From Acidobacteriota bacterium (lineage in GTDB: Bacteria; Acidobacteriota; Terriglobia; Bryobacterales; Bryobacteraceae): a stretch of DNA of 64,000 nucleotides. The stretch is taken from positions 1-64,000 of the forward strand of contig JAPKZB010000015.1 in assembly GCA_026393985.1 (NCBI GenBank), read 5' to 3'. The notes beneath the pieces are model-generated. The model was not told where the DNA came from. It ran no database searches and worked only from the letters and a program-made list of their open reading frames with translations. Positions within the stretch are counted from its first letter, which is position 1. Each line of letters starts with the position of its first letter. Both the position numbers and the translations under genes were made by a program. Shown here piece by piece: positions 1-64,000 of the stretch.

Positions 1-1
1 C

Positions 2-757
2 CTACCCGGCGAGGAATACTTGTCCGCGGCGATAGAGAAGCGCCAACTGCCAGACGGTGGATGGTCAGAGCATGCTGCCGTACCACTACCCAACGCCTAC
101 AGCACCGGTCTGGCATTGCTCTCCCTGGCACGGTCAAGGAAGGCGGGGGCCACGAGTGTTGAAAACGGTTTCCAGTGGTTGTCAAAAACAGTTGGTGTGG
201 AGTCGCACTGGCTCTGGAAGTGGAAGTTCCGCTTCTTCGACACCAAGGTCCGCTTCGATCCCTCGAAATCAGGCTGGCCTTGGATTCCCGGCACTTTGAG
301 CTGGGTGGCCCCAACGGCGGTCTCGCTGCTCGCGCACGAGGCGTGGGGGCGAAACTCCGCTCGGACTGCAAACGCCCGAGAGATGTTGCTGGATCGCTGC
401 TGCAAGGGGGGCGGCTGGAATGCCGGAAATGGGGAGGCATTTGGTGTTGCACTGACGCCCCATCCAGACTTCACGGCGATGGCTGTGATGGCCCTGCATT
501 ACGAGAGGTTGTCGCACGCCGCCTTGCTGGCATCATCGCTGGATTACCTTTGGCGGTGCCTCTCGACATCGAACTCGGTTTACTCACTGAGCCTCGGCGT
601 CATCGCGCTGAAAGCATACTTTGATCCACGAGCCGACCGATTGAATCAGCGGCTAACCGGCGCCGTCGTGACCGTGCTGCCAAATCTTGGTACCAGAGAA
701 CTTGCGTTGGCCATGATCGCCCTTAAGTCAAACAGCTCTGGAGCGAGCAAGCCATGA
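2..757 (+). CDS. Partial alpha/alpha-toroid (prenyltransferase/squalene-oxidase repeat-like) protein
   Basis: The reading frame is open to the left window edge, so only the C-terminal 251 residues are seen. A repeat of the type QLPDGGW followed by helices (also KGGGWNAGN further on) resembles the QW-type repeats of the squalene cyclase / prenyltransferase beta-subunit alpha/alpha-barrel superfamily. No catalytic DxDD motif is visible in this part. The stop codon overlaps the start of the DUF362 gene in an ATGA, so the two are translationally coupled. The function is unknown; a terpenoid or polysaccharide role would be a guess. Confidence 0.55.
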   Translation, partial: LPGEEYLSAAIEKRQLPDGGWSEHAAVPLPNAYSTGLALLSLARSRKAGATSVENGFQWLSKTVGVESHWLWKWKFRFFDTKVRFDPSKSGWPWIPGTLSWVAPTAVSLLAHEAWGRNSARTANAREMLLDRCCKGGGWNAGNGEAFGVALTPHPDFTAMAVMALHYERLSHAALLASSLDYLWRCLSTSNSVYSLSLGVIALKAYFDPRADRLNQRLTGAVVTVLPNLGTRELALAMIALKSNSSGASKP

Positions 758-1701
758 ATCGACGGAGCCTGCTTTCTGCCGGAGCCCTTGCAACAACTTC
801 CGCGCTCTCCTTGCATCGGCAGTTCAGTTCCACAGTGCCCTTCCGACGTAAGACCAAATCCAAGGTAGTGATTCTGAAATGTGCAAGCTACGATTGCGCC
901 CACAAGGTAGTTGATGAAGGACTTCGCCTCATCGAGCCGGCCGTCAAAGGGAAAAGCGTACTCCTCAAGCCAAACCTGGTCGAGTATTCACCCAACACCT
1001 GTATCAATACCCATCCCACGGTCATTGCTGCCGCAGTCGATTCGTTGTACCGGCTAGGAGCGGCGTCGGTAGTCGTAGCAGAAGGCCCAGGCCACGTTCG
1101 CGACACGGAGATGCTGATCGAAGAGTGCGGCCTAAAGAAGTTGCTGAAGGAAGTCGGGCGGACGCGGTTTGTCGACCTCAACTTCGATACTCCGAGCCGA
1201 GTGAAGACTACAACTTCCCTTACAACGCTTCGGGAGCTATGGCTACCGAACACCCTCCTCGCGGCAGACGTTGTGATCTCGATGCCGAAGATCAAAACGC
1301 ACCACTGGGCCGGGGTAACACTCAGCCTAAAAAACCTCTTTGGAGTCGTCCCCGGATCGGTCTACGGTTGGCCCAAGAACATTCTGCATTGGCAAGGCAT
1401 CGACAATTCCATCGTTGAGTTGGCATCTACCGTACCGATCCACTGCGTGATCGCCGATGGCATCGAAGCGATGGAAGGCAATGGTCCTCTCCATGGCCAC
1501 CGGAGAGATCTTGGATGCCTCGTGTTCTCGAACGACCCAGTTGCCGCAGACGCCACTTGTTGCCACATGATGGAGATACCACCTGCAGAGATAAGTCATC
1601 TCGTGAAGGCGATCTCTTTAGGTAATACAGGCCAGTCAGAGATCGAGTTAATTGGCGAATCCGTTTCTGATGCAAAACAGGTCTTCGCGAGGAGATCTTA
1701 A
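754..1701 (+). CDS. DUF362 domain protein with Tat-like leader
   Basis: A protein of 315 residues. Residues 40-300 match the DUF362 family: a KPNLVEYSP-type segment near residue 75, THPTV, AEGPGHVRDTEMLIEECGL, and a later KIKTHHWAGVTLSLKN segment. The N terminus (NRRSLLSAGALA) looks like a twin-arginine leader, with RR followed by a short hydrophobic stretch, so export is likely. DUF362 proteins often carry a Fe-S domain; none is seen here. The gene overlaps its upstream neighbour by 4 bases and shares its transcript. The biochemical role is unknown. Confidence 0.8.
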   Translation: MNRRSLLSAGALATTSALSLHRQFSSTVPFRRKTKSKVVILKCASYDCAHKVVDEGLRLIEPAVKGKSVLLKPNLVEYSPNTCINTHPTVIAAAVDSLYRLGAASVVVAEGPGHVRDTEMLIEECGLKKLLKEVGRTRFVDLNFDTPSRVKTTTSLTTLRELWLPNTLLAADVVISMPKIKTHHWAGVTLSLKNLFGVVPGSVYGWPKNILHWQGIDNSIVELASTVPIHCVIADGIEAMEGNGPLHGHRRDLGCLVFSNDPVAADATCCHMMEIPPAEISHLVKAISLGNTGQSEIELIGESVSDAKQVFARRS

Positions 1702-2087
1702 GGTGAAGACTTCGAGCCGCGTTGCCATTCCAATGACGGAAGATCTTCCGATAGGGAAGCGCCCCTGGTCCTAGGAATGTGATTGGATTTAGCATCCTAC
1801 CTCAGAGTGGAAGCTTTTCCGATCGTCACGCCAAGTTGCTCCATTGACGCAACCGTCGGCTCAAGTACAATCCGTTTGGCCGGTTTCATCTGAACGCGTG
1901 ACGGCAGCTGGAGGAGCGTCGCCGTCGTCTGATCGCTTAGCGCGTCATGCCACAATGCGTCCTTATGGACCAGCTGTTGACGGCCTTCAGAAAACGTAGT
2001 TTTCTGACCATGAGGCCGACAGCATCATCTGCGCCGAAAGAGCAAATCTTCAGTCCCATTTTCGTCGGCGTTGGGTATGATCGGGCG
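1702..2087. other. Intergenic stretch, no gene seen
   Basis: Open frames here have no codon pattern or recognisable product. It separates the DUF362 gene from a mobile-element remnant. Confidence 0.6.
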
Positions 2088-2534
2088 ATGCCCTCGGTCG
2101 CCCATACGTCCACGGAAGGTCTCCGGCTTCGCCGATGCCTTGACCCGACGTGCAACACGATGTTCTCCATCTGCCGGTGTTGCGACCGTGGTCAGCGATA
2201 CTGCGGGGACGAATGTCGGCAACGCATGCGGCGCTTACAGGTGGCGGCGGCGGGCCGCCGTTATCAAGCCCCCGACGCAGGGCAACAGGCACACTGCCAA
2301 CGGCAGCGTGCCTAACGCGAACGGTCTTCGCCGGCGTCGGTGACGCATCAGGGTCCCGGTTCAATCACTTGCCCGACCGCTCCTGCTGCAAAAGACCTAA
2401 ACCAGTGCTTCATCTGCGGCCGCCTCAGTCGCTGGCATAACCCATTTGATAACGTGACTCTTAGGCGACGACGACGTGGACGGCCGTGGTGTCGGCCGGG
2501 TGCTCAGATTTCGACGTTTCTGTATGACCGTTAA
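2088..2534 (+). pseudogene. Broken mobile-element-associated cysteine-rich protein gene
   Basis: The frame carries a cysteine cluster (CRCCDRGQRYCGDECR, about 2170-2220) followed by a basic helix (RRYQAPDAGQQAH) and, further on, VTHQGPGS and CFICGRLSRW. This layout is that of a short Cys-rich protein seen beside insertion sequences in many proteobacteria and acidobacteria, recognised from memory only. An in-frame TAA at 2313-2315 sits where family members usually have a tyrosine in a YRxR run; the frame on both sides is the same, so a single nonsense change would explain it. The start is chosen at the Met before the Cys cluster and is uncertain. Confidence 0.5.
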
Positions 2535-2936
2535 CACCAGCCGAACCGGGGCCCACCAGTGGCCGCTATTGCCATTCCCGCTGCGACAACTTTTCACAAA
2601 ACGTCGCCGTTCGTCGCCCTGCGAATCGACGCGGGCGGTTAAAAGACTGAGGGCATTCCGAAGAATCGGCCGGACACTTGTGCAGCCTGCCTGCTCCGCT
2701 CGAACAGATTTACCATTGAGCCTCGGGTGGTCAACAACAGTTTGGCTCCCTGAGATTGTATGAACTGTCTGGAAAGCGGGACCGTAGCGGACGCTACTCA
2801 GTGGCTTCATTCTCAACACGGGTGCCTGTTTCGACTCTGGCAAGTTTGACAGCCTTTGAGAGCCTGGCCGCCAGAAACTCTTGCGCCTGACCCATACCCA
2901 GTGACGGAATGCTTTTTGTTTTCAATCCACTAGCAT
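2535..2936. other. Intergenic stretch, probable element debris
   Basis: No gene is supported. An inverted repeat with 6-base arms and a 2-base spacer (GTAGCG at 2784, CGCTAC at 2792) lies about 140 bases upstream of the sigma-54-like promoter and could be an activator site, but this is weak. Confidence 0.4.
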
Positions 2937-2953
2937 TTGGCTCGCTCCGTGCA
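2937..2953 (+). promoter_or_regulatory. Sigma-54 (-24/-12) promoter before the first HDO gene
   Basis: TTGGCTCGCTCCGTGCA matches the YTGGCACGNNNNTTGCW consensus at 11 of 13 informative positions, with the GG and GC doublets exactly 12 bases apart start to start. The predicted transcript start near 2964 leaves a 22-base leader holding the AAAGGAGG ribosome site in front of the ATG at 2986. Confidence 0.6.
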
Positions 2954-2985
2954 ATTGCTGAGGCATGCCCTAAAGGAGGCCATCA

Positions 2986-4104
2986 ATGCTTCAGAACCCT
3001 ACCAGTATCCCTTCAAGCTCTACCACTAAGACGCCGAAGAACAAGAACCGGTTTCCAACCACTGAACACAATCCCTTATTCCAGGTCGTGACTGATTTAC
3101 TGCGCCATGATGCCACCGAGATTGACGAGCGCCTGGACCGCAACCCGTGGCGAAGGACAAGAGTGTTGAATCTGGCGAAGTCCCAGATTCGGAAAGCCTA
3201 CGTTGGCCGCGGAGACAGGCATGCTGAATTTGATGTTCAAAAGACACTGAGCACGTTGCTCCAGCTTCGCCTGACCAAACCTGCTCCGGGCCTAAGTTCG
3301 CCTGAAGGTTCGATCATCTTGAACACCCTTGAGACTTCGATTGAGCGCGGTATGCTCAATGCTCTTGATCGGTTTGTTCCGGTGACGCTCATGGCCGAAG
3401 CACCTTTCGATCCTCTTGCTTTCCAGCAGTATCTGCGACGGATGATCAAGGAAAGTCGCTCCTTCGATCATCCGTTCTACGTCGACTTCCTAGCTAATCA
3501 TGCAACGGCAGAAGATATCAGAGCATTCCTGGAGGCAGAGCTTTCCATAGATGGGAGGTTCGACGATCTGGTTGCGCTTGCACAGTTGGGGTTCTCCGGC
3601 GATGCCAAGATCGTGATGGGCGAAAACTACTACGACGAACTCGGGCGCGGTGATGTGTCGCTGATGCACACTGTCCTGTTTGAGAGCGCGCTCGCCGAAG
3701 TCGGAGCGATCGTGCGGGAAAGCCAAGAAGTTCCCCTCGAAGCCTATGAAGCGGGCAATCTTGCAGTCGTGCTTGCATCACGGCGCAGGTATTCCTACCT
3801 TTCGATTGGATTCTTGGCAGCTACCGAATTCCTGGTACCTCATCGCTTCCAGCATTTCATGACGGGATGGTTAAGGAACGGATTGAGCGAGAAGGGAGCC
3901 GTATACCATCGTGAACACATCAGTATCGATGGCGTTCATGCGCGTGACTGGTTCGAAAAGTTGATCGGGCCTGAAGTAGCGATGAACGCGGAGGCTCGTT
4001 GGGATATTGCGCGGGGCGTCATCTTCAGGCTCAGGAATTCAGAGCGATATTTGGATTCTTTGTACCAGTCCCTTGCCAAGGGGAGCGTTGGGAATGCCGC
4101 GTGA
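2986..4104 (+). CDS. Heme-oxygenase-fold diiron oxidase (HDO), iron-containing redox enzyme family
   Basis: A protein of 372 residues. The C-terminal 220 residues show the helical HDO pattern known from UndA, BesC and SznF: acidic residues in FLEAELSID (181-189), the signature ENYYDELGRGDVSLMH (213-228, candidate ligands D217/E218 and H228), E281 in ATEFLVPH, and H308/H311/D315/H318 in the last helices. HDO enzymes use O2 and a labile diiron site to oxidise or cleave amino-acid-like substrates. The N-terminal 110 residues are extra and unassigned. A strong AAAGGAGG site precedes the ATG. The flavoenzyme gene overlaps its end by 11 bases, so the two likely act on the same pathway. The substrate is not inferable from sequence. 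Confidence 0.8.
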   Translation: MLQNPTSIPSSSTTKTPKNKNRFPTTEHNPLFQVVTDLLRHDATEIDERLDRNPWRRTRVLNLAKSQIRKAYVGRGDRHAEFDVQKTLSTLLQLRLTKPAPGLSSPEGSIILNTLETSIERGMLNALDRFVPVTLMAEAPFDPLAFQQYLRRMIKESRSFDHPFYVDFLANHATAEDIRAFLEAELSIDGRFDDLVALAQLGFSGDAKIVMGENYYDELGRGDVSLMHTVLFESALAEVGAIVRESQEVPLEAYEAGNLAVVLASRRRYSYLSIGFLAATEFLVPHRFQHFMTGWLRNGLSEKGAVYHREHISIDGVHARDWFEKLIGPEVAMNAEARWDIARGVIFRLRNSERYLDSLYQSLAKGSVGNAA

Positions 4105-5509
4105 AAATCTCGCCCTGGAGTCGCTGCTAGGGCGAGATGCTCTTGTCAATTGGTTTCGCCCTCTCGACTTGCGTGAAACGCGGAGGCAGAATCTGCAGAA
4201 GGTTTCAATTGGCATAGTTGGAGCTGGCGTCGCTGGCCTTTGTGCCGGGTACGAATTAGCGAGACTCGGGTACAAAATAACTTTGCTAGAGGCCTCTCCG
4301 AGATTGGGTGGTCGCCTCTTTACGCACCACTTCTCGACCGACCAGCAAGGTGAACTCGGTGCCATGCGAATTCCCGGAGTTCATTCCGGCGTCTGGGAGT
4401 ATATTGACCGCTTCCAACTCGAAACGCGACGCTTTGGCTCAAGCCTTGTTCCATCGCATCAAAGCATCCATTCCGACGGTTCGGACGGTTTTCAATCTCT
4501 GTATCTTGGTCTCCTAAATGAGGTATGGAGAAACGTCCCGGGCACGGCCCTGCTCGATCTCAAAAGTAACCACCTAAGCCCGCCGTTTACAACATATGAG
4601 TCCCGGAGCGTGAAGGAATTCTTCTCGACCCAGATGAGTGCGAACAAATACTTGAATCTTCTCGCCGAGGAGCACATTGGGGCCTATGAGGAGTCATCAT
4701 TTTTCGAGACTGTTCTGGGCTTCATGAACTACAAACACCAGGACATGTACGAAATTGTAGGCGGTATGGAACGGCTCGTCACCGCATTCGCTGACTCAAT
4801 CCGGTCGCAACCTGGATGTGACATATTCCCGTTGACCGCCGTAGAGTCAATCCACACACATTGCCAGGGCGCTTCTATTATGTTCCGACCGTCCGCGCAA
4901 CCCCTGAAGACCCTGAAGTTCGACCTGGTTATCTGCGCGATTCCGCCATCAGCTTTGTCGGCAATCCTATTCACTCCGTCGCTTCCCAAATCCACAGTTG
5001 ATTGCCTCGGTTTTCAGCACATTCCTGCCTCAAAGACCTTGGCACTATTTAAGAAGCGCTTTTGGGCCGGGAATGCTGGCGGCGTCAAATACATCAACTC
5101 GCCGCTAGAGAGCATTTGGTATCCCTCCTCTGACGGCCGCGTCTTGACGGTTCAATATGGAAGAGGTGAGGCAGCACAATCCTTTTCAGCTCTAACGAGC
5201 TCCAAGCGGGAGGCCATTGTCGGCGACACTCTCAGCAAACTGCATCCGGGAGACCATATTGAAATTGAGGAGCTTGTTCACGAATCGTGGCGGTCCCCAA
5301 AAACAGGCGGCGGAGGCTTTTGTAGAAATAGACCGGGAGAACTCCGGCGCCAATGTGAAACTAAGCCGTGGAGCCCCACCCCACCAGATGCTCCCAGAAT
5401 ATTCTTCGCTGGTGAAGCATACAGCAAGACTCATGGCTGGATTCAAGGAGCTATAGAGTCTGCGCGAAGCACGGTTAACGAAATCGTCCTCCGGCTGGCG
5501 AAGTTATGA
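4094..5509 (+). CDS. FAD-dependent amine/L-amino-acid oxidase-like flavoprotein
   Basis: A protein of 471 residues from the ATG at 4094, chosen over an earlier in-frame start because AAGGGGAG lies just upstream and the Rossmann motif then sits near residue 40. It shows GAGVAG (43-48), E66 at the end of beta-2, the GGR motif (72-74) and the C-terminal FAD signature PRIFFAGEAYSKTHGWIQGA. This is the flavin monoamine oxidase / L-amino-acid oxidase superfamily, which oxidises amines or amino acids to imines. It is translationally coupled to the HDO gene and its last 6 bases overlap the convergent cupin-like gene. The substrate is unknown; an amino acid made by the neighbouring Sbn-like enzymes is a reasonable guess. 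Confidence 0.85.
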   Translation: MPRENLALESLLGRDALVNWFRPLDLRETRRQNLQKVSIGIVGAGVAGLCAGYELARLGYKITLLEASPRLGGRLFTHHFSTDQQGELGAMRIPGVHSGVWEYIDRFQLETRRFGSSLVPSHQSIHSDGSDGFQSLYLGLLNEVWRNVPGTALLDLKSNHLSPPFTTYESRSVKEFFSTQMSANKYLNLLAEEHIGAYEESSFFETVLGFMNYKHQDMYEIVGGMERLVTAFADSIRSQPGCDIFPLTAVESIHTHCQGASIMFRPSAQPLKTLKFDLVICAIPPSALSAILFTPSLPKSTVDCLGFQHIPASKTLALFKKRFWAGNAGGVKYINSPLESIWYPSSDGRVLTVQYGRGEAAQSFSALTSSKREAIVGDTLSKLHPGDHIEIEELVHESWRSPKTGGGGFCRNRPGELRRQCETKPWSPTPPDAPRIFFAGEAYSKTHGWIQGAIESARSTVNEIVLRLAKL

Positions 5510-6583
5510 GTGATCCCATGCGTCGTGGCTCCATACGTTTACCGTTCCATCTGGATCGTATAGAAGCACTCGCCCAACGGGACCAAAGTAGTTATCTAGC
5601 GCGAAATACCGCGTCTCTGCGTCGGGATCATCGATCACAGTCACCTGATGAGGTCGAAACAAACCATCCGTGATCTCAATTAAGTCACGACGGCTCTTGA
5701 GCACAGTTTCAGAGTCGAAGGCAGTCAAGCGGATCGGGCCAGAGGATGGCCAGATTTTAGAGATCGCGCCCGGGGTGGCTTGCGGTCGCAATCCTGGCAC
5801 AGTAGCAACACGTCGAACAAATCCTTCATCCAACGATCCATCGGCCGTAATCAAAGGCTCACCGGTATCGGTAAGCAGCTCAAATTCCTGCTCAAGTACG
5901 CAGGAAGTTGATCCATGGGATGTGAAGTAGACTGTTTCAAAGTTCATTGGATGAGAATGAATCGGAGTCGTAGTCGATCGGCGGGTACCATCCGAATCCA
6001 GGTAAGAATATGAAACCAGAAACTTCTCGAAGTAAAACCGTAGAATCTCACCGCCTATTTCTACAGGGAAGGTCGTTCGACAGACGGTGATCTTTGAGTA
6101 TGGATGTGACGGATCCGGCCCTACGCAGCGATGAAGGGCATCCAACGGGCGCCCGATCAATTCCGACGCAAACATTGTGTCTAGCATCTGGATCTCAGCT
6201 CCACAGGCCTCCAATTCGGAGATCGACAATGGTGCTGTTCCGCGCTTTCTAAGGGTAGAGATCGAGTCGAGGACTAAGCGCTGATACTTGTCAAACTGCG
6301 GATTGAGGCCTCCTAGCGACTCTGTGAAGAACAGACCGTCCTCCGACCGCAAAGGATAGTGTTCGGCACCAAGAGCGCCCTCATTGTGAAGATTCTTTAT
6401 GTCATTCGATTCAAGGAATTCCAGGCAACTCGACCGCCGACCATCTACGGAACAGACCATGGGCTCCAGGACGTGCCTGCCATCCTGACGAACCAAAAAC
6501 TCCTGCTCGCTTGGTCTCGGACTCCAATCGGAGAGTCTTTTAAAAAGCAGGGATACGGAGTCATCCCAACCATCAGAGGCCAT
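5504..6583 (-). CDS. Cupin-like metal-binding protein, unknown function
   Basis: A protein of 359 residues from the ATG at 6583, preceded by GGAGG with a 9-base spacer; a longer frame would overlap the upstream gene and lacks such a site. The second half contains HSHPMNFETVYF with H209, H211 and E216, and a late H312 in RPHQVTVIDD, matching the HxH(x)4E...H spacing of cupin metal sites. Family membership beyond that is not recognised. It is the last gene of the eight-gene minus-strand operon. It could be a dioxygenase or an isomerase of the pathway, or a sensor. The call rests on one motif. Confidence 0.45.
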   Translation of the reverse strand: MASDGWDDSVSLLFKRLSDWSPRPSEQEFLVRQDGRHVLEPMVCSVDGRRSSCLEFLESNDIKNLHNEGALGAEHYPLRSEDGLFFTESLGGLNPQFDKYQRLVLDSISTLRKRGTAPLSISELEACGAEIQMLDTMFASELIGRPLDALHRCVGPDPSHPYSKITVCRTTFPVEIGGEILRFYFEKFLVSYSYLDSDGTRRSTTTPIHSHPMNFETVYFTSHGSTSCVLEQEFELLTDTGEPLITADGSLDEGFVRRVATVPGLRPQATPGAISKIWPSSGPIRLTAFDSETVLKSRRDLIEITDGLFRPHQVTVIDDPDAETRYFALDNYFGPVGRVLLYDPDGTVNVWSHDAWDHS

Positions 6584-6650
6584 CTTCGTTTTCCTCCTTT
6601 CCCAACGTTGCGTGGCAATCTGATGCCATGCCACCATTTCGCCCTCTAAT

Positions 6651-8468
6651 CTAGCTGTCACTGATGTCACTCCTATCAATCTCCTTATCGGCTGGCTTTG
6701 CGAGGCTCTTCAATTCTTTGCGCATCAATTCATCGAATGCTGCACCGCTTAGACCGAATTCGTCCTGCATTTTCTGCAGCCATCGTTCGCATGTTTTCGA
6801 CTCCCAATCGCACTCGTCACTTGGATTCGCTATCCGATTGACGCAATCAACGCGCTTGAAGTTTCGAGGACGGCTGCTATCGGCAACTGCTCTCGTAAGC
6901 ATGTTGGACGCCAAAACCCCAATCGCATTCTGCAATCTCGGCCATGCGGACTTGACCTCTTCTGAGCTAAATGAATATTCTCGAATGGCGGTGAGAAGTT
7001 CCTCGTAGCGCCCAGTCCATCGTTTCTGCAACTCCGCGCCCGTGCGAAGGATGGCTGCATCGATGTCTCGAACATCAATGAGCCCAGTATATTCTCGGTC
7101 CGCCACAACCTGTTCGGACACGGCACGCAATTGTCGCACGTTGCCAGGCCACTCGTATTCATTGACCCGTCTCCTCGCTCGCGAAGAGATCGCCTTTTCT
7201 CGGCACGCTAGCATTTTCGTCTGACTAAGCACAAACCTTTCAAAAATCAATATTGCGTCGTCGGCACGAGCCCTCAGTGGCGGCACCGTCAACTTTGCTA
7301 AGCGATCAAACAGATCATCCGGAAACGTTCCCTTGCCGACCATCCCAGCCACGTCTTTGTTGGTTGTCATGACTATCTGGCAATTGATAACTCTGTCCTT
7401 GGTGTCTCCAACACGTTTGTAAGTTTCACTTTCAACTATGCGAAGGAGCATTTGTAAGCTTGCGAATCCAAGATTTCCGATCTCGTCAAGGTGGAGCGTT
7501 CCGCCCTTCGCCACTTCCAAGCAACCATCAAAATCTCGATCAGCACCGGTATACGCGCCCCTCACGGCTCCTTTGAGTCTGCTCTCGATCAGGCTCTCTG
7601 ACACCTCTTGAAGGTTAAGTGGCACTAACTCCCTTTTCCCGTTACCTTGCATCTTCGTACGGTCAACGTAGCTCCGCGCGGCCATCGCGTGATCATGCAG
7701 GTACTGCACAAACAACTCTTTCCCAGAGCCTCTCTCCGCCACCAATAGAACCCGTACATCGCGCTCCCGCAATAGCGACTTGCGTGCCTCTCTCAGAGCA
7801 CTCAGCAGACTGAGTGACCGCCCAAAGATTTCCGGTCGAGGCAGTCGGTCGATCATCGTGACGACACCCTCTGAGTCAATATGACGTAGCTCTCCATCTG
7901 CAACCAGCCCGATCTTGAATAACACCTTGCCAAGCTCGATCCTGAATTTCATTGAAGTCGAGCTATCGCCATCTCCCTTCCACTTTTCAAGAAAGGCGAC
8001 ATTCGTCTCCGTTTTCACCCTCCGCTCAACAAAAGTCGGATCATGGCTTGAAAGCATTACAACCGGAACTTCACAACTCCCCAACGAATCAGCCGAGTGT
8101 GTCCGCCAGCGATCTTCGATTGCCCTGAGTAGCTCCGCTCCGAAGAACTCAGTGCTAGGTTTGTCGCTGGATCCAACTACAAATTCCAGGTCGACACAGA
8201 CCAAGGCCCAACGTGAGCCGTCTGGGAAAGGCCACCCTCGTTCGATAGCTGCTAGGGCCTTCTTCGTGCTGTTCTCTACGTATCCGCTACTCAGCAGTTG
8301 GCCAGACTCGAATTGAACTTCTGCCAAAAACAACTTGGAGGGGGCCTTATCGATATCGCCGGAATCTGGCCCCTTAAGGCCCAGTGCCTTACAAAACCGC
8401 TCGCGACCGAGTACGTTATCGGGCTGGCCCAATACGTCGTCAATAATCAGAATCTTAGGTAAGCTCAT
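6651..8468 (-). CDS. Sigma-54-type AAA+ activator with receiver-like N terminus and no Fis HTH
   Basis: A protein of 605 residues. Residues 1-165 look like an enlarged receiver fold: IIDD (8-11), D93 in VCVDLEF, SS at 140-141, K163. Residues 215-460 are a bacterial enhancer-binding AAA+ domain: Walker A AERGSGKE (244-251), the sigma-54 contact loop GAYTGA (304-309), Walker B GGTLHLDEIG (322-331), arginine finger region DDLFDRL (384-390), and WPGNVRQLR. The last 130 residues do not show the usual Fis-type helix-turn-helix, so DNA targeting is unclear. Its start overlaps the end of the upstream gene in an ATGA. Sigma-54-like promoters stand in front of this operon and of two nearby units, its probable targets. 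Confidence 0.85.
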   Translation of the reverse strand: MSLPKILIIDDVLGQPDNVLGRERFCKALGLKGPDSGDIDKAPSKLFLAEVQFESGQLLSSGYVENSTKKALAAIERGWPFPDGSRWALVCVDLEFVVGSSDKPSTEFFGAELLRAIEDRWRTHSADSLGSCEVPVVMLSSHDPTFVERRVKTETNVAFLEKWKGDGDSSTSMKFRIELGKVLFKIGLVADGELRHIDSEGVVTMIDRLPRPEIFGRSLSLLSALREARKSLLRERDVRVLLVAERGSGKELFVQYLHDHAMAARSYVDRTKMQGNGKRELVPLNLQEVSESLIESRLKGAVRGAYTGADRDFDGCLEVAKGGTLHLDEIGNLGFASLQMLLRIVESETYKRVGDTKDRVINCQIVMTTNKDVAGMVGKGTFPDDLFDRLAKLTVPPLRARADDAILIFERFVLSQTKMLACREKAISSRARRRVNEYEWPGNVRQLRAVSEQVVADREYTGLIDVRDIDAAILRTGAELQKRWTGRYEELLTAIREYSFSSEEVKSAWPRLQNAIGVLASNMLTRAVADSSRPRNFKRVDCVNRIANPSDECDWESKTCERWLQKMQDEFGLSGAAFDELMRKELKSLAKPADKEIDRSDISDS

Positions 8469-9535
8469 GGATGAAGGTCGATTTCTCCCTGAAGGGTTTT
8501 ACACTCGATGAAAGTGGCCAGGCGTGTCGCTAGAACGGACGGATCTTGCCCGCCTCTCAGCCCGATTTCGGCATCATAGAGAGCGGCGAATATCCGCTTC
8601 TGCTCCTGTACTAGAATGCAGTTTTGTTCAAACGCCTGCCCAATGAGATTCTCCAGAATAGGGACGAGTTTCCCTCGGTCGAATACAGCTAGCCTCGCCG
8701 TCGCTTCGACAACGGCGTCGGTCGCCAGATGTGATGCAGTTTCGGCGAGTTGCCGAACCTCGTGGCATGCCTTCATAAGCTCTTCCGCGAAGCCAGATTC
8801 GCTATAGATCAGGTTCATTTGGCGAAGTCTGGTATGCTCCCAGGCTCTGAGCGCACTACAGGAACCACATCGAACCCGCGGTGATCCTATGCGGCTCCGA
8901 AGCTTGTTTGCGACTTCTCGCAGCACGTCAACCGACGGCACCGGCCCACACTCGACACCCTGCAGCGCGCAGTCTTTCACAATGAGATTCCAATTTAGTC
9001 CCTGAAGTGGGTCTTCGACCGTTCCCCCCTTCTCCATTAAGAAATCGAGAATTTGAGGAGTAAACACTCCATCAGAAATCTCGGGAGGCTCCAAAATCCA
9101 GTAAGGGACTCCGCCTGCATCAACCTTGCGAACGGCCTCCACGAAATTGCGAATTCGATTCACGATTTCAGGGTCTGGCCGGCTTGACACGACACTGGAG
9201 AGAACGTGAACTTTCGACGCGGGAAGACTGTAGCGCTCCAATTCTTCATTGGCGTGTACACGTGAATTAAGACCCGCATATTGTGCTGCCCTGAAGAACA
9301 CGACGCCTCTGAGATGATTGGGCCAAGAACCTTCAGTTACCAGTCGGGACAACAATGGGAACGCTTTAGCCACAATTTCATGCCACAACACAATGGTTGG
9401 TGTTTCAAAACAACCGATGTCCTTAAGGAAAACATCGTAGTCAGTCGACAACGAGGAAATCGAATCGAGGCCACATCCGAGCAGCGCTCGATGTTTGCTG
9501 ATTCGGCCTCTATCACTGGCGACAAACACTCTCAT
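8465..9535 (-). CDS. Unknown protein, possibly receiver-like N terminus
   Basis: A protein of 356 residues with no recognised family. The first 130 residues alternate hydrophobic strands and helices (RVFVASD, TPTIVLWHEIV, LRGVVFFRAAQ, KVHVLSSVV), which could be a degenerate receiver or Rossmann-like fold. A CGSC motif lies near residue 225, and the last 120 residues are predicted helical. The 4-base overlap with the activator gene downstream and the 2-base gap to the gene upstream argue for a shared complex, for example as a partner controlling the activator. No signal peptide or membrane segment is visible. Confidence 0.6.
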   Translation of the reverse strand: MRVFVASDRGRISKHRALLGCGLDSISSLSTDYDVFLKDIGCFETPTIVLWHEIVAKAFPLLSRLVTEGSWPNHLRGVVFFRAAQYAGLNSRVHANEELERYSLPASKVHVLSSVVSSRPDPEIVNRIRNFVEAVRKVDAGGVPYWILEPPEISDGVFTPQILDFLMEKGGTVEDPLQGLNWNLIVKDCALQGVECGPVPSVDVLREVANKLRSRIGSPRVRCGSCSALRAWEHTRLRQMNLIYSESGFAEELMKACHEVRQLAETASHLATDAVVEATARLAVFDRGKLVPILENLIGQAFEQNCILVQEQKRIFAALYDAEIGLRGGQDPSVLATRLATFIECKTLQGEIDLHP

Positions 9536-9537
9536 AG

Positions 9538-11520
9538 TTACCCCTCATGAGCCCCTTGCTCTATCCTAAACGCCGTCACGTACGCGAAAGTAAAGTCGCC
9601 CGCATCAAAGTATTCACGTGCCGGCTTTATGACAACGTCGCCCTCGATAAAGCGATGGTCCCGATAAGATGACGGCGGGTCAGACCAGATTACCTGATCC
9701 TTGCCGTTGGCTCGCCAAAACCAAACCCACTCAACAGAATGTCCTAAGCCCTTTTGCTGCTTTGCCCAAGAACTAAGTCCAAACGTTGCACTACCCGTAC
9801 CCTTCCCACCCTCAGTCGATCCGCGCCAGAAAATCCCGACCAATATCGGCCCGCCAGACTCCGACTCTTCTCCATTAAATCCATTGAACAATACAATTTC
9901 ACAGGCAAGCTTTTCCTGGGACTGTGGCGGATTGCGTCGCTCCTCGATGAACACGTCGATGAATCCCCAGATGTCCTCCACCGAGACCGGGCATGGAAGA
10001 TCAAAGACATCCTTTTTGTTTGACCCGCAGTAATACCCAACGGTTGTTTTCAAACCGTTCGCTAGTCTTATTGCCGCAGGTCGAAGCAGCGAGCGCGGAA
10101 CGCCGCTGACCACACAGGCTAAGCAATCCTGCTCAGAATTTCGGATCTCGCCCGGAACAACTCGACTGAGCATTGTTCGATCATTCTGGCATCGAAGGTA
10201 TCGCTCTCCGTGGTCGTTTCCATCAAAGACCGAACATTCCAACGGTAGTCTTGGCCCTAAGCTAACAAGCGACAGTCTAGCCGGTTGCTGGGAGGTTCGC
10301 ACACTAATTCCCCGGATCAGGTTCTCCAAACCAATTGCCAAATCTGTTTGCCGGAAATGCGTCAAGCGTTGCCACAGATCTCGATCGTACTCGTCTCGAG
10401 GCATAGCCGTCTTCCAGCTTTGGAGTCTCTCCTGAAAAGAAAGCGTGTGCCACTCCGTAGTACTGCCCAAGAATTCGTTTAGATCTGTTTGGATACCTGC
10501 AAGCGCCTGCTCTTTCAGATCATCAAACCTGTCGCGAACGCGCCTTTGAACTTCTGATGAAATGGCAGAGTCAACATTGCGGTAAGGGAAATAGCATCCA
10601 TGTCTAACGTAGATGCACAATACAGATCGAAGAAATTCAACACTAAGCCATTCGTCACTCTCATTTAGGAATGAAGTTACACTGGAAACGTTGTTACTCA
10701 AAAAGTCCGTCATTAAATCATGATCGGCATGAGTGTCAGAAAGTTCGTTCAGGACGTTCTTGAGATGGCGGCTGATAGCGTCAATCACAGAACTCCCACC
10801 CTTTCGGGTCCAGTCTGCAGTGACGTCTGGCACCAGCAAGGCTGTAACATCACGAGACGGCCCCGGAAGTGTCCACCAGCGAACTCGTTTGGCTTTTCGA
10901 TCTTTCTGAGCGAGTTGCCTGTATTCTACATTTAAGAATTCGTGCCACGGAGTAAAGGTCGCTACGACGTCAGATTCGGGGAGAAGCGACTCGACCCGGT
11001 CACGTTGCTCGTTCATTGCTTGATCAAGCGGATGAAAATTGGGGCGCGAAGATTTCAGAAGAGGAAGCGACTGGAAAATCGTTCTCACGAAATCTCCACT
11101 GGTGGTTTTTATTGGATACGCCCAGACTCGTTTACCAGGAGGAGGGGAACTTGTGTCTCCTCTCCACAAGAGCCAGTGCGGTTGGCGCCAAACCACCGGT
11201 AGTCGTCTGACCATGATGTGGTCGCGCCTCAAGCTACCATAATTCTCCGATTCGGGGTAAATCTGAAGCGAACGCTGTGGGCCTGGTTCACAAAGAGCCA
11301 AGACAGCATGCCCCTTCTCGGCACGGGCGTAAAACTCATTTCGGATCAATTCGTCCGTGACAACCTCTTCACTGCGGGGTTCTAGTTGGAACTTTACCGT
11401 GTTGTTGAACTGGCGTTCAGTTCGAGCTAAAGCCAAATACACGGGCCAGTGGAGCCACAATGTGGGCCAAGTGATCACCCAGATCGTCGAAACATTGGTT
11501 GCGCTGGCGGATTCTGCCAT
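9538..11520 (-). CDS. Cytosolic solute-binding-protein-like domain fused to an unknown C-terminal region
   Basis: A protein of 660 residues from the ATG that shares its A with the permease stop codon (TGATG), a classic coupled start; an upstream Met in frame is less likely. Residues 10-240 resemble the NMT1/TauA periplasmic-binding fold: IWVITWPTLWLHWPVYLAL, then VLALCEP, a WAYPIKTTSGDFVRTIF segment and VVATFTPWHEFL. No signal peptide or lipobox is present, so it should stay in the cytosol. The C-terminal part has a cysteine group (C-SVFDG, LRCQND, DCLACV, YYCGS) that might bind metal. Its place directly after a matching ABC permease suggests it senses the imported ligand. The fold call is from pattern similarity only. 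Confidence 0.5.
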   Translation of the reverse strand: MAESASATNVSTIWVITWPTLWLHWPVYLALARTERQFNNTVKFQLEPRSEEVVTDELIRNEFYARAEKGHAVLALCEPGPQRSLQIYPESENYGSLRRDHIMVRRLPVVWRQPHWLLWRGDTSSPPPGKRVWAYPIKTTSGDFVRTIFQSLPLLKSSRPNFHPLDQAMNEQRDRVESLLPESDVVATFTPWHEFLNVEYRQLAQKDRKAKRVRWWTLPGPSRDVTALLVPDVTADWTRKGGSSVIDAISRHLKNVLNELSDTHADHDLMTDFLSNNVSSVTSFLNESDEWLSVEFLRSVLCIYVRHGCYFPYRNVDSAISSEVQRRVRDRFDDLKEQALAGIQTDLNEFLGSTTEWHTLSFQERLQSWKTAMPRDEYDRDLWQRLTHFRQTDLAIGLENLIRGISVRTSQQPARLSLVSLGPRLPLECSVFDGNDHGERYLRCQNDRTMLSRVVPGEIRNSEQDCLACVVSGVPRSLLRPAAIRLANGLKTTVGYYCGSNKKDVFDLPCPVSVEDIWGFIDVFIEERRNPPQSQEKLACEIVLFNGFNGEESESGGPILVGIFWRGSTEGGKGTGSATFGLSSWAKQQKGLGHSVEWVWFWRANGKDQVIWSDPPSSYRDHRFIEGDVVIKPAREYFDAGDFTFAYVTAFRIEQGAHEG

Positions 11521-12329
11521 CACTTTGCTTTCTCCACGTTTCCGCGCCATTTGAACAATCGCTGCTCGACGTAGTCGATTACTACATCCGAAGTTAACGC
11601 CATCGCAATCATTACGGCCACGCCGACGAGAACTCGCGGAGTGTCATAGAGGCCGCTGGCACGAACGATCAAGTGACCAATTCCACGCTCAGATGCGATA
11701 AATTCGCCTACGAAAGCGCCAAGGAGGGCCGCGCCGAAAGTTAGGCGCAGGGATGCCAATATCCAAACCATCGCCGAGGGGAACAGAAGTCTCCGAAAAA
11801 GTATCTGACGACTCGCGCCAAACATTCTAAATCGCTGTAGTAAAAGTGGATCTACTTCTTGCGCACCTTTGAACGCTTGGGCTGCAGCTAAGAACACGGT
11901 TGACAAAAATGCTAGCGCAATCTTTGCTCCAATGCCAACTCCAAACCAAAGAATGGTCATGGGTGCGATTGCAAAAACCGGCAGGGCTCCAAGACCCACC
12001 AAATATGGCCTCGCAACTCGCGCAACGGCTTCGGAATACCAAAGGCCAATTCCAAGCATCGCGCCAAATAGATTCCCGAGTAGAAATCCAGTTAATGCTT
12101 CAGAACCTGTTACAAGGGAATTCATCACTAGGGAACCATCCTGAAGCATCTCAACCCCAGTGCTCATGGTCTTTGAAGGCGTTGAGAAAAAGAAGGCAGC
12201 CGTGGCGGAGCGGGATCCTGCGAATTGCCACGCGAGCAAAAACAAGATGAACGGAGTGATGGACCATACAGTCTTCAAAATGACACCGCCCGATCTCGGT
12301 CCGGAACGTAGGTCTTTATTGCACTCCAA
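11520..12329 (-). CDS. ABC transporter permease (nitrate/taurine/sulfonate/pyrimidine type)
   Basis: A protein of 269 residues with about six hydrophobic segments and the binding-protein-dependent permease EAA-like loop around FRMFGASRQILFRRLLFPSAMVWILASLRL. It belongs to the SsuC/TauC/ThiX group that pairs with NMT1-type binding proteins. The ATG at 12329 would overlap the ATPase gene by 55 bases; a GTG at 12284 is an alternative with a 10-base overlap, but it would remove 15 N-terminal residues. The downstream gene starts on its stop codon. Confidence 0.88.
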   Translation of the reverse strand: MECNKDLRSGPRSGGVILKTVWSITPFILFLLAWQFAGSRSATAAFFFSTPSKTMSTGVEMLQDGSLVMNSLVTGSEALTGFLLGNLFGAMLGIGLWYSEAVARVARPYLVGLGALPVFAIAPMTILWFGVGIGAKIALAFLSTVFLAAAQAFKGAQEVDPLLLQRFRMFGASRQILFRRLLFPSAMVWILASLRLTFGAALLGAFVGEFIASERGIGHLIVRASGLYDTPRVLVGVAVMIAMALTSDVVIDYVEQRLFKWRGNVEKAK

Positions 12330-13117
12330 GTCGAATGAAACAAGACTCGCATTTCAGAGCTCTCCCTAACTCGCGCCGGGTCCCGTTCCAGATCTGGAAT
12401 CGGCACGCCAAGATCGCATGCTATCTCAACGGATTGTTGAGGATGTCGCCCCACAACGATAATCCGATCTGCAATCACGATTGCCTCTTCCAAGTCATGT
12501 GTGACAAGAATAACGGTCATTGGACGAGCTCTTTTCGATCGGGTGAGTCTGATTGCGGCAAGCAGGTCGGCCTCGAGGAGCAACTTCGTCTGGAAGTCCA
12601 AATGTGCAAACGGTTCGTCAAGGATCAGAATGTCAGGCTCAGTGAGCAAGTTCTGGATGAGGGCGACCAACTGCCGCTGGCCTCCCGACAACATGCGAGG
12701 GTAATAGTCTTCGTGACCATGGAGCCCAACCAGGCCCAGCAACGCCCGTGCTTTCAGTTGAAGGTCAGACGTGACCGAACCCCGGCACGCCGCGCCCAAG
12801 AGGGTATTATCCAGCACGGATTCCCACGGGATCAGTGCATCTTTTTGGAAGATGTAGGAGATCGGTAAGCTGCCGAACTGGGAGGTAGTGCAAGTCCGGC
12901 CATCAATCAGGACGTCACCGTTGTCAGGTGCTAGGGCCAACGCGATCATATTGAGTAGTGTGGATTTACCGCATCCGCTTGGCCCTACAATCGCCGTTGA
13001 CTTGCCGGCTTCGATCGAAAGCGAAAAGTCACGATAAAGCGGCGGCCTATCCGCATCAAAGGATTTCGTTATCTGACGCAGCTCTATGGCATTCGTACAT
13101 GAATTTTGATCCGTCAT
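12275..13117 (-). CDS. ABC transporter ATPase (SsuB/TauB-like)
   Basis: A protein of 280 residues. Walker A GPSGCGKST at 45-53, Q-loop in SYIFQKDALIPWESV, signature LSGGQRQL, Walker B ILILDEPFAHLD, and switch His in ILVTHDLEEAI. The DALIPW sequence after the Q-loop glutamine is typical of the nitrate/sulfonate/taurine importer ATPases. It overlaps the asparagine synthetase gene by 4 bases (ATGA) and feeds straight into the permease gene. Confidence 0.93.
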   Translation of the reverse strand: MTDQNSCTNAIELRQITKSFDADRPPLYRDFSLSIEAGKSTAIVGPSGCGKSTLLNMIALALAPDNGDVLIDGRTCTTSQFGSLPISYIFQKDALIPWESVLDNTLLGAACRGSVTSDLQLKARALLGLVGLHGHEDYYPRMLSGGQRQLVALIQNLLTEPDILILDEPFAHLDFQTKLLLEADLLAAIRLTRSKRARPMTVILVTHDLEEAIVIADRIIVVGRHPQQSVEIACDLGVPIPDLERDPARVRESSEMRVLFHSTWSAIKTYVPDRDRAVSF

Positions 13118-14700
13118 GTTGTCTTGGCCACGTTGGTATACGGCCGTTCAGTCGCGAGGGCCAGGCGGCCGAATCGTTGCGAGAACAGGTCAAAGTAGTG
13201 AGCCTCTTCCTTGTTCTTCAAGTTGAATTCGGCGAACTCGGCGCAAATGTTCTGAAAACGCTCGTCATTGATTGCGCGCTCACAGAACTCGTGAAAGGGC
13301 CCCACAGCGCGGTTATCACCTACGCCAGCTCCTTCACCCATCGGTACTTTTCGGCGATCTACAATGCGGTCAGGAAGGTCGCCTCTGTAGGCCTCACGTA
13401 GAACGTGCTTGCCAATGACCGATCCCGTCTCCAACCGTCGCACTTTGTGTTCCGTCGGGATTTGCAAAACGTGGTCCGTGAAGCGCCTATCTAGAAATGG
13501 AACGCGGGCCTCAATACCGAAAGCCATGGTAGTTCGATCAACCCTGCGAAGCTGCGTTCGATGAAGCTGGCTAGTGAACAGCCTGAGAAGTCTCTCCACT
13601 TCTTGGACGCCACCGGTCTTTAGCGCATTCGGAAACTCCTCATATCCTCCGAACAGCTCGTCTGCGCCTTCCCCAAGAAGCGCGACCTTGATGTTGTCGT
13701 CATGGACTCTGCGTGCAAGAGCAAGGGAAGTTGTGCCAGCTCGAATATGATTTGGTTCGTAGGTCTCCATCGTTTCAATCGCTCGCGGAATGCTCTCGAT
13801 CATATCCTCTACGTGGATTTCCTCAAAGAAGTATGGAACGCCGAGTTGCCACGCGAGATCAGAAGCAAACTTCTGATCTTCGCTTGTGGCCGAGCCAACA
13901 CAGTAGGCGGCCAGCTTATTCTTTGGGTCGTGGCCAAAGTCCCGACAGGCATTCACGGCCTCCAAAAGAAGTGCGCTGCTGTCTATGCCCCCACTACAGA
14001 AGATGGCAGTCCTTAAATCTGCCGGTGGGAGATGACGGCGGACGCTGTCACGCAATGCGCTTCGTGTGGTGTGAATTGCTTTCTCGATAGGCATGTCCGC
14101 TTCATTTAGTGGGCTCAGATCCTTGTAGTTCACGCGCTCTCTGACCGCGCCGTTAACGATAAGACTGCCAGGCGGGAGTGACTTAACAACTGCGCCACTG
14201 CCATCGATCAAAGGGGCGATCTCTGATGAGAGATACCAAGTGTCACCGGCCACCCTGTAGTACAGGGGCTTGATTCCAAATGGATCTCTAGCCGCAAAAA
14301 AGGTCCCCTCTTGCCTGTCGATCACGATGAACGCATACATACCGTCAAGGTGTTTCGGCAGATCAATCGCCCATTTCTTGAAGCCATGAAGAAGCACTTC
14401 GGTATCGCACTTTGTGCGAAAGCGGGAACCTTCTGAAGTTAACTGCTGTCTCAGCTCGGTATGGTTGTATATCTCTCCATTGAAAACAATCGAATACCGA
14501 TGATCGTCGTCGCAAAAGGGCTGAGCCCCGCCCATACGATCGACGATGGCCAATCTGGCGCAGCCCAGCGCGAAGGCCTCATATATCTGTGTCTTCGGCG
14601 CTTTGTCCCCTCGGTGTTCCAGGGCGCGCGTAAGGTCAACGATCTTCGAGAGCTCGGCTCGGCTTCTCCGGGGACTGATCACGGCGGCTATTCCACACAT
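13114..14700 (-). CDS. asnB: Glutamine-hydrolysing asparagine synthetase-like amidotransferase
   Basis: A protein of 528 residues. It has Cys2 as N-terminal glutaminase nucleophile (MCGI), RLAIVD, FNGEIYNH (73-80), the PP-loop SGGIDSS (236-242) for ATP, and GEGADELFGGY. It transfers glutamine nitrogen to an adenylated carboxylate. In this operon, inserted between a binding protein and its ATPase, it more likely amidates a pathway intermediate than serves general asparagine supply. Its start is 4 bases after the binding-protein stop, and its end overlaps the ATPase start. Length and motifs are normal, so it should be active. Confidence 0.9.
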   Translation of the reverse strand: MCGIAAVISPRRSRAELSKIVDLTRALEHRGDKAPKTQIYEAFALGCARLAIVDRMGGAQPFCDDDHRYSIVFNGEIYNHTELRQQLTSEGSRFRTKCDTEVLLHGFKKWAIDLPKHLDGMYAFIVIDRQEGTFFAARDPFGIKPLYYRVAGDTWYLSSEIAPLIDGSGAVVKSLPPGSLIVNGAVRERVNYKDLSPLNEADMPIEKAIHTTRSALRDSVRRHLPPADLRTAIFCSGGIDSSALLLEAVNACRDFGHDPKNKLAAYCVGSATSEDQKFASDLAWQLGVPYFFEEIHVEDMIESIPRAIETMETYEPNHIRAGTTSLALARRVHDDNIKVALLGEGADELFGGYEEFPNALKTGGVQEVERLLRLFTSQLHRTQLRRVDRTTMAFGIEARVPFLDRRFTDHVLQIPTEHKVRRLETGSVIGKHVLREAYRGDLPDRIVDRRKVPMGEGAGVGDNRAVGPFHEFCERAINDERFQNICAEFAEFNLKNKEEAHYFDLFSQRFGRLALATERPYTNVAKTT

Positions 14701-14704
14701 AGGT

Positions 14705-15721
14705 TCACTCGACTCTCTGAGCGTTTTGGGAGAAGCTGCGGTCTAGGGTTTTCTCAGCAGCGGACTTGTCCTTTAAATCCCCCAATTCCGCGCGTACATT
14801 GATCGTATTTTTCCAACCCGTATCGTCGATCGTGACATGTTTGGGTAGAGTTGCGTCGGTGATCATTCGCTCAACTGCTGACTTAATGACGTTCCCGTCA
14901 ACCTCGGGAAATTTTCTCCTTCCGATGTCGACTGCTCCATTCGGATTCTGATGGGCATAACGCATCGCCAACTCAAGTGCGTTGACCACCCCCTGGACTT
15001 CCTTGGCGTGCTGGTCCTTGTAAGATTCAAGCACATAGACGCCGGTCAACATGAACGGGCCGTACATTTCGGGGTAAGAGAATACAATATGAGCGCCCTG
15101 CGAAACTGCCGTCGACGCAACCGGCTCCAATTCCATCGCGACATCCGCCTTACCCGCCTTTAGCATGGCCAATAGACTCCCGTATGAGCCCTGCACAATC
15201 TCTGCCTTGCCCATTTCGGCCTTATGATCTTTCATCGTCTTCGCCATCAACGCGTAGTTAGTGGATGGCGCTTCGTAGGTGGCTATCCTCAGATCCTTCA
15301 ACCCAGCCGCCGATTTGGTGGGGGCAATTTTGTCGTTCCAAGTGACGCCCCAATAGGTAGCACCTGCGACTACAGTCCCGACGACTACGGCCCCCTGACC
15401 CTTTTCCCGGGCAATGGCGGTAAATGTCGGGTCCGATACCCCAAATTGCGCTGACCCTCCTACGAGCGCCGCGAAGGTCTTGTCGTCTCCGCCGCCATTG
15501 ATGAACTTAACGTTGAGCCCTTGCTTTTCGAAGAACTTTTGGTCTTGCGCAATGTACAAAGGTAGGTAGATGAGGAGATCGCCATACTGGCAGATCGTAA
15601 TGTCGGTGCGAGCAGATGAGGCACGGTCGCCACTTGTGGTGGTGCAGCCGGTCATCATCATGACCAGGATTAAAGCTACGGTGCATGAAGCAACGGTTCG
15701 TTTGACAGTGTGTTTCGGCAT
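14705..15721 (-). CDS. NMT1/TauA-type substrate-binding lipoprotein
   Basis: A protein of 338 residues. A positively charged N terminus and hydrophobic run end in a lipobox MTGC with Cys26, so it is membrane-anchored on the outside. The mature part starts ITICQYGDLLIYLPLYIAQDQKFFEKQGL, typical of the NMT1/THI5/SsuA family, followed by GGGDDKTFAALVGGSAQFGV. It captures the ligand for the ABC importer encoded two genes downstream. AAAGGAG precedes the ATG. It is the first gene of the eight-gene operon and sits 25 bases behind a predicted sigma-54 transcript start. The ligand (thiamine precursor, sulfonate, amino acid analogue) cannot be told from sequence. Confidence 0.9.
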   Translation of the reverse strand: MPKHTVKRTVASCTVALILVMMMTGCTTTSGDRASSARTDITICQYGDLLIYLPLYIAQDQKFFEKQGLNVKFINGGGDDKTFAALVGGSAQFGVSDPTFTAIAREKGQGAVVVGTVVAGATYWGVTWNDKIAPTKSAAGLKDLRIATYEAPSTNYALMAKTMKDHKAEMGKAEIVQGSYGSLLAMLKAGKADVAMELEPVASTAVSQGAHIVFSYPEMYGPFMLTGVYVLESYKDQHAKEVQGVVNALELAMRYAHQNPNGAVDIGRRKFPEVDGNVIKSAVERMITDATLPKHVTIDDTGWKNTINVRAELGDLKDKSAAEKTLDRSFSQNAQRVE

Positions 15722-15756
15722 ATTTTTCGCTCCTTTGGCGACTCATTGAAGAAGTA

Positions 15757-15773
15757 TGCAATCATCGGGCCAG
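15757..15773 (-). promoter_or_regulatory. Sigma-54 (-24/-12) promoter of the ABC/AsnB/activator operon
   Basis: Read on the minus strand: CTGGCCCGATGATTGCA. It matches YTGGCACGNNNNTTGCW at 12 of 13 informative positions with exact doublet spacing. The transcript would start near 15746 and run into a 25-base leader with AAAGGAGCG before the ATG at 15721. The operon it drives encodes a sigma-54 activator. Confidence 0.7.
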
Positions 15774-15866
15774 TCCAGCAATCGCCAAACGTCCTTTAAA
15801 TACATAAACATAGGGAAATGCGAAGTCCGGACGGATCCAACCGGCTGGCATGATTGCTAGCCGATG

Positions 15867-15882
15867 CTGACGAAATCGTCAG
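15867..15882. promoter_or_regulatory. Palindrome, candidate activator-binding site
   Basis: CTGACGAAATCGTCAG has perfect 7-base arms around a 2-base spacer and lies about 95-125 bases upstream of the sigma-54-like promoter at 15757-15773, the usual range for an enhancer site. No second copy was found before the two HDO units, so this is only a candidate. Confidence 0.3.
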
Positions 15883-15960
15883 ACTGCGACGAGCGCCAAA
15901 AATCCCAGCGAACATCAGGGGTTGCGAGTCGATGCCCTGCTCCCTTCCATGGTCCATCAA

Positions 15961-17646
15961 CTATACCGGGTCTTCTTCGTTCTGTATCCCTAACCGACGA
16001 TCCATGGCCCGAATTCGCTTGCTCAATCGGTTCAGCTCTGGCGTCTTCTGAACGACAACAGCTTCCACTTCGGCTTCTTCCCGAGCGGCTACAGCTTCAA
16101 CGTCTTGAACCCCGCGATTCCACACCTTCGCACAATCACGCTCCCAGTTCGTGATGGACTTAGCATAGCCCCGGGCGCAGTCCACGACTACTTCTTCCAC
16201 TGTGGATAGCAACGAAGACGTCGCGGGATTGTGGAATGTAAACTCATCTAATAGGAACGTGACTACATCAAGGGGATGCGATTCTGCTGCCATGGCCAAT
16301 CGGGCCATAACTCCTGTGTGCGTCGATTGGATGGTTCTGACTGCATCCCAATACAGCTCTTCCACCTCCCGACTACGATCAATAAATAAAATCGTGTCCA
16401 GGAATGCCTTCGGTGGCAGAACGAGGATATGTTCCTTAGCCTTTTCGACCACCGCGAGATTCGACTGAAGGAGGCCGTCGCCGTATGCTGCAACAAGCCG
16501 CATTACGAAAGTGGTTAATGCCGGCTCATCTCCCACGTCCGGACATCGCCGAACAGCATCCGAAAATGAGGTGAGAAAGGCAGCGACCGCTTGATTTACT
16601 CGCTCTAGGGCAATCCTCTGGCAGTGTCTAATGAGTTCGACGATCTGCCAGTAGAGGCTGGACAGCCGATCTCGCTTCTCGAGTAATGCCCTTTGATTCA
16701 AATACATCGAGGCGAATACTCCAGCAAGCGTAAACAGCCCTAAAGTTGTGAAACCAAAAGCGGCGTCGGCAGCCGCCCCGAGGGCAATCCACGCTGACCG
16801 CGTCAGAATTGGTAGGAAGCCATATTCGAGCGATTCTTCAAACGATGTTTCGTCGCTTATGAGCATGTCTAGCTCTCGGAACAGGTCTTTTACTCCGGAA
16901 ATGATTCCAGGAAAGCTAACAATGTCGACTATGGCGTCTGCAATCCCGCCCACGCTCTCCGCGATGATATCGCTAGCGGCCTGATTGATCGTCTCGGAAC
17001 CTTCGCCAATCGAACCATCATGAAGGTTGATTTCGTTGAGCCTCACAGCTTCGTAAGAGCTGTCCTTGAGCTGCGGGAACATTTGCTCAATCCCGCGGTA
17101 CATCTGATCTAATCCGGCCTCCGCAAGATCGATGACCCCACACTTGTCTAATACTTCCATGATTTGTTGGTCGAGTTTGCTCAGGTGGGATGCGGTGTGG
17201 CCTGCTACATTGTATGCCTCATAAAAGCGAGATTTGGCTTGGTCCTTTACGAATCCAATCATGTCCAGAGTGAGCTTGATTTTGTAAAACTCCACCACTG
17301 TGCCGAGGTAGTCGGATTCCACCTCCTTAATCTTGAACTTCAAGTCGGCAAATGGCTTCGGATTTGCTGAAACCGGGATCTCGACCTCCCTCATCTTCGC
17401 CATCGCGATGGAGCGAAAGTCTTGCGCAATCCGAATTGTGTTCAAAAGGTCCGTGGCATCTTTGCGGTTCTCGCTTGGTAAAGGACGCACACAGATGCAC
17501 CCGGCCTTAAACGCTTCAACCGCGGGCCTAGCTTTACGACAAGCAGCCTGCACAAGAAGTTGAGCCACAAGTCCACGAACAATGACGAGAGCCGCGACGG
17601 TAACGCCAAATCCGAGAGCATAGGTCAGAAAAGTGGATGTCGTCAT
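15961..17646 (-). CDS. Membrane protein of the Hsp70/GrpE-like module
   Basis: A protein of 561 residues, family not recognised. One N-terminal transmembrane segment (residues about 5-32) is followed by a long helical region, a second hydrophobic pair in the middle (about 295-325, around AWIALGAAADAAFGFTTLGLFTLAGV), and a helical C terminus ending in an acidic/basic coiled coil (EEAEVEAVVV to the end). It is the last gene of a minus-strand group, 71 bases after another membrane-protein gene. A membrane-attached helical scaffold is the most one can say. Confidence 0.7.
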   Translation of the reverse strand: MTTSTFLTYALGFGVTVAALVIVRGLVAQLLVQAACRKARPAVEAFKAGCICVRPLPSENRKDATDLLNTIRIAQDFRSIAMAKMREVEIPVSANPKPFADLKFKIKEVESDYLGTVVEFYKIKLTLDMIGFVKDQAKSRFYEAYNVAGHTASHLSKLDQQIMEVLDKCGVIDLAEAGLDQMYRGIEQMFPQLKDSSYEAVRLNEINLHDGSIGEGSETINQAASDIIAESVGGIADAIVDIVSFPGIISGVKDLFRELDMLISDETSFEESLEYGFLPILTRSAWIALGAAADAAFGFTTLGLFTLAGVFASMYLNQRALLEKRDRLSSLYWQIVELIRHCQRIALERVNQAVAAFLTSFSDAVRRCPDVGDEPALTTFVMRLVAAYGDGLLQSNLAVVEKAKEHILVLPPKAFLDTILFIDRSREVEELYWDAVRTIQSTHTGVMARLAMAAESHPLDVVTFLLDEFTFHNPATSSLLSTVEEVVVDCARGYAKSITNWERDCAKVWNRGVQDVEAVAAREEAEVEAVVVQKTPELNRLSKRIRAMDRRLGIQNEEDPV

Positions 17647-17717
17647 GGGTTGATAAATAAGGTTCCACTAGGCCGCAACAGGACGTCGAGAACAATCCGA
17701 AGCGTGTTTTGGAGGTG

Positions 17718-18926
17718 TCAGGAACCTGCAGCCCCCGCTGTGGCGCTCCTCGAAGTTGCCGTCGCGACGGAGGACCTCCAACCTCTTGCCGGACTGACGG
17801 CACCGCAAACCAGGTCAACACCAATTTCCTGGATGTCTCGTAAAGACTGCGCTTCAAATAGACTTTGATGATGCGTTTCTTCGGTGGATTTCACGGTAGC
17901 AAGGATGCGACTAAACCGGATGAGTACATCCGTAACAGCTGCTGTCGCAAACTGCCTTGCGCGCTCCGGGTCAGGGTCCTCTAGTTGCTCTACAAACATC
18001 GCCTTATTCTTATACTGAATGGACTTTTCTTTCTGCTCGCCGAAAAGGTGTGGCCCACGTTCAATCACTTTCGCGATGACCAACTGCGATGCCCAAAGCC
18101 AAACGAATATATACATCGCGCCGAAAAGACGCCCGAGGCGTTCCGCCGCGTTGTCCTGTCGAGCTAGTTCCTCTTCTTTACTGGCTGTTGCCAGCGCAGA
18201 CCGTTCTTGCCTAAGCTGCACTTCATTACTCTTAAGTTGATCGACGTATTGGAGGGCTTGCTTATCATTGCCAGCGCTGTTATCGGCAAGCATGGGCTTG
18301 CCGCCGACGCCCCCAGTCTCTAGCCGTCGCTGAAGCTCTTGATTCTCTTTCACTAGTGCGTCTACTTTACCGTTGGCGACAGCCGTGGACCGGCTCGCCG
18401 TTGTTGCCGTGCTCTTCAACCAGGGCAACAGGTTTGCAAAATGACTCCGGAACCCCGGGTTGTCTGCTGGCACAAACGAGGCTCCAAGGCAAGCGAACAA
18501 TGAAAGAATTAGAAGCAACTTACTATGCTGCTTCGCAATTCCAAGGCCAACCGCAAAGACCAGTGAGCCGACGCTTAGCGCTGAGTATAGGCGATTAATC
18601 TTTGTCAGTTCCTCTGCAGCTCCACCGAAAATTGCAATGTCAATAGCAATACCTGCTGCTAGACCCAGGATCGGGACCCCTAGCGCAAGGAAGGCATAGA
18701 AACCGCTCACGGCAAGCGAAATGTTTTTCCACCACCCTGAACGCGTTTCTGCTTTGGCCAGTCGAAACTGCTCCAACACGCCGATGCCAGCCATGGCCCC
18801 AAGCTCAGCGGAGGTCATCCTTGACCGGTTTTCGGCTATCTCTCGAAACGCATCCTCCACCCGATTTACACCAGAGAGGATGTCGAACTTGAGGAGAATC
18901 GGTTCCGTAGATGGTTTTGGGGACAT
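17718..18926 (-). CDS. Membrane coiled-coil protein of the Hsp70/GrpE-like module
   Basis: A protein of 402 residues, family not recognised. Three to four transmembrane segments lie at about residues 68-165, then a coiled coil (about 190-260, KENQELQRRL and QLRQERSAL), a further hydrophobic segment (RLFGAMYIFVWLWASQLVI) and a helical C terminus rich in Glu/Arg. The last 20 residues are Ser/Ala/Thr-rich. It lies between the GrpE-like gene (412-base gap) and the second membrane protein gene, so it is probably in the same system. Confidence 0.7.
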   Translation of the reverse strand: MSPKPSTEPILLKFDILSGVNRVEDAFREIAENRSRMTSAELGAMAGIGVLEQFRLAKAETRSGWWKNISLAVSGFYAFLALGVPILGLAAGIAIDIAIFGGAAEELTKINRLYSALSVGSLVFAVGLGIAKQHSKLLLILSLFACLGASFVPADNPGFRSHFANLLPWLKSTATTASRSTAVANGKVDALVKENQELQRRLETGGVGGKPMLADNSAGNDKQALQYVDQLKSNEVQLRQERSALATASKEEELARQDNAAERLGRLFGAMYIFVWLWASQLVIAKVIERGPHLFGEQKEKSIQYKNKAMFVEQLEDPDPERARQFATAAVTDVLIRFSRILATVKSTEETHHQSLFEAQSLRDIQEIGVDLVCGAVSPARGWRSSVATATSRSATAGAAGS

Positions 18927-19338
18927 AGTGGCTGAAATCCTTGCGCTCGTAATCTTAAATCAATTGTCTAGAGACAAATGCCTCTTAACCCTGGAATCGG
19001 GCTGGGCTCCGTTTAGCGACTCCCAGCCTTTCAAGTGCACTTGTTTTGAGGGTGCTTCGCGTTCAGAGCAAAGTAGTTGCAAGCCAGTGACCGAGAGACT
19101 TAACCTGCAAAATGTTGAAACTATTGCACCTGTGCAACTCGAGGTCCCTTCCGTCTTGCACATCCGCCAGACAATGCTGGCATTTTCGTCAGCCCTCTCG
19201 AGCTGCCTGAACCGTCAAAATCGCTTACGGACCGTATCGGGCTCGCCGTGCCTGAAAGGTATACGCGGGCCAGAGTGCAGCCGTGCTCGCCACTTCCACC
19301 TACAATCGCTTGTTGTTGGGCTAGGTGGCCGACGGTAG
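18927..19338. other. 412-base gap inside the Hsp70/GrpE-like module
   Basis: No convincing gene on either strand; open frames crossing it are interrupted or have shadow-type composition. It may hold a separate promoter for the two membrane-protein genes. Confidence 0.5.
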
Positions 19339-20235
19339 TCAACCTGTTAGAAGGGAAGATGAACTCGTTATGAGCACTAGTGCCTTCTTCGGCCACACTG
19401 GTGGTCCCGCATAGTACCTATCGTCGCTTGGAACCACGAAACCCGGAAAAAATGCCATCTCGATAGTGCCAGATTCCAGATCGGTGTCAAAGGCCTCATG
19501 ATGTTCGGGGTCGAACGCCTCTCCTTTTGTGGGTACTAACAGGTACGGGTTCGCATCATGAGTTCTTAAGCTTAGAACAAATGCGCTCCAATCCTTTGCG
19601 AATGCCGCCAACTCGGTGCGAACAGCCGACTCAGCTGAGCATTCACCTGGACTCTCGGAAAGGCTGCGGAGAAGATCGGTGCAGTTTATGGCAATAGTTA
19701 ACGGAGGGAGAGTCGGCCTGCTATCCCCCTGCCACAGCGCCATAATCAAGTGGCTGCACAATAATTCGCGCATTCGATTCTTATTTTTGGGCCCGTCAAT
19801 AGCCAGAGCAAGCGCGACCGTTTTCCAGATCGTTGGCAAACGATGAATTCTGAATTCTTCCCAAACGGCCAAGTGTTCGCCGAGTGAAGGACCGTCGCCA
19901 ACAACGTTGGTTGTTCTTTGATCGGGCGCTAGGAACTTAGAGTCGTATTCCTGTTTGATCGCACTTAGTTCTTTAATCGTCTCGGATTGGCGCGCTACTA
20001 CGGCCTCAAGTTCGTCACATTTCCGTTGCAAACCATTCACTCTGCGGCGGAATTCCTCCGCTGGGACAAACCAGCTACGCAGTATCTCGCGCATCTTGGA
20101 GAACACTCTGTTGGCCTCCTTTTCGTCTATTACTTTACCCCCCGGAGCATCCGAGCCAGATAGCAGCAACTCGTAGATAAGGGTCTGGCGCATCGCTTCG
20201 ATCGGATCATCCGACGTCTTGACGGTCTTAGCCAT
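19339..20235 (-). CDS. Divergent GrpE-like protein with coiled coil
   Basis: A protein of 298 residues. A coiled coil at about 60-102 (RRRVNGLQRKCDELEAVVARQ and on) and a C-terminal segment FDPEHHEAF (241-249), then ESGTIEMAFFPGF and WPKKALVLI, reproduce the GrpE beta-domain hallmark (FDPxxHEA, then GTVxxVxxxGY and RPAxVxV). The gene follows an Hsp70-like gene, the expected partner of a nucleotide exchange factor. The middle region (110-225) is extra compared with GrpE (about 200 residues), and overall similarity is low. A role as a dedicated exchange factor is inferred. Confidence 0.5.
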   Translation of the reverse strand: MAKTVKTSDDPIEAMRQTLIYELLLSGSDAPGGKVIDEKEANRVFSKMREILRSWFVPAEEFRRRVNGLQRKCDELEAVVARQSETIKELSAIKQEYDSKFLAPDQRTTNVVGDGPSLGEHLAVWEEFRIHRLPTIWKTVALALAIDGPKNKNRMRELLCSHLIMALWQGDSRPTLPPLTIAINCTDLLRSLSESPGECSAESAVRTELAAFAKDWSAFVLSLRTHDANPYLLVPTKGEAFDPEHHEAFDTDLESGTIEMAFFPGFVVPSDDRYYAGPPVWPKKALVLITSSSSLLTG

Positions 20236-20347
20236 TCTGGTCTACTGCCTCACTAGTCTCGACCGAGCGGAGCGCCGAAAGCACTTGACTCTCGGAAGCC
20301 AAGGTTGATGCCTTTGCCGCTAAACCCCCGATCTGTTGAAGGTACAT
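20228..20347 (-). CDS. Possible 39-residue protein between the Hsp70-like and GrpE-like genes
   Basis: An open frame starting at the ATG at 20347 encodes MYLQQIGGLAAKASTLASES and 19 more residues, and ends 8 bases inside the GrpE-like gene, a coupling-type overlap. It fills the 134-base gap between two otherwise adjacent genes. There is no family match and the ribosome site is weak; it may be chance. Confidence 0.3.
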   Translation of the reverse strand: MYLQQIGGLAAKASTLASESQVLSALRSVETSEAVDQNG

Positions 20348-20369
20348 CGCCGACCCAGCGAAGACACTC

Positions 20370-22133
20370 CTAATAGTAGGATTGAAGCCCGATACTTGTC
20401 TCAAAATATTCTCCCGAATTAGGATCTTTTGCTTTGACTTTGATCTCTGTGCCGCCAAAGTGATATTCAATCTCTACCCTTCTGTCCAAACCACCTGTCG
20501 TGTCCGGCATTTTTACATGAACCTGCCTTCTCAGATTTTCTACACCGGGATCATCAGTGTACAGTGCGGTCTCTGCCTTTGTTGCATATAATGCTATGTC
20601 CATTTCAGTGTCGTCGGCTTCCAGAACATTAAGGTAGTCTATTCTGATTTCATCGTGCTCGATTTCTTCGCCGACGGTGACAAACTTGGAGAAGATGTTA
20701 TTGCATTGGTCCCGCTTCCAGCTTTTGGAATAGAATTTTTTCTTAGGATCATGGAGGCCCTCGATGAAAGTCCGAGAGACGCCTTTTCCATAGGTTAGTC
20801 TTGAGCGACGGCTCCGAATGACAGAAGGATCTACTGCGAAAGAAACGGCACCAAGAAGTACGGCCTCGCTTGGAACGCCTGGGGCGACGATCCTTCGAGC
20901 CATCTGGCCAAACAGGCCCTGCACTTCATCACGGAGATAGGTGCCCTCTGAAAAGCCACCCACCATGAAGATGTAGTCGACTTTGGAGCCATTGGGGCGC
21001 GTGGGAATCGACTTAAACGACTCCTCGACGGTCGATAGCAATCCGCGGATTACGGGCGTAATCAGATGCTTCAACTGGCGGGAAGGGATGCACAGGGGAT
21101 CACCATCTTGAAGCCCGAGTCTGCGTACTCGCTCTGGGTCGCGTGTCCGTAAAAGGTCGCGGAGTTTAAACGGAAGTTCTAAGAAGAAATCGCGCGCGGC
21201 GTTCAGAAACCAAGCGCATTTTCCATGCTCGATTTTATGAAGGAGCACATCCGTATATCCACGCGGATCAGATGTTCGCCATTCCTCGAAGATCTCTTCG
21301 GAAATCTGCTCGACAAGGAAGGCTATCAACGCCGCATTGATTCTCGTCGACCCGTACATGCCTGCAGCGACTCCGGGCAAAGCTTTGAGTTGAGATCCGG
21401 TCTTCTCATGGACCGTGATGTCAACGGTTCCTCCACCACAATCGAGAATCATGAATCGGTCGCCGTCGTTAAGGTTAAGGTTCTCTCTGTCGATGACATA
21501 CACTGCTGCAGCTTCTGGCTCCAAAGCAAACAGGAGGCGCTCCTGATCATCCTCTGCTGCGGTAATCAGTCCTGCCCTCTGCGCCGCGACCCTCATCCAC
21601 TGCTTGTCGAGATCAGTCCAGTTTGCCGGCACGGTCAGGCACCAAAAGATGTCCTTCTCGGGGAACGCCTGAATCTTCTCCTTCCGGATGTCCGCCAGTG
21701 CCGCACTTTTGATTTGAGTCAGGTAGTCTGAAATCAGTCGCACGACGTCGATGGTGCGCGTCTTGCCCCCTAATAGTTCCCGGAAAGTGTACTTTGGACC
21801 ATTGTCAGCCCAGTCTTTCGTGACCACGGATCCGGTGTTAACCGACGAGTGAAGATCGACCTTGAATTCACGCGCGAGCGCAAAGCCTTCCTTGTCTCTG
21901 CATTCGGCAGCCAGTTTCTCGGCAGAGTATCCCCAAGCAACGAGTTGGTTTCGCGAATCGTACAGGGAAAGGGTCGGTGTCTTGGGATACTGAATCCCTG
22001 GGGGGGCGTCAGGCCACACCCGTCTATACCGGGTGTTGAGTTTATCGAGCGTTGGCTCCGAGTACGCAAAACCAGATCGCGCTGTTCCAAAATCAATCGC
22101 AACCACCATTGAATAGTCTTTTCCCGTTTTCAT
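20370..22133 (-). CDS. Hsp70-like actin-fold ATPase
   Basis: A protein of 587 residues. Phosphate-1 motif VAIDFGTARSGFAYS (11-25), phosphate-2 LDCGGGTVDIT (230-240) and the adenosine motif MVGGFSEGTYL (390-400) define an Hsp70-type ATPase of the HSPA12-like kind. The C-terminal 150 residues are beta-rich but do not match the DnaK substrate domain closely, and there is no EEVD-like tail. Its ATG overlaps the stop of the upstream unknown gene (ATGA). With the GrpE-like gene downstream it suggests a private chaperone pair acting with membrane proteins, not general protein folding. Confidence 0.85.
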   Translation of the reverse strand: MKTGKDYSMVVAIDFGTARSGFAYSEPTLDKLNTRYRRVWPDAPPGIQYPKTPTLSLYDSRNQLVAWGYSAEKLAAECRDKEGFALAREFKVDLHSSVNTGSVVTKDWADNGPKYTFRELLGGKTRTIDVVRLISDYLTQIKSAALADIRKEKIQAFPEKDIFWCLTVPANWTDLDKQWMRVAAQRAGLITAAEDDQERLLFALEPEAAAVYVIDRENLNLNDGDRFMILDCGGGTVDITVHEKTGSQLKALPGVAAGMYGSTRINAALIAFLVEQISEEIFEEWRTSDPRGYTDVLLHKIEHGKCAWFLNAARDFFLELPFKLRDLLRTRDPERVRRLGLQDGDPLCIPSRQLKHLITPVIRGLLSTVEESFKSIPTRPNGSKVDYIFMVGGFSEGTYLRDEVQGLFGQMARRIVAPGVPSEAVLLGAVSFAVDPSVIRSRRSRLTYGKGVSRTFIEGLHDPKKKFYSKSWKRDQCNNIFSKFVTVGEEIEHDEIRIDYLNVLEADDTEMDIALYATKAETALYTDDPGVENLRRQVHVKMPDTTGGLDRRVEIEYHFGGTEIKVKAKDPNSGEYFETSIGLQSYY

Positions 22134-23524
22134 AAGTAAGGCCGCTCTCGTCTTAACATATCCGTAATGGGCTTCTGTATTTCTCGGTTTCCAGCAGATC
22201 CGTAAGTGGTTTCAAGTCGCTTCACGAAGCTGTAGTCTAGCTTCGCAATTGCTGCAGCGGCGGTTTTGACCGGATCATTGCCGGTGTTCGTTCCTTCACG
22301 CTTGGACCAAGCCGCACAGGCATCTGCGGCAAGCTGACTCGCCATCGGCGGAAGGCCTTCGAAGATTGCTTGTTCAGCCAAGTCTAGGAACAGATCCGGC
22401 AGTACCACAACTACCGGCCCACTAAGGCATCGAAAAGTTGTGGCGTAAACCGACAAAAGCTGATTCAAGAGAGGCGCTGGCGGACCCAAGGTTTGGGGCC
22501 GAAATGTACCGTTCGTCAAAAGACCTAGTCCCAGGATCTTCGCGTCCAAACTCATAAGGCTGTAAGTATCCGAAACCATTCCGATGGCTATGTTGTGGCA
22601 GTACGCGAGCACCTTCGCGAGTTCGGCATAGTGAGTTGGCCCGATACGAAAAGTCCTAGGGTAGTCAATTTCGAGTTCCCTGTCCTGCCGCTCCAATTCA
22701 AGAATCTGGAAATTCTCCTCGTTAAGATTCCCGACCGAGGCGATGTCTTGTGGATTACGTCCAACTGTTTGGTATCGCGTCCGAACAGGCTCCCAAGCCA
22801 AAGCGTCTCGACGAGCGAAGTCATCTAGAAGGCGCCGATACGGTAGCTTTGAGATGATCTCGTGAGCAACGGGACGCGTGTCGCCCTCAGTGAGACCCCA
22901 AGTATAAGCTCTTAGGGTGAGCGTAGAGTGCGAAAGCTCTGTGTCAAGCATCAGGACCGGAATATTTTCCAGAACTGAGAAAAGATTCAGTGCCGCAGCT
23001 TGACCGCTACGCCGCTTGGTATCCCAACCCTCAATAGAATGAACGTGACGGCCACTCTTTTCCAGCTCAGCGATGAAAGCGCGGATTTCGCTCGACAGTT
23101 CATGTTCGACAGAAGGAAAGTCACCACTGGACTTGGCATGTGGGTCGTAGCCGATCGTAGGTGGGGAGACCACAACAGAAAGCGGCAACTGGCGGTTGTT
23201 GTTGGCGTATCGACGGTAGTGGTCGAGAATTACGAAAGGGCTGTTTTGCAAGGGCCAGTCTTGCTTGAGGTGTTCTCTTCCTTGTACCTGGAAGGCGGTT
23301 TCCCTGTGGTACTTTGCCAGATCATCCTGTTGCTTGTAGCTACGCTCAAATTGTTCGCGCTGGAGCTTGAGCTGGGCGCGAACGTTTTCCGAAGCAGTTT
23401 CACGATTCAGCCTGTGCTGCTCCTTCGCGCTGTCCCGGTCGAATTTTCCATTCAGGAGAATACCGCCGGCCGTGATCGAGTTCTTGATCAAGTCACCAAT
23501 AAAAGCGATAGTGGCGGGGTCCAT
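22130..23524 (-). CDS. Unknown protein with N-terminal coiled coil
   Basis: A protein of 464 residues from the ATG at 23524, chosen because AAAGGA lies about 7 bases upstream; in-frame Mets further up lack a site. Residues 25-85 form a long charged helix (KEQHRLNRE, LKLQREQFERSYKQQ), preceded by a short hydrophobic stretch (IAFIGDLIKNSITAGGILL) that could anchor it. The rest is globular and unrecognised. It is the first gene of the Hsp70/GrpE-like group and overlaps the Hsp70-like gene by 4 bases. Confidence 0.65.
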   Translation of the reverse strand: MDPATIAFIGDLIKNSITAGGILLNGKFDRDSAKEQHRLNRETASENVRAQLKLQREQFERSYKQQDDLAKYHRETAFQVQGREHLKQDWPLQNSPFVILDHYRRYANNNRQLPLSVVVSPPTIGYDPHAKSSGDFPSVEHELSSEIRAFIAELEKSGRHVHSIEGWDTKRRSGQAAALNLFSVLENIPVLMLDTELSHSTLTLRAYTWGLTEGDTRPVAHEIISKLPYRRLLDDFARRDALAWEPVRTRYQTVGRNPQDIASVGNLNEENFQILELERQDRELEIDYPRTFRIGPTHYAELAKVLAYCHNIAIGMVSDTYSLMSLDAKILGLGLLTNGTFRPQTLGPPAPLLNQLLSVYATTFRCLSGPVVVVLPDLFLDLAEQAIFEGLPPMASQLAADACAAWSKREGTNTGNDPVKTAAAAIAKLDYSFVKRLETTYGSAGNREIQKPITDMLRRERPYL

Positions 23525-23575
23525 TGCACGTCCTTTAAGCCTGTCCATCATGAATGAGGCAAGCAGCCTCGGCAC

Positions 23576-24070
23576 CCTCTAAAACGGGGACCGCCAAGAT
23601 CGCTCGAGTAGATGTGCACGCTTCATTCGTGAGCCGGCGACGCAGGTTATTGAACTGCTGTCTATCCAGCCACTGTATCCTCAACAAACCAGAATTTATG
23701 ATCATAGCGTAACTGCTGTCGCCAATCCAGAGCCGACTTCAGTGACGCTCCGGCTGAGGAACGCCCCGCTTTGGCCTAATGAGTTTACGATGCTCTTGGC
23801 CGTTACCCGAGGAAAATCTGTGCAAAGCCGGTACCAAGCCGCCGGCTCGCAAGATAGGGGTTAGGAGTTATGAAGCTCGCAATCGACTCTCCTGGTGTCC
23901 GCACCAGGCGGTACTGACGTTTCCGTCAGACCGGTTTGGAGTTGTTCGCGCTTCGGCTGTCGTCCTGCGCCTTAAGCAACGGTCAGGAGAGTGGGGTCAG
24001 ATCAGCACTACTACCTACTGCACTTGCCAAGGCCAAAAAGACCGTGCAAAACGAAGCCTAAAGATCGGGG
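23576..24070. other. Intergenic stretch between two minus-strand groups
   Basis: No gene is supported. Two short copies of a GGGGTCAG sequence (around 23993 and 24068) resemble the flanks often seen beside repeat-associated elements. The promoter of the Hsp70-like group should lie at its left end; no sigma-54-type match was found there. Confidence 0.45.
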
Positions 24071-24571
24071 TCAGGTTTCTTCAGCGACATGGGGATGGGC
24101 ACTTTTGGAACCCTCGTCCGGCCCGAGCCCTCCGCGGTCTCGGTCGCCGCTAAAGAGGGAGAACTTCTTGGTCAGGGGCCGCAGTTCCTCGTTGCTTCCG
24201 TACATCAATACGCCGTAGTAGACCAACGAATCGCCGGTTGTTTCTCGCATTCTAACAAGTTGGTCCTCGTAGGAACCGCCCGTCATCGTGTTGGTGAAAT
24301 CCATGCAAAAGGTCTTCTGTTTGATAGCAGCCAACCGCAGTTTGGCCAACTGCAAGGGCCTAGCCCGCAAAACTATCAGGCTCAAGCCGGAAATGTTTGA
24401 ATGTAGTTCGTCGTCCTTATCGCGATATTCTAAAAGACCCAACGCCTCCCGCTCATCCGGCGTACGCGAAGCTCCGAAACCCATTGCTAGATGGGAGGCT
24501 GCGTTGATCAGCCTCCCAACGTCGATCGTTTCGTTCAGTACAATCACTATTCTCATCTGAGTTGAAATCAT
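24071..24571 (-). CDS. DUF2000 family protein (peptidyl-tRNA hydrolase II-like fold)
   Basis: A protein of 166 residues. RIVIVLNETIDVGRLINAAS near the start and CMDFTNTMTGGSYEDQL in the middle match DUF2000, whose structure resembles peptidyl-tRNA hydrolase 2. AGGAG precedes the ATG. It lies 9 bases after the SbnB-like gene and is the last gene of that operon. DUF2000 function is not established. The C-terminal 35 residues (from about 130) look unstructured and may be an extension created where the gene meets the intergenic repeat region. Confidence 0.75.
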   Translation of the reverse strand: MISTQMRIVIVLNETIDVGRLINAASHLAMGFGASRTPDEREALGLLEYRDKDDELHSNISGLSLIVLRARPLQLAKLRLAAIKQKTFCMDFTNTMTGGSYEDQLVRMRETTGDSLVYYGVLMYGSNEELRPLTKKFSLFSGDRDRGGLGPDEGSKSAHPHVAEET

Positions 24572-24580
24572 TTGTGTCTC

Positions 24581-25585
24581 CTATTCCAAGAATGTGCCTC
24601 TCTTTTCGAGAAGCGCCTTTCGATACACCATCGTCGCGACAGCAAGATCTTCGATTCCCATGCCCATTGGGTTGAAATAGACGAATTCATCGTCCGATTG
24701 ACGCCCAACCTTTCTTCCGGAGATAATCTCACCGATTTCGGCCCACACTTGTTCTCGAGAAAACCGTCCTTCAGTGACTAAGCGGTGCAATAGCTTTTCC
24801 TCTCGACAGCAGTCTTCAAAACAATCAACCACGACCTTGTCGGCACTGAGGAACACTTCGGGCGTCACGTCATCGAGAGAGAGAGCCACGATCAAAGAAT
24901 TGTCACGACTCAGCATGTCTGGCGTGACATATGCTTTACTTCCGGTCGTCGCGAGTACAACAGCCCGGCATTCGCTTAAACAAGAAGCAGCCGTGTCGAC
25001 AACGTCAATGCTTGCTCCAGTTTCTTTGGTCAACCGTTCCGCCAGGTCTTCCGCTCTTTGCCTGCGGGGATCGTAGAGCTTGAAGCCCGCAACTCGAGGC
25101 GCCTCGACCAAAGCCCTCAGCACGGCAACTGCGATGGGTCCTGCCCCAAAGACACTGACAAGTTGATTTGAATCCGATGAAGCAAGGTGTTGAAATGCAA
25201 GCGCGGCTGTTGCTGCGGTACGTCTCGCTGAGAGCTCTCCGCACTCCATGACTGCCAAAGGGAAGCCCGTCTCGGTTGAGTTCAAAACAAAGACCCCCGA
25301 AGCACGGGGCAAGCCTCTATCGACATTGCAGGGAAACCCGGCGATGATTTTGATACCTGCCGATTCAAAGTCGCCGCCCAGATAGGAGGGCATAAAGATG
25401 AAGCGTCCCCGATTGAATTCGTCTTCTCGACCGCCAGGTCGGATATAGGGTTTCAGGGGCTGCTGAAAGAGGCCTTTCGAATGGAGTTCGAGGGCTCGCC
25501 CCACAGCCACCGCCGCCTCCTCTGGTGAGAGGAGGTCGGCGACGGTCTCGTCGTTCAGCCATAGAAGTCGATTACTGCCGGGCAT
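24581..25585 (-). CDS. sbnB: SbnB-like N-(2-amino-2-carboxyethyl)-L-glutamate dehydrogenase, ornithine cyclodeaminase family
   Basis: A protein of 334 residues. RGRFIFMPSYLGG, AGIKIIAGFPCNVDRGLPRAS, LNSTETGFPLAVMECGELSARRTAA and the Rossmann motif FGAGPIAV fit SbnB, the NAD-dependent enzyme that releases L-2,3-diaminopropionate from the SbnA product. Late ALSLDDVTPEVF and GMGIEDLAVATM are family features. An SbnA-like gene is in the same operon, which favours this over ornithine cyclodeaminase or ketimine reductase. The start overlaps the methyltransferase gene by 14 bases. Confidence 0.78.
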   Translation of the reverse strand: MPGSNRLLWLNDETVADLLSPEEAAVAVGRALELHSKGLFQQPLKPYIRPGGREDEFNRGRFIFMPSYLGGDFESAGIKIIAGFPCNVDRGLPRASGVFVLNSTETGFPLAVMECGELSARRTAATAALAFQHLASSDSNQLVSVFGAGPIAVAVLRALVEAPRVAGFKLYDPRRQRAEDLAERLTKETGASIDVVDTAASCLSECRAVVLATTGSKAYVTPDMLSRDNSLIVALSLDDVTPEVFLSADKVVVDCFEDCCREEKLLHRLVTEGRFSREQVWAEIGEIISGRKVGRQSDDEFVYFNPMGMGIEDLAVATMVYRKALLEKRGTFLE

Positions 25586-26285
25586 GGTTCAATCCTTTCC
25601 GAGCCAGAACTACGAATGAGTCGTGGACGTGAGGCTCAGGTCGAAAGTCACCATGTGGAGGGTCTACCCAGGTTGATTTCTTGATTTCCACGTCTTCCCA
25701 GTCCGCTACCAGCATCCGGACCGACGCCTCGGTGAAATATTTGAACAGGCAGTCCTTGTACAAGAACGACATTGAATCAACCGGGGTGCCCTTTCCGAAG
25801 GTTCCGTCCTGCGTGGAGTAGACGTTAAAGAGAAGCAGCCCGCCCGGACGCAGAACCCGGTGGAAACTGGCGATCGCCGGACTTGGATCTGCGAGTTGCC
25901 CAAGAGTGTCGGCGCAGACCACCAAGTCGAAGGGCCCGGCGACTCTCAAATCGGAAATGTCGTCCACCGAAAATACGACGCGGTTGTGACAAGTCCGTAC
26001 CGACCGTTCCGCCGCCAAGTTGATTGCGGTAGGGGCAATATCTACTCCGACTACAAAATACCCTTCCCGCGCAAGGGCCAAACTATTACGAGCATCTCCA
26101 CAGCCGGCGTCGAGCACTCGTGTCACGTTTCCGCGACGGAGTTCGGCAAGCAAATGAGCATCTTCTAAAAATGGAATCGGGCGCTCTTGCCACAAAAACG
26201 GCACATCTTGTGAAGAGGCGCCTGTGAGCGCTTGACTCTTATAAGCCTCTTCCCATCCGTTAACTACACTCTGCTTTTCAGTCAT
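25572..26285 (-). CDS. Class I SAM-dependent methyltransferase
   Basis: A protein of 237 residues from the ATG at 26285, preceded by AAAAGGAGAC; a much longer frame upstream overlaps the SbnA-like gene and is rejected. Motif I is VLDAGCGDARNSLALAREG, then VGVDIAP, and FDLVVCADTLGQL for motif II, with LRPGGLLLFNVYS. Such enzymes methylate small molecules. Its place between the SbnA- and SbnB-like genes suggests N-, O- or C-methylation of a diaminopropionate-derived compound. The acceptor is unknown. Confidence 0.85.
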   Translation of the reverse strand: MTEKQSVVNGWEEAYKSQALTGASSQDVPFLWQERPIPFLEDAHLLAELRRGNVTRVLDAGCGDARNSLALAREGYFVVGVDIAPTAINLAAERSVRTCHNRVVFSVDDISDLRVAGPFDLVVCADTLGQLADPSPAIASFHRVLRPGGLLLFNVYSTQDGTFGKGTPVDSMSFLYKDCLFKYFTEASVRMLVADWEDVEIKKSTWVDPPHGDFRPEPHVHDSFVVLARKGLNHARQ

Positions 26286-26298
26286 ACATTGTCTCCTT

Positions 26299-27288
26299 TT
26301 AGTTGAGGTTGATATTATGCTTGGCCAACCAAGCTGGATCGAAAACTGTTTCCTCGTACGATTCCCCGCCGTCCGGCAGAAGCACGACAATCCGCTTTCC
26401 GGATACTTGAGAAGCCACCCGCCGAACGGCGGCGATCGCGGCACCACTGCTCCCTCCTGCCCAGATACCCTCTTCAGCGCGAAGCCAGTGAGCAGCCTTG
26501 AATGCCTCTTCATCGCCTATGATCTGAGGTTTGCAACCGCACATCGCAGGGTATGCTCGTATAACGTTGTTGCACCTTATGTGAGCCCCCAGGCCCGTGA
26601 GAAGGTGTTTGCCCGGATTGTTTCCCAAGATTGCGGACCCCTCACAATCGACCGGAACTGCGGCGAGGCCATCATTCAGACCTCTAAGCGAGAATGCCGT
26701 TCCGCCGAATGTGCCGCCAGTGCCGATGGGTGAAACCATGATGTCAACCTGGCCTGCGGTGTAGTTCCAGATGTATGGCCCAGTAAAATAGTAGTGACCC
26801 GCTAGAGCCCCAACATTGGAGTATTGGTCTAAGTCAACAGAGTGCGGAGTCGAACGAACCAACGCAGCCACGGCTTTGAGCCGGGCACCGAGGTATCCGC
26901 TCAGTGGATCTGGACTCGATACCTCGACAATGTCCGCCCCAAGATCCAAAAGTTCTTTCTTCTTGCCGGGTGCAGTCCGCGGATCAATTACTGGATGGAA
27001 TTTGACGCCACTACCGTGTAACAACAGAGCAGCGGCGATCCCTGTGTTTCCACTGGTGGAGGCGAAGATATGCTCGATACGCCCGCTCTTTTGTTGCACC
27101 AAGTTTGCGAGCATGCCAACCACTGAGATGAACTTCAGACTGCCCGAAGGAAGTCTTGAGCCCAAGAACGCCGTCACATTGTTGCCCGTTTGTTCAGATA
27201 GTTTCGGCAAGTCCACCATAAGCGGAAGACTGTGTGGATTGGTTCCGAACTTCTCGAATGCTTGTCTCAGGATGCTGATCATACTCAT
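26299..27288 (-). CDS. sbnA: SbnA-like PLP-dependent synthase, cysteine synthase family
   Basis: A protein of 329 residues. The PLP lysine is K52 in PSGSLKF; STSGNTG (77-83) and GTGGTFGG (189-196) bind substrate carboxylate and phosphate, DQYSN at 154-158, and GGSSGAAIAAV late. In the Sbn pathway SbnA condenses O-phosphoserine with glutamate, and SbnB then yields L-2,3-diaminopropionate. Together with the SbnB-like gene two genes down this supports that route over cysteine synthesis. There is no Fe-S or heme domain. The upstream leader is short and the ribosome site weak, so the first or third codon (both Met) could be the start. Confidence 0.78.
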   Translation of the reverse strand: MSMISILRQAFEKFGTNPHSLPLMVDLPKLSEQTGNNVTAFLGSRLPSGSLKFISVVGMLANLVQQKSGRIEHIFASTSGNTGIAAALLLHGSGVKFHPVIDPRTAPGKKKELLDLGADIVEVSSPDPLSGYLGARLKAVAALVRSTPHSVDLDQYSNVGALAGHYYFTGPYIWNYTAGQVDIMVSPIGTGGTFGGTAFSLRGLNDGLAAVPVDCEGSAILGNNPGKHLLTGLGAHIRCNNVIRAYPAMCGCKPQIIGDEEAFKAAHWLRAEEGIWAGGSSGAAIAAVRRVASQVSGKRIVVLLPDGGESYEETVFDPAWLAKHNINLN

Positions 27289-28139
27289 AGCAATTGCATG
27301 CAGGTCGCCATTCCGGCGTTTAGGCTAAATGATTGAAAACGCAAGCTGCAACTTCGTCCCGTTGTTCTGCTAACCGGTGCTTCCTGTGGATGCGGTCAGA
27401 CGGGACTGGCTCAAACGTCAGGCGCTGCAGAAAGTGGTTAGGTCTGCCGGTGAGTCAACCTGGTCAAGCCGGTGGGCAAATCTACGCTGCACCAACTTTT
27501 GGCCTTACGCACGCTCAGTCGCGGATGCATGCGGAATATCCGCCGCGCGCCGGTCCTTAGCCCTCTGGCCTTCAGATCCGCGTAGTTCTCCCTGAACACA
27601 GGCTGCGGATAATTCTGTCGCTCGACAGGTCAATACCATCTTCTTAAAGCGCATGAGCTTATCCCTGCGGTGGCATCAACTCATTTCGGCGTTAAGGGTT
27701 CGAATGAACTTGGAATATTGCGACTTCACATCTGTTTAAGGAATCAGAGGAACAATGACGATGGCGAGGACCGAGCAGAAGTGGCCATGAACATGTGATT
27801 CAGGAACCGCACGACGTTCCGCCAGCTTCGCGCATGCTGGGAGAAGATGAGCGGGACTGGTCCCGACGAATGAGTAGATCGAGCAGAAAGAATGACGGGA
27901 GCGGCAAACTGAAATTCGGAATCACGAGTGGAGCTTTACGGGATCTTCTTCGCCATCACCAAAGATGACGGCGCGTTCATTGCGTATTTGTGTAGTGCCC
28001 TGACAGAGGCCGAAAACGATGAAGGTTCTGGGGGAGGCGTGAAGCAACGGCGGTGGAACAGTTCCGGCAAAATCGACATCACGGTGCAGGGTAGCAAGCC
28101 TATTCGATGAATTCGCGCTAATGGTTGCAGGCGGGGGCG
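27289..28139. other. Long non-coding stretch between divergent operons
   Basis: No gene is supported; short open frames lack family matches. It carries the promoter of the minus-strand Sbn operon at its left end. A partial -24/-12 match at 27295-27311 has the right spacing but would start transcription inside the start codon. Confidence 0.5.
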
Positions 28140-28265
28140 CGCATGCAGCAGGCCCAGGAAGACTTCGAGCGGAGTAGGCGACCTTTGCAGTGAATTTCGG
28201 CGATTACACGCTGAACGATTTCAACTCCCAGATTCGTCGTACCAAGAAGCCACGGCGGCTGCATA
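28140..28265 (+). pseudogene. Possible remnant of an ffh (SRP54) gene
   Basis: One frame reads QQAQEDFERSRR and, after a stop and shift, FGDYTLNDFNSQIRRTKK, resembling the start of the Ffh M domain (AQE..., FTLEDFLEQLQQVKK). The stretch is about 40 codons with a stop and a frame change, so no product is made. The match is short and could be chance. Confidence 0.25.
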
Positions 28266-28419
28266 AACATATCTTGTGTGTCTGCTTCTGTCCTTCGTAG
28301 GGATGTTCCTCACGGGAGGACGACAATTCCGCCAGTGTGAAACGGCGTATCTGTCAGCCGGAGCCCTGGATGTAAAAGCTCGCGAAGCGGAAAGACTCAA
28401 ATAATCAACAAGTTGCAGT

Positions 28420-28436
28420 TTGGCTTGTAGCTTGCT
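28420..28436 (+). promoter_or_regulatory. Sigma-54 (-24/-12) promoter before the second HDO gene
   Basis: TTGGCTTGTAGCTTGCT matches YTGGCACGNNNNTTGCW at 11 of 13 informative positions with exact doublet spacing. The transcript would start near 28447 and carry a leader of about 160 bases before the TTG at 28607, much longer than at the two other sites. Confidence 0.55.
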
Positions 28437-28606
28437 TCATTCTGTTCAGCACACTCTTGAAACGCAGGAGTTCATCCGCAACATAAGTGAGTTGATCTTT
28501 ATTGAGAAGGCCTTCGACTCGACAAAGCTGCCCGCAGTTCAAGAGAAGAGATGTAGTTCCGGTTGACAAGCTGGAACCCAGCGCAAACCTGAGGAGGAAA
28601 GTCACC

Positions 28607-29614
28607 TTGAAGTCCCGCATATCCAAAGAGTCTCCCGAGCTGCAGAACATGACGTGGCCCCCTGTCGAGGCATTTGATCCCGCGAAGACATGTCCACTCT
28701 TAATGGATGTCGGGGATCTGCCCAGCTCAACGATCCATGCCCATCTAGCGTTGCTTTATCCCTACTGGTTCGGCTATCGCAACTCGCCTCTATATCAGAG
28801 CTCAGATGAATCCACTGAGATTCAGTTACACGGAGTACGCATCAAGCTAGAGCAACGGTTGCTAAACATGGAGCCACTTTCGCTGGTTTCGGTAGTCAAT
28901 GGACCGCACGATCAACGTTCACTTGCGCGCAGACTTCGACTGCTGGTTGAATCAAACAGAGGAGTATCTCATCCCTTCTTCGACTACTGCGCAGCTGACG
29001 CCGGGTTAAGCGAAATGCGCAAAGTCGCGATGAACGAAGTCTGCCGCAATGAGATCGTAGACGATGAAGTGGCAATGATGTTGCCAGGCCTCAGCGGGTT
29101 GATTAAAAATGCAATTGCATTGAACCTCGCGGATGAAATGGGGCATGGGATTATACGGAACCAACACAGTTATTGGTTGAGACAACAGCTTTCAGACAAT
29201 GATGAAGTCGAGACTGGGTCTTTCCTTAAGTACCGCCGGACCAGAGCGTGGTACCTCAACATTCCCAGTAACGTCTTCAACGCATTGTTGCTGCGCCCTG
29301 GATATCGCTGGGCGGCCTTCGGCTATTTTTTGATTACCGAGAGTTGGGTCGCACCGCATTTCGAGAAGTTGATTCAAGGATTTGAACGAGTCGGCTACTC
29401 GCGTCAACTGAAGTATTTCACTGCACATGAGAAACTGGATCGCCTTCATGGCGAGGAACTGCTCGAAGCCCTGGACTACCAGTTGCCAAAACTGACCGAA
29501 CGAGAGGTCACGTTGATTGAATGGGGGGCGGGCTTGGCCATCGAGGCCGGTGTTCAGTACTTTGACCATTTCTTGGCCGAACTAAGAGCGGTGGAGGTGC
29601 CGGGAGATGAGTAA
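28607..29614 (+). CDS. Second heme-oxygenase-fold diiron oxidase (HDO)
   Basis: A protein of 335 residues if it starts at the TTG at 28607, which has GAGGAGGAAA 7 bases upstream; the next ATG (28649) has no such site. The core shows HPFFDYCAADAG, RNEIVDDEVAM, the signature NLADEMGHG with a following HSYW, ESWVAPHFEKL, and YFTAHEKLDRLHGEEL, which supply the carboxylates and histidines of an HDO diiron site. The fold is the same as in the first HDO of this window, but the two sequences are clearly different. Its end overlaps the next gene by 8 bases. Confidence 0.75.
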   Translation: MKSRISKESPELQNMTWPPVEAFDPAKTCPLLMDVGDLPSSTIHAHLALLYPYWFGYRNSPLYQSSDESTEIQLHGVRIKLEQRLLNMEPLSLVSVVNGPHDQRSLARRLRLLVESNRGVSHPFFDYCAADAGLSEMRKVAMNEVCRNEIVDDEVAMMLPGLSGLIKNAIALNLADEMGHGIIRNQHSYWLRQQLSDNDEVETGSFLKYRRTRAWYLNIPSNVFNALLLRPGYRWAAFGYFLITESWVAPHFEKLIQGFERVGYSRQLKYFTAHEKLDRLHGEELLEALDYQLPKLTEREVTLIEWGAGLAIEAGVQYFDHFLAELRAVEVPGDE

Positions 29615-30014
29615 AGACACTGTAACGAGGGCACGTGAACACCGATGTCCGGGGCATTACCCGCATGAGGAAATCCAGCCAATCCGCGATGGACTTGATC
29701 GAGCAACTGTCGCTTGTAAACAATCCCTGTTCTTGGATGAGCTGACTGGCCGCATGTGGCGGGTTGTAAGCGATGAGTCTCGGGTTCCTAATCTCGGTCG
29801 CCTCGCAGAGTATGCGAAAGCGACAAACCTCAATGAAATATCTCTTAAGGTACTGGAAAAACACTCACCACGCCACTTGATATGCGTTGTCGATACATGC
29901 CTTCTTGAATATGAGATGGTGAGTTTCACATCGACTAATGGAGTGGCTGAAATGATTTCACCCTTCGACCTTACCGAAACGATGCAGGCTCTACTCTGGC
30001 CTGTATCGGACTAA
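29607..30014 (+). CDS. Small unknown protein coupled to the second HDO
   Basis: A protein of 135 residues, no family recognised. It has no membrane segment. The middle (LGRLAEYAKATNLNEISLKVLEKH) is helical and the end (LICVVDTCLLEYEMVSF) is strand-rich. The 8-base overlap with the HDO gene and the 42-base gap to the DUF1015 gene place it in the same transcript. It may be a carrier, chaperone or subunit for the oxidase. Confidence 0.6.
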   Translation: MSKDTVTRAREHRCPGHYPHEEIQPIRDGLDRATVACKQSLFLDELTGRMWRVVSDESRVPNLGRLAEYAKATNLNEISLKVLEKHSPRHLICVVDTCLLEYEMVSFTSTNGVAEMISPFDLTETMQALLWPVSD

Positions 30015-30056
30015 CTACTCAGACGCAGTTCACTTTCGAACCGAGTCATAAACACA

Positions 30057-31304
30057 ATGCCGACTATACACCCATTCGCCCCATACCAATTCTCGCGTGA
30101 CGCGGGGCGGCTCGAAGAACTGGTGGTCCCATCAGGTGGAGCCGTCACGCTGGCGCACCGCCAGCGGTATCTGTCTATCAACCCGAACAACATCACCAGA
30201 GCGTTCTGCGCTATGGGGAGCCAATTTGAGGACAGTGTGGAGCAGAGCGCGCTGGCTTCCAGAAAGGAGTTTGATCTTCTGATTCGCCGCGGAATTCTCG
30301 AGCGCAGAAGTACATCATCGCTCTTCGCCTGTTTTCAGAACTTTCGCATGCCGGATTCGGGCGAGTTGCTGACAAGGAAGTTGCTCATCGGCCTCGGCGA
30401 GGTTGAATCCTATGGATCGAAGAATATCTATCGACACGAGCAAACCCTGCCCCAGCGGAAGGCCGATCAGGAACGATTCTTACAAATAGCTGGGATCCAG
30501 TTTGACCCGATCCTAATGCTGTATTCGGATAATGAGTTCTCGATCGAACCCATCATGGACAGCGTAGCTCTCAACACTACCCCGGTCGCCGAAGTCATGG
30601 ACGATGATCAGGTGTTGCATCGACTCTATGAGATTTCAAATCCACATTGCATCGCCAAGATCCAAACTGCACTCCATTCTCAAAGATTACTGATCGCCGA
30701 CGGCCACCACCGCTATGAGGCAGCACTCGCCTTAATGCACGCAAATCGAGGCCTGGGTGAGGCTTTCGGAGTACCAATGGCTCTTGCAAACATCCGGGAG
30801 GCTGGCCATCGCCACCTGGCGACGCACCGTGTGCTGAACGGATTGACTAACTTCAGTCTTGGATCATTTATTTCTTCCGTTAAGCGACGATTTGTAGTGG
30901 TGGAACTTGACTCTGTCTCTGATCTGGTTCGATGGTGGAGCGTGGATCCAGGTAACCATTCTCACATCGGGATTGTGGTGCCTGATTCAAATGGGGTGAC
31001 AGTCTTGAAGAGTCGGTGCACAGCGAGGAGTAACGTGGAGATGCTCCATGACGAACTTATCCAGGGCATCCTGGGTGTCAGCACTTCAAACGCCGACTGT
31101 GGTGGACTGATTCATTATGTTCGCGGCTTAGAAGCCGCAACTTCAATGGTACGTTCAGGAGCCGGTCAAGTCGGGTTTCTACTCACTCCAACTCCCCTTG
31201 AGCAGGTGTTTTCTGCGGTCTTGGACAGAGGCACACTCTTGCCTCCAAAGTCCACTGACTTCTATCCCAAGGTGCCAAGCGGTCTCGTGATGCATCTGGT
31301 GTGA
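30057..31304 (+). CDS. DUF1015 family protein
   Basis: A protein of 415 residues. The family marks are ADGHHRYEAAL in the middle and PPKSTDFYPKVPSGLVMH at the C terminus. DUF1015 proteins are widespread, of about 400 residues, and have been linked by gene context to serine metabolism; their reaction is not established. Here the gene ends the second HDO transcript, near a diaminopropionate operon that would draw on phosphoserine, which fits that association. Confidence 0.85.
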   Translation: MPTIHPFAPYQFSRDAGRLEELVVPSGGAVTLAHRQRYLSINPNNITRAFCAMGSQFEDSVEQSALASRKEFDLLIRRGILERRSTSSLFACFQNFRMPDSGELLTRKLLIGLGEVESYGSKNIYRHEQTLPQRKADQERFLQIAGIQFDPILMLYSDNEFSIEPIMDSVALNTTPVAEVMDDDQVLHRLYEISNPHCIAKIQTALHSQRLLIADGHHRYEAALALMHANRGLGEAFGVPMALANIREAGHRHLATHRVLNGLTNFSLGSFISSVKRRFVVVELDSVSDLVRWWSVDPGNHSHIGIVVPDSNGVTVLKSRCTARSNVEMLHDELIQGILGVSTSNADCGGLIHYVRGLEAATSMVRSGAGQVGFLLTPTPLEQVFSAVLDRGTLLPPKSTDFYPKVPSGLVMHLV

Positions 31305-31756
31305 GGAGTTGTGCTTATCGCAACCTCTTCGGTCAAGTGCGTGCGTTGCAGAGTGGCTCTCGCAAAGCACTGCACACTCTAAGGGGCGGGATGTCGCCGT
31401 TCCCCCTCAATCATTGATCAGTACACATGCCCGCCTTCGACTGGGAGGCTCTTTTCCGCGCCGTCTGTAGTTGACTGATCCGGGCTAGGTTGGATCTCGA
31501 ATCAGCGTTACACTGCTCTCGCAGCGAATAGATCCACTTGCTCGATTGTGAAAGTCAACCTCTAGCGTGCGAACCTTGCGCGGATTCCGCCAAACGAATC
31601 TTGCTTTCCGGACTGAGGCCAACATCGGCAAGGCCGCAGCTTCAACCACATTAATACCTTCCGAAGGATAATGAACCAGGGCCAGACTGGCGCAAACTGG
31701 TCAGTTCAGATTCAGGCTCTGAGCCCGCTCTTCACCGTGCTGTTCTTTTTTCGCAA
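31305..31756. other. Intergenic stretch, no gene seen
   Basis: No open frame or RNA feature could be supported. It separates the biosynthetic cluster from the HTH genes. Confidence 0.5.
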
Positions 31757-32311
31757 TTAATCCAGCAAACCACGAACAGAAGGCTGCTGAACCCATATCG
31801 ACGGGTCGTGATAGCCGTTGAGCACCAGCCATTCTTTCTGGTCGTGCTTCAACTTTTCGTACGGCACCATCTCAGGATGCGAACGCAGAAACCCTTCGAA
31901 GGAACTTTCCGCTATCCCGTCCTTGAACCGGCGAAGCAGTCCACGCTTCACGTAGCGGTGTATGGTCATTCTCGATACGCCCAGGCTCGCAGCGACTTCA
32001 GTTGCGGTCAACGTTGCATGCCCCTCTTCTGCGGCTCGTTCCCTTCGTCGCAAAAACTTTCTCGCGGCAGCGCTGCTGCGGCCCTCTGGCTGTTTGCCCA
32101 AATCCAGTGCCGCCATCTCATCAGGTTTCCATCGCGGCTTCTCGTTCCATGGCCGAGCACCGCGCGGCAGGCATCGTCGAATGTATTCTTTGACGGCATC
32201 GGGCGTCCGGTTCAGTTGGCGCGCAATGGCATCGACAGGGGGGCGGTTGGATTCAGTTGACTGAGCCCATTCCAGAATGAACTTGACGTCTTTGGTTGTC
32301 CAATTTCTCAT
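31757..32311 (-). CDS. Two-domain HTH protein (Myb-like plus MerR-like), paralogue A
   Basis: A protein of 184 residues. The N-terminal 45 residues (MRNWTTKDVKFILEWAQ, then IARQLNRTPDAVKEYI) look like a Myb/SANT-type or GcrA-type helix-turn-helix; residues 97-135 (LTATEVAASLGVSRMTIHRYVKRGLLRRF) are a MerR/excisionase-type one. The layout is shared with the next gene on the same strand, so they arose by duplication. Probably DNA-binding proteins; the target is unknown. Confidence 0.7.
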   Translation of the reverse strand: MRNWTTKDVKFILEWAQSTESNRPPVDAIARQLNRTPDAVKEYIRRCLPRGARPWNEKPRWKPDEMAALDLGKQPEGRSSAAARKFLRRRERAAEEGHATLTATEVAASLGVSRMTIHRYVKRGLLRRFKDGIAESSFEGFLRSHPEMVPYEKLKHDQKEWLVLNGYHDPSIWVQQPSVRGLLD

Positions 32312-32486
32312 GGGGTACTCGCGAAGCCAGTTGCTTCATGAGATGAGAATAAGGTCACTGGATTTCCGCAAAAGCTGCTGGATCGAGGGTCAATGCGCAC
32401 GGGGCGACGCGCAAGTATTCCAATTGTCAACGAGTTACAAGGGTCATTAGTGCGCAAGCAAAGTGGTCAAGTGGGGGCTACTATTG

Positions 32487-32987
32487 TTATTGCTCATTTT
32501 TGCCCCCTCCCCACAGACAGCCTTGAACGGGCAGTCGCGGATAACCCAAATCCAGCAGCCAAACCTTGACCTCCTGGCTCAGCTGGTCGAATGCGATCTT
32601 TTCCCAATGAATTCGGCAAAATCTCTCGAAGGATGCTTCGGAGATGCGGCCATTCACACCGGCGAGATAACCTTTCTCACGCCACCGTCGGATTTGTCGA
32701 ATGCTGACCCGCAAAAGGTCGGCTAGGTCTTTTGACTTGAACCCGCCCAAATTATCTTCGCACCGGCGGATTGCCTTTACCTTTGTGCGTATTGACGCTT
32801 CTGATCGATTCAAGCGGGCAGCAATCTCAATGATCGGAAGCTCCGAAATCATTTCGCATAATAACTCGACGTCATCGTCGGTCCACGGGCGCCCCGTGCT
32901 CCAACTGGAGACTCGCAACCGTTGACCAGCATCGGACCGGACGACCCGGGGTAACCGGAGGTCCAGTGTATTGACGAGTATTGGCAT
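32487..32987 (-). CDS. Two-domain HTH protein (Myb-like plus MerR-like), paralogue B
   Basis: A protein of 166 residues from the ATG at 32987, preceded by AAGGAGGTCC; a longer frame has no such site. WTDDDVELLCEMISELPIIEIAARLNRSEASIRTKV is the Myb-like part and FKSKDLADLLRVSIRQIRRWREKGYLAG the MerR-like part, followed by ISEASFERFCRIHWEKI, matching paralogue A (AESSFEGFLRSHPEMV). It lies divergent to the sigma-factor gene and could regulate it or the island. Confidence 0.72.
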   Translation of the reverse strand: MPILVNTLDLRLPRVVRSDAGQRLRVSSWSTGRPWTDDDVELLCEMISELPIIEIAARLNRSEASIRTKVKAIRRCEDNLGGFKSKDLADLLRVSIRQIRRWREKGYLAGVNGRISEASFERFCRIHWEKIAFDQLSQEVKVWLLDLGYPRLPVQGCLWGGGKNEQ

Positions 32988-33287
32988 ACTGGACCTCCTT
33001 CCTGGGGGATGGGTAATGAAGTCACAGACTGAGGGCAGTGATCCAAGCGGGACACGCCCAACCGAAGCGGAATCTGGTCCGCGCAACACCGGTGCGCTAA
33101 ACCCCAGAGGAAAGAGGAATAGCCCTACAAGAATGAGGCTCTAAGACTTCAAAAGCTCAGCGGACAACCAACAACCTTTGGATTCGTTGAGATCCAAATG
33201 CCAGCGAGAAATTTCCGGTGAGGAATAGCGCCCTCCAAAACTCTTGCACAATAGGGGAAAACCCCTTGGTAGGTGCAGGTCACATTC

Positions 33288-33869
33288 ATGGAGGATCAGC
33301 GAGCAGGCCATCACAGGCTCTGGATCAGTAGCCCCGACGGTGACGGTAACGAGGTTCATCCGATGGTCCTCGAAGCAGCTCATCGAACGTGGGATCGTGC
33401 GCGCCTGGTTGTGGTTCGGTTTATGGGCGAAGATTCAGAGGCGGCGGAAATCGTCGAAGAAGTTGCGCAGGCGACGTCGCGGTCCATTGGAGTGAATGGA
33501 GCCGTTCGGTCCATCGAGTCGTACTTGCTCAAATCGGTGGCCCGGGAGGCCATTCGAAGGAAGAAGCGAGCAGGCAAATTGATTTTGGTGGAACCTTCGA
33601 ATTTGGAGCTGCTTGCCGGATCGAAGAGTGAGCATTACGAAGAGCATCTCGACCGAGATCGCTTTATCGCGCAACTCCGAGGAGCAATGGATTCGAAGAC
33701 ACTGGCGTTGTTCGAATACCGGCGCCTCGATTACTCCTGGAAAGAAATTGCATTGGCGCTTAACTACGCCAATGCCCATAGTGCTGAAGTGCAGTTTCAA
33801 AAAGGGCTTTCACGGGCGCTGAAGAGGATCAGAAGCTATTCCAGGCTTCCCCGAGAGAATGAGGATTAA
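33288..33869 (+). CDS. Sigma-70 family (ECF-type) sigma factor
   Basis: A protein of 193 residues from the ATG at 33288. Region 2 is poorly conserved (HRTWDRARLVVVRFMGEDSEAAEIVEEVAQ), followed by SIESYLLKSVAREAIRRKKR, and region 4 is DSKTLALFEYRRLDYSWKEIALALNYANAHSAEVQFQKGLSRALKRI, where SWKEIALAL is the helix-turn-helix start. The next gene overlaps its end and encodes a membrane protein with a cytosolic His/Cys motif, the layout of a sigma/anti-sigma pair. Confidence 0.75.
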   Translation: MEDQRAGHHRLWISSPDGDGNEVHPMVLEAAHRTWDRARLVVVRFMGEDSEAAEIVEEVAQATSRSIGVNGAVRSIESYLLKSVAREAIRRKKRAGKLILVEPSNLELLAGSKSEHYEEHLDRDRFIAQLRGAMDSKTLALFEYRRLDYSWKEIALALNYANAHSAEVQFQKGLSRALKRIRSYSRLPRENED

Positions 33870-34626
33870 GATTGCAATGGCCGATGCAGAGAGACCTGTC
33901 TCAATGAAACAGGCGGATGAACTGGTTGAGCTCGGAAAACAAAGCTCCCGGTATGCGAACCCAAACCCGGATCGCGTGGATTGTCCTTCAGACCACACTT
34001 TGCGCGCCATGGCACTGCGCAGTACGCATCTGAGTCTTACCGATGCTCCCATTGCCCATGTCGCGAATTGCTCCCCCTGCTATCAGCAGTATTGTCGATA
34101 CCGCGAGGAAGAGATTCAACGCTCACGCCGTCGCTATGCGGCCTTCGCGATTTGCGCAGCGGCGGCAATCATTGTGGCGGTGCTGATTGGACGCAATGTC
34201 CTTCGCAGTCCAGCGAGCAATTCGAAGCCAACCATAGTGGATCGACGGCCCACCCAGGAGAAGGAGAAAGGCCCTGCGGCCGAGAGTCCACAACCTCAAT
34301 TGCTGGCTCTAGACCTTCGCCACATATCTCCGTCCAGGGGAGACGACGAACCGGGGCAGAAGGCTCAAGGTGTAGTTATGCCTGCCAAGGCGCTGAAGCT
34401 GGAAGTTGTCTTGCCCGTAGCCTCACCGCCGGGCTCCTACGAACTGGGGGTCTTCAGCGTTGCTCACATCATGCAACAGTCGGCGAAAGGCACGGCAACC
34501 CTCGACAAGGGAGTTACGAGGCTATCGGTCTCAACTGATCTCACCAGTCTCAAGTCGGGAGCCTATCTAATAGGAGTCAGAACGGCGCTGAGCGACTGGA
34601 TGTTTACACCAGTCACGATTCGGTGA
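33859..34626 (+). CDS. Membrane anti-sigma-like protein
   Basis: A protein of 255 residues. HVANCSPCYQQY (about 67-78) resembles the HxxxCxxC zinc motif of anti-sigma factors, followed by a transmembrane segment (YAAFAICAAAAIIVAVLIG, about 93-111) and an extracytoplasmic region of 140 residues rich in beta strands. It overlaps the sigma gene by 11 bases if the first ATG is used; an in-frame ATG at 33877 avoids the overlap. It should hold the sigma factor until an outside signal arrives. Its 3' end overlaps the convergent S41 gene by 14 bases. Confidence 0.7.
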   Translation: MRIKIAMADAERPVSMKQADELVELGKQSSRYANPNPDRVDCPSDHTLRAMALRSTHLSLTDAPIAHVANCSPCYQQYCRYREEEIQRSRRRYAAFAICAAAAIIVAVLIGRNVLRSPASNSKPTIVDRRPTQEKEKGPAAESPQPQLLALDLRHISPSRGDDEPGQKAQGVVMPAKALKLEVVLPVASPPGSYELGVFSVAHIMQQSAKGTATLDKGVTRLSVSTDLTSLKSGAYLIGVRTALSDWMFTPVTIR

Positions 34627-35875
34627 GAATCCGAATGGCGGCGTCCAGTTGGTTGTCACGGCCGAGGCGATGCTCCTCATAGGACCAAGGAAGATGGTGA
34701 TCTGGGACGATGCCTTGCCCTTCGAAAGTTTTGCCATCCCAGGTGATGTAAGCGGCCCGCGGAAAAATCGCCACATACCCATGGCCAACTTTAAAGCCTG
34801 ATCCGGGAATCAGGCGTCCGGCGGTTTCAGTGCCAACGATCGTCGCCAACCCTCGTTCGCGTGCGAATGCACAAACCATTTCGCCGGCGCTCACCGTTCC
34901 TTCATTCGTCAGAATTGCGATCCGACCATGGCACCGTTTGCGGCCGAGGCCCTCGCTAACAATTGCGATAGAAGGATCCCGCCACCCGAAGCGAAGTGCC
35001 AATCCCAAGATTCCCCATGTTTTCGATTTCGGAAGTCGATCTAGTTTCGGTAGATCATCTTTGCCCAACCCCTTCTCTGCTGCCTTCCGGGTGAGCGTAT
35101 ATCCGATTGGCAGTCGATGGGGCGTCAGATGGCTCATTAGCCGCAAGACACCCAAGCCACCCCCGAGATGACCTCTCAAGTCCAAGATCAATGAACTGCT
35201 GGAACTGATTTCGGAGAATGCGGCATCGATTTCCTTCGCGACATCAATGCCGATTAGGCCAGGCAGAATGCTCACCTTGATGTATCCTAGGCCGCCCGGA
35301 AGGAGTTTCTGCACAACGCTCTGCGGTTCTGAGTATGGCTGTTTGGTTGAGCGAGGCCGAGGGATCACCACATTCAATTCGAGAGGACTTCCACTCCGCA
35401 GAATTTGTAGTGAAACCGATGCTCCCATTGGCAACATCGGTGGCGAATCGTTCGTTATTGGCTCGCCATCGAGAGCAACTAATTCATCACCCGGTTCGAG
35501 GCCAGCAACAGCGCCGGGTCCCCGTTCATGCACGTCACGCACAACCCAAGACGTTGTCTCGGTCTTGGGCTGACGGGTGCAAGTTACTCCTATGGCAAGC
35601 CGATACGGAACACGGCGAACTGATTCGTGAAAGAAGCCCGTATGACTGGTGCCGAGCGATCGAAATAGCTCATGTACCCCCGCCTCAAATTCAACCGGTT
35701 CGGCGCGGGAGATGACACTCTCGCGATGCGTGGCAACGTGATTGTTCCAGTCGACGCCGCGAAAGGCCGGGTCGAAGTAGAGCTTAGCTATTTTCGAGCA
35801 AGCTCTATCGAAGACCTTAGCGCGTTCTGCTTGTGATAGCCGCGGAGGGCCCGAGGGGAGTTCGCTTTGTGCCAT
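34613..35875 (-). CDS. S41 family C-terminal processing peptidase-like protein with PDZ domain
   Basis: A protein of 420 residues. A PDZ domain lies around 110-165 (VHERGPGAVAGLEPGDELVALDG), then the S41 core: SLILDLRGHLGGG, and NEGTVSAGEMVCAFA with S329 as nucleophile. The general-base lysine of CtpA-type enzymes (usually GK about 25 residues on) is replaced by R354 in GTETAGRLIPG, so it may use another base or be weakly active. No signal peptide is visible. Its start overlaps the end of the CHAT gene by 59 bases. Confidence 0.82.
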   Translation of the reverse strand: MAQSELPSGPPRLSQAERAKVFDRACSKIAKLYFDPAFRGVDWNNHVATHRESVISRAEPVEFEAGVHELFRSLGTSHTGFFHESVRRVPYRLAIGVTCTRQPKTETTSWVVRDVHERGPGAVAGLEPGDELVALDGEPITNDSPPMLPMGASVSLQILRSGSPLELNVVIPRPRSTKQPYSEPQSVVQKLLPGGLGYIKVSILPGLIGIDVAKEIDAAFSEISSSSSLILDLRGHLGGGLGVLRLMSHLTPHRLPIGYTLTRKAAEKGLGKDDLPKLDRLPKSKTWGILGLALRFGWRDPSIAIVSEGLGRKRCHGRIAILTNEGTVSAGEMVCAFARERGLATIVGTETAGRLIPGSGFKVGHGYVAIFPRAAYITWDGKTFEGQGIVPDHHLPWSYEEHRLGRDNQLDAAIRILTES

Positions 35876-38540
35876 CGCCGATTACCGAGAAGCCCGCCCA
35901 ATAGTATGGCGGGAACTCCTTTCCGAAGTCTTGAATCATCTCCCGTTGCGCGTCTCTGAGCGCATCGCTTACGTTTTTGCCTTTCGAGAGCTGGGTGTAG
36001 AACTTGCCCATGAGCGTGGCAGTGGAACGGTCATCCACCATCCAAAGACTTGCAGCCACGCTGCCAGCCCCAGCCGCTAGAAAGGTCCTGGCCAGGTTAA
36101 TGACGCCCTCTTGCCCTTCAAGTTTGCCGACAGCCGTTTGGCATGCCGACAGGGTAACGAGATCCGCTTGCAACCTCTGCCGGCGGATCTCTCTGGGTTG
36201 CCAGAGTCCGTCCTCACCCGCTGATCCTGGTTGCAGAAGCAGGCCGGATCGTTCTGGGTCTTTCTCGCTTACGATCGCATGCGCAACAATGTGAATGATC
36301 TTGAAACGATCCAGCGCTTGCCGTTTCAGCTCGGCTTCGCTGGCCTGCGGGTCAACCAACAACACACTATTGGGTCCGGCTGCATTTCCGATTGTGGCAA
36401 CCTCTTCTCTCGCAAAGGGTAGCGGTCCGAGCTTGCTCCCCACTTCTTCGAAGAAGCCGCGTGTAGTGGAGACACCTTTGGATTGCCGAGCGCCATCTGG
36501 GGACGATGCAAGCGCAAACAAGGGTTTGAGTGGCCCATCCGCTCTGCCGTTTCCCCTTACGACAGACAAAACAGTTCCGGACGGAGCATAGCCGATGCTC
36601 GTCGACTCAATCAGGTATCGTCCATCACTGTCGATGAGGGCGGCGAAGGGCATCGTATGCAGTTTGCCGTCAGGCACGATTATGAGTCTTCGCGTCGCCG
36701 CCGATGAAGAGCAGGACAGCAGCAACCGATGAAGCTGGCGTGCCTTCTCTTGAAAAGTTTCCTTACGTTTAATCGCTCCAACCACCGCGTCAACTGTGGC
36801 TTCGATGGTTCGTTTTCCTTCAAGGTTGTGTATCGAGCTACCCGTTCGCCTGATCTCAATGCAATAGGAACTGGGCTCGTCCAAAACGTATTCGAGGATC
36901 GCCTCATCGGGGGCCAACTGGCGCTCCAAAAAGTTCAGCGGGGCTGGCTTGCTTCCGAACAGCGCCATATCTTGAAAACTCTTACGATTTCGCGGCGATT
37001 CGAAGCCGGCCAACTCAAGCTCAGCTCTCTCAAGTTCGAACAGCAATCTCCGCACCTCGGCCGGCGTCCGGCTAGATCGAATCCTTCGCTGGACTCCAAT
37101 GATCTTCAGCTCCGCAGGACTGGGCGGGTCACCGGGCCGATGGGCCCCAAAGCGTAAGGAGTCGGCAACGCTCCTGCCTCTTGCCGTCTCGATGATTTCG
37201 AAGGCTCTGGCAGTACCACCAGGGCGGGCTGCAGCCAATTTGAACTGACCCATGTACACGCGGCTCATCACCGCGATCAGCGAACTCCTTGCCGGAGAGC
37301 TAGGCATGTTTACCAGCATCCCCTCAATGAGCTGCCGCGCTTCATCGTAGATCAATCTGGCTTCATTCAACCGGCCGAACTTGGCTTCCAGTTCAGCCTT
37401 GCGGGCAAGGTAGGACGGAAGGTTATAAATTTCCCCTGGCTGCCGGACGGTGGCGATGGCCTCGTCTGCCATTCGCAGAACGGCCTTTGCGTCGCCCTTG
37501 GCCGAATAAACATCAACGAGGTTTCCCAATGCGGCAGCAAGCATTCTTGGCAGGCTCGCTGCCCGTGCGACGTTTGCGGCTTCGAGATAGGCTACTTCAG
37601 CCACCGAAGAGTCCTTCGCATCGAATGCGATCAGACCGGCTTGGACAAGGAGTTCTGCTTGCGCTCCAAGGATCTGATGCTCACGAGAGTAACTGAGCGA
37701 CTCTTCGATCAACCGTAACGCCTCGTCTCGTTTCTTCATAGCTCGCAGCGCACGAACCTTGCCAATAACGGGCATGATTGGGTACCCACTATCGACAGAC
37801 TTCGTTCCCAACGCAATGGCGTCATCAAACATCGGTAGAGCTTGCTCTGGGCGATTGTTCGCAACGAGACCATTTCCGAGGAAGGTTCGGAAGTAAATTT
37901 CGGCGGTTAGGTCTCCCAGTGCTCGAGCTTTTTGAATTGCAGTAACAAGGCTTGTTAAGGCTGTCGCGTAGTCACCTTCGGATCCGGCCACCAAACCCAA
38001 TTGTCCGCGGGCGCGATTGGCCCATTTGTCGTCCCCGATTTTCTGAGCCAGCTCCGCAATTGTTGTCCAATCTTTTCTCGCCGCCTTTCCGTCGAGGTTC
38101 ATATGAATGAGGCCTTGAACCGATAGCCCCCGGATTTGCAGCAATGGGTCGGCGGCCACAACCGGGTCGATAAGGCTTTCAGCAATTAGTTGAAGATAAC
38201 TGTCGTACGGACCTTTCTCAACATCACGGCGAAGTCGACCAAACTTCGCGTGGAACATCTTGGCCCGGTCGCCGTTCTGCCCAAAAAGTGTTTCGGCTTC
38301 GGCGTACAGATCTCGAGCTCTGTTCAGATTACCCAGTTCGGCGAGGCGATCCGCCTCCTTCAGTAGGGCTTCGGGGTCAGTTGCCCCCCGCAACTGCGGA
38401 GTAAGAAGTACTGAAAGAGCGAGAAGGACATGCCACGAAACGAGATGAGTCGGAGGACTTTGTTCACCCTTCGGGGCGCAATTCAGCCCAACCGGTACTT
38501 CGGTGGCTATAGGTCGGTAAAGATGCAAACACCCGCCCAT
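35817..38540 (-). CDS. TPR-CHAT caspase-like protease, probably exported
   Basis: A protein of 907 residues. A hydrophobic run (HVLLALSVLLTPQLRG, about 37-52) looks like a late signal peptide, so the true start may lie further inside. TPR-like helical repeats fill about 55-430. The C-terminal CHAT domain has the catalytic pair intact: H754 in HIVAHA and C800 in TLSACQT, then AGAGSVAASLWMVDD. CHAT is a caspase-like peptidase found in regulated proteolysis. It is coupled to an S41 peptidase gene and lies convergent to a sigma/anti-sigma pair. Confidence 0.88.
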   Translation of the reverse strand: MGGCLHLYRPIATEVPVGLNCAPKGEQSPPTHLVSWHVLLALSVLLTPQLRGATDPEALLKEADRLAELGNLNRARDLYAEAETLFGQNGDRAKMFHAKFGRLRRDVEKGPYDSYLQLIAESLIDPVVAADPLLQIRGLSVQGLIHMNLDGKAARKDWTTIAELAQKIGDDKWANRARGQLGLVAGSEGDYATALTSLVTAIQKARALGDLTAEIYFRTFLGNGLVANNRPEQALPMFDDAIALGTKSVDSGYPIMPVIGKVRALRAMKKRDEALRLIEESLSYSREHQILGAQAELLVQAGLIAFDAKDSSVAEVAYLEAANVARAASLPRMLAAALGNLVDVYSAKGDAKAVLRMADEAIATVRQPGEIYNLPSYLARKAELEAKFGRLNEARLIYDEARQLIEGMLVNMPSSPARSSLIAVMSRVYMGQFKLAAARPGGTARAFEIIETARGRSVADSLRFGAHRPGDPPSPAELKIIGVQRRIRSSRTPAEVRRLLFELERAELELAGFESPRNRKSFQDMALFGSKPAPLNFLERQLAPDEAILEYVLDEPSSYCIEIRRTGSSIHNLEGKRTIEATVDAVVGAIKRKETFQEKARQLHRLLLSCSSSAATRRLIIVPDGKLHTMPFAALIDSDGRYLIESTSIGYAPSGTVLSVVRGNGRADGPLKPLFALASSPDGARQSKGVSTTRGFFEEVGSKLGPLPFAREEVATIGNAAGPNSVLLVDPQASEAELKRQALDRFKIIHIVAHAIVSEKDPERSGLLLQPGSAGEDGLWQPREIRRQRLQADLVTLSACQTAVGKLEGQEGVINLARTFLAAGAGSVAASLWMVDDRSTATLMGKFYTQLSKGKNVSDALRDAQREMIQDFGKEFPPYYWAGFSVIGDGTKRTPLGPSAAITSRTR

Positions 38541-38798
38541 ATTGCTAAGAGTCCTCGCTCTCCGAAAACCTCACCATAAAAGTTCAAGGAACCCATCCAA
38601 TGCTCACTTCCACCATGCTCGTGCAATTTGGCCATGCAGCCCTAAGTGCAGGGATGGTCGTCACATTGCGGTATTCCCCGCCGGGCATCTTTGTTGCTCA
38701 CCAAGTCGCTTTGGCAGTGGGCAAATTCGGGCTAAAACAACTCAAGTGCGTACGGGGCCTCCGTACTCGATTTTGAGCCGGGATCCAAGGAGGTTGAG

Positions 38799-39032
38799 AT
38801 GTCTGTCTATTTCACAGAGAGAGAAGTTGCCACGGAACTGAGAGTGAGCCTTGCCTCCCTGCGCCGCTGGCGCGTGGAGAACCGGGGACCGCGCTTCGTC
38901 AAGGTGGGTTCTCTGGTTCGGTACTCGGTGCGCGACCTGGAAGAGTGGTTGGCCTCGCTGCCGAGCGGAGGGTTATCCACAAAGAAAGAGCCGCAGCCGG
39001 CTCGGCCACGCCGCGAAAAATTCGCATCCTGA
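38799..39032 (+). CDS. Excisionase/AlpA-like HTH protein
   Basis: A protein of 77 residues. FTEREVATELRVSLASLRRWRVENRGPRFVKVGSLVRYSVRDLEEWL is the MerR-type winged HTH_17 fold of excisionases. AAGGAGG stands upstream of the ATG. It sits 10 bases before the integrase gene, the normal order of a site-specific recombination module, and probably helps excise the island. Confidence 0.82.
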   Translation: MSVYFTEREVATELRVSLASLRRWRVENRGPRFVKVGSLVRYSVRDLEEWLASLPSGGLSTKKEPQPARPRREKFAS

Positions 39033-39042
39033 GCATCGCCAT

Positions 39043-40233
39043 ATGTCACTGTTCAAACGCGGCAAAGTTTGGTGGTACGAATTCTGGTTCTCGGGCCGGA
39101 GGATCCAAGAATCCACAAAGGCGACTAGTAAGTCGGTTGCGAAACTCGCCGAGCAGAAGCGAAGGAGGGAGCTCGAAGAAGGTTTCAACAGTGTTGAGGA
39201 CGTCCGACACCTCCAAATTCAAACCCTAGGGCAAGTCGCGAAAGACTACCTGACAAGCTATGCGCTACGCCACAAGAGCACCACCTTTGCGAAGTATGCG
39301 GTTGGGCATGTCGTTCGGATTCTGGGCGATCGGATGGTCGTTGATCTAGACGAAAGATCGGTTACGGAATACCAGGACGCCCGACTCCGAGAAAAGGCCG
39401 CACCAAAGTCCGTTAATGAGGAAGTCGGCTTCCTGCTCCGGTTATTGGGTGACCGCGGAACACTGATCCGCAATCGCCTAAAGAAGGACAAGACGCTGAA
39501 GCTGAAGGTACCCAAGAGCAAGGCAAAAGCCTATTCAATAGAGGAGAAACAAAAATTGATTGAAGCCGCCCGAAATACGCGATCGCCGCACATACATCTT
39601 TCGATCGTTATCGCCCAAAGTACCGGTATGCGAGCCGGTGAAATCCGCCACCTGCGCTGGGGCGACTTGAATTTTGAAAAGTCGTATCTAACGGTAGGAA
39701 GGAGCAAAACCGATGCAGGCGAGGGAAGAACAATTCCATTGAACCCTGATCTCCAGAACGCGCTCCTTGAGCATCGAGAGTGGTTCGAGGCGCGGTTCGG
39801 AATCACCGATCCGAACTGGTACATTTTCCCGACAGGCCGTTCAAACAAGCTGGATCCAACTCGCCCGGTCACTACCTTAAAGACCGCGTGGTCCAACGTG
39901 CGCAAACGCGCAGGTGTGACGGGCCGCCTACACGATACGCGTCACACCTTCATTACCGAACTCGCCGAAAGCGGTGCCGGAGATCAGACGATCATGGATC
40001 TCGCAGGTCACGTCAGCCCACAGATGGTGAAGCACTATAGCCATATTCGTATGCAGACAAAACGGGACGCCATGGAGAAAGTTTGGCTGACGCAAAAGAC
40101 GGCTGCCAACAAGCCCGCGCTCTTGGAATTATTGAGAAAAAGTAGCAGCCCCCAACTTGAGGAACCGCAATACGCGGAAGGCGAGGGATCAAACCCGCAA
40201 AGCGAAGATCCATTGACGGAAGCTGATGAATGA
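39043..40233 (+). CDS. int: Tyrosine recombinase (island integrase)
   Basis: A protein of 396 residues starting at the ATG at 39043; a longer frame overlaps the excisionase gene and is rejected. The N terminus (MSLFKRGKVWWYEFWFSGRR) is an arm-binding domain, then a core-binding SAM-like domain (about 60-150), then the catalytic domain: R in STGMRAGEIRHLRW, HDTRH, GH in LAGHVS and the nucleophile Y in KHYSHI, all present. It cuts at the neighbouring tRNA-Asn gene (inferred). The C-terminal 50 residues are charged and variable. Confidence 0.93.
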   Translation: MSLFKRGKVWWYEFWFSGRRIQESTKATSKSVAKLAEQKRRRELEEGFNSVEDVRHLQIQTLGQVAKDYLTSYALRHKSTTFAKYAVGHVVRILGDRMVVDLDERSVTEYQDARLREKAAPKSVNEEVGFLLRLLGDRGTLIRNRLKKDKTLKLKVPKSKAKAYSIEEKQKLIEAARNTRSPHIHLSIVIAQSTGMRAGEIRHLRWGDLNFEKSYLTVGRSKTDAGEGRTIPLNPDLQNALLEHREWFEARFGITDPNWYIFPTGRSNKLDPTRPVTTLKTAWSNVRKRAGVTGRLHDTRHTFITELAESGAGDQTIMDLAGHVSPQMVKHYSHIRMQTKRDAMEKVWLTQKTAANKPALLELLRKSSSPQLEEPQYAEGEGSNPQSEDPLTEADE

Positions 40234-40467
40234 TGACGCCTCTAAGCATTTGGCCACTGCCTACGGCCGCTCCCGGGCGGCAGTTGAGAGATCGTTGGCC
40301 TTGGGTGCGAGTGTCAGAAGCGAACCTGTCTCGCTGATCGCAAGGAGCCTCAACCGAACAGCTCCGATGCACTCTCGCCCTTTAGGCAAGATCACGGAGA
40401 CGTAGAGACTTGTTGAGGGCAGCCAGACACCCATCACCCGCGTTTGGTCGGTTTGCCACTTCAAACG

Positions 40468-40496
40468 CAAACGGATCCACGATGTGGATCCGTTTG
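40468..40496. repeat. Perfect 13-base inverted repeat
   Basis: CAAACGGATCCAC and its complement are separated by GAT. There is no T-run after it, so it is not a standard terminator. Its place between the integrase gene and the tRNA suggests either integrase transcription end or a recombination-protein site. Confidence 0.7.
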
Positions 40497-40514
40497 TACT
40501 CATATTGAAGGAGT

Positions 40515-40535
40515 GTCCCTACAAAAGTCCCTACA
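40515..40535 (+). repeat. Two direct copies of GTCCCTACA, 12 bases apart
   Basis: The copies at 40515-40523 and 40527-40535 lie about 60 bases from the tRNA 3' end. Paired short direct repeats next to an att site are typical integrase arm sites; this use is inferred. Confidence 0.4.
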
Positions 40536-40595
40536 GTCGTCATTTTTTGAGGGAGGAGGGAAGGGAGGGATGGTCGCTAAGACCTTGAAAAGATT

Positions 40596-40670
<75 letters not shown>

Positions 40671-40728
40671 ACACTTAACTTTCCGACCCTCCTATTTCAA
40701 CAAATCCAAGCCGAAAGTGTCAACTCCA

Positions 40729-41586
40729 TCAGCGTCTTTTCAGCCAATCGGCTAATCGTCCCGGCCAACTCGACAACGCCAGATCGCTCCACCCCAAACC
40801 CACCCCGTGCGGGCCCTTTTCATAAACATGCAACTCGGCCGGCACGCCCGCCCGCCGCAGCGCCAAATAAAACAGCACGCTGTTCTCAGGCGGCACCCCC
40901 GTATCCTCATTCGTGTGAAACAGGAACGTCGGCGGCGTCTCCGCCGATACCTGCTTTTCATTCGAAAGCAGCTCCGCCAACTGCGGATCCGGTGTCTCCC
41001 CCAACAAATTCCGACGCGAACCCTTGTGCACCAACTCTTCCTGCGTCAACGTAATCACCGGATAGGCCAAAATCGCAAAGTCCGGCCGCGAACTCATCCG
41101 TTCCACCAAATCCCCATCGCCCGCCCGACCCCGGTCAAAATGCGTCGCCGCGGTCGATGCCAAATGCCCGCCCGCCGAAAATCCCCACACCCCAATCCGC
41201 CCCACATCCACCTTCCAATCCGACGTCCTGCTCCGCACCGTCCGAATCGCCCGCTGCACGTCCTGCAACATCACCGGATGCCGGTACCGCGGTCCCAACC
41301 GGTACTTCAATACAAATGCCGAAACTCCCTGCGAATTCAACCACTGCGCAATCTGCTTGCCCTCATGGTCCATGGCCAAGGCCCCGTACCCACCCCCAGG
41401 ACACACCACCACCCCCTGCCCGTTAGGATTCTTGGCCAACCACGGCGTCAAGGACGGCTGATCCTTCTCGGTCTCCCCCAACGCCCCAGGCGCGCCTCCC
41501 GGCCACAACAACTGCGCCGCCGGCTCCGGCACCGGGCGCTGCCCGTAGAGCGCCCCCAGACTCAACAAACAAAGAACAAAACGCAT
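40729..41586 (-). CDS. Secreted alpha/beta-hydrolase (esterase/acetylxylan esterase-like)
   Basis: A protein of 285 residues with signal peptide (MRFVLCLLSLGALYGQ). VVVCPGGGYGALAMDHEG forms the oxyanion loop, S in GFSAGGHLAS is the nucleophile, D in NEDTGVPPEN and H in GPHGVG complete the triad. This is the BD-FAE / Axe2-like group that deacetylates plant polysaccharides. It stands alone beside the tRNA-Asn gene on the core side. Confidence 0.85.
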   Translation of the reverse strand: MRFVLCLLSLGALYGQRPVPEPAAQLLWPGGAPGALGETEKDQPSLTPWLAKNPNGQGVVVCPGGGYGALAMDHEGKQIAQWLNSQGVSAFVLKYRLGPRYRHPVMLQDVQRAIRTVRSRTSDWKVDVGRIGVWGFSAGGHLASTAATHFDRGRAGDGDLVERMSSRPDFAILAYPVITLTQEELVHKGSRRNLLGETPDPQLAELLSNEKQVSAETPPTFLFHTNEDTGVPPENSVLFYLALRRAGVPAELHVYEKGPHGVGLGWSDLALSSWPGRLADWLKRR

Positions 41587-41602
41587 AGATCCCCGTAATC
41601 TA

Positions 41603-41761
41603 TCACTCTCCCGGCTTCCACCGCCCGCTCTGCTTCAGCGCCTCCCGCAACACGTACTCGATCTGCCCGTTCAGACTGCGGAACTCGGCCTCCGACCACT
41701 GCTTGAGCAAATCGAGTGTCTTGGCGTCGACACGAAGCAGAAATGACTTCTTCTCGGCCAT
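41603..41761 (-). CDS. 52-residue Arc-type ribbon-helix-helix protein
   Basis: A protein starting MAEKKSFLLRVDAKTLDLLK and ending in SGRWKPGE. A short strand (FLLRVD) followed by two helices with a LNGQIEYVLREAL segment matches the Arc/MetJ repressor fold. The start is 3 bases after the SPFH stop. It probably binds DNA near its own operon. Confidence 0.7.
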   Translation of the reverse strand: MAEKKSFLLRVDAKTLDLLKQWSEAEFRSLNGQIEYVLREALKQSGRWKPGE

Positions 41762-41764
41762 CGT

Positions 41765-42634
41765 TTAATGATGCAATGTACCGGCGTTGACCACGGGCTG
41801 GGTGTTGCGCTCGCTGGAAAGGACGACGAGCAGGTTCGACACCATCGCCGCCTTCCGCTCCTCGTCTAGATTGACGATTGATCGACGACCTAACTGTTCG
41901 AGCGCCATCTCCACCATGCTGACCGCCCCTTCGACGATCTTTGACCGGGCGGCGATAATGGCACCGGCTTGTTGGCGCTGGAGCATCGCCGCGGCGATTT
42001 CGGGCGCATAGGCCAGGTGCGTAATCCGGGCCTCTGTTACTTCGACGCCGGCAACGGACAGGCGGGATTGGACCTCGGTCTTGAGGCGCTCGGCGACCAG
42101 GTCGGTGGAACCGCGCAGGGAGATATCGGTGGGCTCGTGGGCATCGTAGGAATAGACCGTGGCAAGGTTTCGGAGGGCGGCTTCGGATTGGACGTTGACG
42201 TAGTGGGAGTAGTCATCGACCTGAAAGGTGGCTTCGGCAGAGTCAACTACACGCCAGACGACGACCGCAGCGATCTCAATAGGGTTGCCGTCGTGATCGT
42301 TCACCTTGAGGTGATTGGTCTCGAAGTTGCGGGCGCGCAGGGAGACCTTCCTCTTCGAATAGAACGGGTTCGACCAGCGCAGACCGGGCTCCTTTACGGT
42401 GCCGATGTAGCGGCCGAAGAGTTGGAGAACGACCGCCTCGTTGGGCTGGACCGTGAAGTTCCCGGGCATCATGACTAACCCGAGGAGGATCAGGAAGACG
42501 CCGGTGAGAATCAGCGTGACCTTCTCGGGACTGCCTTTGGCCAAGATCAGGACAGCAATGGCGGCGACGAATATCATCAGATTGACGAGCAGGATCAGAT
42601 AGCCGCTTGGGACAATTATCGGTTTTTCTCTCAT
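41765..42634 (-). CDS. SPFH/Band 7 membrane protein
   Basis: A protein of 289 residues. Two transmembrane segments lie at 12-32 and 38-58; the SPFH domain follows ([61 protein letters not shown]) and then a helical region ([30 protein letters not shown]). It forms membrane-bound oligomers of the stomatin/flotillin kind. It is coupled to the small Arc-type gene and divergent to the PQQ-propeller gene. Confidence 0.9.
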
Positions 42635-42695
42635 ATCACAATGATATCATTTTGCACACCTTTGGCAAGGGACTGAACTGAGATATCCTCTCGCT

Positions 42696-43946
42696 ATGGT
42701 TCGTTTCCTCTTATTGAGTCTGTTGGCGGTTGGCTTGGGCTGGGCGGAGAATTGGCCCCAATGGCGCGGCCCCTCCCTCGACGGTGTCTCCAGCGAAAAA
42801 GGCCTCCCTGCCAAGTGGACCACCGACGAGGGCGTCACCTGGAAACTCCCTCTGCCGGGCCGCAGCGGCGCCACCCCTATCATCTGGGGCGAACACGTCC
42901 TCCTCAACGTCGCCGATGGCGAGGATCTCCATCTTTGGGACATCGACCGCACCACCGGCCAGCTCCGCTGGCAGCGCAAACTGGCCGGCGGCAACTACAA
43001 AATCAACAAGCAGAACATGTCCTCGCCCTCGCCGGTCACCGACGGCAAGTCCGTCTTCGTCCTCACCGGCGTCGGGATCTTCAAAGCCTTCGACTTCGCC
43101 GGCAAAGAGCTCTGGAGCCGCGACATCCAGAGCGACTACGGCAAGTTCGGCCTCAACTGGGGCTACGCCTCCTCGCCGCTGCTCTGGAATGGCTCCCTCT
43201 ACGTCCAGGTCCTGCACGGCATGAAGACAGACGACCCCTCCTACCTCCTCCGCCTCGACCCCCGCACCGGCAAAACACTCCACAAAGTCGACCGGCCCAC
43301 CGACGCCATCGTCGAATCGCCCGACTCCTACACCACCCCGCAAATCTGGAAAGAGGGCACCAAAGAAGAGCTCATCATCACCGGCGGCGACGTCGTCACC
43401 GGCCACGATCCCCTCACGCTCAAAGAACTCTGGCGCGCCAACGTCCTCAACCCGCAGAACAACCCCATGAACCGCATCATCGCCTCGGCGGTCGTGAAAG
43501 ACGGGCTCATCTACTGCCCCACCCGCGTCAAACCCCTCACCGCCCTCCGCCCCGGCGGCCGCGGCGATGTCACCAAAACCCATGTCGTCTGGCAGAGCCC
43601 GAACGGACCCGACGTGCCCACCCCCGTCACCGACGGCAAGTATCTCTACGTCGCCAACGACCGCGGCATCCTCTGGTGTCTCGACGCCAAGACCGGCGCC
43701 GAAATCTGGGGTGGCCAGCGAATCAAGCCAGCCATCTACTCGGCCAGCCCCGTGCTCGCCGACGGCAAGCTCTATATCACCAGCGAAGACGGCCTGGTGA
43801 CCGTAATCAAAGCCGGTCCCACCTTCGAAGTCCTCGCCGAGAACGACATGAAGGAGTACACGCTGTCTTCCCCTGCCGTCTCCGATGGACAGATCTTCAT
43901 TCGCACCGCGGGCGCCCTCTACTGCATCGGCGCCCGCCGCCGCTAA
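42696..43946 (+). CDS. Secreted PQQ-binding-like beta-propeller protein
   Basis: A protein of 416 residues with signal peptide ([18 protein letters not shown]) and the start [20 protein letters not shown] typical of these outer/periplasmic proteins. Blades repeat the [18 protein letters not shown] and [22 protein letters not shown] pattern. It is common in Acidobacteria and Planctomycetes, with no known reaction; the tryptophan docking motifs suggest a scaffold or redox role. Confidence 0.88.
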
Positions 43947-43949
43947 TTG

Positions 43950-44216
43950 TTACCCTTTGGGCTTGAAGTAGAACACCATCGCCGCGCCGCCCGCCGTGAT
44001 CACATAGCCGAGCCACAGCAGCGGATTCACCTTCGTCTCCGGCGGATGCAGGTACATCGTACACAGCACGTTGATCAGCGGTGCGCCGCCGATCGAGGCA
44101 TTGATCATCCCGGTGCGGTCAAACGTCCCCATGCCGCCGCTCGACTGCAGTTGCCGCACCGGCACCAGTACCCCAAGCAGAAAATACGCGCCGCCCACGC
44201 ACCGTAACGCCTTCAT
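43950..44216 (-). CDS. Small membrane protein of unknown function
   Basis: A protein of 88 residues from the ATG at 44216, with hydrophobic stretches (GGAYFLLGVLVPV, LINVLCTMYLHPP, LLWLGYVITAGGAAMVFYF). No family is recognised with confidence. It is convergent to the PQQ-propeller gene and 140 bases downstream of the receptor gene. Confidence 0.55.
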   Translation of the reverse strand: MKALRCVGGAYFLLGVLVPVRQLQSSGGMGTFDRTGMINASIGGAPLINVLCTMYLHPPETKVNPLLWLGYVITAGGAAMVFYFKPKG

Positions 44217-44356
44217 CGGGTTGCCCCGTTTTCCCTCTCCCGTATGCAAAATGGGGCCGTAAATTCTCCAGGCGAGCATGGCGCCGAGCGCGAAAAGCTA
44301 CCAGGGCATACTGCGTTTTTTCTCCTTGGATGACATGGAGCGGCGATTATGGCAAA

Positions 44357-47300
44357 TCAGAACTGCAACCGGAGTGCGAACTGAATCTGCCGCGATGAGG
44401 TCACCGTCGACCGGATCCGCCCGAAACCACCCAGCGGACCGGTGGTGGTGGAAATCGCGAGCAAGCTCGGCGGCGCGAAATTGGCATGGTTGAACAGATT
44501 GAACGATTCGGCCCGGAACTGAATCCGCGCATTTTCGTTCCAGCCCCCCAGTCGGAACGACTTCAGCGCCGCCAGATCAAAGCCCCGCAACCCAGGGCCA
44601 ATAAACGTTCCGCGGCCAAGATTGCCGAGCGTACCCGGCGCCGATAGCACAAACGCCCGCGGATCGAAGTATTGGTCCGGCCCGCCCAGCACGGCGCTCT
44701 GGTGCGTATAGCCCGGCGCGATCGACGCCCGGTCCTGCCCCAGGCCCGGCCCCAGCGACGGCGCCCAGCCCGAGCGCGATCGATTCCCGCTGACGAAAAC
44801 CGTCAACGGGCTGCCCGACCGCAGATTGTTGATGCCCGCCAACTGCCAGTTGGCAAAGGCCGTCTTGGTCCATCCGGTAGCCGAACGCGCCACTGGCAGA
44901 TCGTAGGTGAAGTTCACCACCCAGTTGTGTTTGGCGTGGTAATCGGACAGGCCCTTGTTGTAGTTGAAACCCGCAAACTCCGGCATCGCCGACGTCGTGC
45001 CATTGGTTCCGTCCGAGAAGAACGTCGAGGCCTGCGTCGTATCGATGTTCCGCGAGAAAGTATACGAACTCTGGAACTGCAGGTCGCGCCCCAGCCGCTT
45101 CCGGATCTCGAGCAGCCCGGCGTGGTACCACGAGTTCCCATCGCTCGACTTCAGTTCAATCGTTGCCCAGTTCGGGTTTCGCCGCGGCGCGCCGGCCGGG
45201 AAGAACAGCGTCCCATCGGCCTGCCGCACCGGCTCGACGATGTTGACATCGTTTGAACGCAGCAGGTGGATGCCTCGCGCGCCCGCATAGCCGATTGTGG
45301 CCACAAAGCCGCCCGGCAGCTGCTGCTGCACGTTCAGGTTCCACTGCTGCACGTAAGGATTTTTGAGGTTGAACTCCACCGGCCGTACCGTGTTCCCAAT
45401 CGCCCGCGCAAAGGGCGGCAGCGGGAAGGTCGGGTTGGCGATCGATACGCGCGGCGTCGCCGGCGGATTCGTCACCGTAACGATCAGGTTCTGCTGGTTG
45501 TTCGTGTTAAAAAACAGGCCGTAGCCCCCGCGTAGCGACGTCCGGCCCGTCCCGAACACATCCCAGGCAAAGCCCATCCGCGGCGAAAAATTCTTCCGCG
45601 TCGGGTTGGCGTAGAGCGGCCCGGGAACCGTCACGGCGTCGGTGAACAGGTTCTTCATGTTTGAATCCCTGCCGTAGATATCCTGCGGCATGGTGGCGAA
45701 CTCGTAGCGCATGCCCGGGTTCAGCGTGAACCGCGGCGTCAGCTTCCAGGAGTCCTGCACGTAGAAACCCATCAGTGTGAAACGCCAGTAGCGGTCGAAG
45801 GTGGCGGCGGGCGTCAGGCCAAGAAACCGCGCCGGCCGGTTTTCAAGGAAGCTCCGAATGTCGTTGAAGCCAAACGTACCCAGCGAAAACGTCGGGTTCA
45901 CCATGTTCATCTGGTAGCGTTCGGCCATCATGCCCGCCTTGATCAGATGGCTGCCGCGGGTGATCGTCACGCCCGTATCGAAGCTGAACACGTTCTGCGT
46001 CAGCCGCAAATTGGCCGAACTCTGCGTGCCGAACCGCGGCATGCCGCCAATGTCAATATTTCCCGTCGTGCCGCGGCCCGGAACAAATTCAGCCAGCGGC
46101 GTTGCCGTGTTGGCCTCAATGTTCTGCCCGATCCGCGTCCGGCTGAATCCGGCCCGCGCATGCAGCAGCGTCTGCGGCGAGAGGATATGCCGGTACTCGG
46201 TTGTCAGAAACTGATTGCGCGACAGAAACTCGCGCGGAAACTGCGGGAAGTCCGTCGGCAGCACCTGCACGGCGTCGTCCCAGGTGTGCCGCGCGAAAAA
46301 CTGCCCGCGCGAACCCACGTTCCGGTCGTAGCGGCCCTGCAAAAAGTTCTGGTCCACCTTTTGGTTAAAGCCGAAGATGTAGTCGGCCAGGCCGCCCCCA
46401 CGCGATGCCCCGTTCGGCCGCGGCATCTCGTTCAGAAACGGCAGAATGGCCGGCTGCAGCGTCACCGGCCCATCGGGCAGAATCCCGGCCCGGGCGTTGT
46501 TGTCGGGCACGATCGAACTGATCGTCCGGCCCAACCGGTCCCGCAGGCTCTCCACCGTGAAGAAGAAGAAATCCTTATCCTTCCGCAGCGGGCCGCCAAT
46601 GCTGCCGCCGAACTGGTTCCGCTTGAAATCGGGCCGCTTGGCCGGATCGAAAAAATTCCGCGCATCAAAGTTGTCGTTGCGCAGGAAGTGGAACAGACTC
46701 CCGTGCCAGGCGTTGGTGCCGGACTTGGTGATCGCATTGATCTGGCCCCCGCTATTGCGGCCGAATTCGGCGCTGTACGTGTTCACCTCCACCCGGAACT
46801 CCCGGATCGCCTCCACCCCCAGCACCGTACCCGCCGCCGACCCGGCCGGCCCGTTCGTCATATCATTCTGCGGCGTCCCGTCAATGAGATACACGTTCGA
46901 CCGCGGATCCTGTCCGTTAATCGACGTCCCCAAGCCATGGGCCACCACCGACCCGCCATCCCGGTGCGGATACGCCACCACCCCCGGCTGCAACAGCGCC
47001 AGGTCCGTGTAGTTCCGTCCGTTCAGCGGCAGCTCCCGCATCGCCGATTCGCTCACCAGATAGCCCAACTCCGAGGTCGATGTGTTCACCTGCGACGCCG
47101 AGGCGTTCACCGTAACCTCCTGGTCCACCGCCCCCACTTCGAGCGTCACGTCAATCGTCGCCGACTCGTTCACCGACAGCGAAATCCCCTGCCGCACCAT
47201 CGGCCGGAACCCCTTGGCTGTAATCCGTACCTCCACCTCGCCCACCGGAATCGCCGGGACGCGAAACAAACCCACGCCGTTGGTCAAAACCTGCCGAACC

Positions 47301-47452
47301 AAACCGGTCGCCTTCTGGGTCACCAAAACTTCGGCCCCCTGCACGATGCCACCGCTCGGGTCGTGGATCGTCCCATTCAACGTCGCGGTCGTCTGGCCGC
47401 AGGCCATCACCACCAGGGAGAAAAAAATTCCGGTCGCCCGCACCAATTGCAA
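44357..47452 (-). CDS. Oar-like TonB-dependent outer-membrane receptor
   Basis: A protein of 1031 residues. Signal peptide (about 1-19), carboxypeptidase-regulatory-like beta-sandwich (about 22-108, TIHDPSGGIVQGAEVLVTQ), plug domain (about 115-240, MRELPLNGRNYTDLALLQPG and NGQDPRSNVYLIDG), then the barrel ending in the aromatic FALRLQF. This large family is the hallmark of Acidobacteria, importing oligosaccharides or peptides; the substrate is unknown. Confidence 0.92.
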   Translation of the reverse strand: MQLVRATGIFFSLVVMACGQTTATLNGTIHDPSGGIVQGAEVLVTQKATGLVRQVLTNGVGLFRVPAIPVGEVEVRITAKGFRPMVRQGISLSVNESATIDVTLEVGAVDQEVTVNASASQVNTSTSELGYLVSESAMRELPLNGRNYTDLALLQPGVVAYPHRDGGSVVAHGLGTSINGQDPRSNVYLIDGTPQNDMTNGPAGSAAGTVLGVEAIREFRVEVNTYSAEFGRNSGGQINAITKSGTNAWHGSLFHFLRNDNFDARNFFDPAKRPDFKRNQFGGSIGGPLRKDKDFFFFTVESLRDRLGRTISSIVPDNNARAGILPDGPVTLQPAILPFLNEMPRPNGASRGGGLADYIFGFNQKVDQNFLQGRYDRNVGSRGQFFARHTWDDAVQVLPTDFPQFPREFLSRNQFLTTEYRHILSPQTLLHARAGFSRTRIGQNIEANTATPLAEFVPGRGTTGNIDIGGMPRFGTQSSANLRLTQNVFSFDTGVTITRGSHLIKAGMMAERYQMNMVNPTFSLGTFGFNDIRSFLENRPARFLGLTPAATFDRYWRFTLMGFYVQDSWKLTPRFTLNPGMRYEFATMPQDIYGRDSNMKNLFTDAVTVPGPLYANPTRKNFSPRMGFAWDVFGTGRTSLRGGYGLFFNTNNQQNLIVTVTNPPATPRVSIANPTFPLPPFARAIGNTVRPVEFNLKNPYVQQWNLNVQQQLPGGFVATIGYAGARGIHLLRSNDVNIVEPVRQADGTLFFPAGAPRRNPNWATIELKSSDGNSWYHAGLLEIRKRLGRDLQFQSSYTFSRNIDTTQASTFFSDGTNGTTSAMPEFAGFNYNKGLSDYHAKHNWVVNFTYDLPVARSATGWTKTAFANWQLAGINNLRSGSPLTVFVSGNRSRSGWAPSLGPGLGQDRASIAPGYTHQSAVLGGPDQYFDPRAFVLSAPGTLGNLGRGTFIGPGLRGFDLAALKSFRLGGWNENARIQFRAESFNLFNHANFAPPSLLAISTTTGPLGGFGRIRSTVTSSRQIQFALRLQF

Positions 47453-47603
47453 TCGCTCACCTCAATTCTTCAGATTATCAAAGCGCCGCGAAACCCTTTA
47501 AAAGTTTCCATCATCGGGCCGGACGCCACGCCAACAGAACAGACGCACGCCAGGCCCGGAAAGTAACCCGGCTGCCTACCGCATTTGCGTATCATGGTCT
47601 CTT

Positions 47604-47806
47604 GTGAAAACCCCGCTGGTCGTCACCACGATTGCCCTCTTCTACCTCCTCCACCAGGATTGGTGGCATTGGCCCGTGGCCCGTCCCCTCGCTTTCAGCT
47701 TTCTTCCCGTCGGCCTCTGGTATCACGCCCTCTACACCCTGGCCGCCGCGCTACTGATGGCCGCCCTCGTCCGCTGGTGCTGGCCCGCCGGGCTGGAGCG
47801 GGAAAA

Positions 47807-47810
<4 letters not shown>
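47604..47810 (+). CDS. Small membrane partner of a sodium:solute symporter (DUF3311-like)
   Basis: A protein of 68 residues with two transmembrane segments (about 4-18 and 34-60) and HQDWW and [12 protein letters not shown] segments. Such short proteins precede symporter genes and are thought to be a subunit. The stop overlaps the symporter start in an ATGA. Confidence 0.75.
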
Positions 47811-49306
<1,496 letters not shown>

Positions 49307-49314
49307 TCATCCCC

Positions 49315-50637
49315 ATGCCTCCATCCCACAAGCTCACGCCCCTTCAATGGCTCATCTGCGCCGTCGCCGCCCTGGGCTTTGCTTTCGACATCTACGAACT
49401 CCTCGTGCTGCCGCTCATCGCCGGCCCCGCGCTCGCCGAACTCGGCCAGCTCAAGCCCGGCACCCCCGAGTTCAACAGTTGGACCGGCATCCTCTTCTTC
49501 GTCCCCGCCTTCGCCGGCGGCATCTTCGGCATGGTCGGCGGCTACCTCACCGACCTCTGGGGCCGCCGCCGCGTCCTCGTCTGGAGCATTCTCATCTACG
49601 CCCTCTCGGCCCTCGCCGCCGGCTTTGCCACCTCGCTCGAACAGCTCCTCTTCTTCCGCTGCACCACCTTCATCGGTGTCTGCGTCGAGTTCGTCGCCGC
49701 CGTCGCCTGGCTCGCCGAACTCTTCCCGGATCCCAAGCAGCGCGAAAACGTCCTCGGCTACACCCAGGCCTTCTCCTCCATCGGCGGCCTGCTCGTCACC
49801 GGCGCCTACTTCCTGGCCGTCTCCTGGGCCCCCAACCTCCCGGCCATCCACGGCGGCCACGAAGCCTGGCGCTACACGCTCATCTCGGGCGTCCTGCCTG
49901 CCATCCCGCTGATGATCATCCGCCCCTTCCTGCCGGAGTCCCCGCTCTGGGCCCAGCACAAAGCCGCCGGCACGCTCCGCCGCCCCAGCTTCGCCGAACT
50001 CTTTAAGCCCCAGTACAGCCGCACCACCTGGGTCACCATGATCATGTACGCCGCCAGCTACGGCGCCGCCTTCGGCGCGATTCAGCACCTGCCCCGCATC
50101 GTCCCCGGCCTGGCCGAAGTGCTCCCCCTCGCCCGCCCGCTGCAGCAGAAAGTCGTCTCGAACGTGCAGTTCTTCCAGGAGATCGGCGGCCTCGTCGGCC
50201 GCGTCATTCTGGCCTATCTCGCCGTCCGCATCCTCAGCCGCCGCAAACTCCTCCGCGTCTTCCAGGTCCCCGGCCTCGTCCTCGTCCCGCTCGTCTTCTT
50301 CTCCGCCATGGATCTTCCGGTCGACGTGCTCAAATGGGGCGTCTTCGCCGCCGGCCTGCTCACCGTCGCCCAGTTCAGCTTCTGGGGCAACTATCTGCCC
50401 CGCATGTATCCCACCCACCTGCGCGGCACCGGCGAAAGCTTCGCCGCCAACATCGGTGGCCGTATGCTCGGCACCTCGGCCGCGCTCGTCACCACCACCC
50501 TCGCCAACTACACCCCCGGCGCCTCACCCGCCGCCAAGCTCGCCTTCGCCGCCGGCTGCGTCGCCACCGGCGTCTACCTCATCGGCTTCCTCAGCAGCTT
50601 CTTCTTGCCAGAACCGCCCGAAAAACTGCCAGAATAG
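49315..50637 (+). CDS. MFS transporter
   Basis: A protein of 440 residues from the ATG at 49315. Twelve transmembrane segments, GGYLTDLWGRRRVLV as the MFS loop between segments 2 and 3. The closest broad group is the sugar/metabolite:H+ symporters. It follows the SSF gene by 8 bases and lies 4 bases before the MtaB gene, so these are probably one transcript. The substrate is unknown. Confidence 0.88.
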   Translation: MPPSHKLTPLQWLICAVAALGFAFDIYELLVLPLIAGPALAELGQLKPGTPEFNSWTGILFFVPAFAGGIFGMVGGYLTDLWGRRRVLVWSILIYALSALAAGFATSLEQLLFFRCTTFIGVCVEFVAAVAWLAELFPDPKQRENVLGYTQAFSSIGGLLVTGAYFLAVSWAPNLPAIHGGHEAWRYTLISGVLPAIPLMIIRPFLPESPLWAQHKAAGTLRRPSFAELFKPQYSRTTWVTMIMYAASYGAAFGAIQHLPRIVPGLAEVLPLARPLQQKVVSNVQFFQEIGGLVGRVILAYLAVRILSRRKLLRVFQVPGLVLVPLVFFSAMDLPVDVLKWGVFAAGLLTVAQFSFWGNYLPRMYPTHLRGTGESFAANIGGRMLGTSAALVTTTLANYTPGASPAAKLAFAAGCVATGVYLIGFLSSFFLPEPPEKLPE

Positions 50638-50641
50638 AGGT

Positions 50642-51937
50642 TTGCGGAACTTTTTCGTTCACAATTTCGGTTGCCGCGCCACCCAGGCCGACGGGGCCGC
50701 GCTCGAGTCTCTGCTCGAACAGCGCGGTCTCGTTAGCGCCGGCGAAGCCCGCGCCGCCGACCTCGTCGTCCTCAACACCTGCACCGTCACCGCCAACGCC
50801 GACGACGATGTCCGCGCCATGGTCCGCCGCGTCAACCGCGAAAACCCCGCCGCCCAAATCCTCCTCACCGGCTGCTACGCCCAACGCGCCCCCGAAGAGC
50901 TCGCCGCCCTCCCCGGCGTCACCTGGGTCGTCGGCAAATCCCACAAAACTCAAATCCCCGACATCGTCGCCGAATCCCTCACGCCCTTTCACGGCCAGAT
51001 CCACGTCGGCGACATCTTCGCCCAGCACGACTTCCTCTCCGCCCCCATCGAAGACGCCGCCGGCGACCGCGCCCGTCCCAACCTCAAAATCCAGGACGGC
51101 TGCAACAACCGCTGTTCATTCTGCATCATCCCCTTCGTCCGCGGCCGCAGCCGCTCCATGCCCGCCGACCAGGTCATCGCCCAGGTCCAGAACCTCAGCC
51201 GCGACTACCGCGAAGTTGTCCTTTCCGGCATCAACCTCGGCCGCTGGGGCAGGGAACCGGGCCAGACCCTCCGCCTCGCCGGCCTCCTCCGCCGCCTCCT
51301 CGCCGAAACCTCCGTCGAACGCCTCCGCCTCTCCTCGGTCGAGCCCATGGACTTCTCCGACGATCTCCTCCATCTCATGGCCGACTCCCCCCGCATCGCC
51401 CGCCACGTCCACGCCCCGCTCCAGTCCGGCTCCGACACCGTCCTCCGCCGCATGCACCGCAAGTACCGGCCCCGCCACTACGCCGACCGCATCACCAAAG
51501 CCCGCGCCCTCATGCCCTCCGCCGCCATCGGCGCCGACGTCATGGTCGGCTTCCCCGGCGAAACCGAAGCCGAATTCGCCGAAACCTACCGCTTTATTGA
51601 CGAACTCCCCTTCACCTACCTCCATGTCTTCACCTACTCCGCCCGCCCCGGCACCCCCGCCGCCGAAGCGCCCGGCCAGGTCCCTATCCCCGTCCGCAAA
51701 GAGCGCAACCGCCAACTCCGCGAACTCGCCGACCGCAAGCATCGCGCCTTCCGCCAAAGCTTCCTCGGCCAGTCGCTTTCGGTCGTCACCCTCGGCCACG
51801 GCCCCATGGCGCTCTCGAGCAACTACCTCAAAGTCGAACTCCTTGCCGACGCCCCGGCCAATCAACTCCGCGAAGTCCCCATCGGCTCGCTCACCGACGC
51901 CGGCCTCCGCCAGTTCGACCCTCTCCGCGTGCTCTAA
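50642..51937 (+). CDS. mtaB: tRNA t6A37 methylthiotransferase MtaB
   Basis: A protein of 431 residues. It adds a methylthio group to t6A at position 37 of ANN-decoding tRNAs. N-terminal UPF0004 domain with NFGCRATQADG and NTCTVTANAD, TGCYAQ; radical-SAM cysteines in DGCNNRCSFCIIPFVRGRSRS; C-terminal TRAM-like region. The start is a TTG with a poor ribosome site but no better in-frame codon lies nearby. It is convergent with recR without any gap. Confidence 0.88.
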   Translation: MRNFFVHNFGCRATQADGAALESLLEQRGLVSAGEARAADLVVLNTCTVTANADDDVRAMVRRVNRENPAAQILLTGCYAQRAPEELAALPGVTWVVGKSHKTQIPDIVAESLTPFHGQIHVGDIFAQHDFLSAPIEDAAGDRARPNLKIQDGCNNRCSFCIIPFVRGRSRSMPADQVIAQVQNLSRDYREVVLSGINLGRWGREPGQTLRLAGLLRRLLAETSVERLRLSSVEPMDFSDDLLHLMADSPRIARHVHAPLQSGSDTVLRRMHRKYRPRHYADRITKARALMPSAAIGADVMVGFPGETEAEFAETYRFIDELPFTYLHVFTYSARPGTPAAEAPGQVPIPVRKERNRQLRELADRKHRAFRQSFLGQSLSVVTLGHGPMALSSNYLKVELLADAPANQLREVPIGSLTDAGLRQFDPLRVL

Positions 51938-52537
51938 CTACATCTCGCGGCGATTCTCGAGCGACTTCGACATGCTGACCTCATCGGCGTATTCGAGGTC
52001 ACTGCCCACCGGAATCCCCATCGCAATCCGCATCACCTTGATGCCGAGCGGCTTCAGCAGCCGCGCCAGATAGGCCGCCGTCGCCTCGCCCTCCACCGTC
52101 GGGTTGGTCGCCAGAATAATCTCGGTCACCAACCCGTCGCTGAGCCGCTCGAGCAAACTCTTGATCCGCAACTGCTCCGGCCCAATGCCCCGCAGCGGCG
52201 AAATCGACCCGTGCAGCACGTGGTACAGCCCGTCAAAAGTCCGCGTCACTTCAATCGGCAGTATGTTCGGCGCCTCTTCGACTACGCAGATGATGTGCTG
52301 ATCCCGCCCCGGGTTCGTGCAGTAGGGGCACAACTCGCTATCGCTGATGTTGTTGCAGATCCGGCACAGCCCCAGCTTCTCTTTGACATCGACAATCGCC
52401 CGCGCCAGCCGCTGCGCGTCTTCGGTCGACGACCGCAGCACGTGAAACGCAATCCGTTGCGCGGACTTCGCTCCCACCCCCGGCAGCCGCCGGAACTCAT
52501 CCACCAGACGCGCGAGCGGTTCGGCCAGGTCCGGCAT
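51938..52537 (-). CDS. recR: Recombination protein RecR
   Basis: A protein of 199 residues. [18 protein letters not shown] (helix-hairpin-helix), a zinc finger [16 protein letters not shown], and a Toprim domain with [12 protein letters not shown] and [17 protein letters not shown]. It works with RecF/RecO in loading RecA at gaps. Last gene of the dnaX-ebfC-recR operon, 6 bases after ebfC. Confidence 0.97.
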
Positions 52538-52543
52538 GGCGGT

Positions 52544-52852
52544 TTAGAACAGCCCCGGAGGCAGCCCCAGGCCGCCCAGCATGCCGCTCATCTTCTTCTG
52601 CGTCTCGTCTTCCACTTTCTTGTGCGCTTCGTTGAAGGCGGCCAGCACCAGGTCCTGCAGCATCTCGGCATCGCCGGCGGCCTCCGGGTCGATTGTGACG
52701 CCCAGGCACCGCTTCTGCCCGTCCATCTTCACCGTCACCATCCCGCCGCCCGCCGAAGCCTCCACGCGAATCGCCGCGATGTCTTCCTGCAGCTTGGCCT
52801 GCATCTTCTGGGCCTGCGCCATCATGCCTTGCATATTGCCGGGTAGTTTCAT
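52544..52852 (-). CDS. ebfC: Nucleoid-associated protein EbfC/YbaB
   Basis: A protein of 102 residues. NMQGMMAQAQKMQAKLQEDIAAIRVEASAGGGMVTVKMDGQ is the family signature. It is a small dimeric DNA-binding protein, here between dnaX and recR as in most bacteria. Confidence 0.96.
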   Translation of the reverse strand: MKLPGNMQGMMAQAQKMQAKLQEDIAAIRVEASAGGGMVTVKMDGQKRCLGVTIDPEAAGDAEMLQDLVLAAFNEAHKKVEDETQKKMSGMLGGLGLPPGLF

Positions 52853-52856
52853 GCCT

Positions 52857-54767
52857 TTACTCCTTCAAGTTGCGGACGCTGCGCACCTGTGCGTCGGGAA
52901 ATGTCTCCTGAAACCGTTTCACCGCCGGATGGGCCAACGCCCGTTCGGTGGCATCGTCCTGCGCCGCCTGCCGCGCCGCCGGTGGGGGGCCGCTCTGCAC
53001 CGTTGCCGAAAAGCGAACTTTGGCGCGGACGCCCGTCATGCCGATGGCCGCCAGCACGCGGTTCACATCGGACTCCTTCATGGTGAACTCGGTCTCTTCC
53101 GGCGCGACGATCTCTAACCCGCCCGGTACCTCGGAGATCTCGGCCGCTTCGATTCCGTCGGCCGTGAATTTCAAGCCCAGCTCGAGCGCCGCGGCATAGA
53201 GGCGCGACCGCAAGTCGCCGTCCACGGGCTTGGCGGCCGCAGCGGGCTTGGCGGCCGCAGCGGGCGGCGCCGGTGGCGCCTTGGGCGACCGGTCGACGAA
53301 CGCATTGCCCGCCGGAGCCTTCGCCGCAGCCTGCCAGGGCTTCGTTCCCTCGAGTTCCGCCAACGGATCCTCGTCACTCTTCGCTATCGCCGGCGCGGGC
53401 GCCGCCACCTTCGGCTTCGCCTGCCAAGGCTGCAGATTCTCTAATTCCGCCAACGGGTCGCCCCCGCTTCTGGCCCCGGCCGCCGGCACCGCTACCTGCG
53501 GCTTCGCCTGCCAAGGCTGCACCCGCTCCAACTCCGCCAGCGGATCCCCGTCCCTGCTCCCCGCCGCCCCGAACCTCGCCCCGCCCGGCGGCCCCTGCCG
53601 CACCGGCGGCGGCTTCTCGCCCGGCGCCGCCGGCCCCGAACCCGGGCCCAGCTTCGCGAGCGCCTCTTCAATCGTCGATAGCTTGGCGGCGTGCACCAGC
53701 TTCAACAACCCAATCTCCAAATGCAGCCGCGGCTGCAGCGAGTACTGCAGGTCTTTAAAAACATCCAGCACAATCTGCAGGTACCGCGTCAGGTCCAGCT
53801 CGCCGAAACGCCCCGCCACCTGCGCCAGACTCTGCTTCTCCCGCGCCGAAGCCGCAATCAGCCGCGTCGCTTCACCCGAAATCTTCGCCACCAGCAGGTT
53901 CCGGATATGCCGCGCCAACTCCCGGCAGAAGTGCTGCAAGTTCGCGCCCTTCCGCTCCAGCTCATCGACAATCTCCAGCATCCGCGCCGCGTCGCTCTGC
54001 TCGAGCGCCGTCGTCACCTGCTCCATCGCGTCCTGCGAGAACATGCCCAGCAGCGCCCGCACCTCAGCCGCGTGCAGCGTCGACCCGCAGCAGGCAATCG
54101 CCTGGTCAAGCGCCGACAGCGAATCCCGCACCGACCCCTCGCCCACCTGCGCAATCACGGCCAAAGCCTCCGGCTCGGCCGTAATCCCTTCCTCGCCGCA
54201 GATCCACTCCATCCGCTTCAGCAGCTCTTCAAAATCCACGCTGCGAAAAGAAAACTGCTGGCACCGCGAAGCAATAGTCGTCGGAATCTTGTGCGACTCC
54301 GTCGTGCACAGGATAAACACCACCCACTCGGGCGGCTCCTCGAGCGTCTTCAACAGCGCGTTAAACGCTTCGTTGGTGATCTGATGCGCCTCGTCGACGA
54401 TGAAGACTTTATAGCGGTCCCGCGCAGGCCGGTACCGCACGCTCTCGCGCAGCTCCCGCATCTCGTTAATGCCGCGGTTGGAAGCCGCGTCGATCTCGAT
54501 CACATCCACCGCGCCGCCCGCCGTAATCTCCTTACAGCTCGCGCACACCCCGCAGGGGTTCGTTGTCGGTCCTTCGACGCAGTTCAAAAACCGTGCCATT
54601 AGCCGGGCTACCGTCGTCTTGCCCGTCCCGCGCTGCCCGCTGAAGATGTAACCGTGCGCAATGCGCCGCTGCGTAATCGCGTTATCGAGCGTGGTCTTGA
54701 CGTGTTCCTGACTCACCAGTTCAGAGAACGACTGCGGCCGGTACTTGCGCGCGATGACCTGATACAT
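52857..54767 (-). CDS. dnaX: DNA polymerase III subunit gamma/tau
   Basis: A protein of 636 residues starting at MYQVIARKYRPQSF (54767); 17 codons further up are non-conserved and overlap the SRP RNA. Walker A GQRGTGKTTVA, zinc cysteines C...CGVCASC, VDEAHQITNEAFNALLKTLEEPP. The clamp loader motor. In the linker after about residue 390 a motif DPLAELExxxPWQA occurs three times. The C-terminal 150 residues resemble a tau tail. There is no evident frameshift site. Confidence 0.95.
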   Translation of the reverse strand: MYQVIARKYRPQSFSELVSQEHVKTTLDNAITQRRIAHGYIFSGQRGTGKTTVARLMARFLNCVEGPTTNPCGVCASCKEITAGGAVDVIEIDAASNRGINEMRELRESVRYRPARDRYKVFIVDEAHQITNEAFNALLKTLEEPPEWVVFILCTTESHKIPTTIASRCQQFSFRSVDFEELLKRMEWICGEEGITAEPEALAVIAQVGEGSVRDSLSALDQAIACCGSTLHAAEVRALLGMFSQDAMEQVTTALEQSDAARMLEIVDELERKGANLQHFCRELARHIRNLLVAKISGEATRLIAASAREKQSLAQVAGRFGELDLTRYLQIVLDVFKDLQYSLQPRLHLEIGLLKLVHAAKLSTIEEALAKLGPGSGPAAPGEKPPPVRQGPPGGARFGAAGSRDGDPLAELERVQPWQAKPQVAVPAAGARSGGDPLAELENLQPWQAKPKVAAPAPAIAKSDEDPLAELEGTKPWQAAAKAPAGNAFVDRSPKAPPAPPAAAAKPAAAAKPVDGDLRSRLYAAALELGLKFTADGIEAAEISEVPGGLEIVAPEETEFTMKESDVNRVLAAIGMTGVRAKVRFSATVQSGPPPAARQAAQDDATERALAHPAVKRFQETFPDAQVRSVRNLKE

Positions 54768-54792
54768 GCGGGGCTTGGGAGGAGGAAAATGC

Positions 54793-54895
54793 CAGGCCCC
54801 GGGTGATCCGCGGCACACGAACTAAACCACTACCGTTGCTTCCTTCCGGACCTGGCGGGGTTTGCAGCCGCCCGTTGCACGGAGCCCGAGACCTG
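54793..54895 (-). ncRNA. ffs: Signal recognition particle RNA (4.5S type)
   Basis: The universal loop CAGGTCCGGAAGGAAGCA is present on the minus strand, with a closing stem formed by CAGGTCTCGGG at the 5' end and CCCGGGGCCTG at the 3' end. Length about 103 nucleotides. It lies just upstream of dnaX, the common bacterial arrangement. Ends are set by the stem and may be off by a few bases. Confidence 0.9.
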
Positions 54896-54923
54896 ACAAG
54901 ACATTAGTTTAGCACTCTGCTGC

Positions 54924-56627
54924 CTAGGGTAGACGGATTTTTAGCGCCGGACTCCGCACCCCGGCCGCCGTCACCACCACCTCCGGCTCCCCCGTCAATC
55001 CCCCCGGAATCCGGGCGTTCACCTGGTACAACCCCGCAAAGCCCGGCGCTAAACCGCTATATAGCACCTCGGCCGGCCGCCCTCCTAGCGTTACCGTCAC
55101 CGCCTCCCGCGTTACCGCCAGCGGATTGGCCGGCGCCGCTGCCCCGTTGGCTGGCCGGTTCGTCACATCGCCCAGCCCGGTTGCGAACAACGACACCACG
55201 CCCTGCGTAAACGTGGCCACCGCATACACCCCGTCACTCGTAAACAGCGCCGGCTGCACCGCCCGCAACGGAATCACCGCCACCGGCGCCGCCGCCCCAT
55301 TCAATGTAATGCCTACCTCTGCCTGCACCCCCGGCAGCGCATACGGGATGAAAAAGTTGATCTGCTGCGGCGTCACCGCATACAGCCCCACCGGCGCACC
55401 GTTCACCCGCACCGTCACCCCGCCCAGCGTCACCGGCAGCGGGTACCGCTCCGCCGTCACCGTCCCGGTCACCCCCGGCAGGGGCGTCGTGAAAATCGTC
55501 CCGATGCCCCCCGGCGCCAACCCCCCGGCAAAGCTCGCCGCGTTCGTCACCGCCCGCACCTGCCACGGCGCCGCCACCGCCGCAATCCGCGACACCACGC
55601 CGTCTATATTCACCAGATACAACTCGCCCGACTCGTCCTCCCCAAACGCCGCTACCTGCTGGCCCGTCGCCGCAAAGCGCACCGCCGCTCCCCCCTTGTA
55701 TCCCCACACGTTCCCGTTGCAGTAGTCGGCAAACAGGTAGGTCCCCCGCAACTCGGCATACTGACTCCCCCGGTAGACAAAGCCCCCGGTCACCGAACAC
55801 CCCTCACTCCGCCCATAGACAAACACCGGCCGGACCAGGTCCGTCCGCGTCTCGCAGTTCCGGTCATCCTGGCAGGCGTGCCCCTCCATCAGACTCCAGC
55901 CGTAATTCAACCCCTTCGGCGCGCCAAACGGTTCAAAGTCAATCTCCTCCCACCGGTTCTGCCCCACGTCCCCCGCCCACATGTCCCCGGTCTCCCGGTC
56001 AAAGGAAAACCGCCACGGATTCCGCCATCCGCTCGACCAGATCTCCGGCTGCGGATTCGCGATCCCTTCTGTATCGAACCGCAGCATCTTCCCCATCAGC
56101 GAAGCCGGATTCTGGCTCAGCTTCTGCGGATCGTTCGCCGACCCCCCATCCCCCATCCCCACATACAGCAGCCCGTCTTTTGGATGAAACGCGATCTGCC
56201 CGCCGTTGTGATTGGTGTAGGGTTGCCGCACCCGCAGCACCACCTCCTCATTCGCCGAATCGGCCACGTTGTCGTCCGCTGTCATGCGGACCCGGGCCAC
56301 AATCGTCTCCTGCTGCCGGTTCACGTAGTTGATGTAGAAGTACCGCTTCTGCGCAAACCCCCGCGGGAACGCCAATCCCAGCAGTCCCATTTCCCCGCTG
56401 TAGCGTACCCGCGACTGAATATCGAGCAGCGGCGTCGCCCGCAGCGCCCCGTTGCTCCAGACCCGGATCACCCCCGGCTGCTCCACCACAAACAGCCGGC
56501 CCGACCCGTCTCCCGCATGCGTCACCTGCACCGGAGCCCGCAGCCCTGTCATCAGCGGTTCCAAGCGCAGGGCGGGGAACTGCGCCGCCAAGGGAATCGT
56601 CAGGACGAGAACGCCCAGCCACCGCAT
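54924..56627 (-). CDS. Secreted PQQ-type sugar dehydrogenase with Solibacter C-terminal domain
   Basis: A protein of 567 residues from the ATG at 56627 (GGAGG upstream). Signal peptide (MRWLGVLVLTIPLAAQ), then the glucose/sorbosone dehydrogenase propeller (GLRAPVQVTHAGDGSGRLFVVEQPG, EMGLLGLAFPRGF, NHNGGQIAFHPKDGLLYVGMGDGG). After residue about 350 a TIGR03437-type domain follows (VTNAASFAGGLAPGGIGTIF, QINFFIPYALPG). That domain is frequent in Bryobacteraceae and rare elsewhere. Confidence 0.9.
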   Translation of the reverse strand: MRWLGVLVLTIPLAAQFPALRLEPLMTGLRAPVQVTHAGDGSGRLFVVEQPGVIRVWSNGALRATPLLDIQSRVRYSGEMGLLGLAFPRGFAQKRYFYINYVNRQQETIVARVRMTADDNVADSANEEVVLRVRQPYTNHNGGQIAFHPKDGLLYVGMGDGGSANDPQKLSQNPASLMGKMLRFDTEGIANPQPEIWSSGWRNPWRFSFDRETGDMWAGDVGQNRWEEIDFEPFGAPKGLNYGWSLMEGHACQDDRNCETRTDLVRPVFVYGRSEGCSVTGGFVYRGSQYAELRGTYLFADYCNGNVWGYKGGAAVRFAATGQQVAAFGEDESGELYLVNIDGVVSRIAAVAAPWQVRAVTNAASFAGGLAPGGIGTIFTTPLPGVTGTVTAERYPLPVTLGGVTVRVNGAPVGLYAVTPQQINFFIPYALPGVQAEVGITLNGAAAPVAVIPLRAVQPALFTSDGVYAVATFTQGVVSLFATGLGDVTNRPANGAAAPANPLAVTREAVTVTLGGRPAEVLYSGLAPGFAGLYQVNARIPGGLTGEPEVVVTAAGVRSPALKIRLP

Positions 56628-56631
56628 CGGT

Positions 56632-57819
56632 CTATCCTCCGTGTACGAAGTGAGTAATCGTTTCGATGTGATACGTCTGCGGGAACAGATCAATCAGCTG
56701 ACACCGCTCAATCGCATATCCGGCCGCCAACAATAACTTCGCATCCCGCGCCAGCGTCGACGGGTCGCAGGAAACCACCGCAATCCGTCCCGGCTGCAGC
56801 CGGATCAGATCCCGTACCACGCTCGCTCCCAGCCCCGCCCGCGGCGGGTCCGCCAGCACGAACTGCGGCTTCCGCTGCATCGTCTCGAGGAACAAATCCG
56901 CGCTCGCCCGGTGGTGCTCTACGCTCTTCTTCGCCCGGTTGGCGTTGAAAATCAGATCCTCCACCGCCGACTTCGAACTCTCCACCGCCACCACCCGCGC
57001 AAACCGGTCCGCCAGCGGCAGGCTGAACAACCCTACGCCCGCGTAGATCTCCAGCGCCAACTCCCCCGTCGCCTCCCCAATCGCCGCCGCCACCAGCTTC
57101 TTCAACAAAAACCGGTTCACCTGGAAAAACGACCGATGGCTCACCCGGAACCCCTCGTACTCGAGCGGCCCCGTAATCGCCCCCGGAATCTCGCTCTCGC
57201 ACCAGTCAAAAAACTGCCGCGCCACCCGCCGACCCGCCATCGTCTCAATCACGTTCACCTGCACGTGCTTCTCGTTGGTGAACAGCTCAAGCGATCGCAG
57301 GAATCCCGGCCAACGCGAGTTCTTGAGCATCCCGCGAATGATCCGGATGCACTCGTTCAACTTCGGCGACGCAATCGGACATTGCTCAATCGGCTGCAGC
57401 TTGTGCGATCCGCCCTCCCGGAATCCAATCTTCGTCCCGTCAATGTGCAGCTGGATCCGGTTCCGGTACCCCCACGGGTTTCCCGTGATCGTCTCGATCT
57501 CACCCGTAATCTCCATCCGCCCGATTCGCGCGAAAACCTCCCGTACAATCGCCGCCTTCTGCTCCACCTGGTAGGCATAGGCGGCATGCTGGTAGTGGCA
57601 GCCCCCGCAGGTGCCGAAATGCGAGCACGGCGCCTCCACCCGCTGCGGCGACGGCGTCAGAACCTCCTCCACGGTCGCCTCGAGCATATCCTTGCGCTCC
57701 CGCGCTACGGCCACCCGCACCTGTTCGGCCGGCAGCACGTACGGCGTCAACACCACGCGCCCTTCATGACGGCTCAATCCATCGCCGCCATAAACCAATT
57801 TTTCAACTTCTATTTGCAC
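56632..57819 (-). CDS. rlmD: 23S rRNA (uracil-C5)-methyltransferase, RlmD/RumA family
   Basis: A protein of 395 residues. N-terminal TRAM domain, Fe-S cysteines CSHFGTCGGCHYQH (about 85-98), SAM site EIYAGVGLFSLPLA, and the catalytic cysteine in VVSCDPSTLARD. It methylates U in 23S rRNA; RlmC or TrmA specificity cannot be excluded. It is followed after 4 bases by the sugar dehydrogenase gene and is divergent to trpS. Confidence 0.9.
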   Translation of the reverse strand: MQIEVEKLVYGGDGLSRHEGRVVLTPYVLPAEQVRVAVARERKDMLEATVEEVLTPSPQRVEAPCSHFGTCGGCHYQHAAYAYQVEQKAAIVREVFARIGRMEITGEIETITGNPWGYRNRIQLHIDGTKIGFREGGSHKLQPIEQCPIASPKLNECIRIIRGMLKNSRWPGFLRSLELFTNEKHVQVNVIETMAGRRVARQFFDWCESEIPGAITGPLEYEGFRVSHRSFFQVNRFLLKKLVAAAIGEATGELALEIYAGVGLFSLPLADRFARVVAVESSKSAVEDLIFNANRAKKSVEHHRASADLFLETMQRKPQFVLADPPRAGLGASVVRDLIRLQPGRIAVVSCDPSTLARDAKLLLAAGYAIERCQLIDLFPQTYHIETITHFVHGG

Positions 57820-57856
57820 TGACTCCTATTGTGGACTAGTAGACTGGTTGATTGCG

Positions 57857-58849
57857 ATGAAAGCACGCGTCTTCTCCGGGATGCAGCCCACCGGAAACCT
57901 TCACATAGGCAACTACCTCGGCGCCCTGCGGAACTGGGTCAAGCTGCAGCACGACTACGAATGCATCTTTTGCATCGTCGATCTCCACGCCATCACGGTC
58001 TATCAGCCCCCGGCCGAACTCCGCGAAAAGATCCGGCAGGTCGCCGGCCTCTATCTCGCCGCCGGCATCGACCCGAAGATCACCTCGCTCACCGTCCAGT
58101 CGAGCGTCCCCCAGCACGCCGAACTCGGCTGGCTCCTCACCTGCGTCACCCCCCTCGGCTGGCTCGAACGCATGACCCAGTTCAAAGCCAAAGCCGAAGC
58201 CGCCGAAACCATCGGCGACGGCCTGCTCCAGTACCCCGTCCTCATGGCCGCCGACGTCCTGCTCTACAACGCCGCCGTCGTCCCCGTCGGCGACGACCAG
58301 CGCCAGCACATGGAGCTCACCCGCGACATCGCCGAACGCTTCAACAGCCTCTACGGGGAAACCTTCGTCGTCCCCCAAACCAGCCTCCCCATGGTAGGCG
58401 CCCGCGTCATGGGCCTCGACGACCCCACGAAAAAAATGAGCAAGTCCACCGCCGGCTCCGGCCACGCCATCGGCCTGCTCGACAAACCCGAAGAGGCCCG
58501 CAAAAAAATCATGCGCGCCACCACCGACTCCAACCCCGCCGTCGACTTTGAAACCATGGGCCCGGGCGTGCAAAACCTCCTCGGCATCTTCCAGGCCTTC
58601 ACCGACTGGTCCCAGCCCGAAATGCAACGCCACTTCACCGGCATGCGCTATGGCGACCTGAAAAAGCAGGTGGCCGAAGCCGTTCTCGCCGGCCTCGCGC
58701 CCATGCAGCAGCGCTACCACGAACTCATGCAGGACCCGGGCTACCTCGAAAGCATTCTGCAGGAAGGCCGCGACCGCGTCACCCCCACCGCCGCCGGCAT
58801 CGTGCGAACGGTGAAAGAACGCATGGGGCTCTACACCATCGACCAATGA
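57857..58849 (+). CDS. trpS: Tryptophanyl-tRNA synthetase
   Basis: A protein of 330 residues from the ATG at 57857; a TTG three codons earlier is possible. SGMQPTGNLHIGNYLGAL has the HIGH-type signature and KKMSKST the KMSKS loop. Class I synthetase, normal length. Its TGA overlaps the MFS start (ATGA). Confidence 0.97.
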   Translation: MKARVFSGMQPTGNLHIGNYLGALRNWVKLQHDYECIFCIVDLHAITVYQPPAELREKIRQVAGLYLAAGIDPKITSLTVQSSVPQHAELGWLLTCVTPLGWLERMTQFKAKAEAAETIGDGLLQYPVLMAADVLLYNAAVVPVGDDQRQHMELTRDIAERFNSLYGETFVVPQTSLPMVGARVMGLDDPTKKMSKSTAGSGHAIGLLDKPEEARKKIMRATTDSNPAVDFETMGPGVQNLLGIFQAFTDWSQPEMQRHFTGMRYGDLKKQVAEAVLAGLAPMQQRYHELMQDPGYLESILQEGRDRVTPTAAGIVRTVKERMGLYTIDQ

Positions 58850-60186
58850 CCGCCCGCCGACGCGTCACCATCCCCGACTACTGGAACCTGCTCCGCGGCA
58901 ACCGCAACTACCGGTTGCTGTGGAGCTCGCAGATCATCAGCGAAATCGGGGATTGGTTCTTCACGCTGGCGCTCTACGATCTCCTGCTTGAATTCACCGG
59001 CAAGGCCGAATCCATCGGCTTCGCCTTCGTCCTGCAGGTGCTCCCCCAATGCCTCACCGCCCCCGCCGCCGGCGTGCTCAACGACCGCATCAGCCGCCGC
59101 CAGGTGATGATCCTCGCCGACCTCTGCCGCGCCGCCATCATCGGCTGCATGCTCTTTGTCCGCTCGCCGGATATGCTCCCGTTGCTCTACGTCCTGCTGT
59201 TTCTCGAAACCGTCATGTGGGGCCTGTTTGAACCGGCTCGCGCAGCCGTCGTACCCAACATTACCCGGGGCGACGAAATCTTCGTCGGCAACGCGCTCAG
59301 CTCCACCACCTGGAGCTTCAACTTCGCCATGGGCTTCACCGTCGGCGGCGTCGCCCTGGCCCTTCTCGGCCGCGAAGCCGTCTTCGCCATCGATGCCGTC
59401 TCGTTCCTCCTCTCGGCCCTGCTCGTCCGCCGCATGGCCTTCCACGAACCCCACGCCGAAGGCCACGCCCCCCTCCACTGGCGCGACCTGTTCGACTTCA
59501 AACCCATCGCCGACGGCATCCGCTACGTCCGCCAGGACGGCCGCATGTTCGCCACCCTCTTCGTCAAGTCCGGCAACTCCCTCATCGCCTCCAACTGGGT
59601 GCTGCTCACCATGCTCGGACGCGACCGCTTCGCCGTCAACTGGCTCCACGTCGAACCGGAACGCGCCGCCGCTCTCGGCGTCAGCCTGCTCATGGGCTGC
59701 CGCGGCATCGGCGCCCTCACCGGCCCCATCCTGCAAGGCTACATCGCCGGCCGCAACCAGACCCGCCAGCGCTACGCCATTCTCATTGGGTTCGTTTTGG
59801 CTTCGTTTGGTTATCTCCTCCTTAGCCAGGCGCCCAACCTGCCCACCGCCTGCCTCGCCGTCATCATCGCCCACCTCGGCAGCACCATCACCTGGGTCGG
59901 TTCCACCATCCTGCTCCAGCTCAACACCGAAGACAAGTTCCGCGGCCGCGTCTTCTCCGCCGAGTTCGGCTGCGCCGTCATCATCATGTCGCTCGCCAGC
60001 TCCTCGGCCGGCCTTCTCATCGATCGCGGCTGGACGCCGCAACAGGTCGCCGGCCTCACCGCCGCCCTCCTCCTGCTCCCCGTCGCCCTCTGGGGCTTCG
60101 TGCTGCTCAAGTGGGAACAACTTCGATCGACGCGAACCCTTCCGCCAACTCCGGCGGACTCAGCCGCTTCGCCAGACGCTCCATAG
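58846..60186 (+). CDS. MFS transporter (EntS/MdtG-like)
   Basis: A protein of 446 residues with about twelve transmembrane segments; LNDRISRRQVMILADLCRA is the MFS loop. Belongs to the enterobactin-exporter/macrolide-efflux MFS group. Its last 80 bases overlap, on the opposite strand, the end of a P-loop kinase gene, so its Pro/Ser/Thr-rich tail (RTLPPTPADSAASPDAP) may be an extension. Confidence 0.88.
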   Translation: MTARRRVTIPDYWNLLRGNRNYRLLWSSQIISEIGDWFFTLALYDLLLEFTGKAESIGFAFVLQVLPQCLTAPAAGVLNDRISRRQVMILADLCRAAIIGCMLFVRSPDMLPLLYVLLFLETVMWGLFEPARAAVVPNITRGDEIFVGNALSSTTWSFNFAMGFTVGGVALALLGREAVFAIDAVSFLLSALLVRRMAFHEPHAEGHAPLHWRDLFDFKPIADGIRYVRQDGRMFATLFVKSGNSLIASNWVLLTMLGRDRFAVNWLHVEPERAAALGVSLLMGCRGIGALTGPILQGYIAGRNQTRQRYAILIGFVLASFGYLLLSQAPNLPTACLAVIIAHLGSTITWVGSTILLQLNTEDKFRGRVFSAEFGCAVIIMSLASSSAGLLIDRGWTPQQVAGLTAALLLLPVALWGFVLLKWEQLRSTRTLPPTPADSAASPDAP

Positions 60187-60559
60187 CCTCCGCCGGCACC
60201 ACCCGCGCCCGCCCCGCGTTCCGCTCCAAACACACCGCCAGCGGAGTATCGAAGTACACCGCCACGCACTCGGCCCCATACCAGTCCGCCAGCTTAATCC
60301 ACTGCCGCCGCTCCCGCCGCGTCAGGTTTGTCGCGTCAATGTAGCTCGCCGCCGCCCCCAGCTCAAGCCGCATCCGCAGCAGTCTCCGCAGCAAGGCAAA
60401 CACCTGCGCGTGGATGGTCTGGTCTGCCTCGTTATCCCGCAGCAGCAGCCGCATCGCGTCCGAAGAGAGCGCCGTCACCCCGCGCCGCGCCAGCCAAGTG
60501 GACTTGCCCGCCGCCGGCAAGCCCACCAGCACATACACCCGCTGTTTAGGCGAGCACAT
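60107..60559 (-). CDS. P-loop kinase-like ATPase
   Basis: A protein of 150 residues from the ATG at 60559. Walker A VGLPAAGKST near residue 13, SSDAMRLLLRDNEADQ, then YIDATNLTRRERRQWI and a VAVYFDTPLAVCLERN lid region. This is the polynucleotide-kinase/Zeta-like AAA_33 group. It begins 14 bases inside the acyl-CoA dehydrogenase gene and ends inside the convergent MFS gene. Confidence 0.8.
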   Translation of the reverse strand: MCSPKQRVYVLVGLPAAGKSTWLARRGVTALSSDAMRLLLRDNEADQTIHAQVFALLRRLLRMRLELGAAASYIDATNLTRRERRQWIKLADWYGAECVAVYFDTPLAVCLERNAGRARVVPAEAMERLAKRLSPPELAEGFASIEVVPT

Positions 60560-62264
60560 ACCGCTGCGCGGCCAGCAGCCGCTGCGCAATCTCCTGCCGC
60601 AGTGCAATCATGTTCACCGGCTCAAACTTGGTCAAACGCTTGAGCGCCGCCAACTGCACCCGCAGGTCGTCGCCCTCGGCGCAAGCCGCCAGCACGGTCC
60701 GCGCCTGCCGCTCCACCTCCTCCATCGCCTCCTGCAGAAACACCGCCGTCATCTTCGGCGCCACGTTGTGCTTCCGGCTCCGCAACTGCACGGACTCCAT
60801 CGCAAACGCCTGCATCGTGATATCGCACAGCCCGGCGAGAATCTCCTGCTGGCTTTCGAGCTCGGTCAGATACCGCTGATAGGCCACGCCCAGGCACAGC
60901 AGCGCCACTTTCTTCGCGTTTTTCACAAGGTCTGGCGGCCCGCCGGCCAGGCTGGGCCCGGCCAGCAGTTCGCCCTGCAGCTTTTTCACCGCCGCCACCA
61001 GCGGCAGTTGCCCGCGCTGTGCCCGCTTGAGAATCATGCCCGTCGCGAGCATCCGGTTGATCTCGTTCGTCCCTTCGAAAATCCGGTTGATGCGCGAATC
61101 GCGATAGGCCCGCTCGACGAGGTAATCCTGGTGGTAGCCATAGCCGCCGTGGATCTGCACGCCCTCGTCCACCACGTAGTCGAGCGCCTCACTGGCAAAC
61201 ACTTTGATGTAGGAGCACTCGGCGGCAAACTCCTCCACCGCTTTCAGCTTCACCGCCGCCGCGTCCGCCTGAGCCCAGCTCCATCCGGTGAGCTTCTCTT
61301 CAATCATCCCGGTCACCCGGTAGCTCATCGTCTCGGCCGCGAAGGTCTTAATGGCCATCTCGGCCAGCTTGGCCTGCATCATGCCAAACTGCGCAATCGG
61401 TTTGCCGAACGCCACCCGCTGCTTCGAGTACTGCAGCGAAAGCTGCAGCACGTTCTTCATGCCGCCCACGGCGAACGGCCCCAGCTTCAGCCGTCCCAGG
61501 TTCAGAATGTTGAAGGCGATGATATGCCCGCGGCCAATCTCGCCCAGCACATTCTCGGCCGGCACCTTCACGTTGTCGAAGAAGACCGGCGTCGTCGAAC
61601 TGCCCTTGATGCCCATCTTCTTTTCTTCGGCCCCGGCCGAGACGCCCGGCGTTGCCCGCTCAACGAGAAACGCGGTGAACTTCTCGCCGCCCACCTTGGC
61701 AAACACGGTGTACAGATCCGCCGCCCCGCCGTTGGTGATCCACATCTTTTGGCCGTTCAGCGTGTAGTAGGTGCCGTCGGCCGAAAGATCAGCCCGCGTC
61801 TTGGCCGCCAGCGCGTCCGAGCCCGCCTCCGGCTCGCTCAGGCAGTAGGCGCCAATCAACTCGGCCGAAGCCAGCCGCGTCAGGTACTTTTCTTTCTGCG
61901 CCGGGGTGCCATAGAGCAGCACCGGCAGCGTGCCAATCCCGCTGTGCGCCCCGTGCCAGCCGGCGTAGGAGCCGTCTTTGGCGATCCCCTCGGCCACAAT
62001 CATCGCCGAGGTCAGATCCATCTCCATGCCGCCGTAGGCTTCCGGCACCAGCACCGCCGTCAGCCCAATCTCGGCCGACTTCTTCAGCACCCGCACGGCC
62101 ACGCCCGGCTCCTGATGCTGAATCGCCTCGAGATTCGGCTCAATCTCTTTGGCCGAAAACTCCTCGGTCGCCCGCGCAATCGCCCGGTGCTCCGCGGTGA
62201 AGTCCTCTGGGGTAAAAACCTGTTCCGCTGTCTGGTCTTCTACTAAAAATCCGCCGCCTTGCAT
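60546..62264 (-). CDS. Acyl-CoA dehydrogenase
   Basis: A protein of 572 residues from the ATG at 62264. GAYCLSEPEAGSDALAAKT and ITNGGAADLYTVFAKV are the family signatures, and FEGTNEINRMLATGMILKR the C-terminal one; the catalytic base region is YQDYLVERAYRDSRINRIFEGTNE. The extra C-terminal 180 residues are typical of the VLCAD-like bacterial form that sits with FadN and a thiolase. First step of beta-oxidation. Confidence 0.93.
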   Translation of the reverse strand: MQGGGFLVEDQTAEQVFTPEDFTAEHRAIARATEEFSAKEIEPNLEAIQHQEPGVAVRVLKKSAEIGLTAVLVPEAYGGMEMDLTSAMIVAEGIAKDGSYAGWHGAHSGIGTLPVLLYGTPAQKEKYLTRLASAELIGAYCLSEPEAGSDALAAKTRADLSADGTYYTLNGQKMWITNGGAADLYTVFAKVGGEKFTAFLVERATPGVSAGAEEKKMGIKGSSTTPVFFDNVKVPAENVLGEIGRGHIIAFNILNLGRLKLGPFAVGGMKNVLQLSLQYSKQRVAFGKPIAQFGMMQAKLAEMAIKTFAAETMSYRVTGMIEEKLTGWSWAQADAAAVKLKAVEEFAAECSYIKVFASEALDYVVDEGVQIHGGYGYHQDYLVERAYRDSRINRIFEGTNEINRMLATGMILKRAQRGQLPLVAAVKKLQGELLAGPSLAGGPPDLVKNAKKVALLCLGVAYQRYLTELESQQEILAGLCDITMQAFAMESVQLRSRKHNVAPKMTAVFLQEAMEEVERQARTVLAACAEGDDLRVQLAALKRLTKFEPVNMIALRQEIAQRLLAAQRYVLA

Positions 62265-62268
62265 CGCC

Positions 62269-63396
62269 TTAGATCCTCTCAAAAATTCCGGCCGCGCCCT
62301 GGCCGCCGCCGATACACATCGTCACCATGCCGTATCGGTGCCCGCCCCGCTCCATCTCGCGCAGGATGGTCGCCGTCAGCTTCGCCCCCGTGCAACCCAG
62401 CGGATGGCCCAGCGCCAGCGCCCCGCCGTTGACGTTCACCCGCTCCGGCGCGAGGCCCGCCTCGCGGATCACCGCCAGCGCCTGCACGGCAAACGCTTCG
62501 TTCAGCTCGATCACGCCGATGTCGTCGAGCGTCAACCCGGCCAGCCGCAGCGCCTTCGGAATCGCCGCCACCGGGCCGATGCCCATCACCTCCGGCGCCA
62601 CGCCTCCCACCGCAAAACTCACAAATCGCGCCCGCGGCTTCAGCCCCAACGCCGCCGCCCGCCCGGCCGACATCACCAGCGCCGCCGCCGCCCCGTCCGA
62701 GGTCTGCGACGAGTTGCCCGCCGTCACCGTCCCCTGCGCGTGAAACGCCGGCTTCAGTTTGGCGAGCGCCTCGAGCGAGGTATCCGCTCGCGGACCCTCG
62801 TCTTTGCGAAACGAACCCACCGGAATCAGTTCGTCGTCGAACCTCCCGCTCTCCTGCGCCGCCATGGCTTTCTGATGGCTCGCCAAGGCAAAGGCGTCCT
62901 GCTCCTCGCGGCTGATGCCGTAGCGCCGCTGCAGGTTCTCCGCCGTCAGGCCCATGTTGATGTAGATCTCCGGCCGGTGCTCCACCAGCCAGGGGTTCGG
63001 GGCAATCCGCATCATCGCCATCGGCAGCAGGCTCATGCTTTCGGTTCCGCCGGCCACCAGCACCTCGGCCATCCCGGCGCGGATCCGCTCGGCCGCCATC
63101 GCGATCGCCTGCAGCCCGGAGGAGCAGAAGCGGTTGATCGTCACCCCGCACACCGTCTCGGGCAGGCCGGCGCGCAGCGCGGCAATCCGCGCCACGTTCA
63201 TGCCGCTCTCGCCCTCGGGCGTCGCGCAGCCCAGAATCACGTCTTCAATCTCGGCCGCCGCCACCGCCGGATACCGGCCGAGCAGCCCTTCGATGGCTAC
63301 CGCCGCCAGATCGTCCGGCCGCGCGTGCCGCAGCGCCCCCCGCGGCGCTTTGCCGACCGGGGTCCGTACGCAATCTACAATTACCGCTTCATTCAT
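62269..63396 (-). CDS. fadA: Acetyl-CoA acyltransferase (thiolase)
   Basis: A protein of 375 residues. C91 in NRFCSSGLQ is the acyl-accepting cysteine, [11 protein letters not shown] holds the catalytic His, and [10 protein letters not shown] the second cysteine. It performs the last step of beta-oxidation, cleaving 3-ketoacyl-CoA. Genes before and after are the other steps, spaced by 21 and 4 bases. Confidence 0.95.
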
Positions 63397-63417
63397 CGCT
63401 TTAGTTCCGCAGGGTCA

Positions 63418-64000
63418 TTAATTCCGCAGGGGCTTGCCGGTTTTCAACATGTGCGCCATCCGCGCCTGCGTCTGCGCGTTGCCGCACAGACTCAAAAACG
63501 CTTCCCGCTCGAGATCCAGCAGCCGCTGTTCGCTCACCAGCGTATCCGCCGCCACGGCGCCGCCGCACAGCACATGCGCCAGTTTGCCGGCGATCACCAC
63601 GTCGTAGTCCGTAATGTAGCCGCCCTGATGCGCCATCCACGCCCCGGTCCGGAGCAGCGCGATGCCCGGCTCGCCGGCCACCTTCACGTCCGTCCGCGGC
63701 ACCCCCGGCCGGTAGCTGTCCACCATGGCCAGCGCCTCGGCCTTGGCCACGCCCAGCAGCCGCTCCGGGTTCAAAACCACCGTCGCGCCCTTGTCGAGCA
63801 AACCCAGCTGCTTGGCTTCGTCCGCGCTGCCCGAGACCTTGGCGTAGCCGATGGTCTCAAACACCTTCCGCGGATCCTTCAGCCGCACAATCATCTCCTT
63901 GCAGCCGCCCGCGCCGGGAATCACCCCGACGCCCACTTCGACCAAACCCATGTACAACTCGGCCGAAGCCACCGCCCGCGGCGCGTGCAGCAGAATCTCG
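63418..64000 (-). CDS. FadN-like 3-hydroxyacyl-CoA dehydrogenase/enoyl-CoA hydratase, C-terminal part
   Basis: The frame is open to the window edge; the last 194 residues are seen, beginning EILLHAPRAVASAELYMG. GVGVIPGAGGCKEMI resembles the enoyl-CoA hydratase active-site glycine region, and the end AHMLKTGKPLRN is typical of the FadN-type protein in which the dehydrogenase precedes the hydratase. It would supply the middle steps of beta-oxidation for the operon. Confidence 0.88.
   Translation of the reverse strand, partial: EILLHAPRAVASAELYMGLVEVGVGVIPGAGGCKEMIVRLKDPRKVFETIGYAKVSGSADEAKQLGLLDKGATVVLNPERLLGVAKAEALAMVDSYRPGVPRTDVKVAGEPGIALLRTGAWMAHQGGYITDYDVVIAGKLAHVLCGGAVAADTLVSEQRLLDLEREAFLSLCGNAQTQARMAHMLKTGKPLRN

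Follow-up and report, generated by a model that had tools for sequence, protein, structure and literature searches.

A candidate gene set for oxidised 2,3-diaminopropionate, with sigma-54-like sites, on a low-GC island of an Acidobacteriota bacterium

How might a bacterium produce an oxidised derivative of L-2,3-diaminopropionate (Dap) from a gene set that includes no assembly-line enzymes? The question is raised by contig JAPKZB010000015.1 of an Acidobacteriota bacterium of the family Bryobacteraceae (assembly GCA_026393985.1), the first 64,000 nucleotides of which constitute the stretch analysed here (the window). Our preferred reading, to which we assign a probability of about one half, is that the genes at 2.9-31.3 kb would encode a cryptic, horizontally acquired pathway that oxidises Dap, with no NRPS or PKS genes in the scanned region, under one sigma-54 activator. 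As a best guess, its product would be an N-oxygenated amino acid derived from Dap. Such a locus offers a compact and testable set of genes through which the chemistry of oxidised Dap could be studied in the absence of assembly lines.

Two tight divergent units occupy positions 24071-31304. The minus-strand unit encodes an SbnA-like PLP enzyme (26299-27288; PF00291), a class I SAM methyltransferase (25572-26285; PF13847 among others; ATG at 26285 with AGGAG upstream), an SbnB-like dehydrogenase (24581-25585; OCD/SbnB family) and a DUF2000 protein (24071-24571; PF09391). The first two genes are separated by 13 bp, the methyltransferase and SbnB-like genes overlap by 14 bp, and 9 bp precede the DUF2000 gene, so the SbnA-like and SbnB-like genes do share one operon, as had been annotated initially. 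The plus-strand unit comprises HDO2, an orphan 135-aa protein (29607-30014; no family) and a DUF1015 protein. The gap between the SbnA-like and HDO2 genes measures 1.3 kb. Because DUF1015, SbnA-like and SbnB-like proteins are all present, the route from serine through O-phosphoserine and ACEGA to Dap can be encoded here: DUF1015 would phosphorylate free serine, the SbnA-like enzyme would exchange the phosphate for glutamate to give ACEGA, and the SbnB-like enzyme would oxidise ACEGA to Dap and 2-oxoglutarate.

The assignment of the predicted SbnB is well supported by sequence comparison. The protein scores 289.2 bits against the NCBIfam equivalog TIGR03944 (cut-off 326.9), with the next family 137 bits behind, and its best PDB match is 4m54 (4.4e-55), which we take to be S. 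aureus SbnB. The SbnA-like enzyme falls further below its equivalog cut-off (TIGR03945, 191.4 versus 349.95 bits). It keeps K52 (the PLP lysine), S79 (loop Ser75), R136 (Arg132) and Y156 (Tyr152), and has Gly189 in place of Ser185; two of the three residues that select O-phosphoserine in SbnA, given as R132/Y152/S185 in PMC12414870, are thus retained. In a PLP-enzyme alignment of 15 rows, from which the non-homologous Strept335_PLP2 was set aside, the arginine occurs in 9/9 rows for SbnA, the window protein or enzymes linked to a kinase or DUF1015, as against 0/5 rows of cysteine-synthase type; the tyrosine occurs in 9/9 and 1/5, respectively. In the tree, a split with support 97/96 sets these nine rows apart from the five of CysK. 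The SbnA-like enzyme forms a very long branch (2.11) that adjoins the CysK group in the best tree (89/88), and constraining it to known SbnA cost 4.35 lnL and was not rejected (p-AU 0.10). Its PLP lysine is followed by FI, in contrast to the DR or similar pair of the remaining rows. The host genome holds two further matches to this PLP family.

To our knowledge, few free-serine kinases have been described (SerK and SbnI). The DUF1015 protein (30057-31304, plus strand; PF06245, 152.7 bits) is a predicted member of this group with a ParB fold. When the family profile was compared with 177,635 PDB sequences, only four matched at E 5 or better, each weakly (E 0.055-0.92). Three of them bear the name free serine kinase (SerK); the other is 1vk1, presumably a Pyrococcus homologue of SerK. 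The stretches DGHHR and PK[ST]T fall in common order in the three DUF1015-PDB alignments shown; in the window's protein they read ADGHHR (214-219) and PPKST (396-400). This protein lacks the family's N-terminal PYDV and has SGGA at 26-29. With SbnI-like proteins the family gave an hhalign probability of 90%, over just 21 columns. The neighbours of DUF1015 relatives include the orders serC-serA-DUF1015 and CysK-like (phosphoserine-type)-MFS-DUF1015, similar to the archaeal placement of serK beside serA and aminotransferase genes (described in PMC5120207). PMC12704722 names SerK and SbnI as free-serine kinases and includes 'DU1015' in its list of domains that occur fused to the ParB fold; the relation of DUF1015 to that fold is therefore not wholly new. 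Our literature search found nothing on DUF1015 as a serine kinase. The family occurs in 51 of 60 sampled genomes of the phylum, this one included. A concrete hypothesis is now available for a widespread domain, namely that DUF1015 acts as a serine/phosphoserine kinase; if true, the role would extend well beyond the present cluster. Dap supply, as initially proposed, is supported by the SbnB match, by Arg136 and Tyr156 and by a candidate source of O-phosphoserine, although both Sbn genes lie under their NCBIfam cut-offs.

The closest known system for these steps is the Dap supply of staphyloferrin B (SbnI-SbnA-SbnB), which shares the free serine kinase, the ligation of O-phosphoserine with glutamate and the ACEGA dehydrogenase, all predicted here. 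It differs in that the kinase role would pass from SbnI to DUF1015 and that the present SbnA-like enzyme is divergent; moreover, where staphyloferrin B has IucA/IucC synthetases, this region has a methyltransferase and an HDO. The cluster might instead furnish Dap and N-oxygenated metal-binding groups for a metallophore, as in Dap siderophores, with the assembly genes located elsewhere. Three of the four plasmid loci opened do carry sbnA/sbnB within IucA/IucC siderophore operons, the fourth being an NRPS cluster. We regard this explanation as improbable, as no IucA/IucC, NRPS or siderophore receptor gene was found among the genes scanned at 2.9-31.3 kb.

The methyltransferase gene invites another explanation, in which Dap is the substrate of the enzyme and free N-methyl-Dap (BMAA) arises as the product or an intermediate. 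The tight SbnA-methyltransferase-SbnB order would suit it, and an origin of BMAA by methylation of Dap has been put forward in the literature as one hypothesis (PMC9414260). However, no specific relative of the methyltransferase turned up in the PDB (best match 4.5e-11, of mixed functions), and nothing indicates N- over O-methylation or Dap as the acceptor, which makes a BMAA pathway very unlikely. On our preferred reading of an oxidised Dap, the methyltransferase and the AsnB-type protein may, at a guess, tailor or amidate the product.

The oxidative part of the predicted pathway consists of two heme-oxygenase-fold diiron enzymes (HDOs) and a flavin amine oxidase, and here the initial family calls held, with two PF14518 matches (103.7 and 78.7 bits; cut-off 28.9) and one to PF01593. 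HDO1 (2986-4104, plus strand) matches HrmI at 1.1e-50 and is a predicted N-oxygenase of the HrmI/BelK type. HrmI and BelK belong to hormaomycin and belactosin biosynthesis. HrmI converts the side-chain amine of lysine to a nitro group (PMC13108848), and HDO1 might act likewise on lysine or on the same Dap unit. Its residues E218/H228/E281/H311/D315/H318 are invariant in nine sequences including both HDOs and were matched by spacing to the SznF ligand set E215/H225/E281/H311/D315/H318 (as quoted in PMC11705231), SznF itself lying outside the alignment. The adjoining FAD L-amino-acid oxidase (4094-5509, plus strand; assumed start ATG 4094, in a reading frame that opens at TTG 4007) finds L-amino acid oxidases as its best PDB matches (1e-33) and may convert the alpha-amine to the keto acid. 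Two plasmid copies, each adjoining a 2OG-Fe dioxygenase, share 35% identity with HDO1. Such a gene stands beside two of the four HDO1 relatives opened, and an annotated amino-acid oxidase beside none of the four; next to HDO1 there is no 2OG-Fe dioxygenase and the L-amino-acid oxidase takes its place.

HDO2 (28607-29614, plus strand) probably starts at TTG 28607 behind an AGGAGG, the reading frame opening at 28502. It would oxygenate an amine of Dap or methylated Dap to a hydroxylamine, oxime or nitro group. Its PDB matches are HrmI (2.8e-7), 9pfw (9.4e-5) and PbrRohS (0.0079). The N-oxygenation suggested by the initial annotation is hence supported by the kinship of HDO1 with HrmI and, to a weaker degree, by that of HDO2; nothing particular points to the BesC/UndA-type cleavage mentioned alongside it. 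In the L-alanosine cluster (ala/aln) Dap is also thought to be N-hydroxylated; the hydroxylation is ascribed to the flavin-dependent, acyl-CoA-dehydrogenase-like AlaD/AlnG, with the cupin AlnA (PMC11705231), whereas here diiron HDOs would serve.

The closest kin of HDO2 lie in Sulfuriferula (37% identity) and Trinickia (39%), in clusters of the order HDO-GHMP kinase-CysK-ATP-grasp-ArgH, for which no description was found in the literature. A kinase (GHMP) and a phosphoserine-type (R132-type) CysK-like gene thus accompany two of the three outside relatives; on the 13-kb contig of the third, L099, none of the ORFs is CysK-like. Where the window has DUF1015 and SbnB, these clusters carry the GHMP kinase, ArgH and ATP-grasp ligases. 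A search of genome contigs returned one HDO2 relative, that of Trinickia, and a search of viral contigs returned none. Nearer to home, HDO2 was found in 0/150 relatives and in 0/395 genomes of the phylum at E 1e-20. Since HDO2 was found in none of them, no sampled relative can hold the whole set, and the conservation in a relative that had initially been named as a check was not seen in this sample.

The remaining genes of the left half lie on the minus strand. An importer operon encodes an NMT1/SsuA-type substrate-binding protein (14705-15721; PF09084 above cut-off, TIGR01728 at 62 bits under it), an AsnB-type amidotransferase (13114-14700; MCGIAAV N-terminus with Cys2; TIGR01536 at 339 bits over its cut-off of 267, PRK09431 at 361 below 499), an ABC ATPase (12275-13117; PF00005) and a permease (11520-12329; PF00528). 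Orphan proteins of 670 aa (9538-11550; no family) and 356 aa (8465-9535; no Pfam or NCBIfam family at E 0.001/0.01) follow, then a divergent sigma-54 AAA+ activator (6651-8468) and, as last gene of the operon, an orphan of 391 aa (5504-6679; no Pfam or NCBIfam family). Methyltransferase, AsnB, full importer and AAA+ protein all stand where they were first annotated. Among 297 phylum genomes the 391-aa protein occurs only in its own, and the same holds for the 670-aa protein among 61 relatives. When the 670-aa protein was compared by BLASTP with the binding protein of the cluster, the idea that it carries a binding-protein-like domain gained no support, and a single-sequence fold model of the 391-aa protein (pLDDT 35.5) was useless for judging a cupin reading. 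RpoN is classically linked to nitrogen control, and the families of importer, L-amino-acid oxidase and AsnB would also fit nitrogen scavenging under RpoN control in place of a natural product: an amine or amino acid would be taken up by the importer, oxidised and its nitrogen stored, through HDO1, the oxidase and AsnB. This is unlikely, as a Dap-making SbnA/SbnB pair and a serine kinase would be anabolic and the characterised HrmI/BelK enzymes are biosynthetic (PMC13108848).

The units may share a common control. The activator scores 125.7 bits against PF00158, above the cut-off, carries GAYTGA (a GAFTGA-type loop), a Walker B motif and DLFDRL, and ranks last among the 15 matches of the genome that reach at least 129 bits. 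Scored with assumed base weights, five -24/-12 sites of at least 25 of 28 occur on both strands of 2001-32000, whereas 30 first-order shuffles gave 1.3 +- 1.2. Starts of units are preceded by four of them: 2938-2953 (plus), 48 bp before HDO1; 15757-15772 (minus; 26.5, the region's best), 51 bp before the binding-protein operon; 23821-23836 (minus; 25), 261 bp before the gene of the Hsp70-like block that starts at 23575; and 28421-28436 (plus; 25.5), 186 bp from the HDO2 TTG. The fifth (19734, minus) is intragenic. Twelve starts were tried, two of them HDO2 alternatives, and those of four units reach 25, a score attained by 2.4% of 5000 stretches of 300 bp drawn at random from this region. The candidate site before the SbnA-like gene scores only 23, 22 bp from its ATG. 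A dedicated activator for shared sigma-54 control is plausible on these motifs, now with sites before four units rather than the three first noted, and would turn on the HDO1, importer/AsnB and HDO2 units jointly.

The gene set sits on a low-GC island (52.8% versus 63.8%) that extends to the left end of the contig and adjoins a tyrosine integrase (38851-40233, plus strand; PF00589) and a tRNA-Asn (40596-40670, minus strand), the latter placed as boundary by the tRNA call and the GC step. The block was probably acquired from elsewhere. No second copy of the tRNA 3' end was found in the window (searched as identical runs at least 14 bases long), and no Rfam element besides the tRNA reached gathering score in 1-42000. 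Between the importer operon and the Dap unit lies a minus-strand block (15961-23575) of an Hsp70-like ATPase (20370-22133; PF00012, 31.8 bits) and four orphan proteins. Full-length Hsp70-like relatives (28-32% identity) occur on eight Streptomyces plasmids; at the three loci opened, the annotations of the neighbours point to no kinship with the other cluster units. BLASTP showed no relation of the 19339-20235 protein to the gene adjoining the Hsp70-like gene on two Streptomyces plasmids, nor of the 22130-23575 protein to a third gene there; with tblastn, the 391-aa, 670-aa and 22130-23575 proteins have no plasmid matches. A weak Hsp70-type match in 26/61 relatives reflects generic DnaK kinship only. 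The block is linked to the pathway solely by position, composition and promoters, and its membership is doubtful.

An integrase at a tRNA gene, an 11-point GC drop, plasmid Hsp70-like relatives that lack cluster neighbours and the lack of co-conservation in the sampled genomes would all suit a patchwork, in which the Dap/HDO2, HDO1/oxidase, importer/AsnB/activator and Hsp70 units are independent cargo of a mobile island. The links between the Dap unit and the importer/AsnB and HDO1 units likewise consist of promoters, composition and position. Against such independence, sites stand before four units, each at a 2.4% chance in 300 bp, while the rest of the window has none of at least 25, save the one inside an island gene; the island has its own activator; and third-position GC is alike among the cluster genes (0.53-0.63). 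We consider the patchwork possible, at well short of even odds. If the units do form one Dap-oxidising pathway, it may further be of a new type, in which DUF1015 adds one more family to the free serine kinases and supplies Dap synthesis, the amine of Dap is oxygenated by an HDO (to 3-nitroalanine or N-hydroxy-Dap, for example) and a second, HrmI-like HDO is placed under the same sigma-54 activator; this extension is tentative. Among the papers listed by literature searches on Dap with HDO, HrmI and SbnA/SbnB/BMAA, none showed the gene set, within a coverage that takes in little of the subscription literature, where it may be described; those on nitroalanine gave unrelated matches only.

DUF1015, DUF2000, the Hsp70-like block and the island are features beyond those of the initial annotation. 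A defence-system reading was also tried and not retained: PADLOC, run on ten proteins, returned an RtcR/PspF-type AAA+ likeness for the activator and otherwise weak or marginal matches, among them TPR and BovA for the CHAT gene at 35817-38540.

The gene families claimed in the initial annotation were recovered with curated models, and the best-supported part of the pathway to which they point would lead from serine through O-phosphoserine and ACEGA, the product of the SbnA-type and substrate of the SbnB-type enzyme, to L-2,3-diaminopropionate (Dap). The Dap unit (27288-24071, minus strand) encodes an SbnA-like protein, a methyltransferase, an SbnB-like protein, and a DUF2000 protein; the first two genes are 13 bp apart, the middle two overlap by 14 bp, and the last two are 9 bp apart. 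Divergent from it lies a unit (28607-31304) encoding HDO2, one of two PF14518 heme-oxygenase-fold diiron oxygenases, an orphan 135-aa protein (without an assigned family), and a DUF1015 protein. The 1.3-kb interval between the SbnA-like and HDO2 genes (27289-28606) contains no separate ORF reaching 90 aa and no known RNA family; the HDO2 ORF opens within it, at 28502. The second oxygenase, HDO1, shares the interval 2986-5509 with an L-amino-acid oxidase. The set is completed by an operon of eight genes (15721-5504), which encodes a binding protein, AsnB, an ATPase, a permease, 670-aa and 356-aa orphans, a sigma-54 activator, and a 391-aa orphan.

The closest solved structure to the SbnB-like protein is PDB 4m54 (4.4e-55), which we take to be S. 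aureus SbnB. Its TIGR03944 score is 137 bits ahead of the next family, yet below the cut-off. The SbnA-like protein is divergent, scoring 191 bits with TIGR03945 (cut-off 350) and 153 with the best cysteine synthase model. According to PMC12414870, selection of O-phosphoserine depends on Arg132, Tyr152, and Ser185. In an alignment of PLP enzymes (15 rows, one non-homologous row excluded), an Arg132-type arginine and a small insert are shared by the window protein, four SbnA proteins, and four CysK-like proteins with kinase or DUF1015 neighbours; this arginine is absent from five cysteine-synthase-type rows, one of which adjoins a serine O-acetyltransferase. The window protein keeps the Arg and the Tyr and has Gly at 185, as do the kinase-linked CysK-like proteins. 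A tree split the nine phosphoserine-type rows from the five CysK rows at 97/96. The window branch is long, the best tree puts it beside the CysK group (89/88), and its grouping with SbnA proper was not rejected (p-AU 0.10).

The DUF1015 protein is a candidate serine kinase. When a profile built from 22 members of the DUF1015 family was compared with 177,635 PDB sequences, four matched at an E-value of 5 or better. Three of these carry the name free serine kinase (SerK); the fourth, 1vk1, is recorded as a 'conserved hypothetical protein' and is presumably a Pyrococcus SerK homologue. The matches are singly weak (E-values of 0.055 to 0.92); the three alignments shown span DGHHR and then a C-terminal PPKST/SPKTT stretch, in the same order. 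Profile-profile comparison with SbnI-like proteins aligned the DGHHR segment (90%, 21 columns). The serine-kinase reading agrees with two genomic contexts, serC-serA-DUF1015 in Enterococcus gilvus and CysK-like/MFS/DUF1015 on a Streptomyces longwoodensis plasmid (L054:6433-10176), the latter likely a second phosphoserine-using pathway. PMC5120207 places archaeal serK beside serA and an aminotransferase gene, and PMC12704722, a ParB-fold survey, mentions 'DU1015' fusions. Other neighbourhoods were uninformative (cobalamin genes in Thiodictyon, homoserine and aspartate kinase genes in Monoglobus, unannotated genes in Listeria), and the absence of the family's N-terminal PYDV from the window protein counts against the serine-kinase reading.

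As a natural next step, HDO2 may N-oxygenate Dap or its methylated form. Six residues with the spacing of the SznF ligands, a set taken from PMC11705231, are invariant in nine aligned HDOs including HDO1 and HDO2, SznF not being among the rows. At an E-value of 1 or better, HDO2 matched three PDB entries, namely HrmI (2.8e-7), 9pfw (9.4e-5), and PbrRohS (0.0079). Its three outside relatives belong to a Sulfuriferula nivalis plasmid, Trinickia fusca, and one low-GC genome; a GHMP kinase and then an R132-type CysK-like gene follow in the first two, and neither accompanies the HDO gene in the third. Relatives at 1e-30 occurred in 3 of 399 genomes sampled from Trinickia's order, including Trinickia and the low-GC genome. 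The Sulfuriferula plasmid (L007:14986-26071) and the Trinickia chromosome (L019:9923-19343) have in common an operon of HDO, GHMP kinase, CysK-like, ATP-grasp, ArgH, MFS, PhzF, and ATP-grasp genes, of which we found no published description and which could make a 2,3-diamino acid through an aspartate adduct and fumarate loss. HDO1 is HrmI-like (1.1e-50), and HrmI converts a lysine side-chain amine to a nitro group according to PMC13108848. Among four plasmid relatives of HDO1 that were opened, two adjoin a 2OG-Fe dioxygenase, two a gene without a Pfam family, and none an annotated amino-acid oxidase. An HrmI-like HDO gene adjoins genes for a 2OG-Fe dioxygenase and an epimerase annotated as dapF in Agrobacterium vitis and on a Streptomyces plasmid (L106:7806-10478, L107:8085-10713).

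What links the HDO1-oxidase pair, the importer, AsnB, and the activator to the Dap part is their promoter-like sites, their place on the island, and their composition. When 2001-32000 (30 kb) was scanned on both strands for a weighted -24/-12 consensus, five sites scored at least 25 of 28, against 1.3 ± 1.2 in 30 first-order shuffles; the window outside this range had none. Four of the five lie upstream of unit starts and one inside a gene. The distances to the start are 48 bp for HDO1, 51 bp for the binding-protein operon, and 261 bp for an Hsp70-like block, and the HDO2 site precedes the likely TTG start by 186 bp and the longest ORF start by 81 bp. A score of 25 was reached in 2.4% of 5000 random 300-bp draws from the same region, real sites included, and the promoter test covered 12 starts, two being HDO2 alternatives. 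In the genome, the sigma-54 N-terminal domain is matched once and PF00158 is matched 20 times above cut-off. Fifteen of the PF00158 matches score at least 129 bits, and the island activator ranks lowest among these (129 vs 213 or more). Its GAYTGA, Walker B, and DLFDRL motifs are kept; its Walker A, however, reads AERGSGKE.

The window is the start of its 143 kb contig. GC content is 52.8% over 2937-31304 against 63.8 ± 1.8% in 20 stretches sampled from this genome. It increases in the 40-44 kb interval, near which the gene for a tyrosine integrase (38851-40233) adjoins tRNA-Asn (40596-40670). The cluster was therefore probably brought in on an integrated island, the far end of which lies outside the assembly piece. 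The low-GC island spans 1-40595, its left end being beyond the contig edge, and no att repeat was found within the window. HDO2 was matched solely in its own genome, both among 151 genomes and, with a three-sequence profile at 1e-20, among 396 of the phylum; the same holds for the 391-aa orphan (297 genomes searched) and the 670-aa orphan (61 searched). HDO1 gave matches in 3 of 396 phylum genomes, its own and two with weak partial matches.

Despite its own promoter-like site, the Hsp70-like block (15961-23575), between the eight-gene operon and the Dap unit, looks like separate cargo. Its Hsp70-like ATPase (20370-22133) has full-length relatives of 28-32% on eight Streptomyces plasmids, and a hypothetical gene of 236-243 aa follows the Hsp70-like gene in all three such loci opened (L071-L073). 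A TonB-type receptor carrying a carboxypeptidase-regulatory domain was also recorded, a feature that may point to an acidobacterial host. On the island, an S41 protease with a PDZ domain adjoins a TPR-CHAT protease gene (34613-38540).
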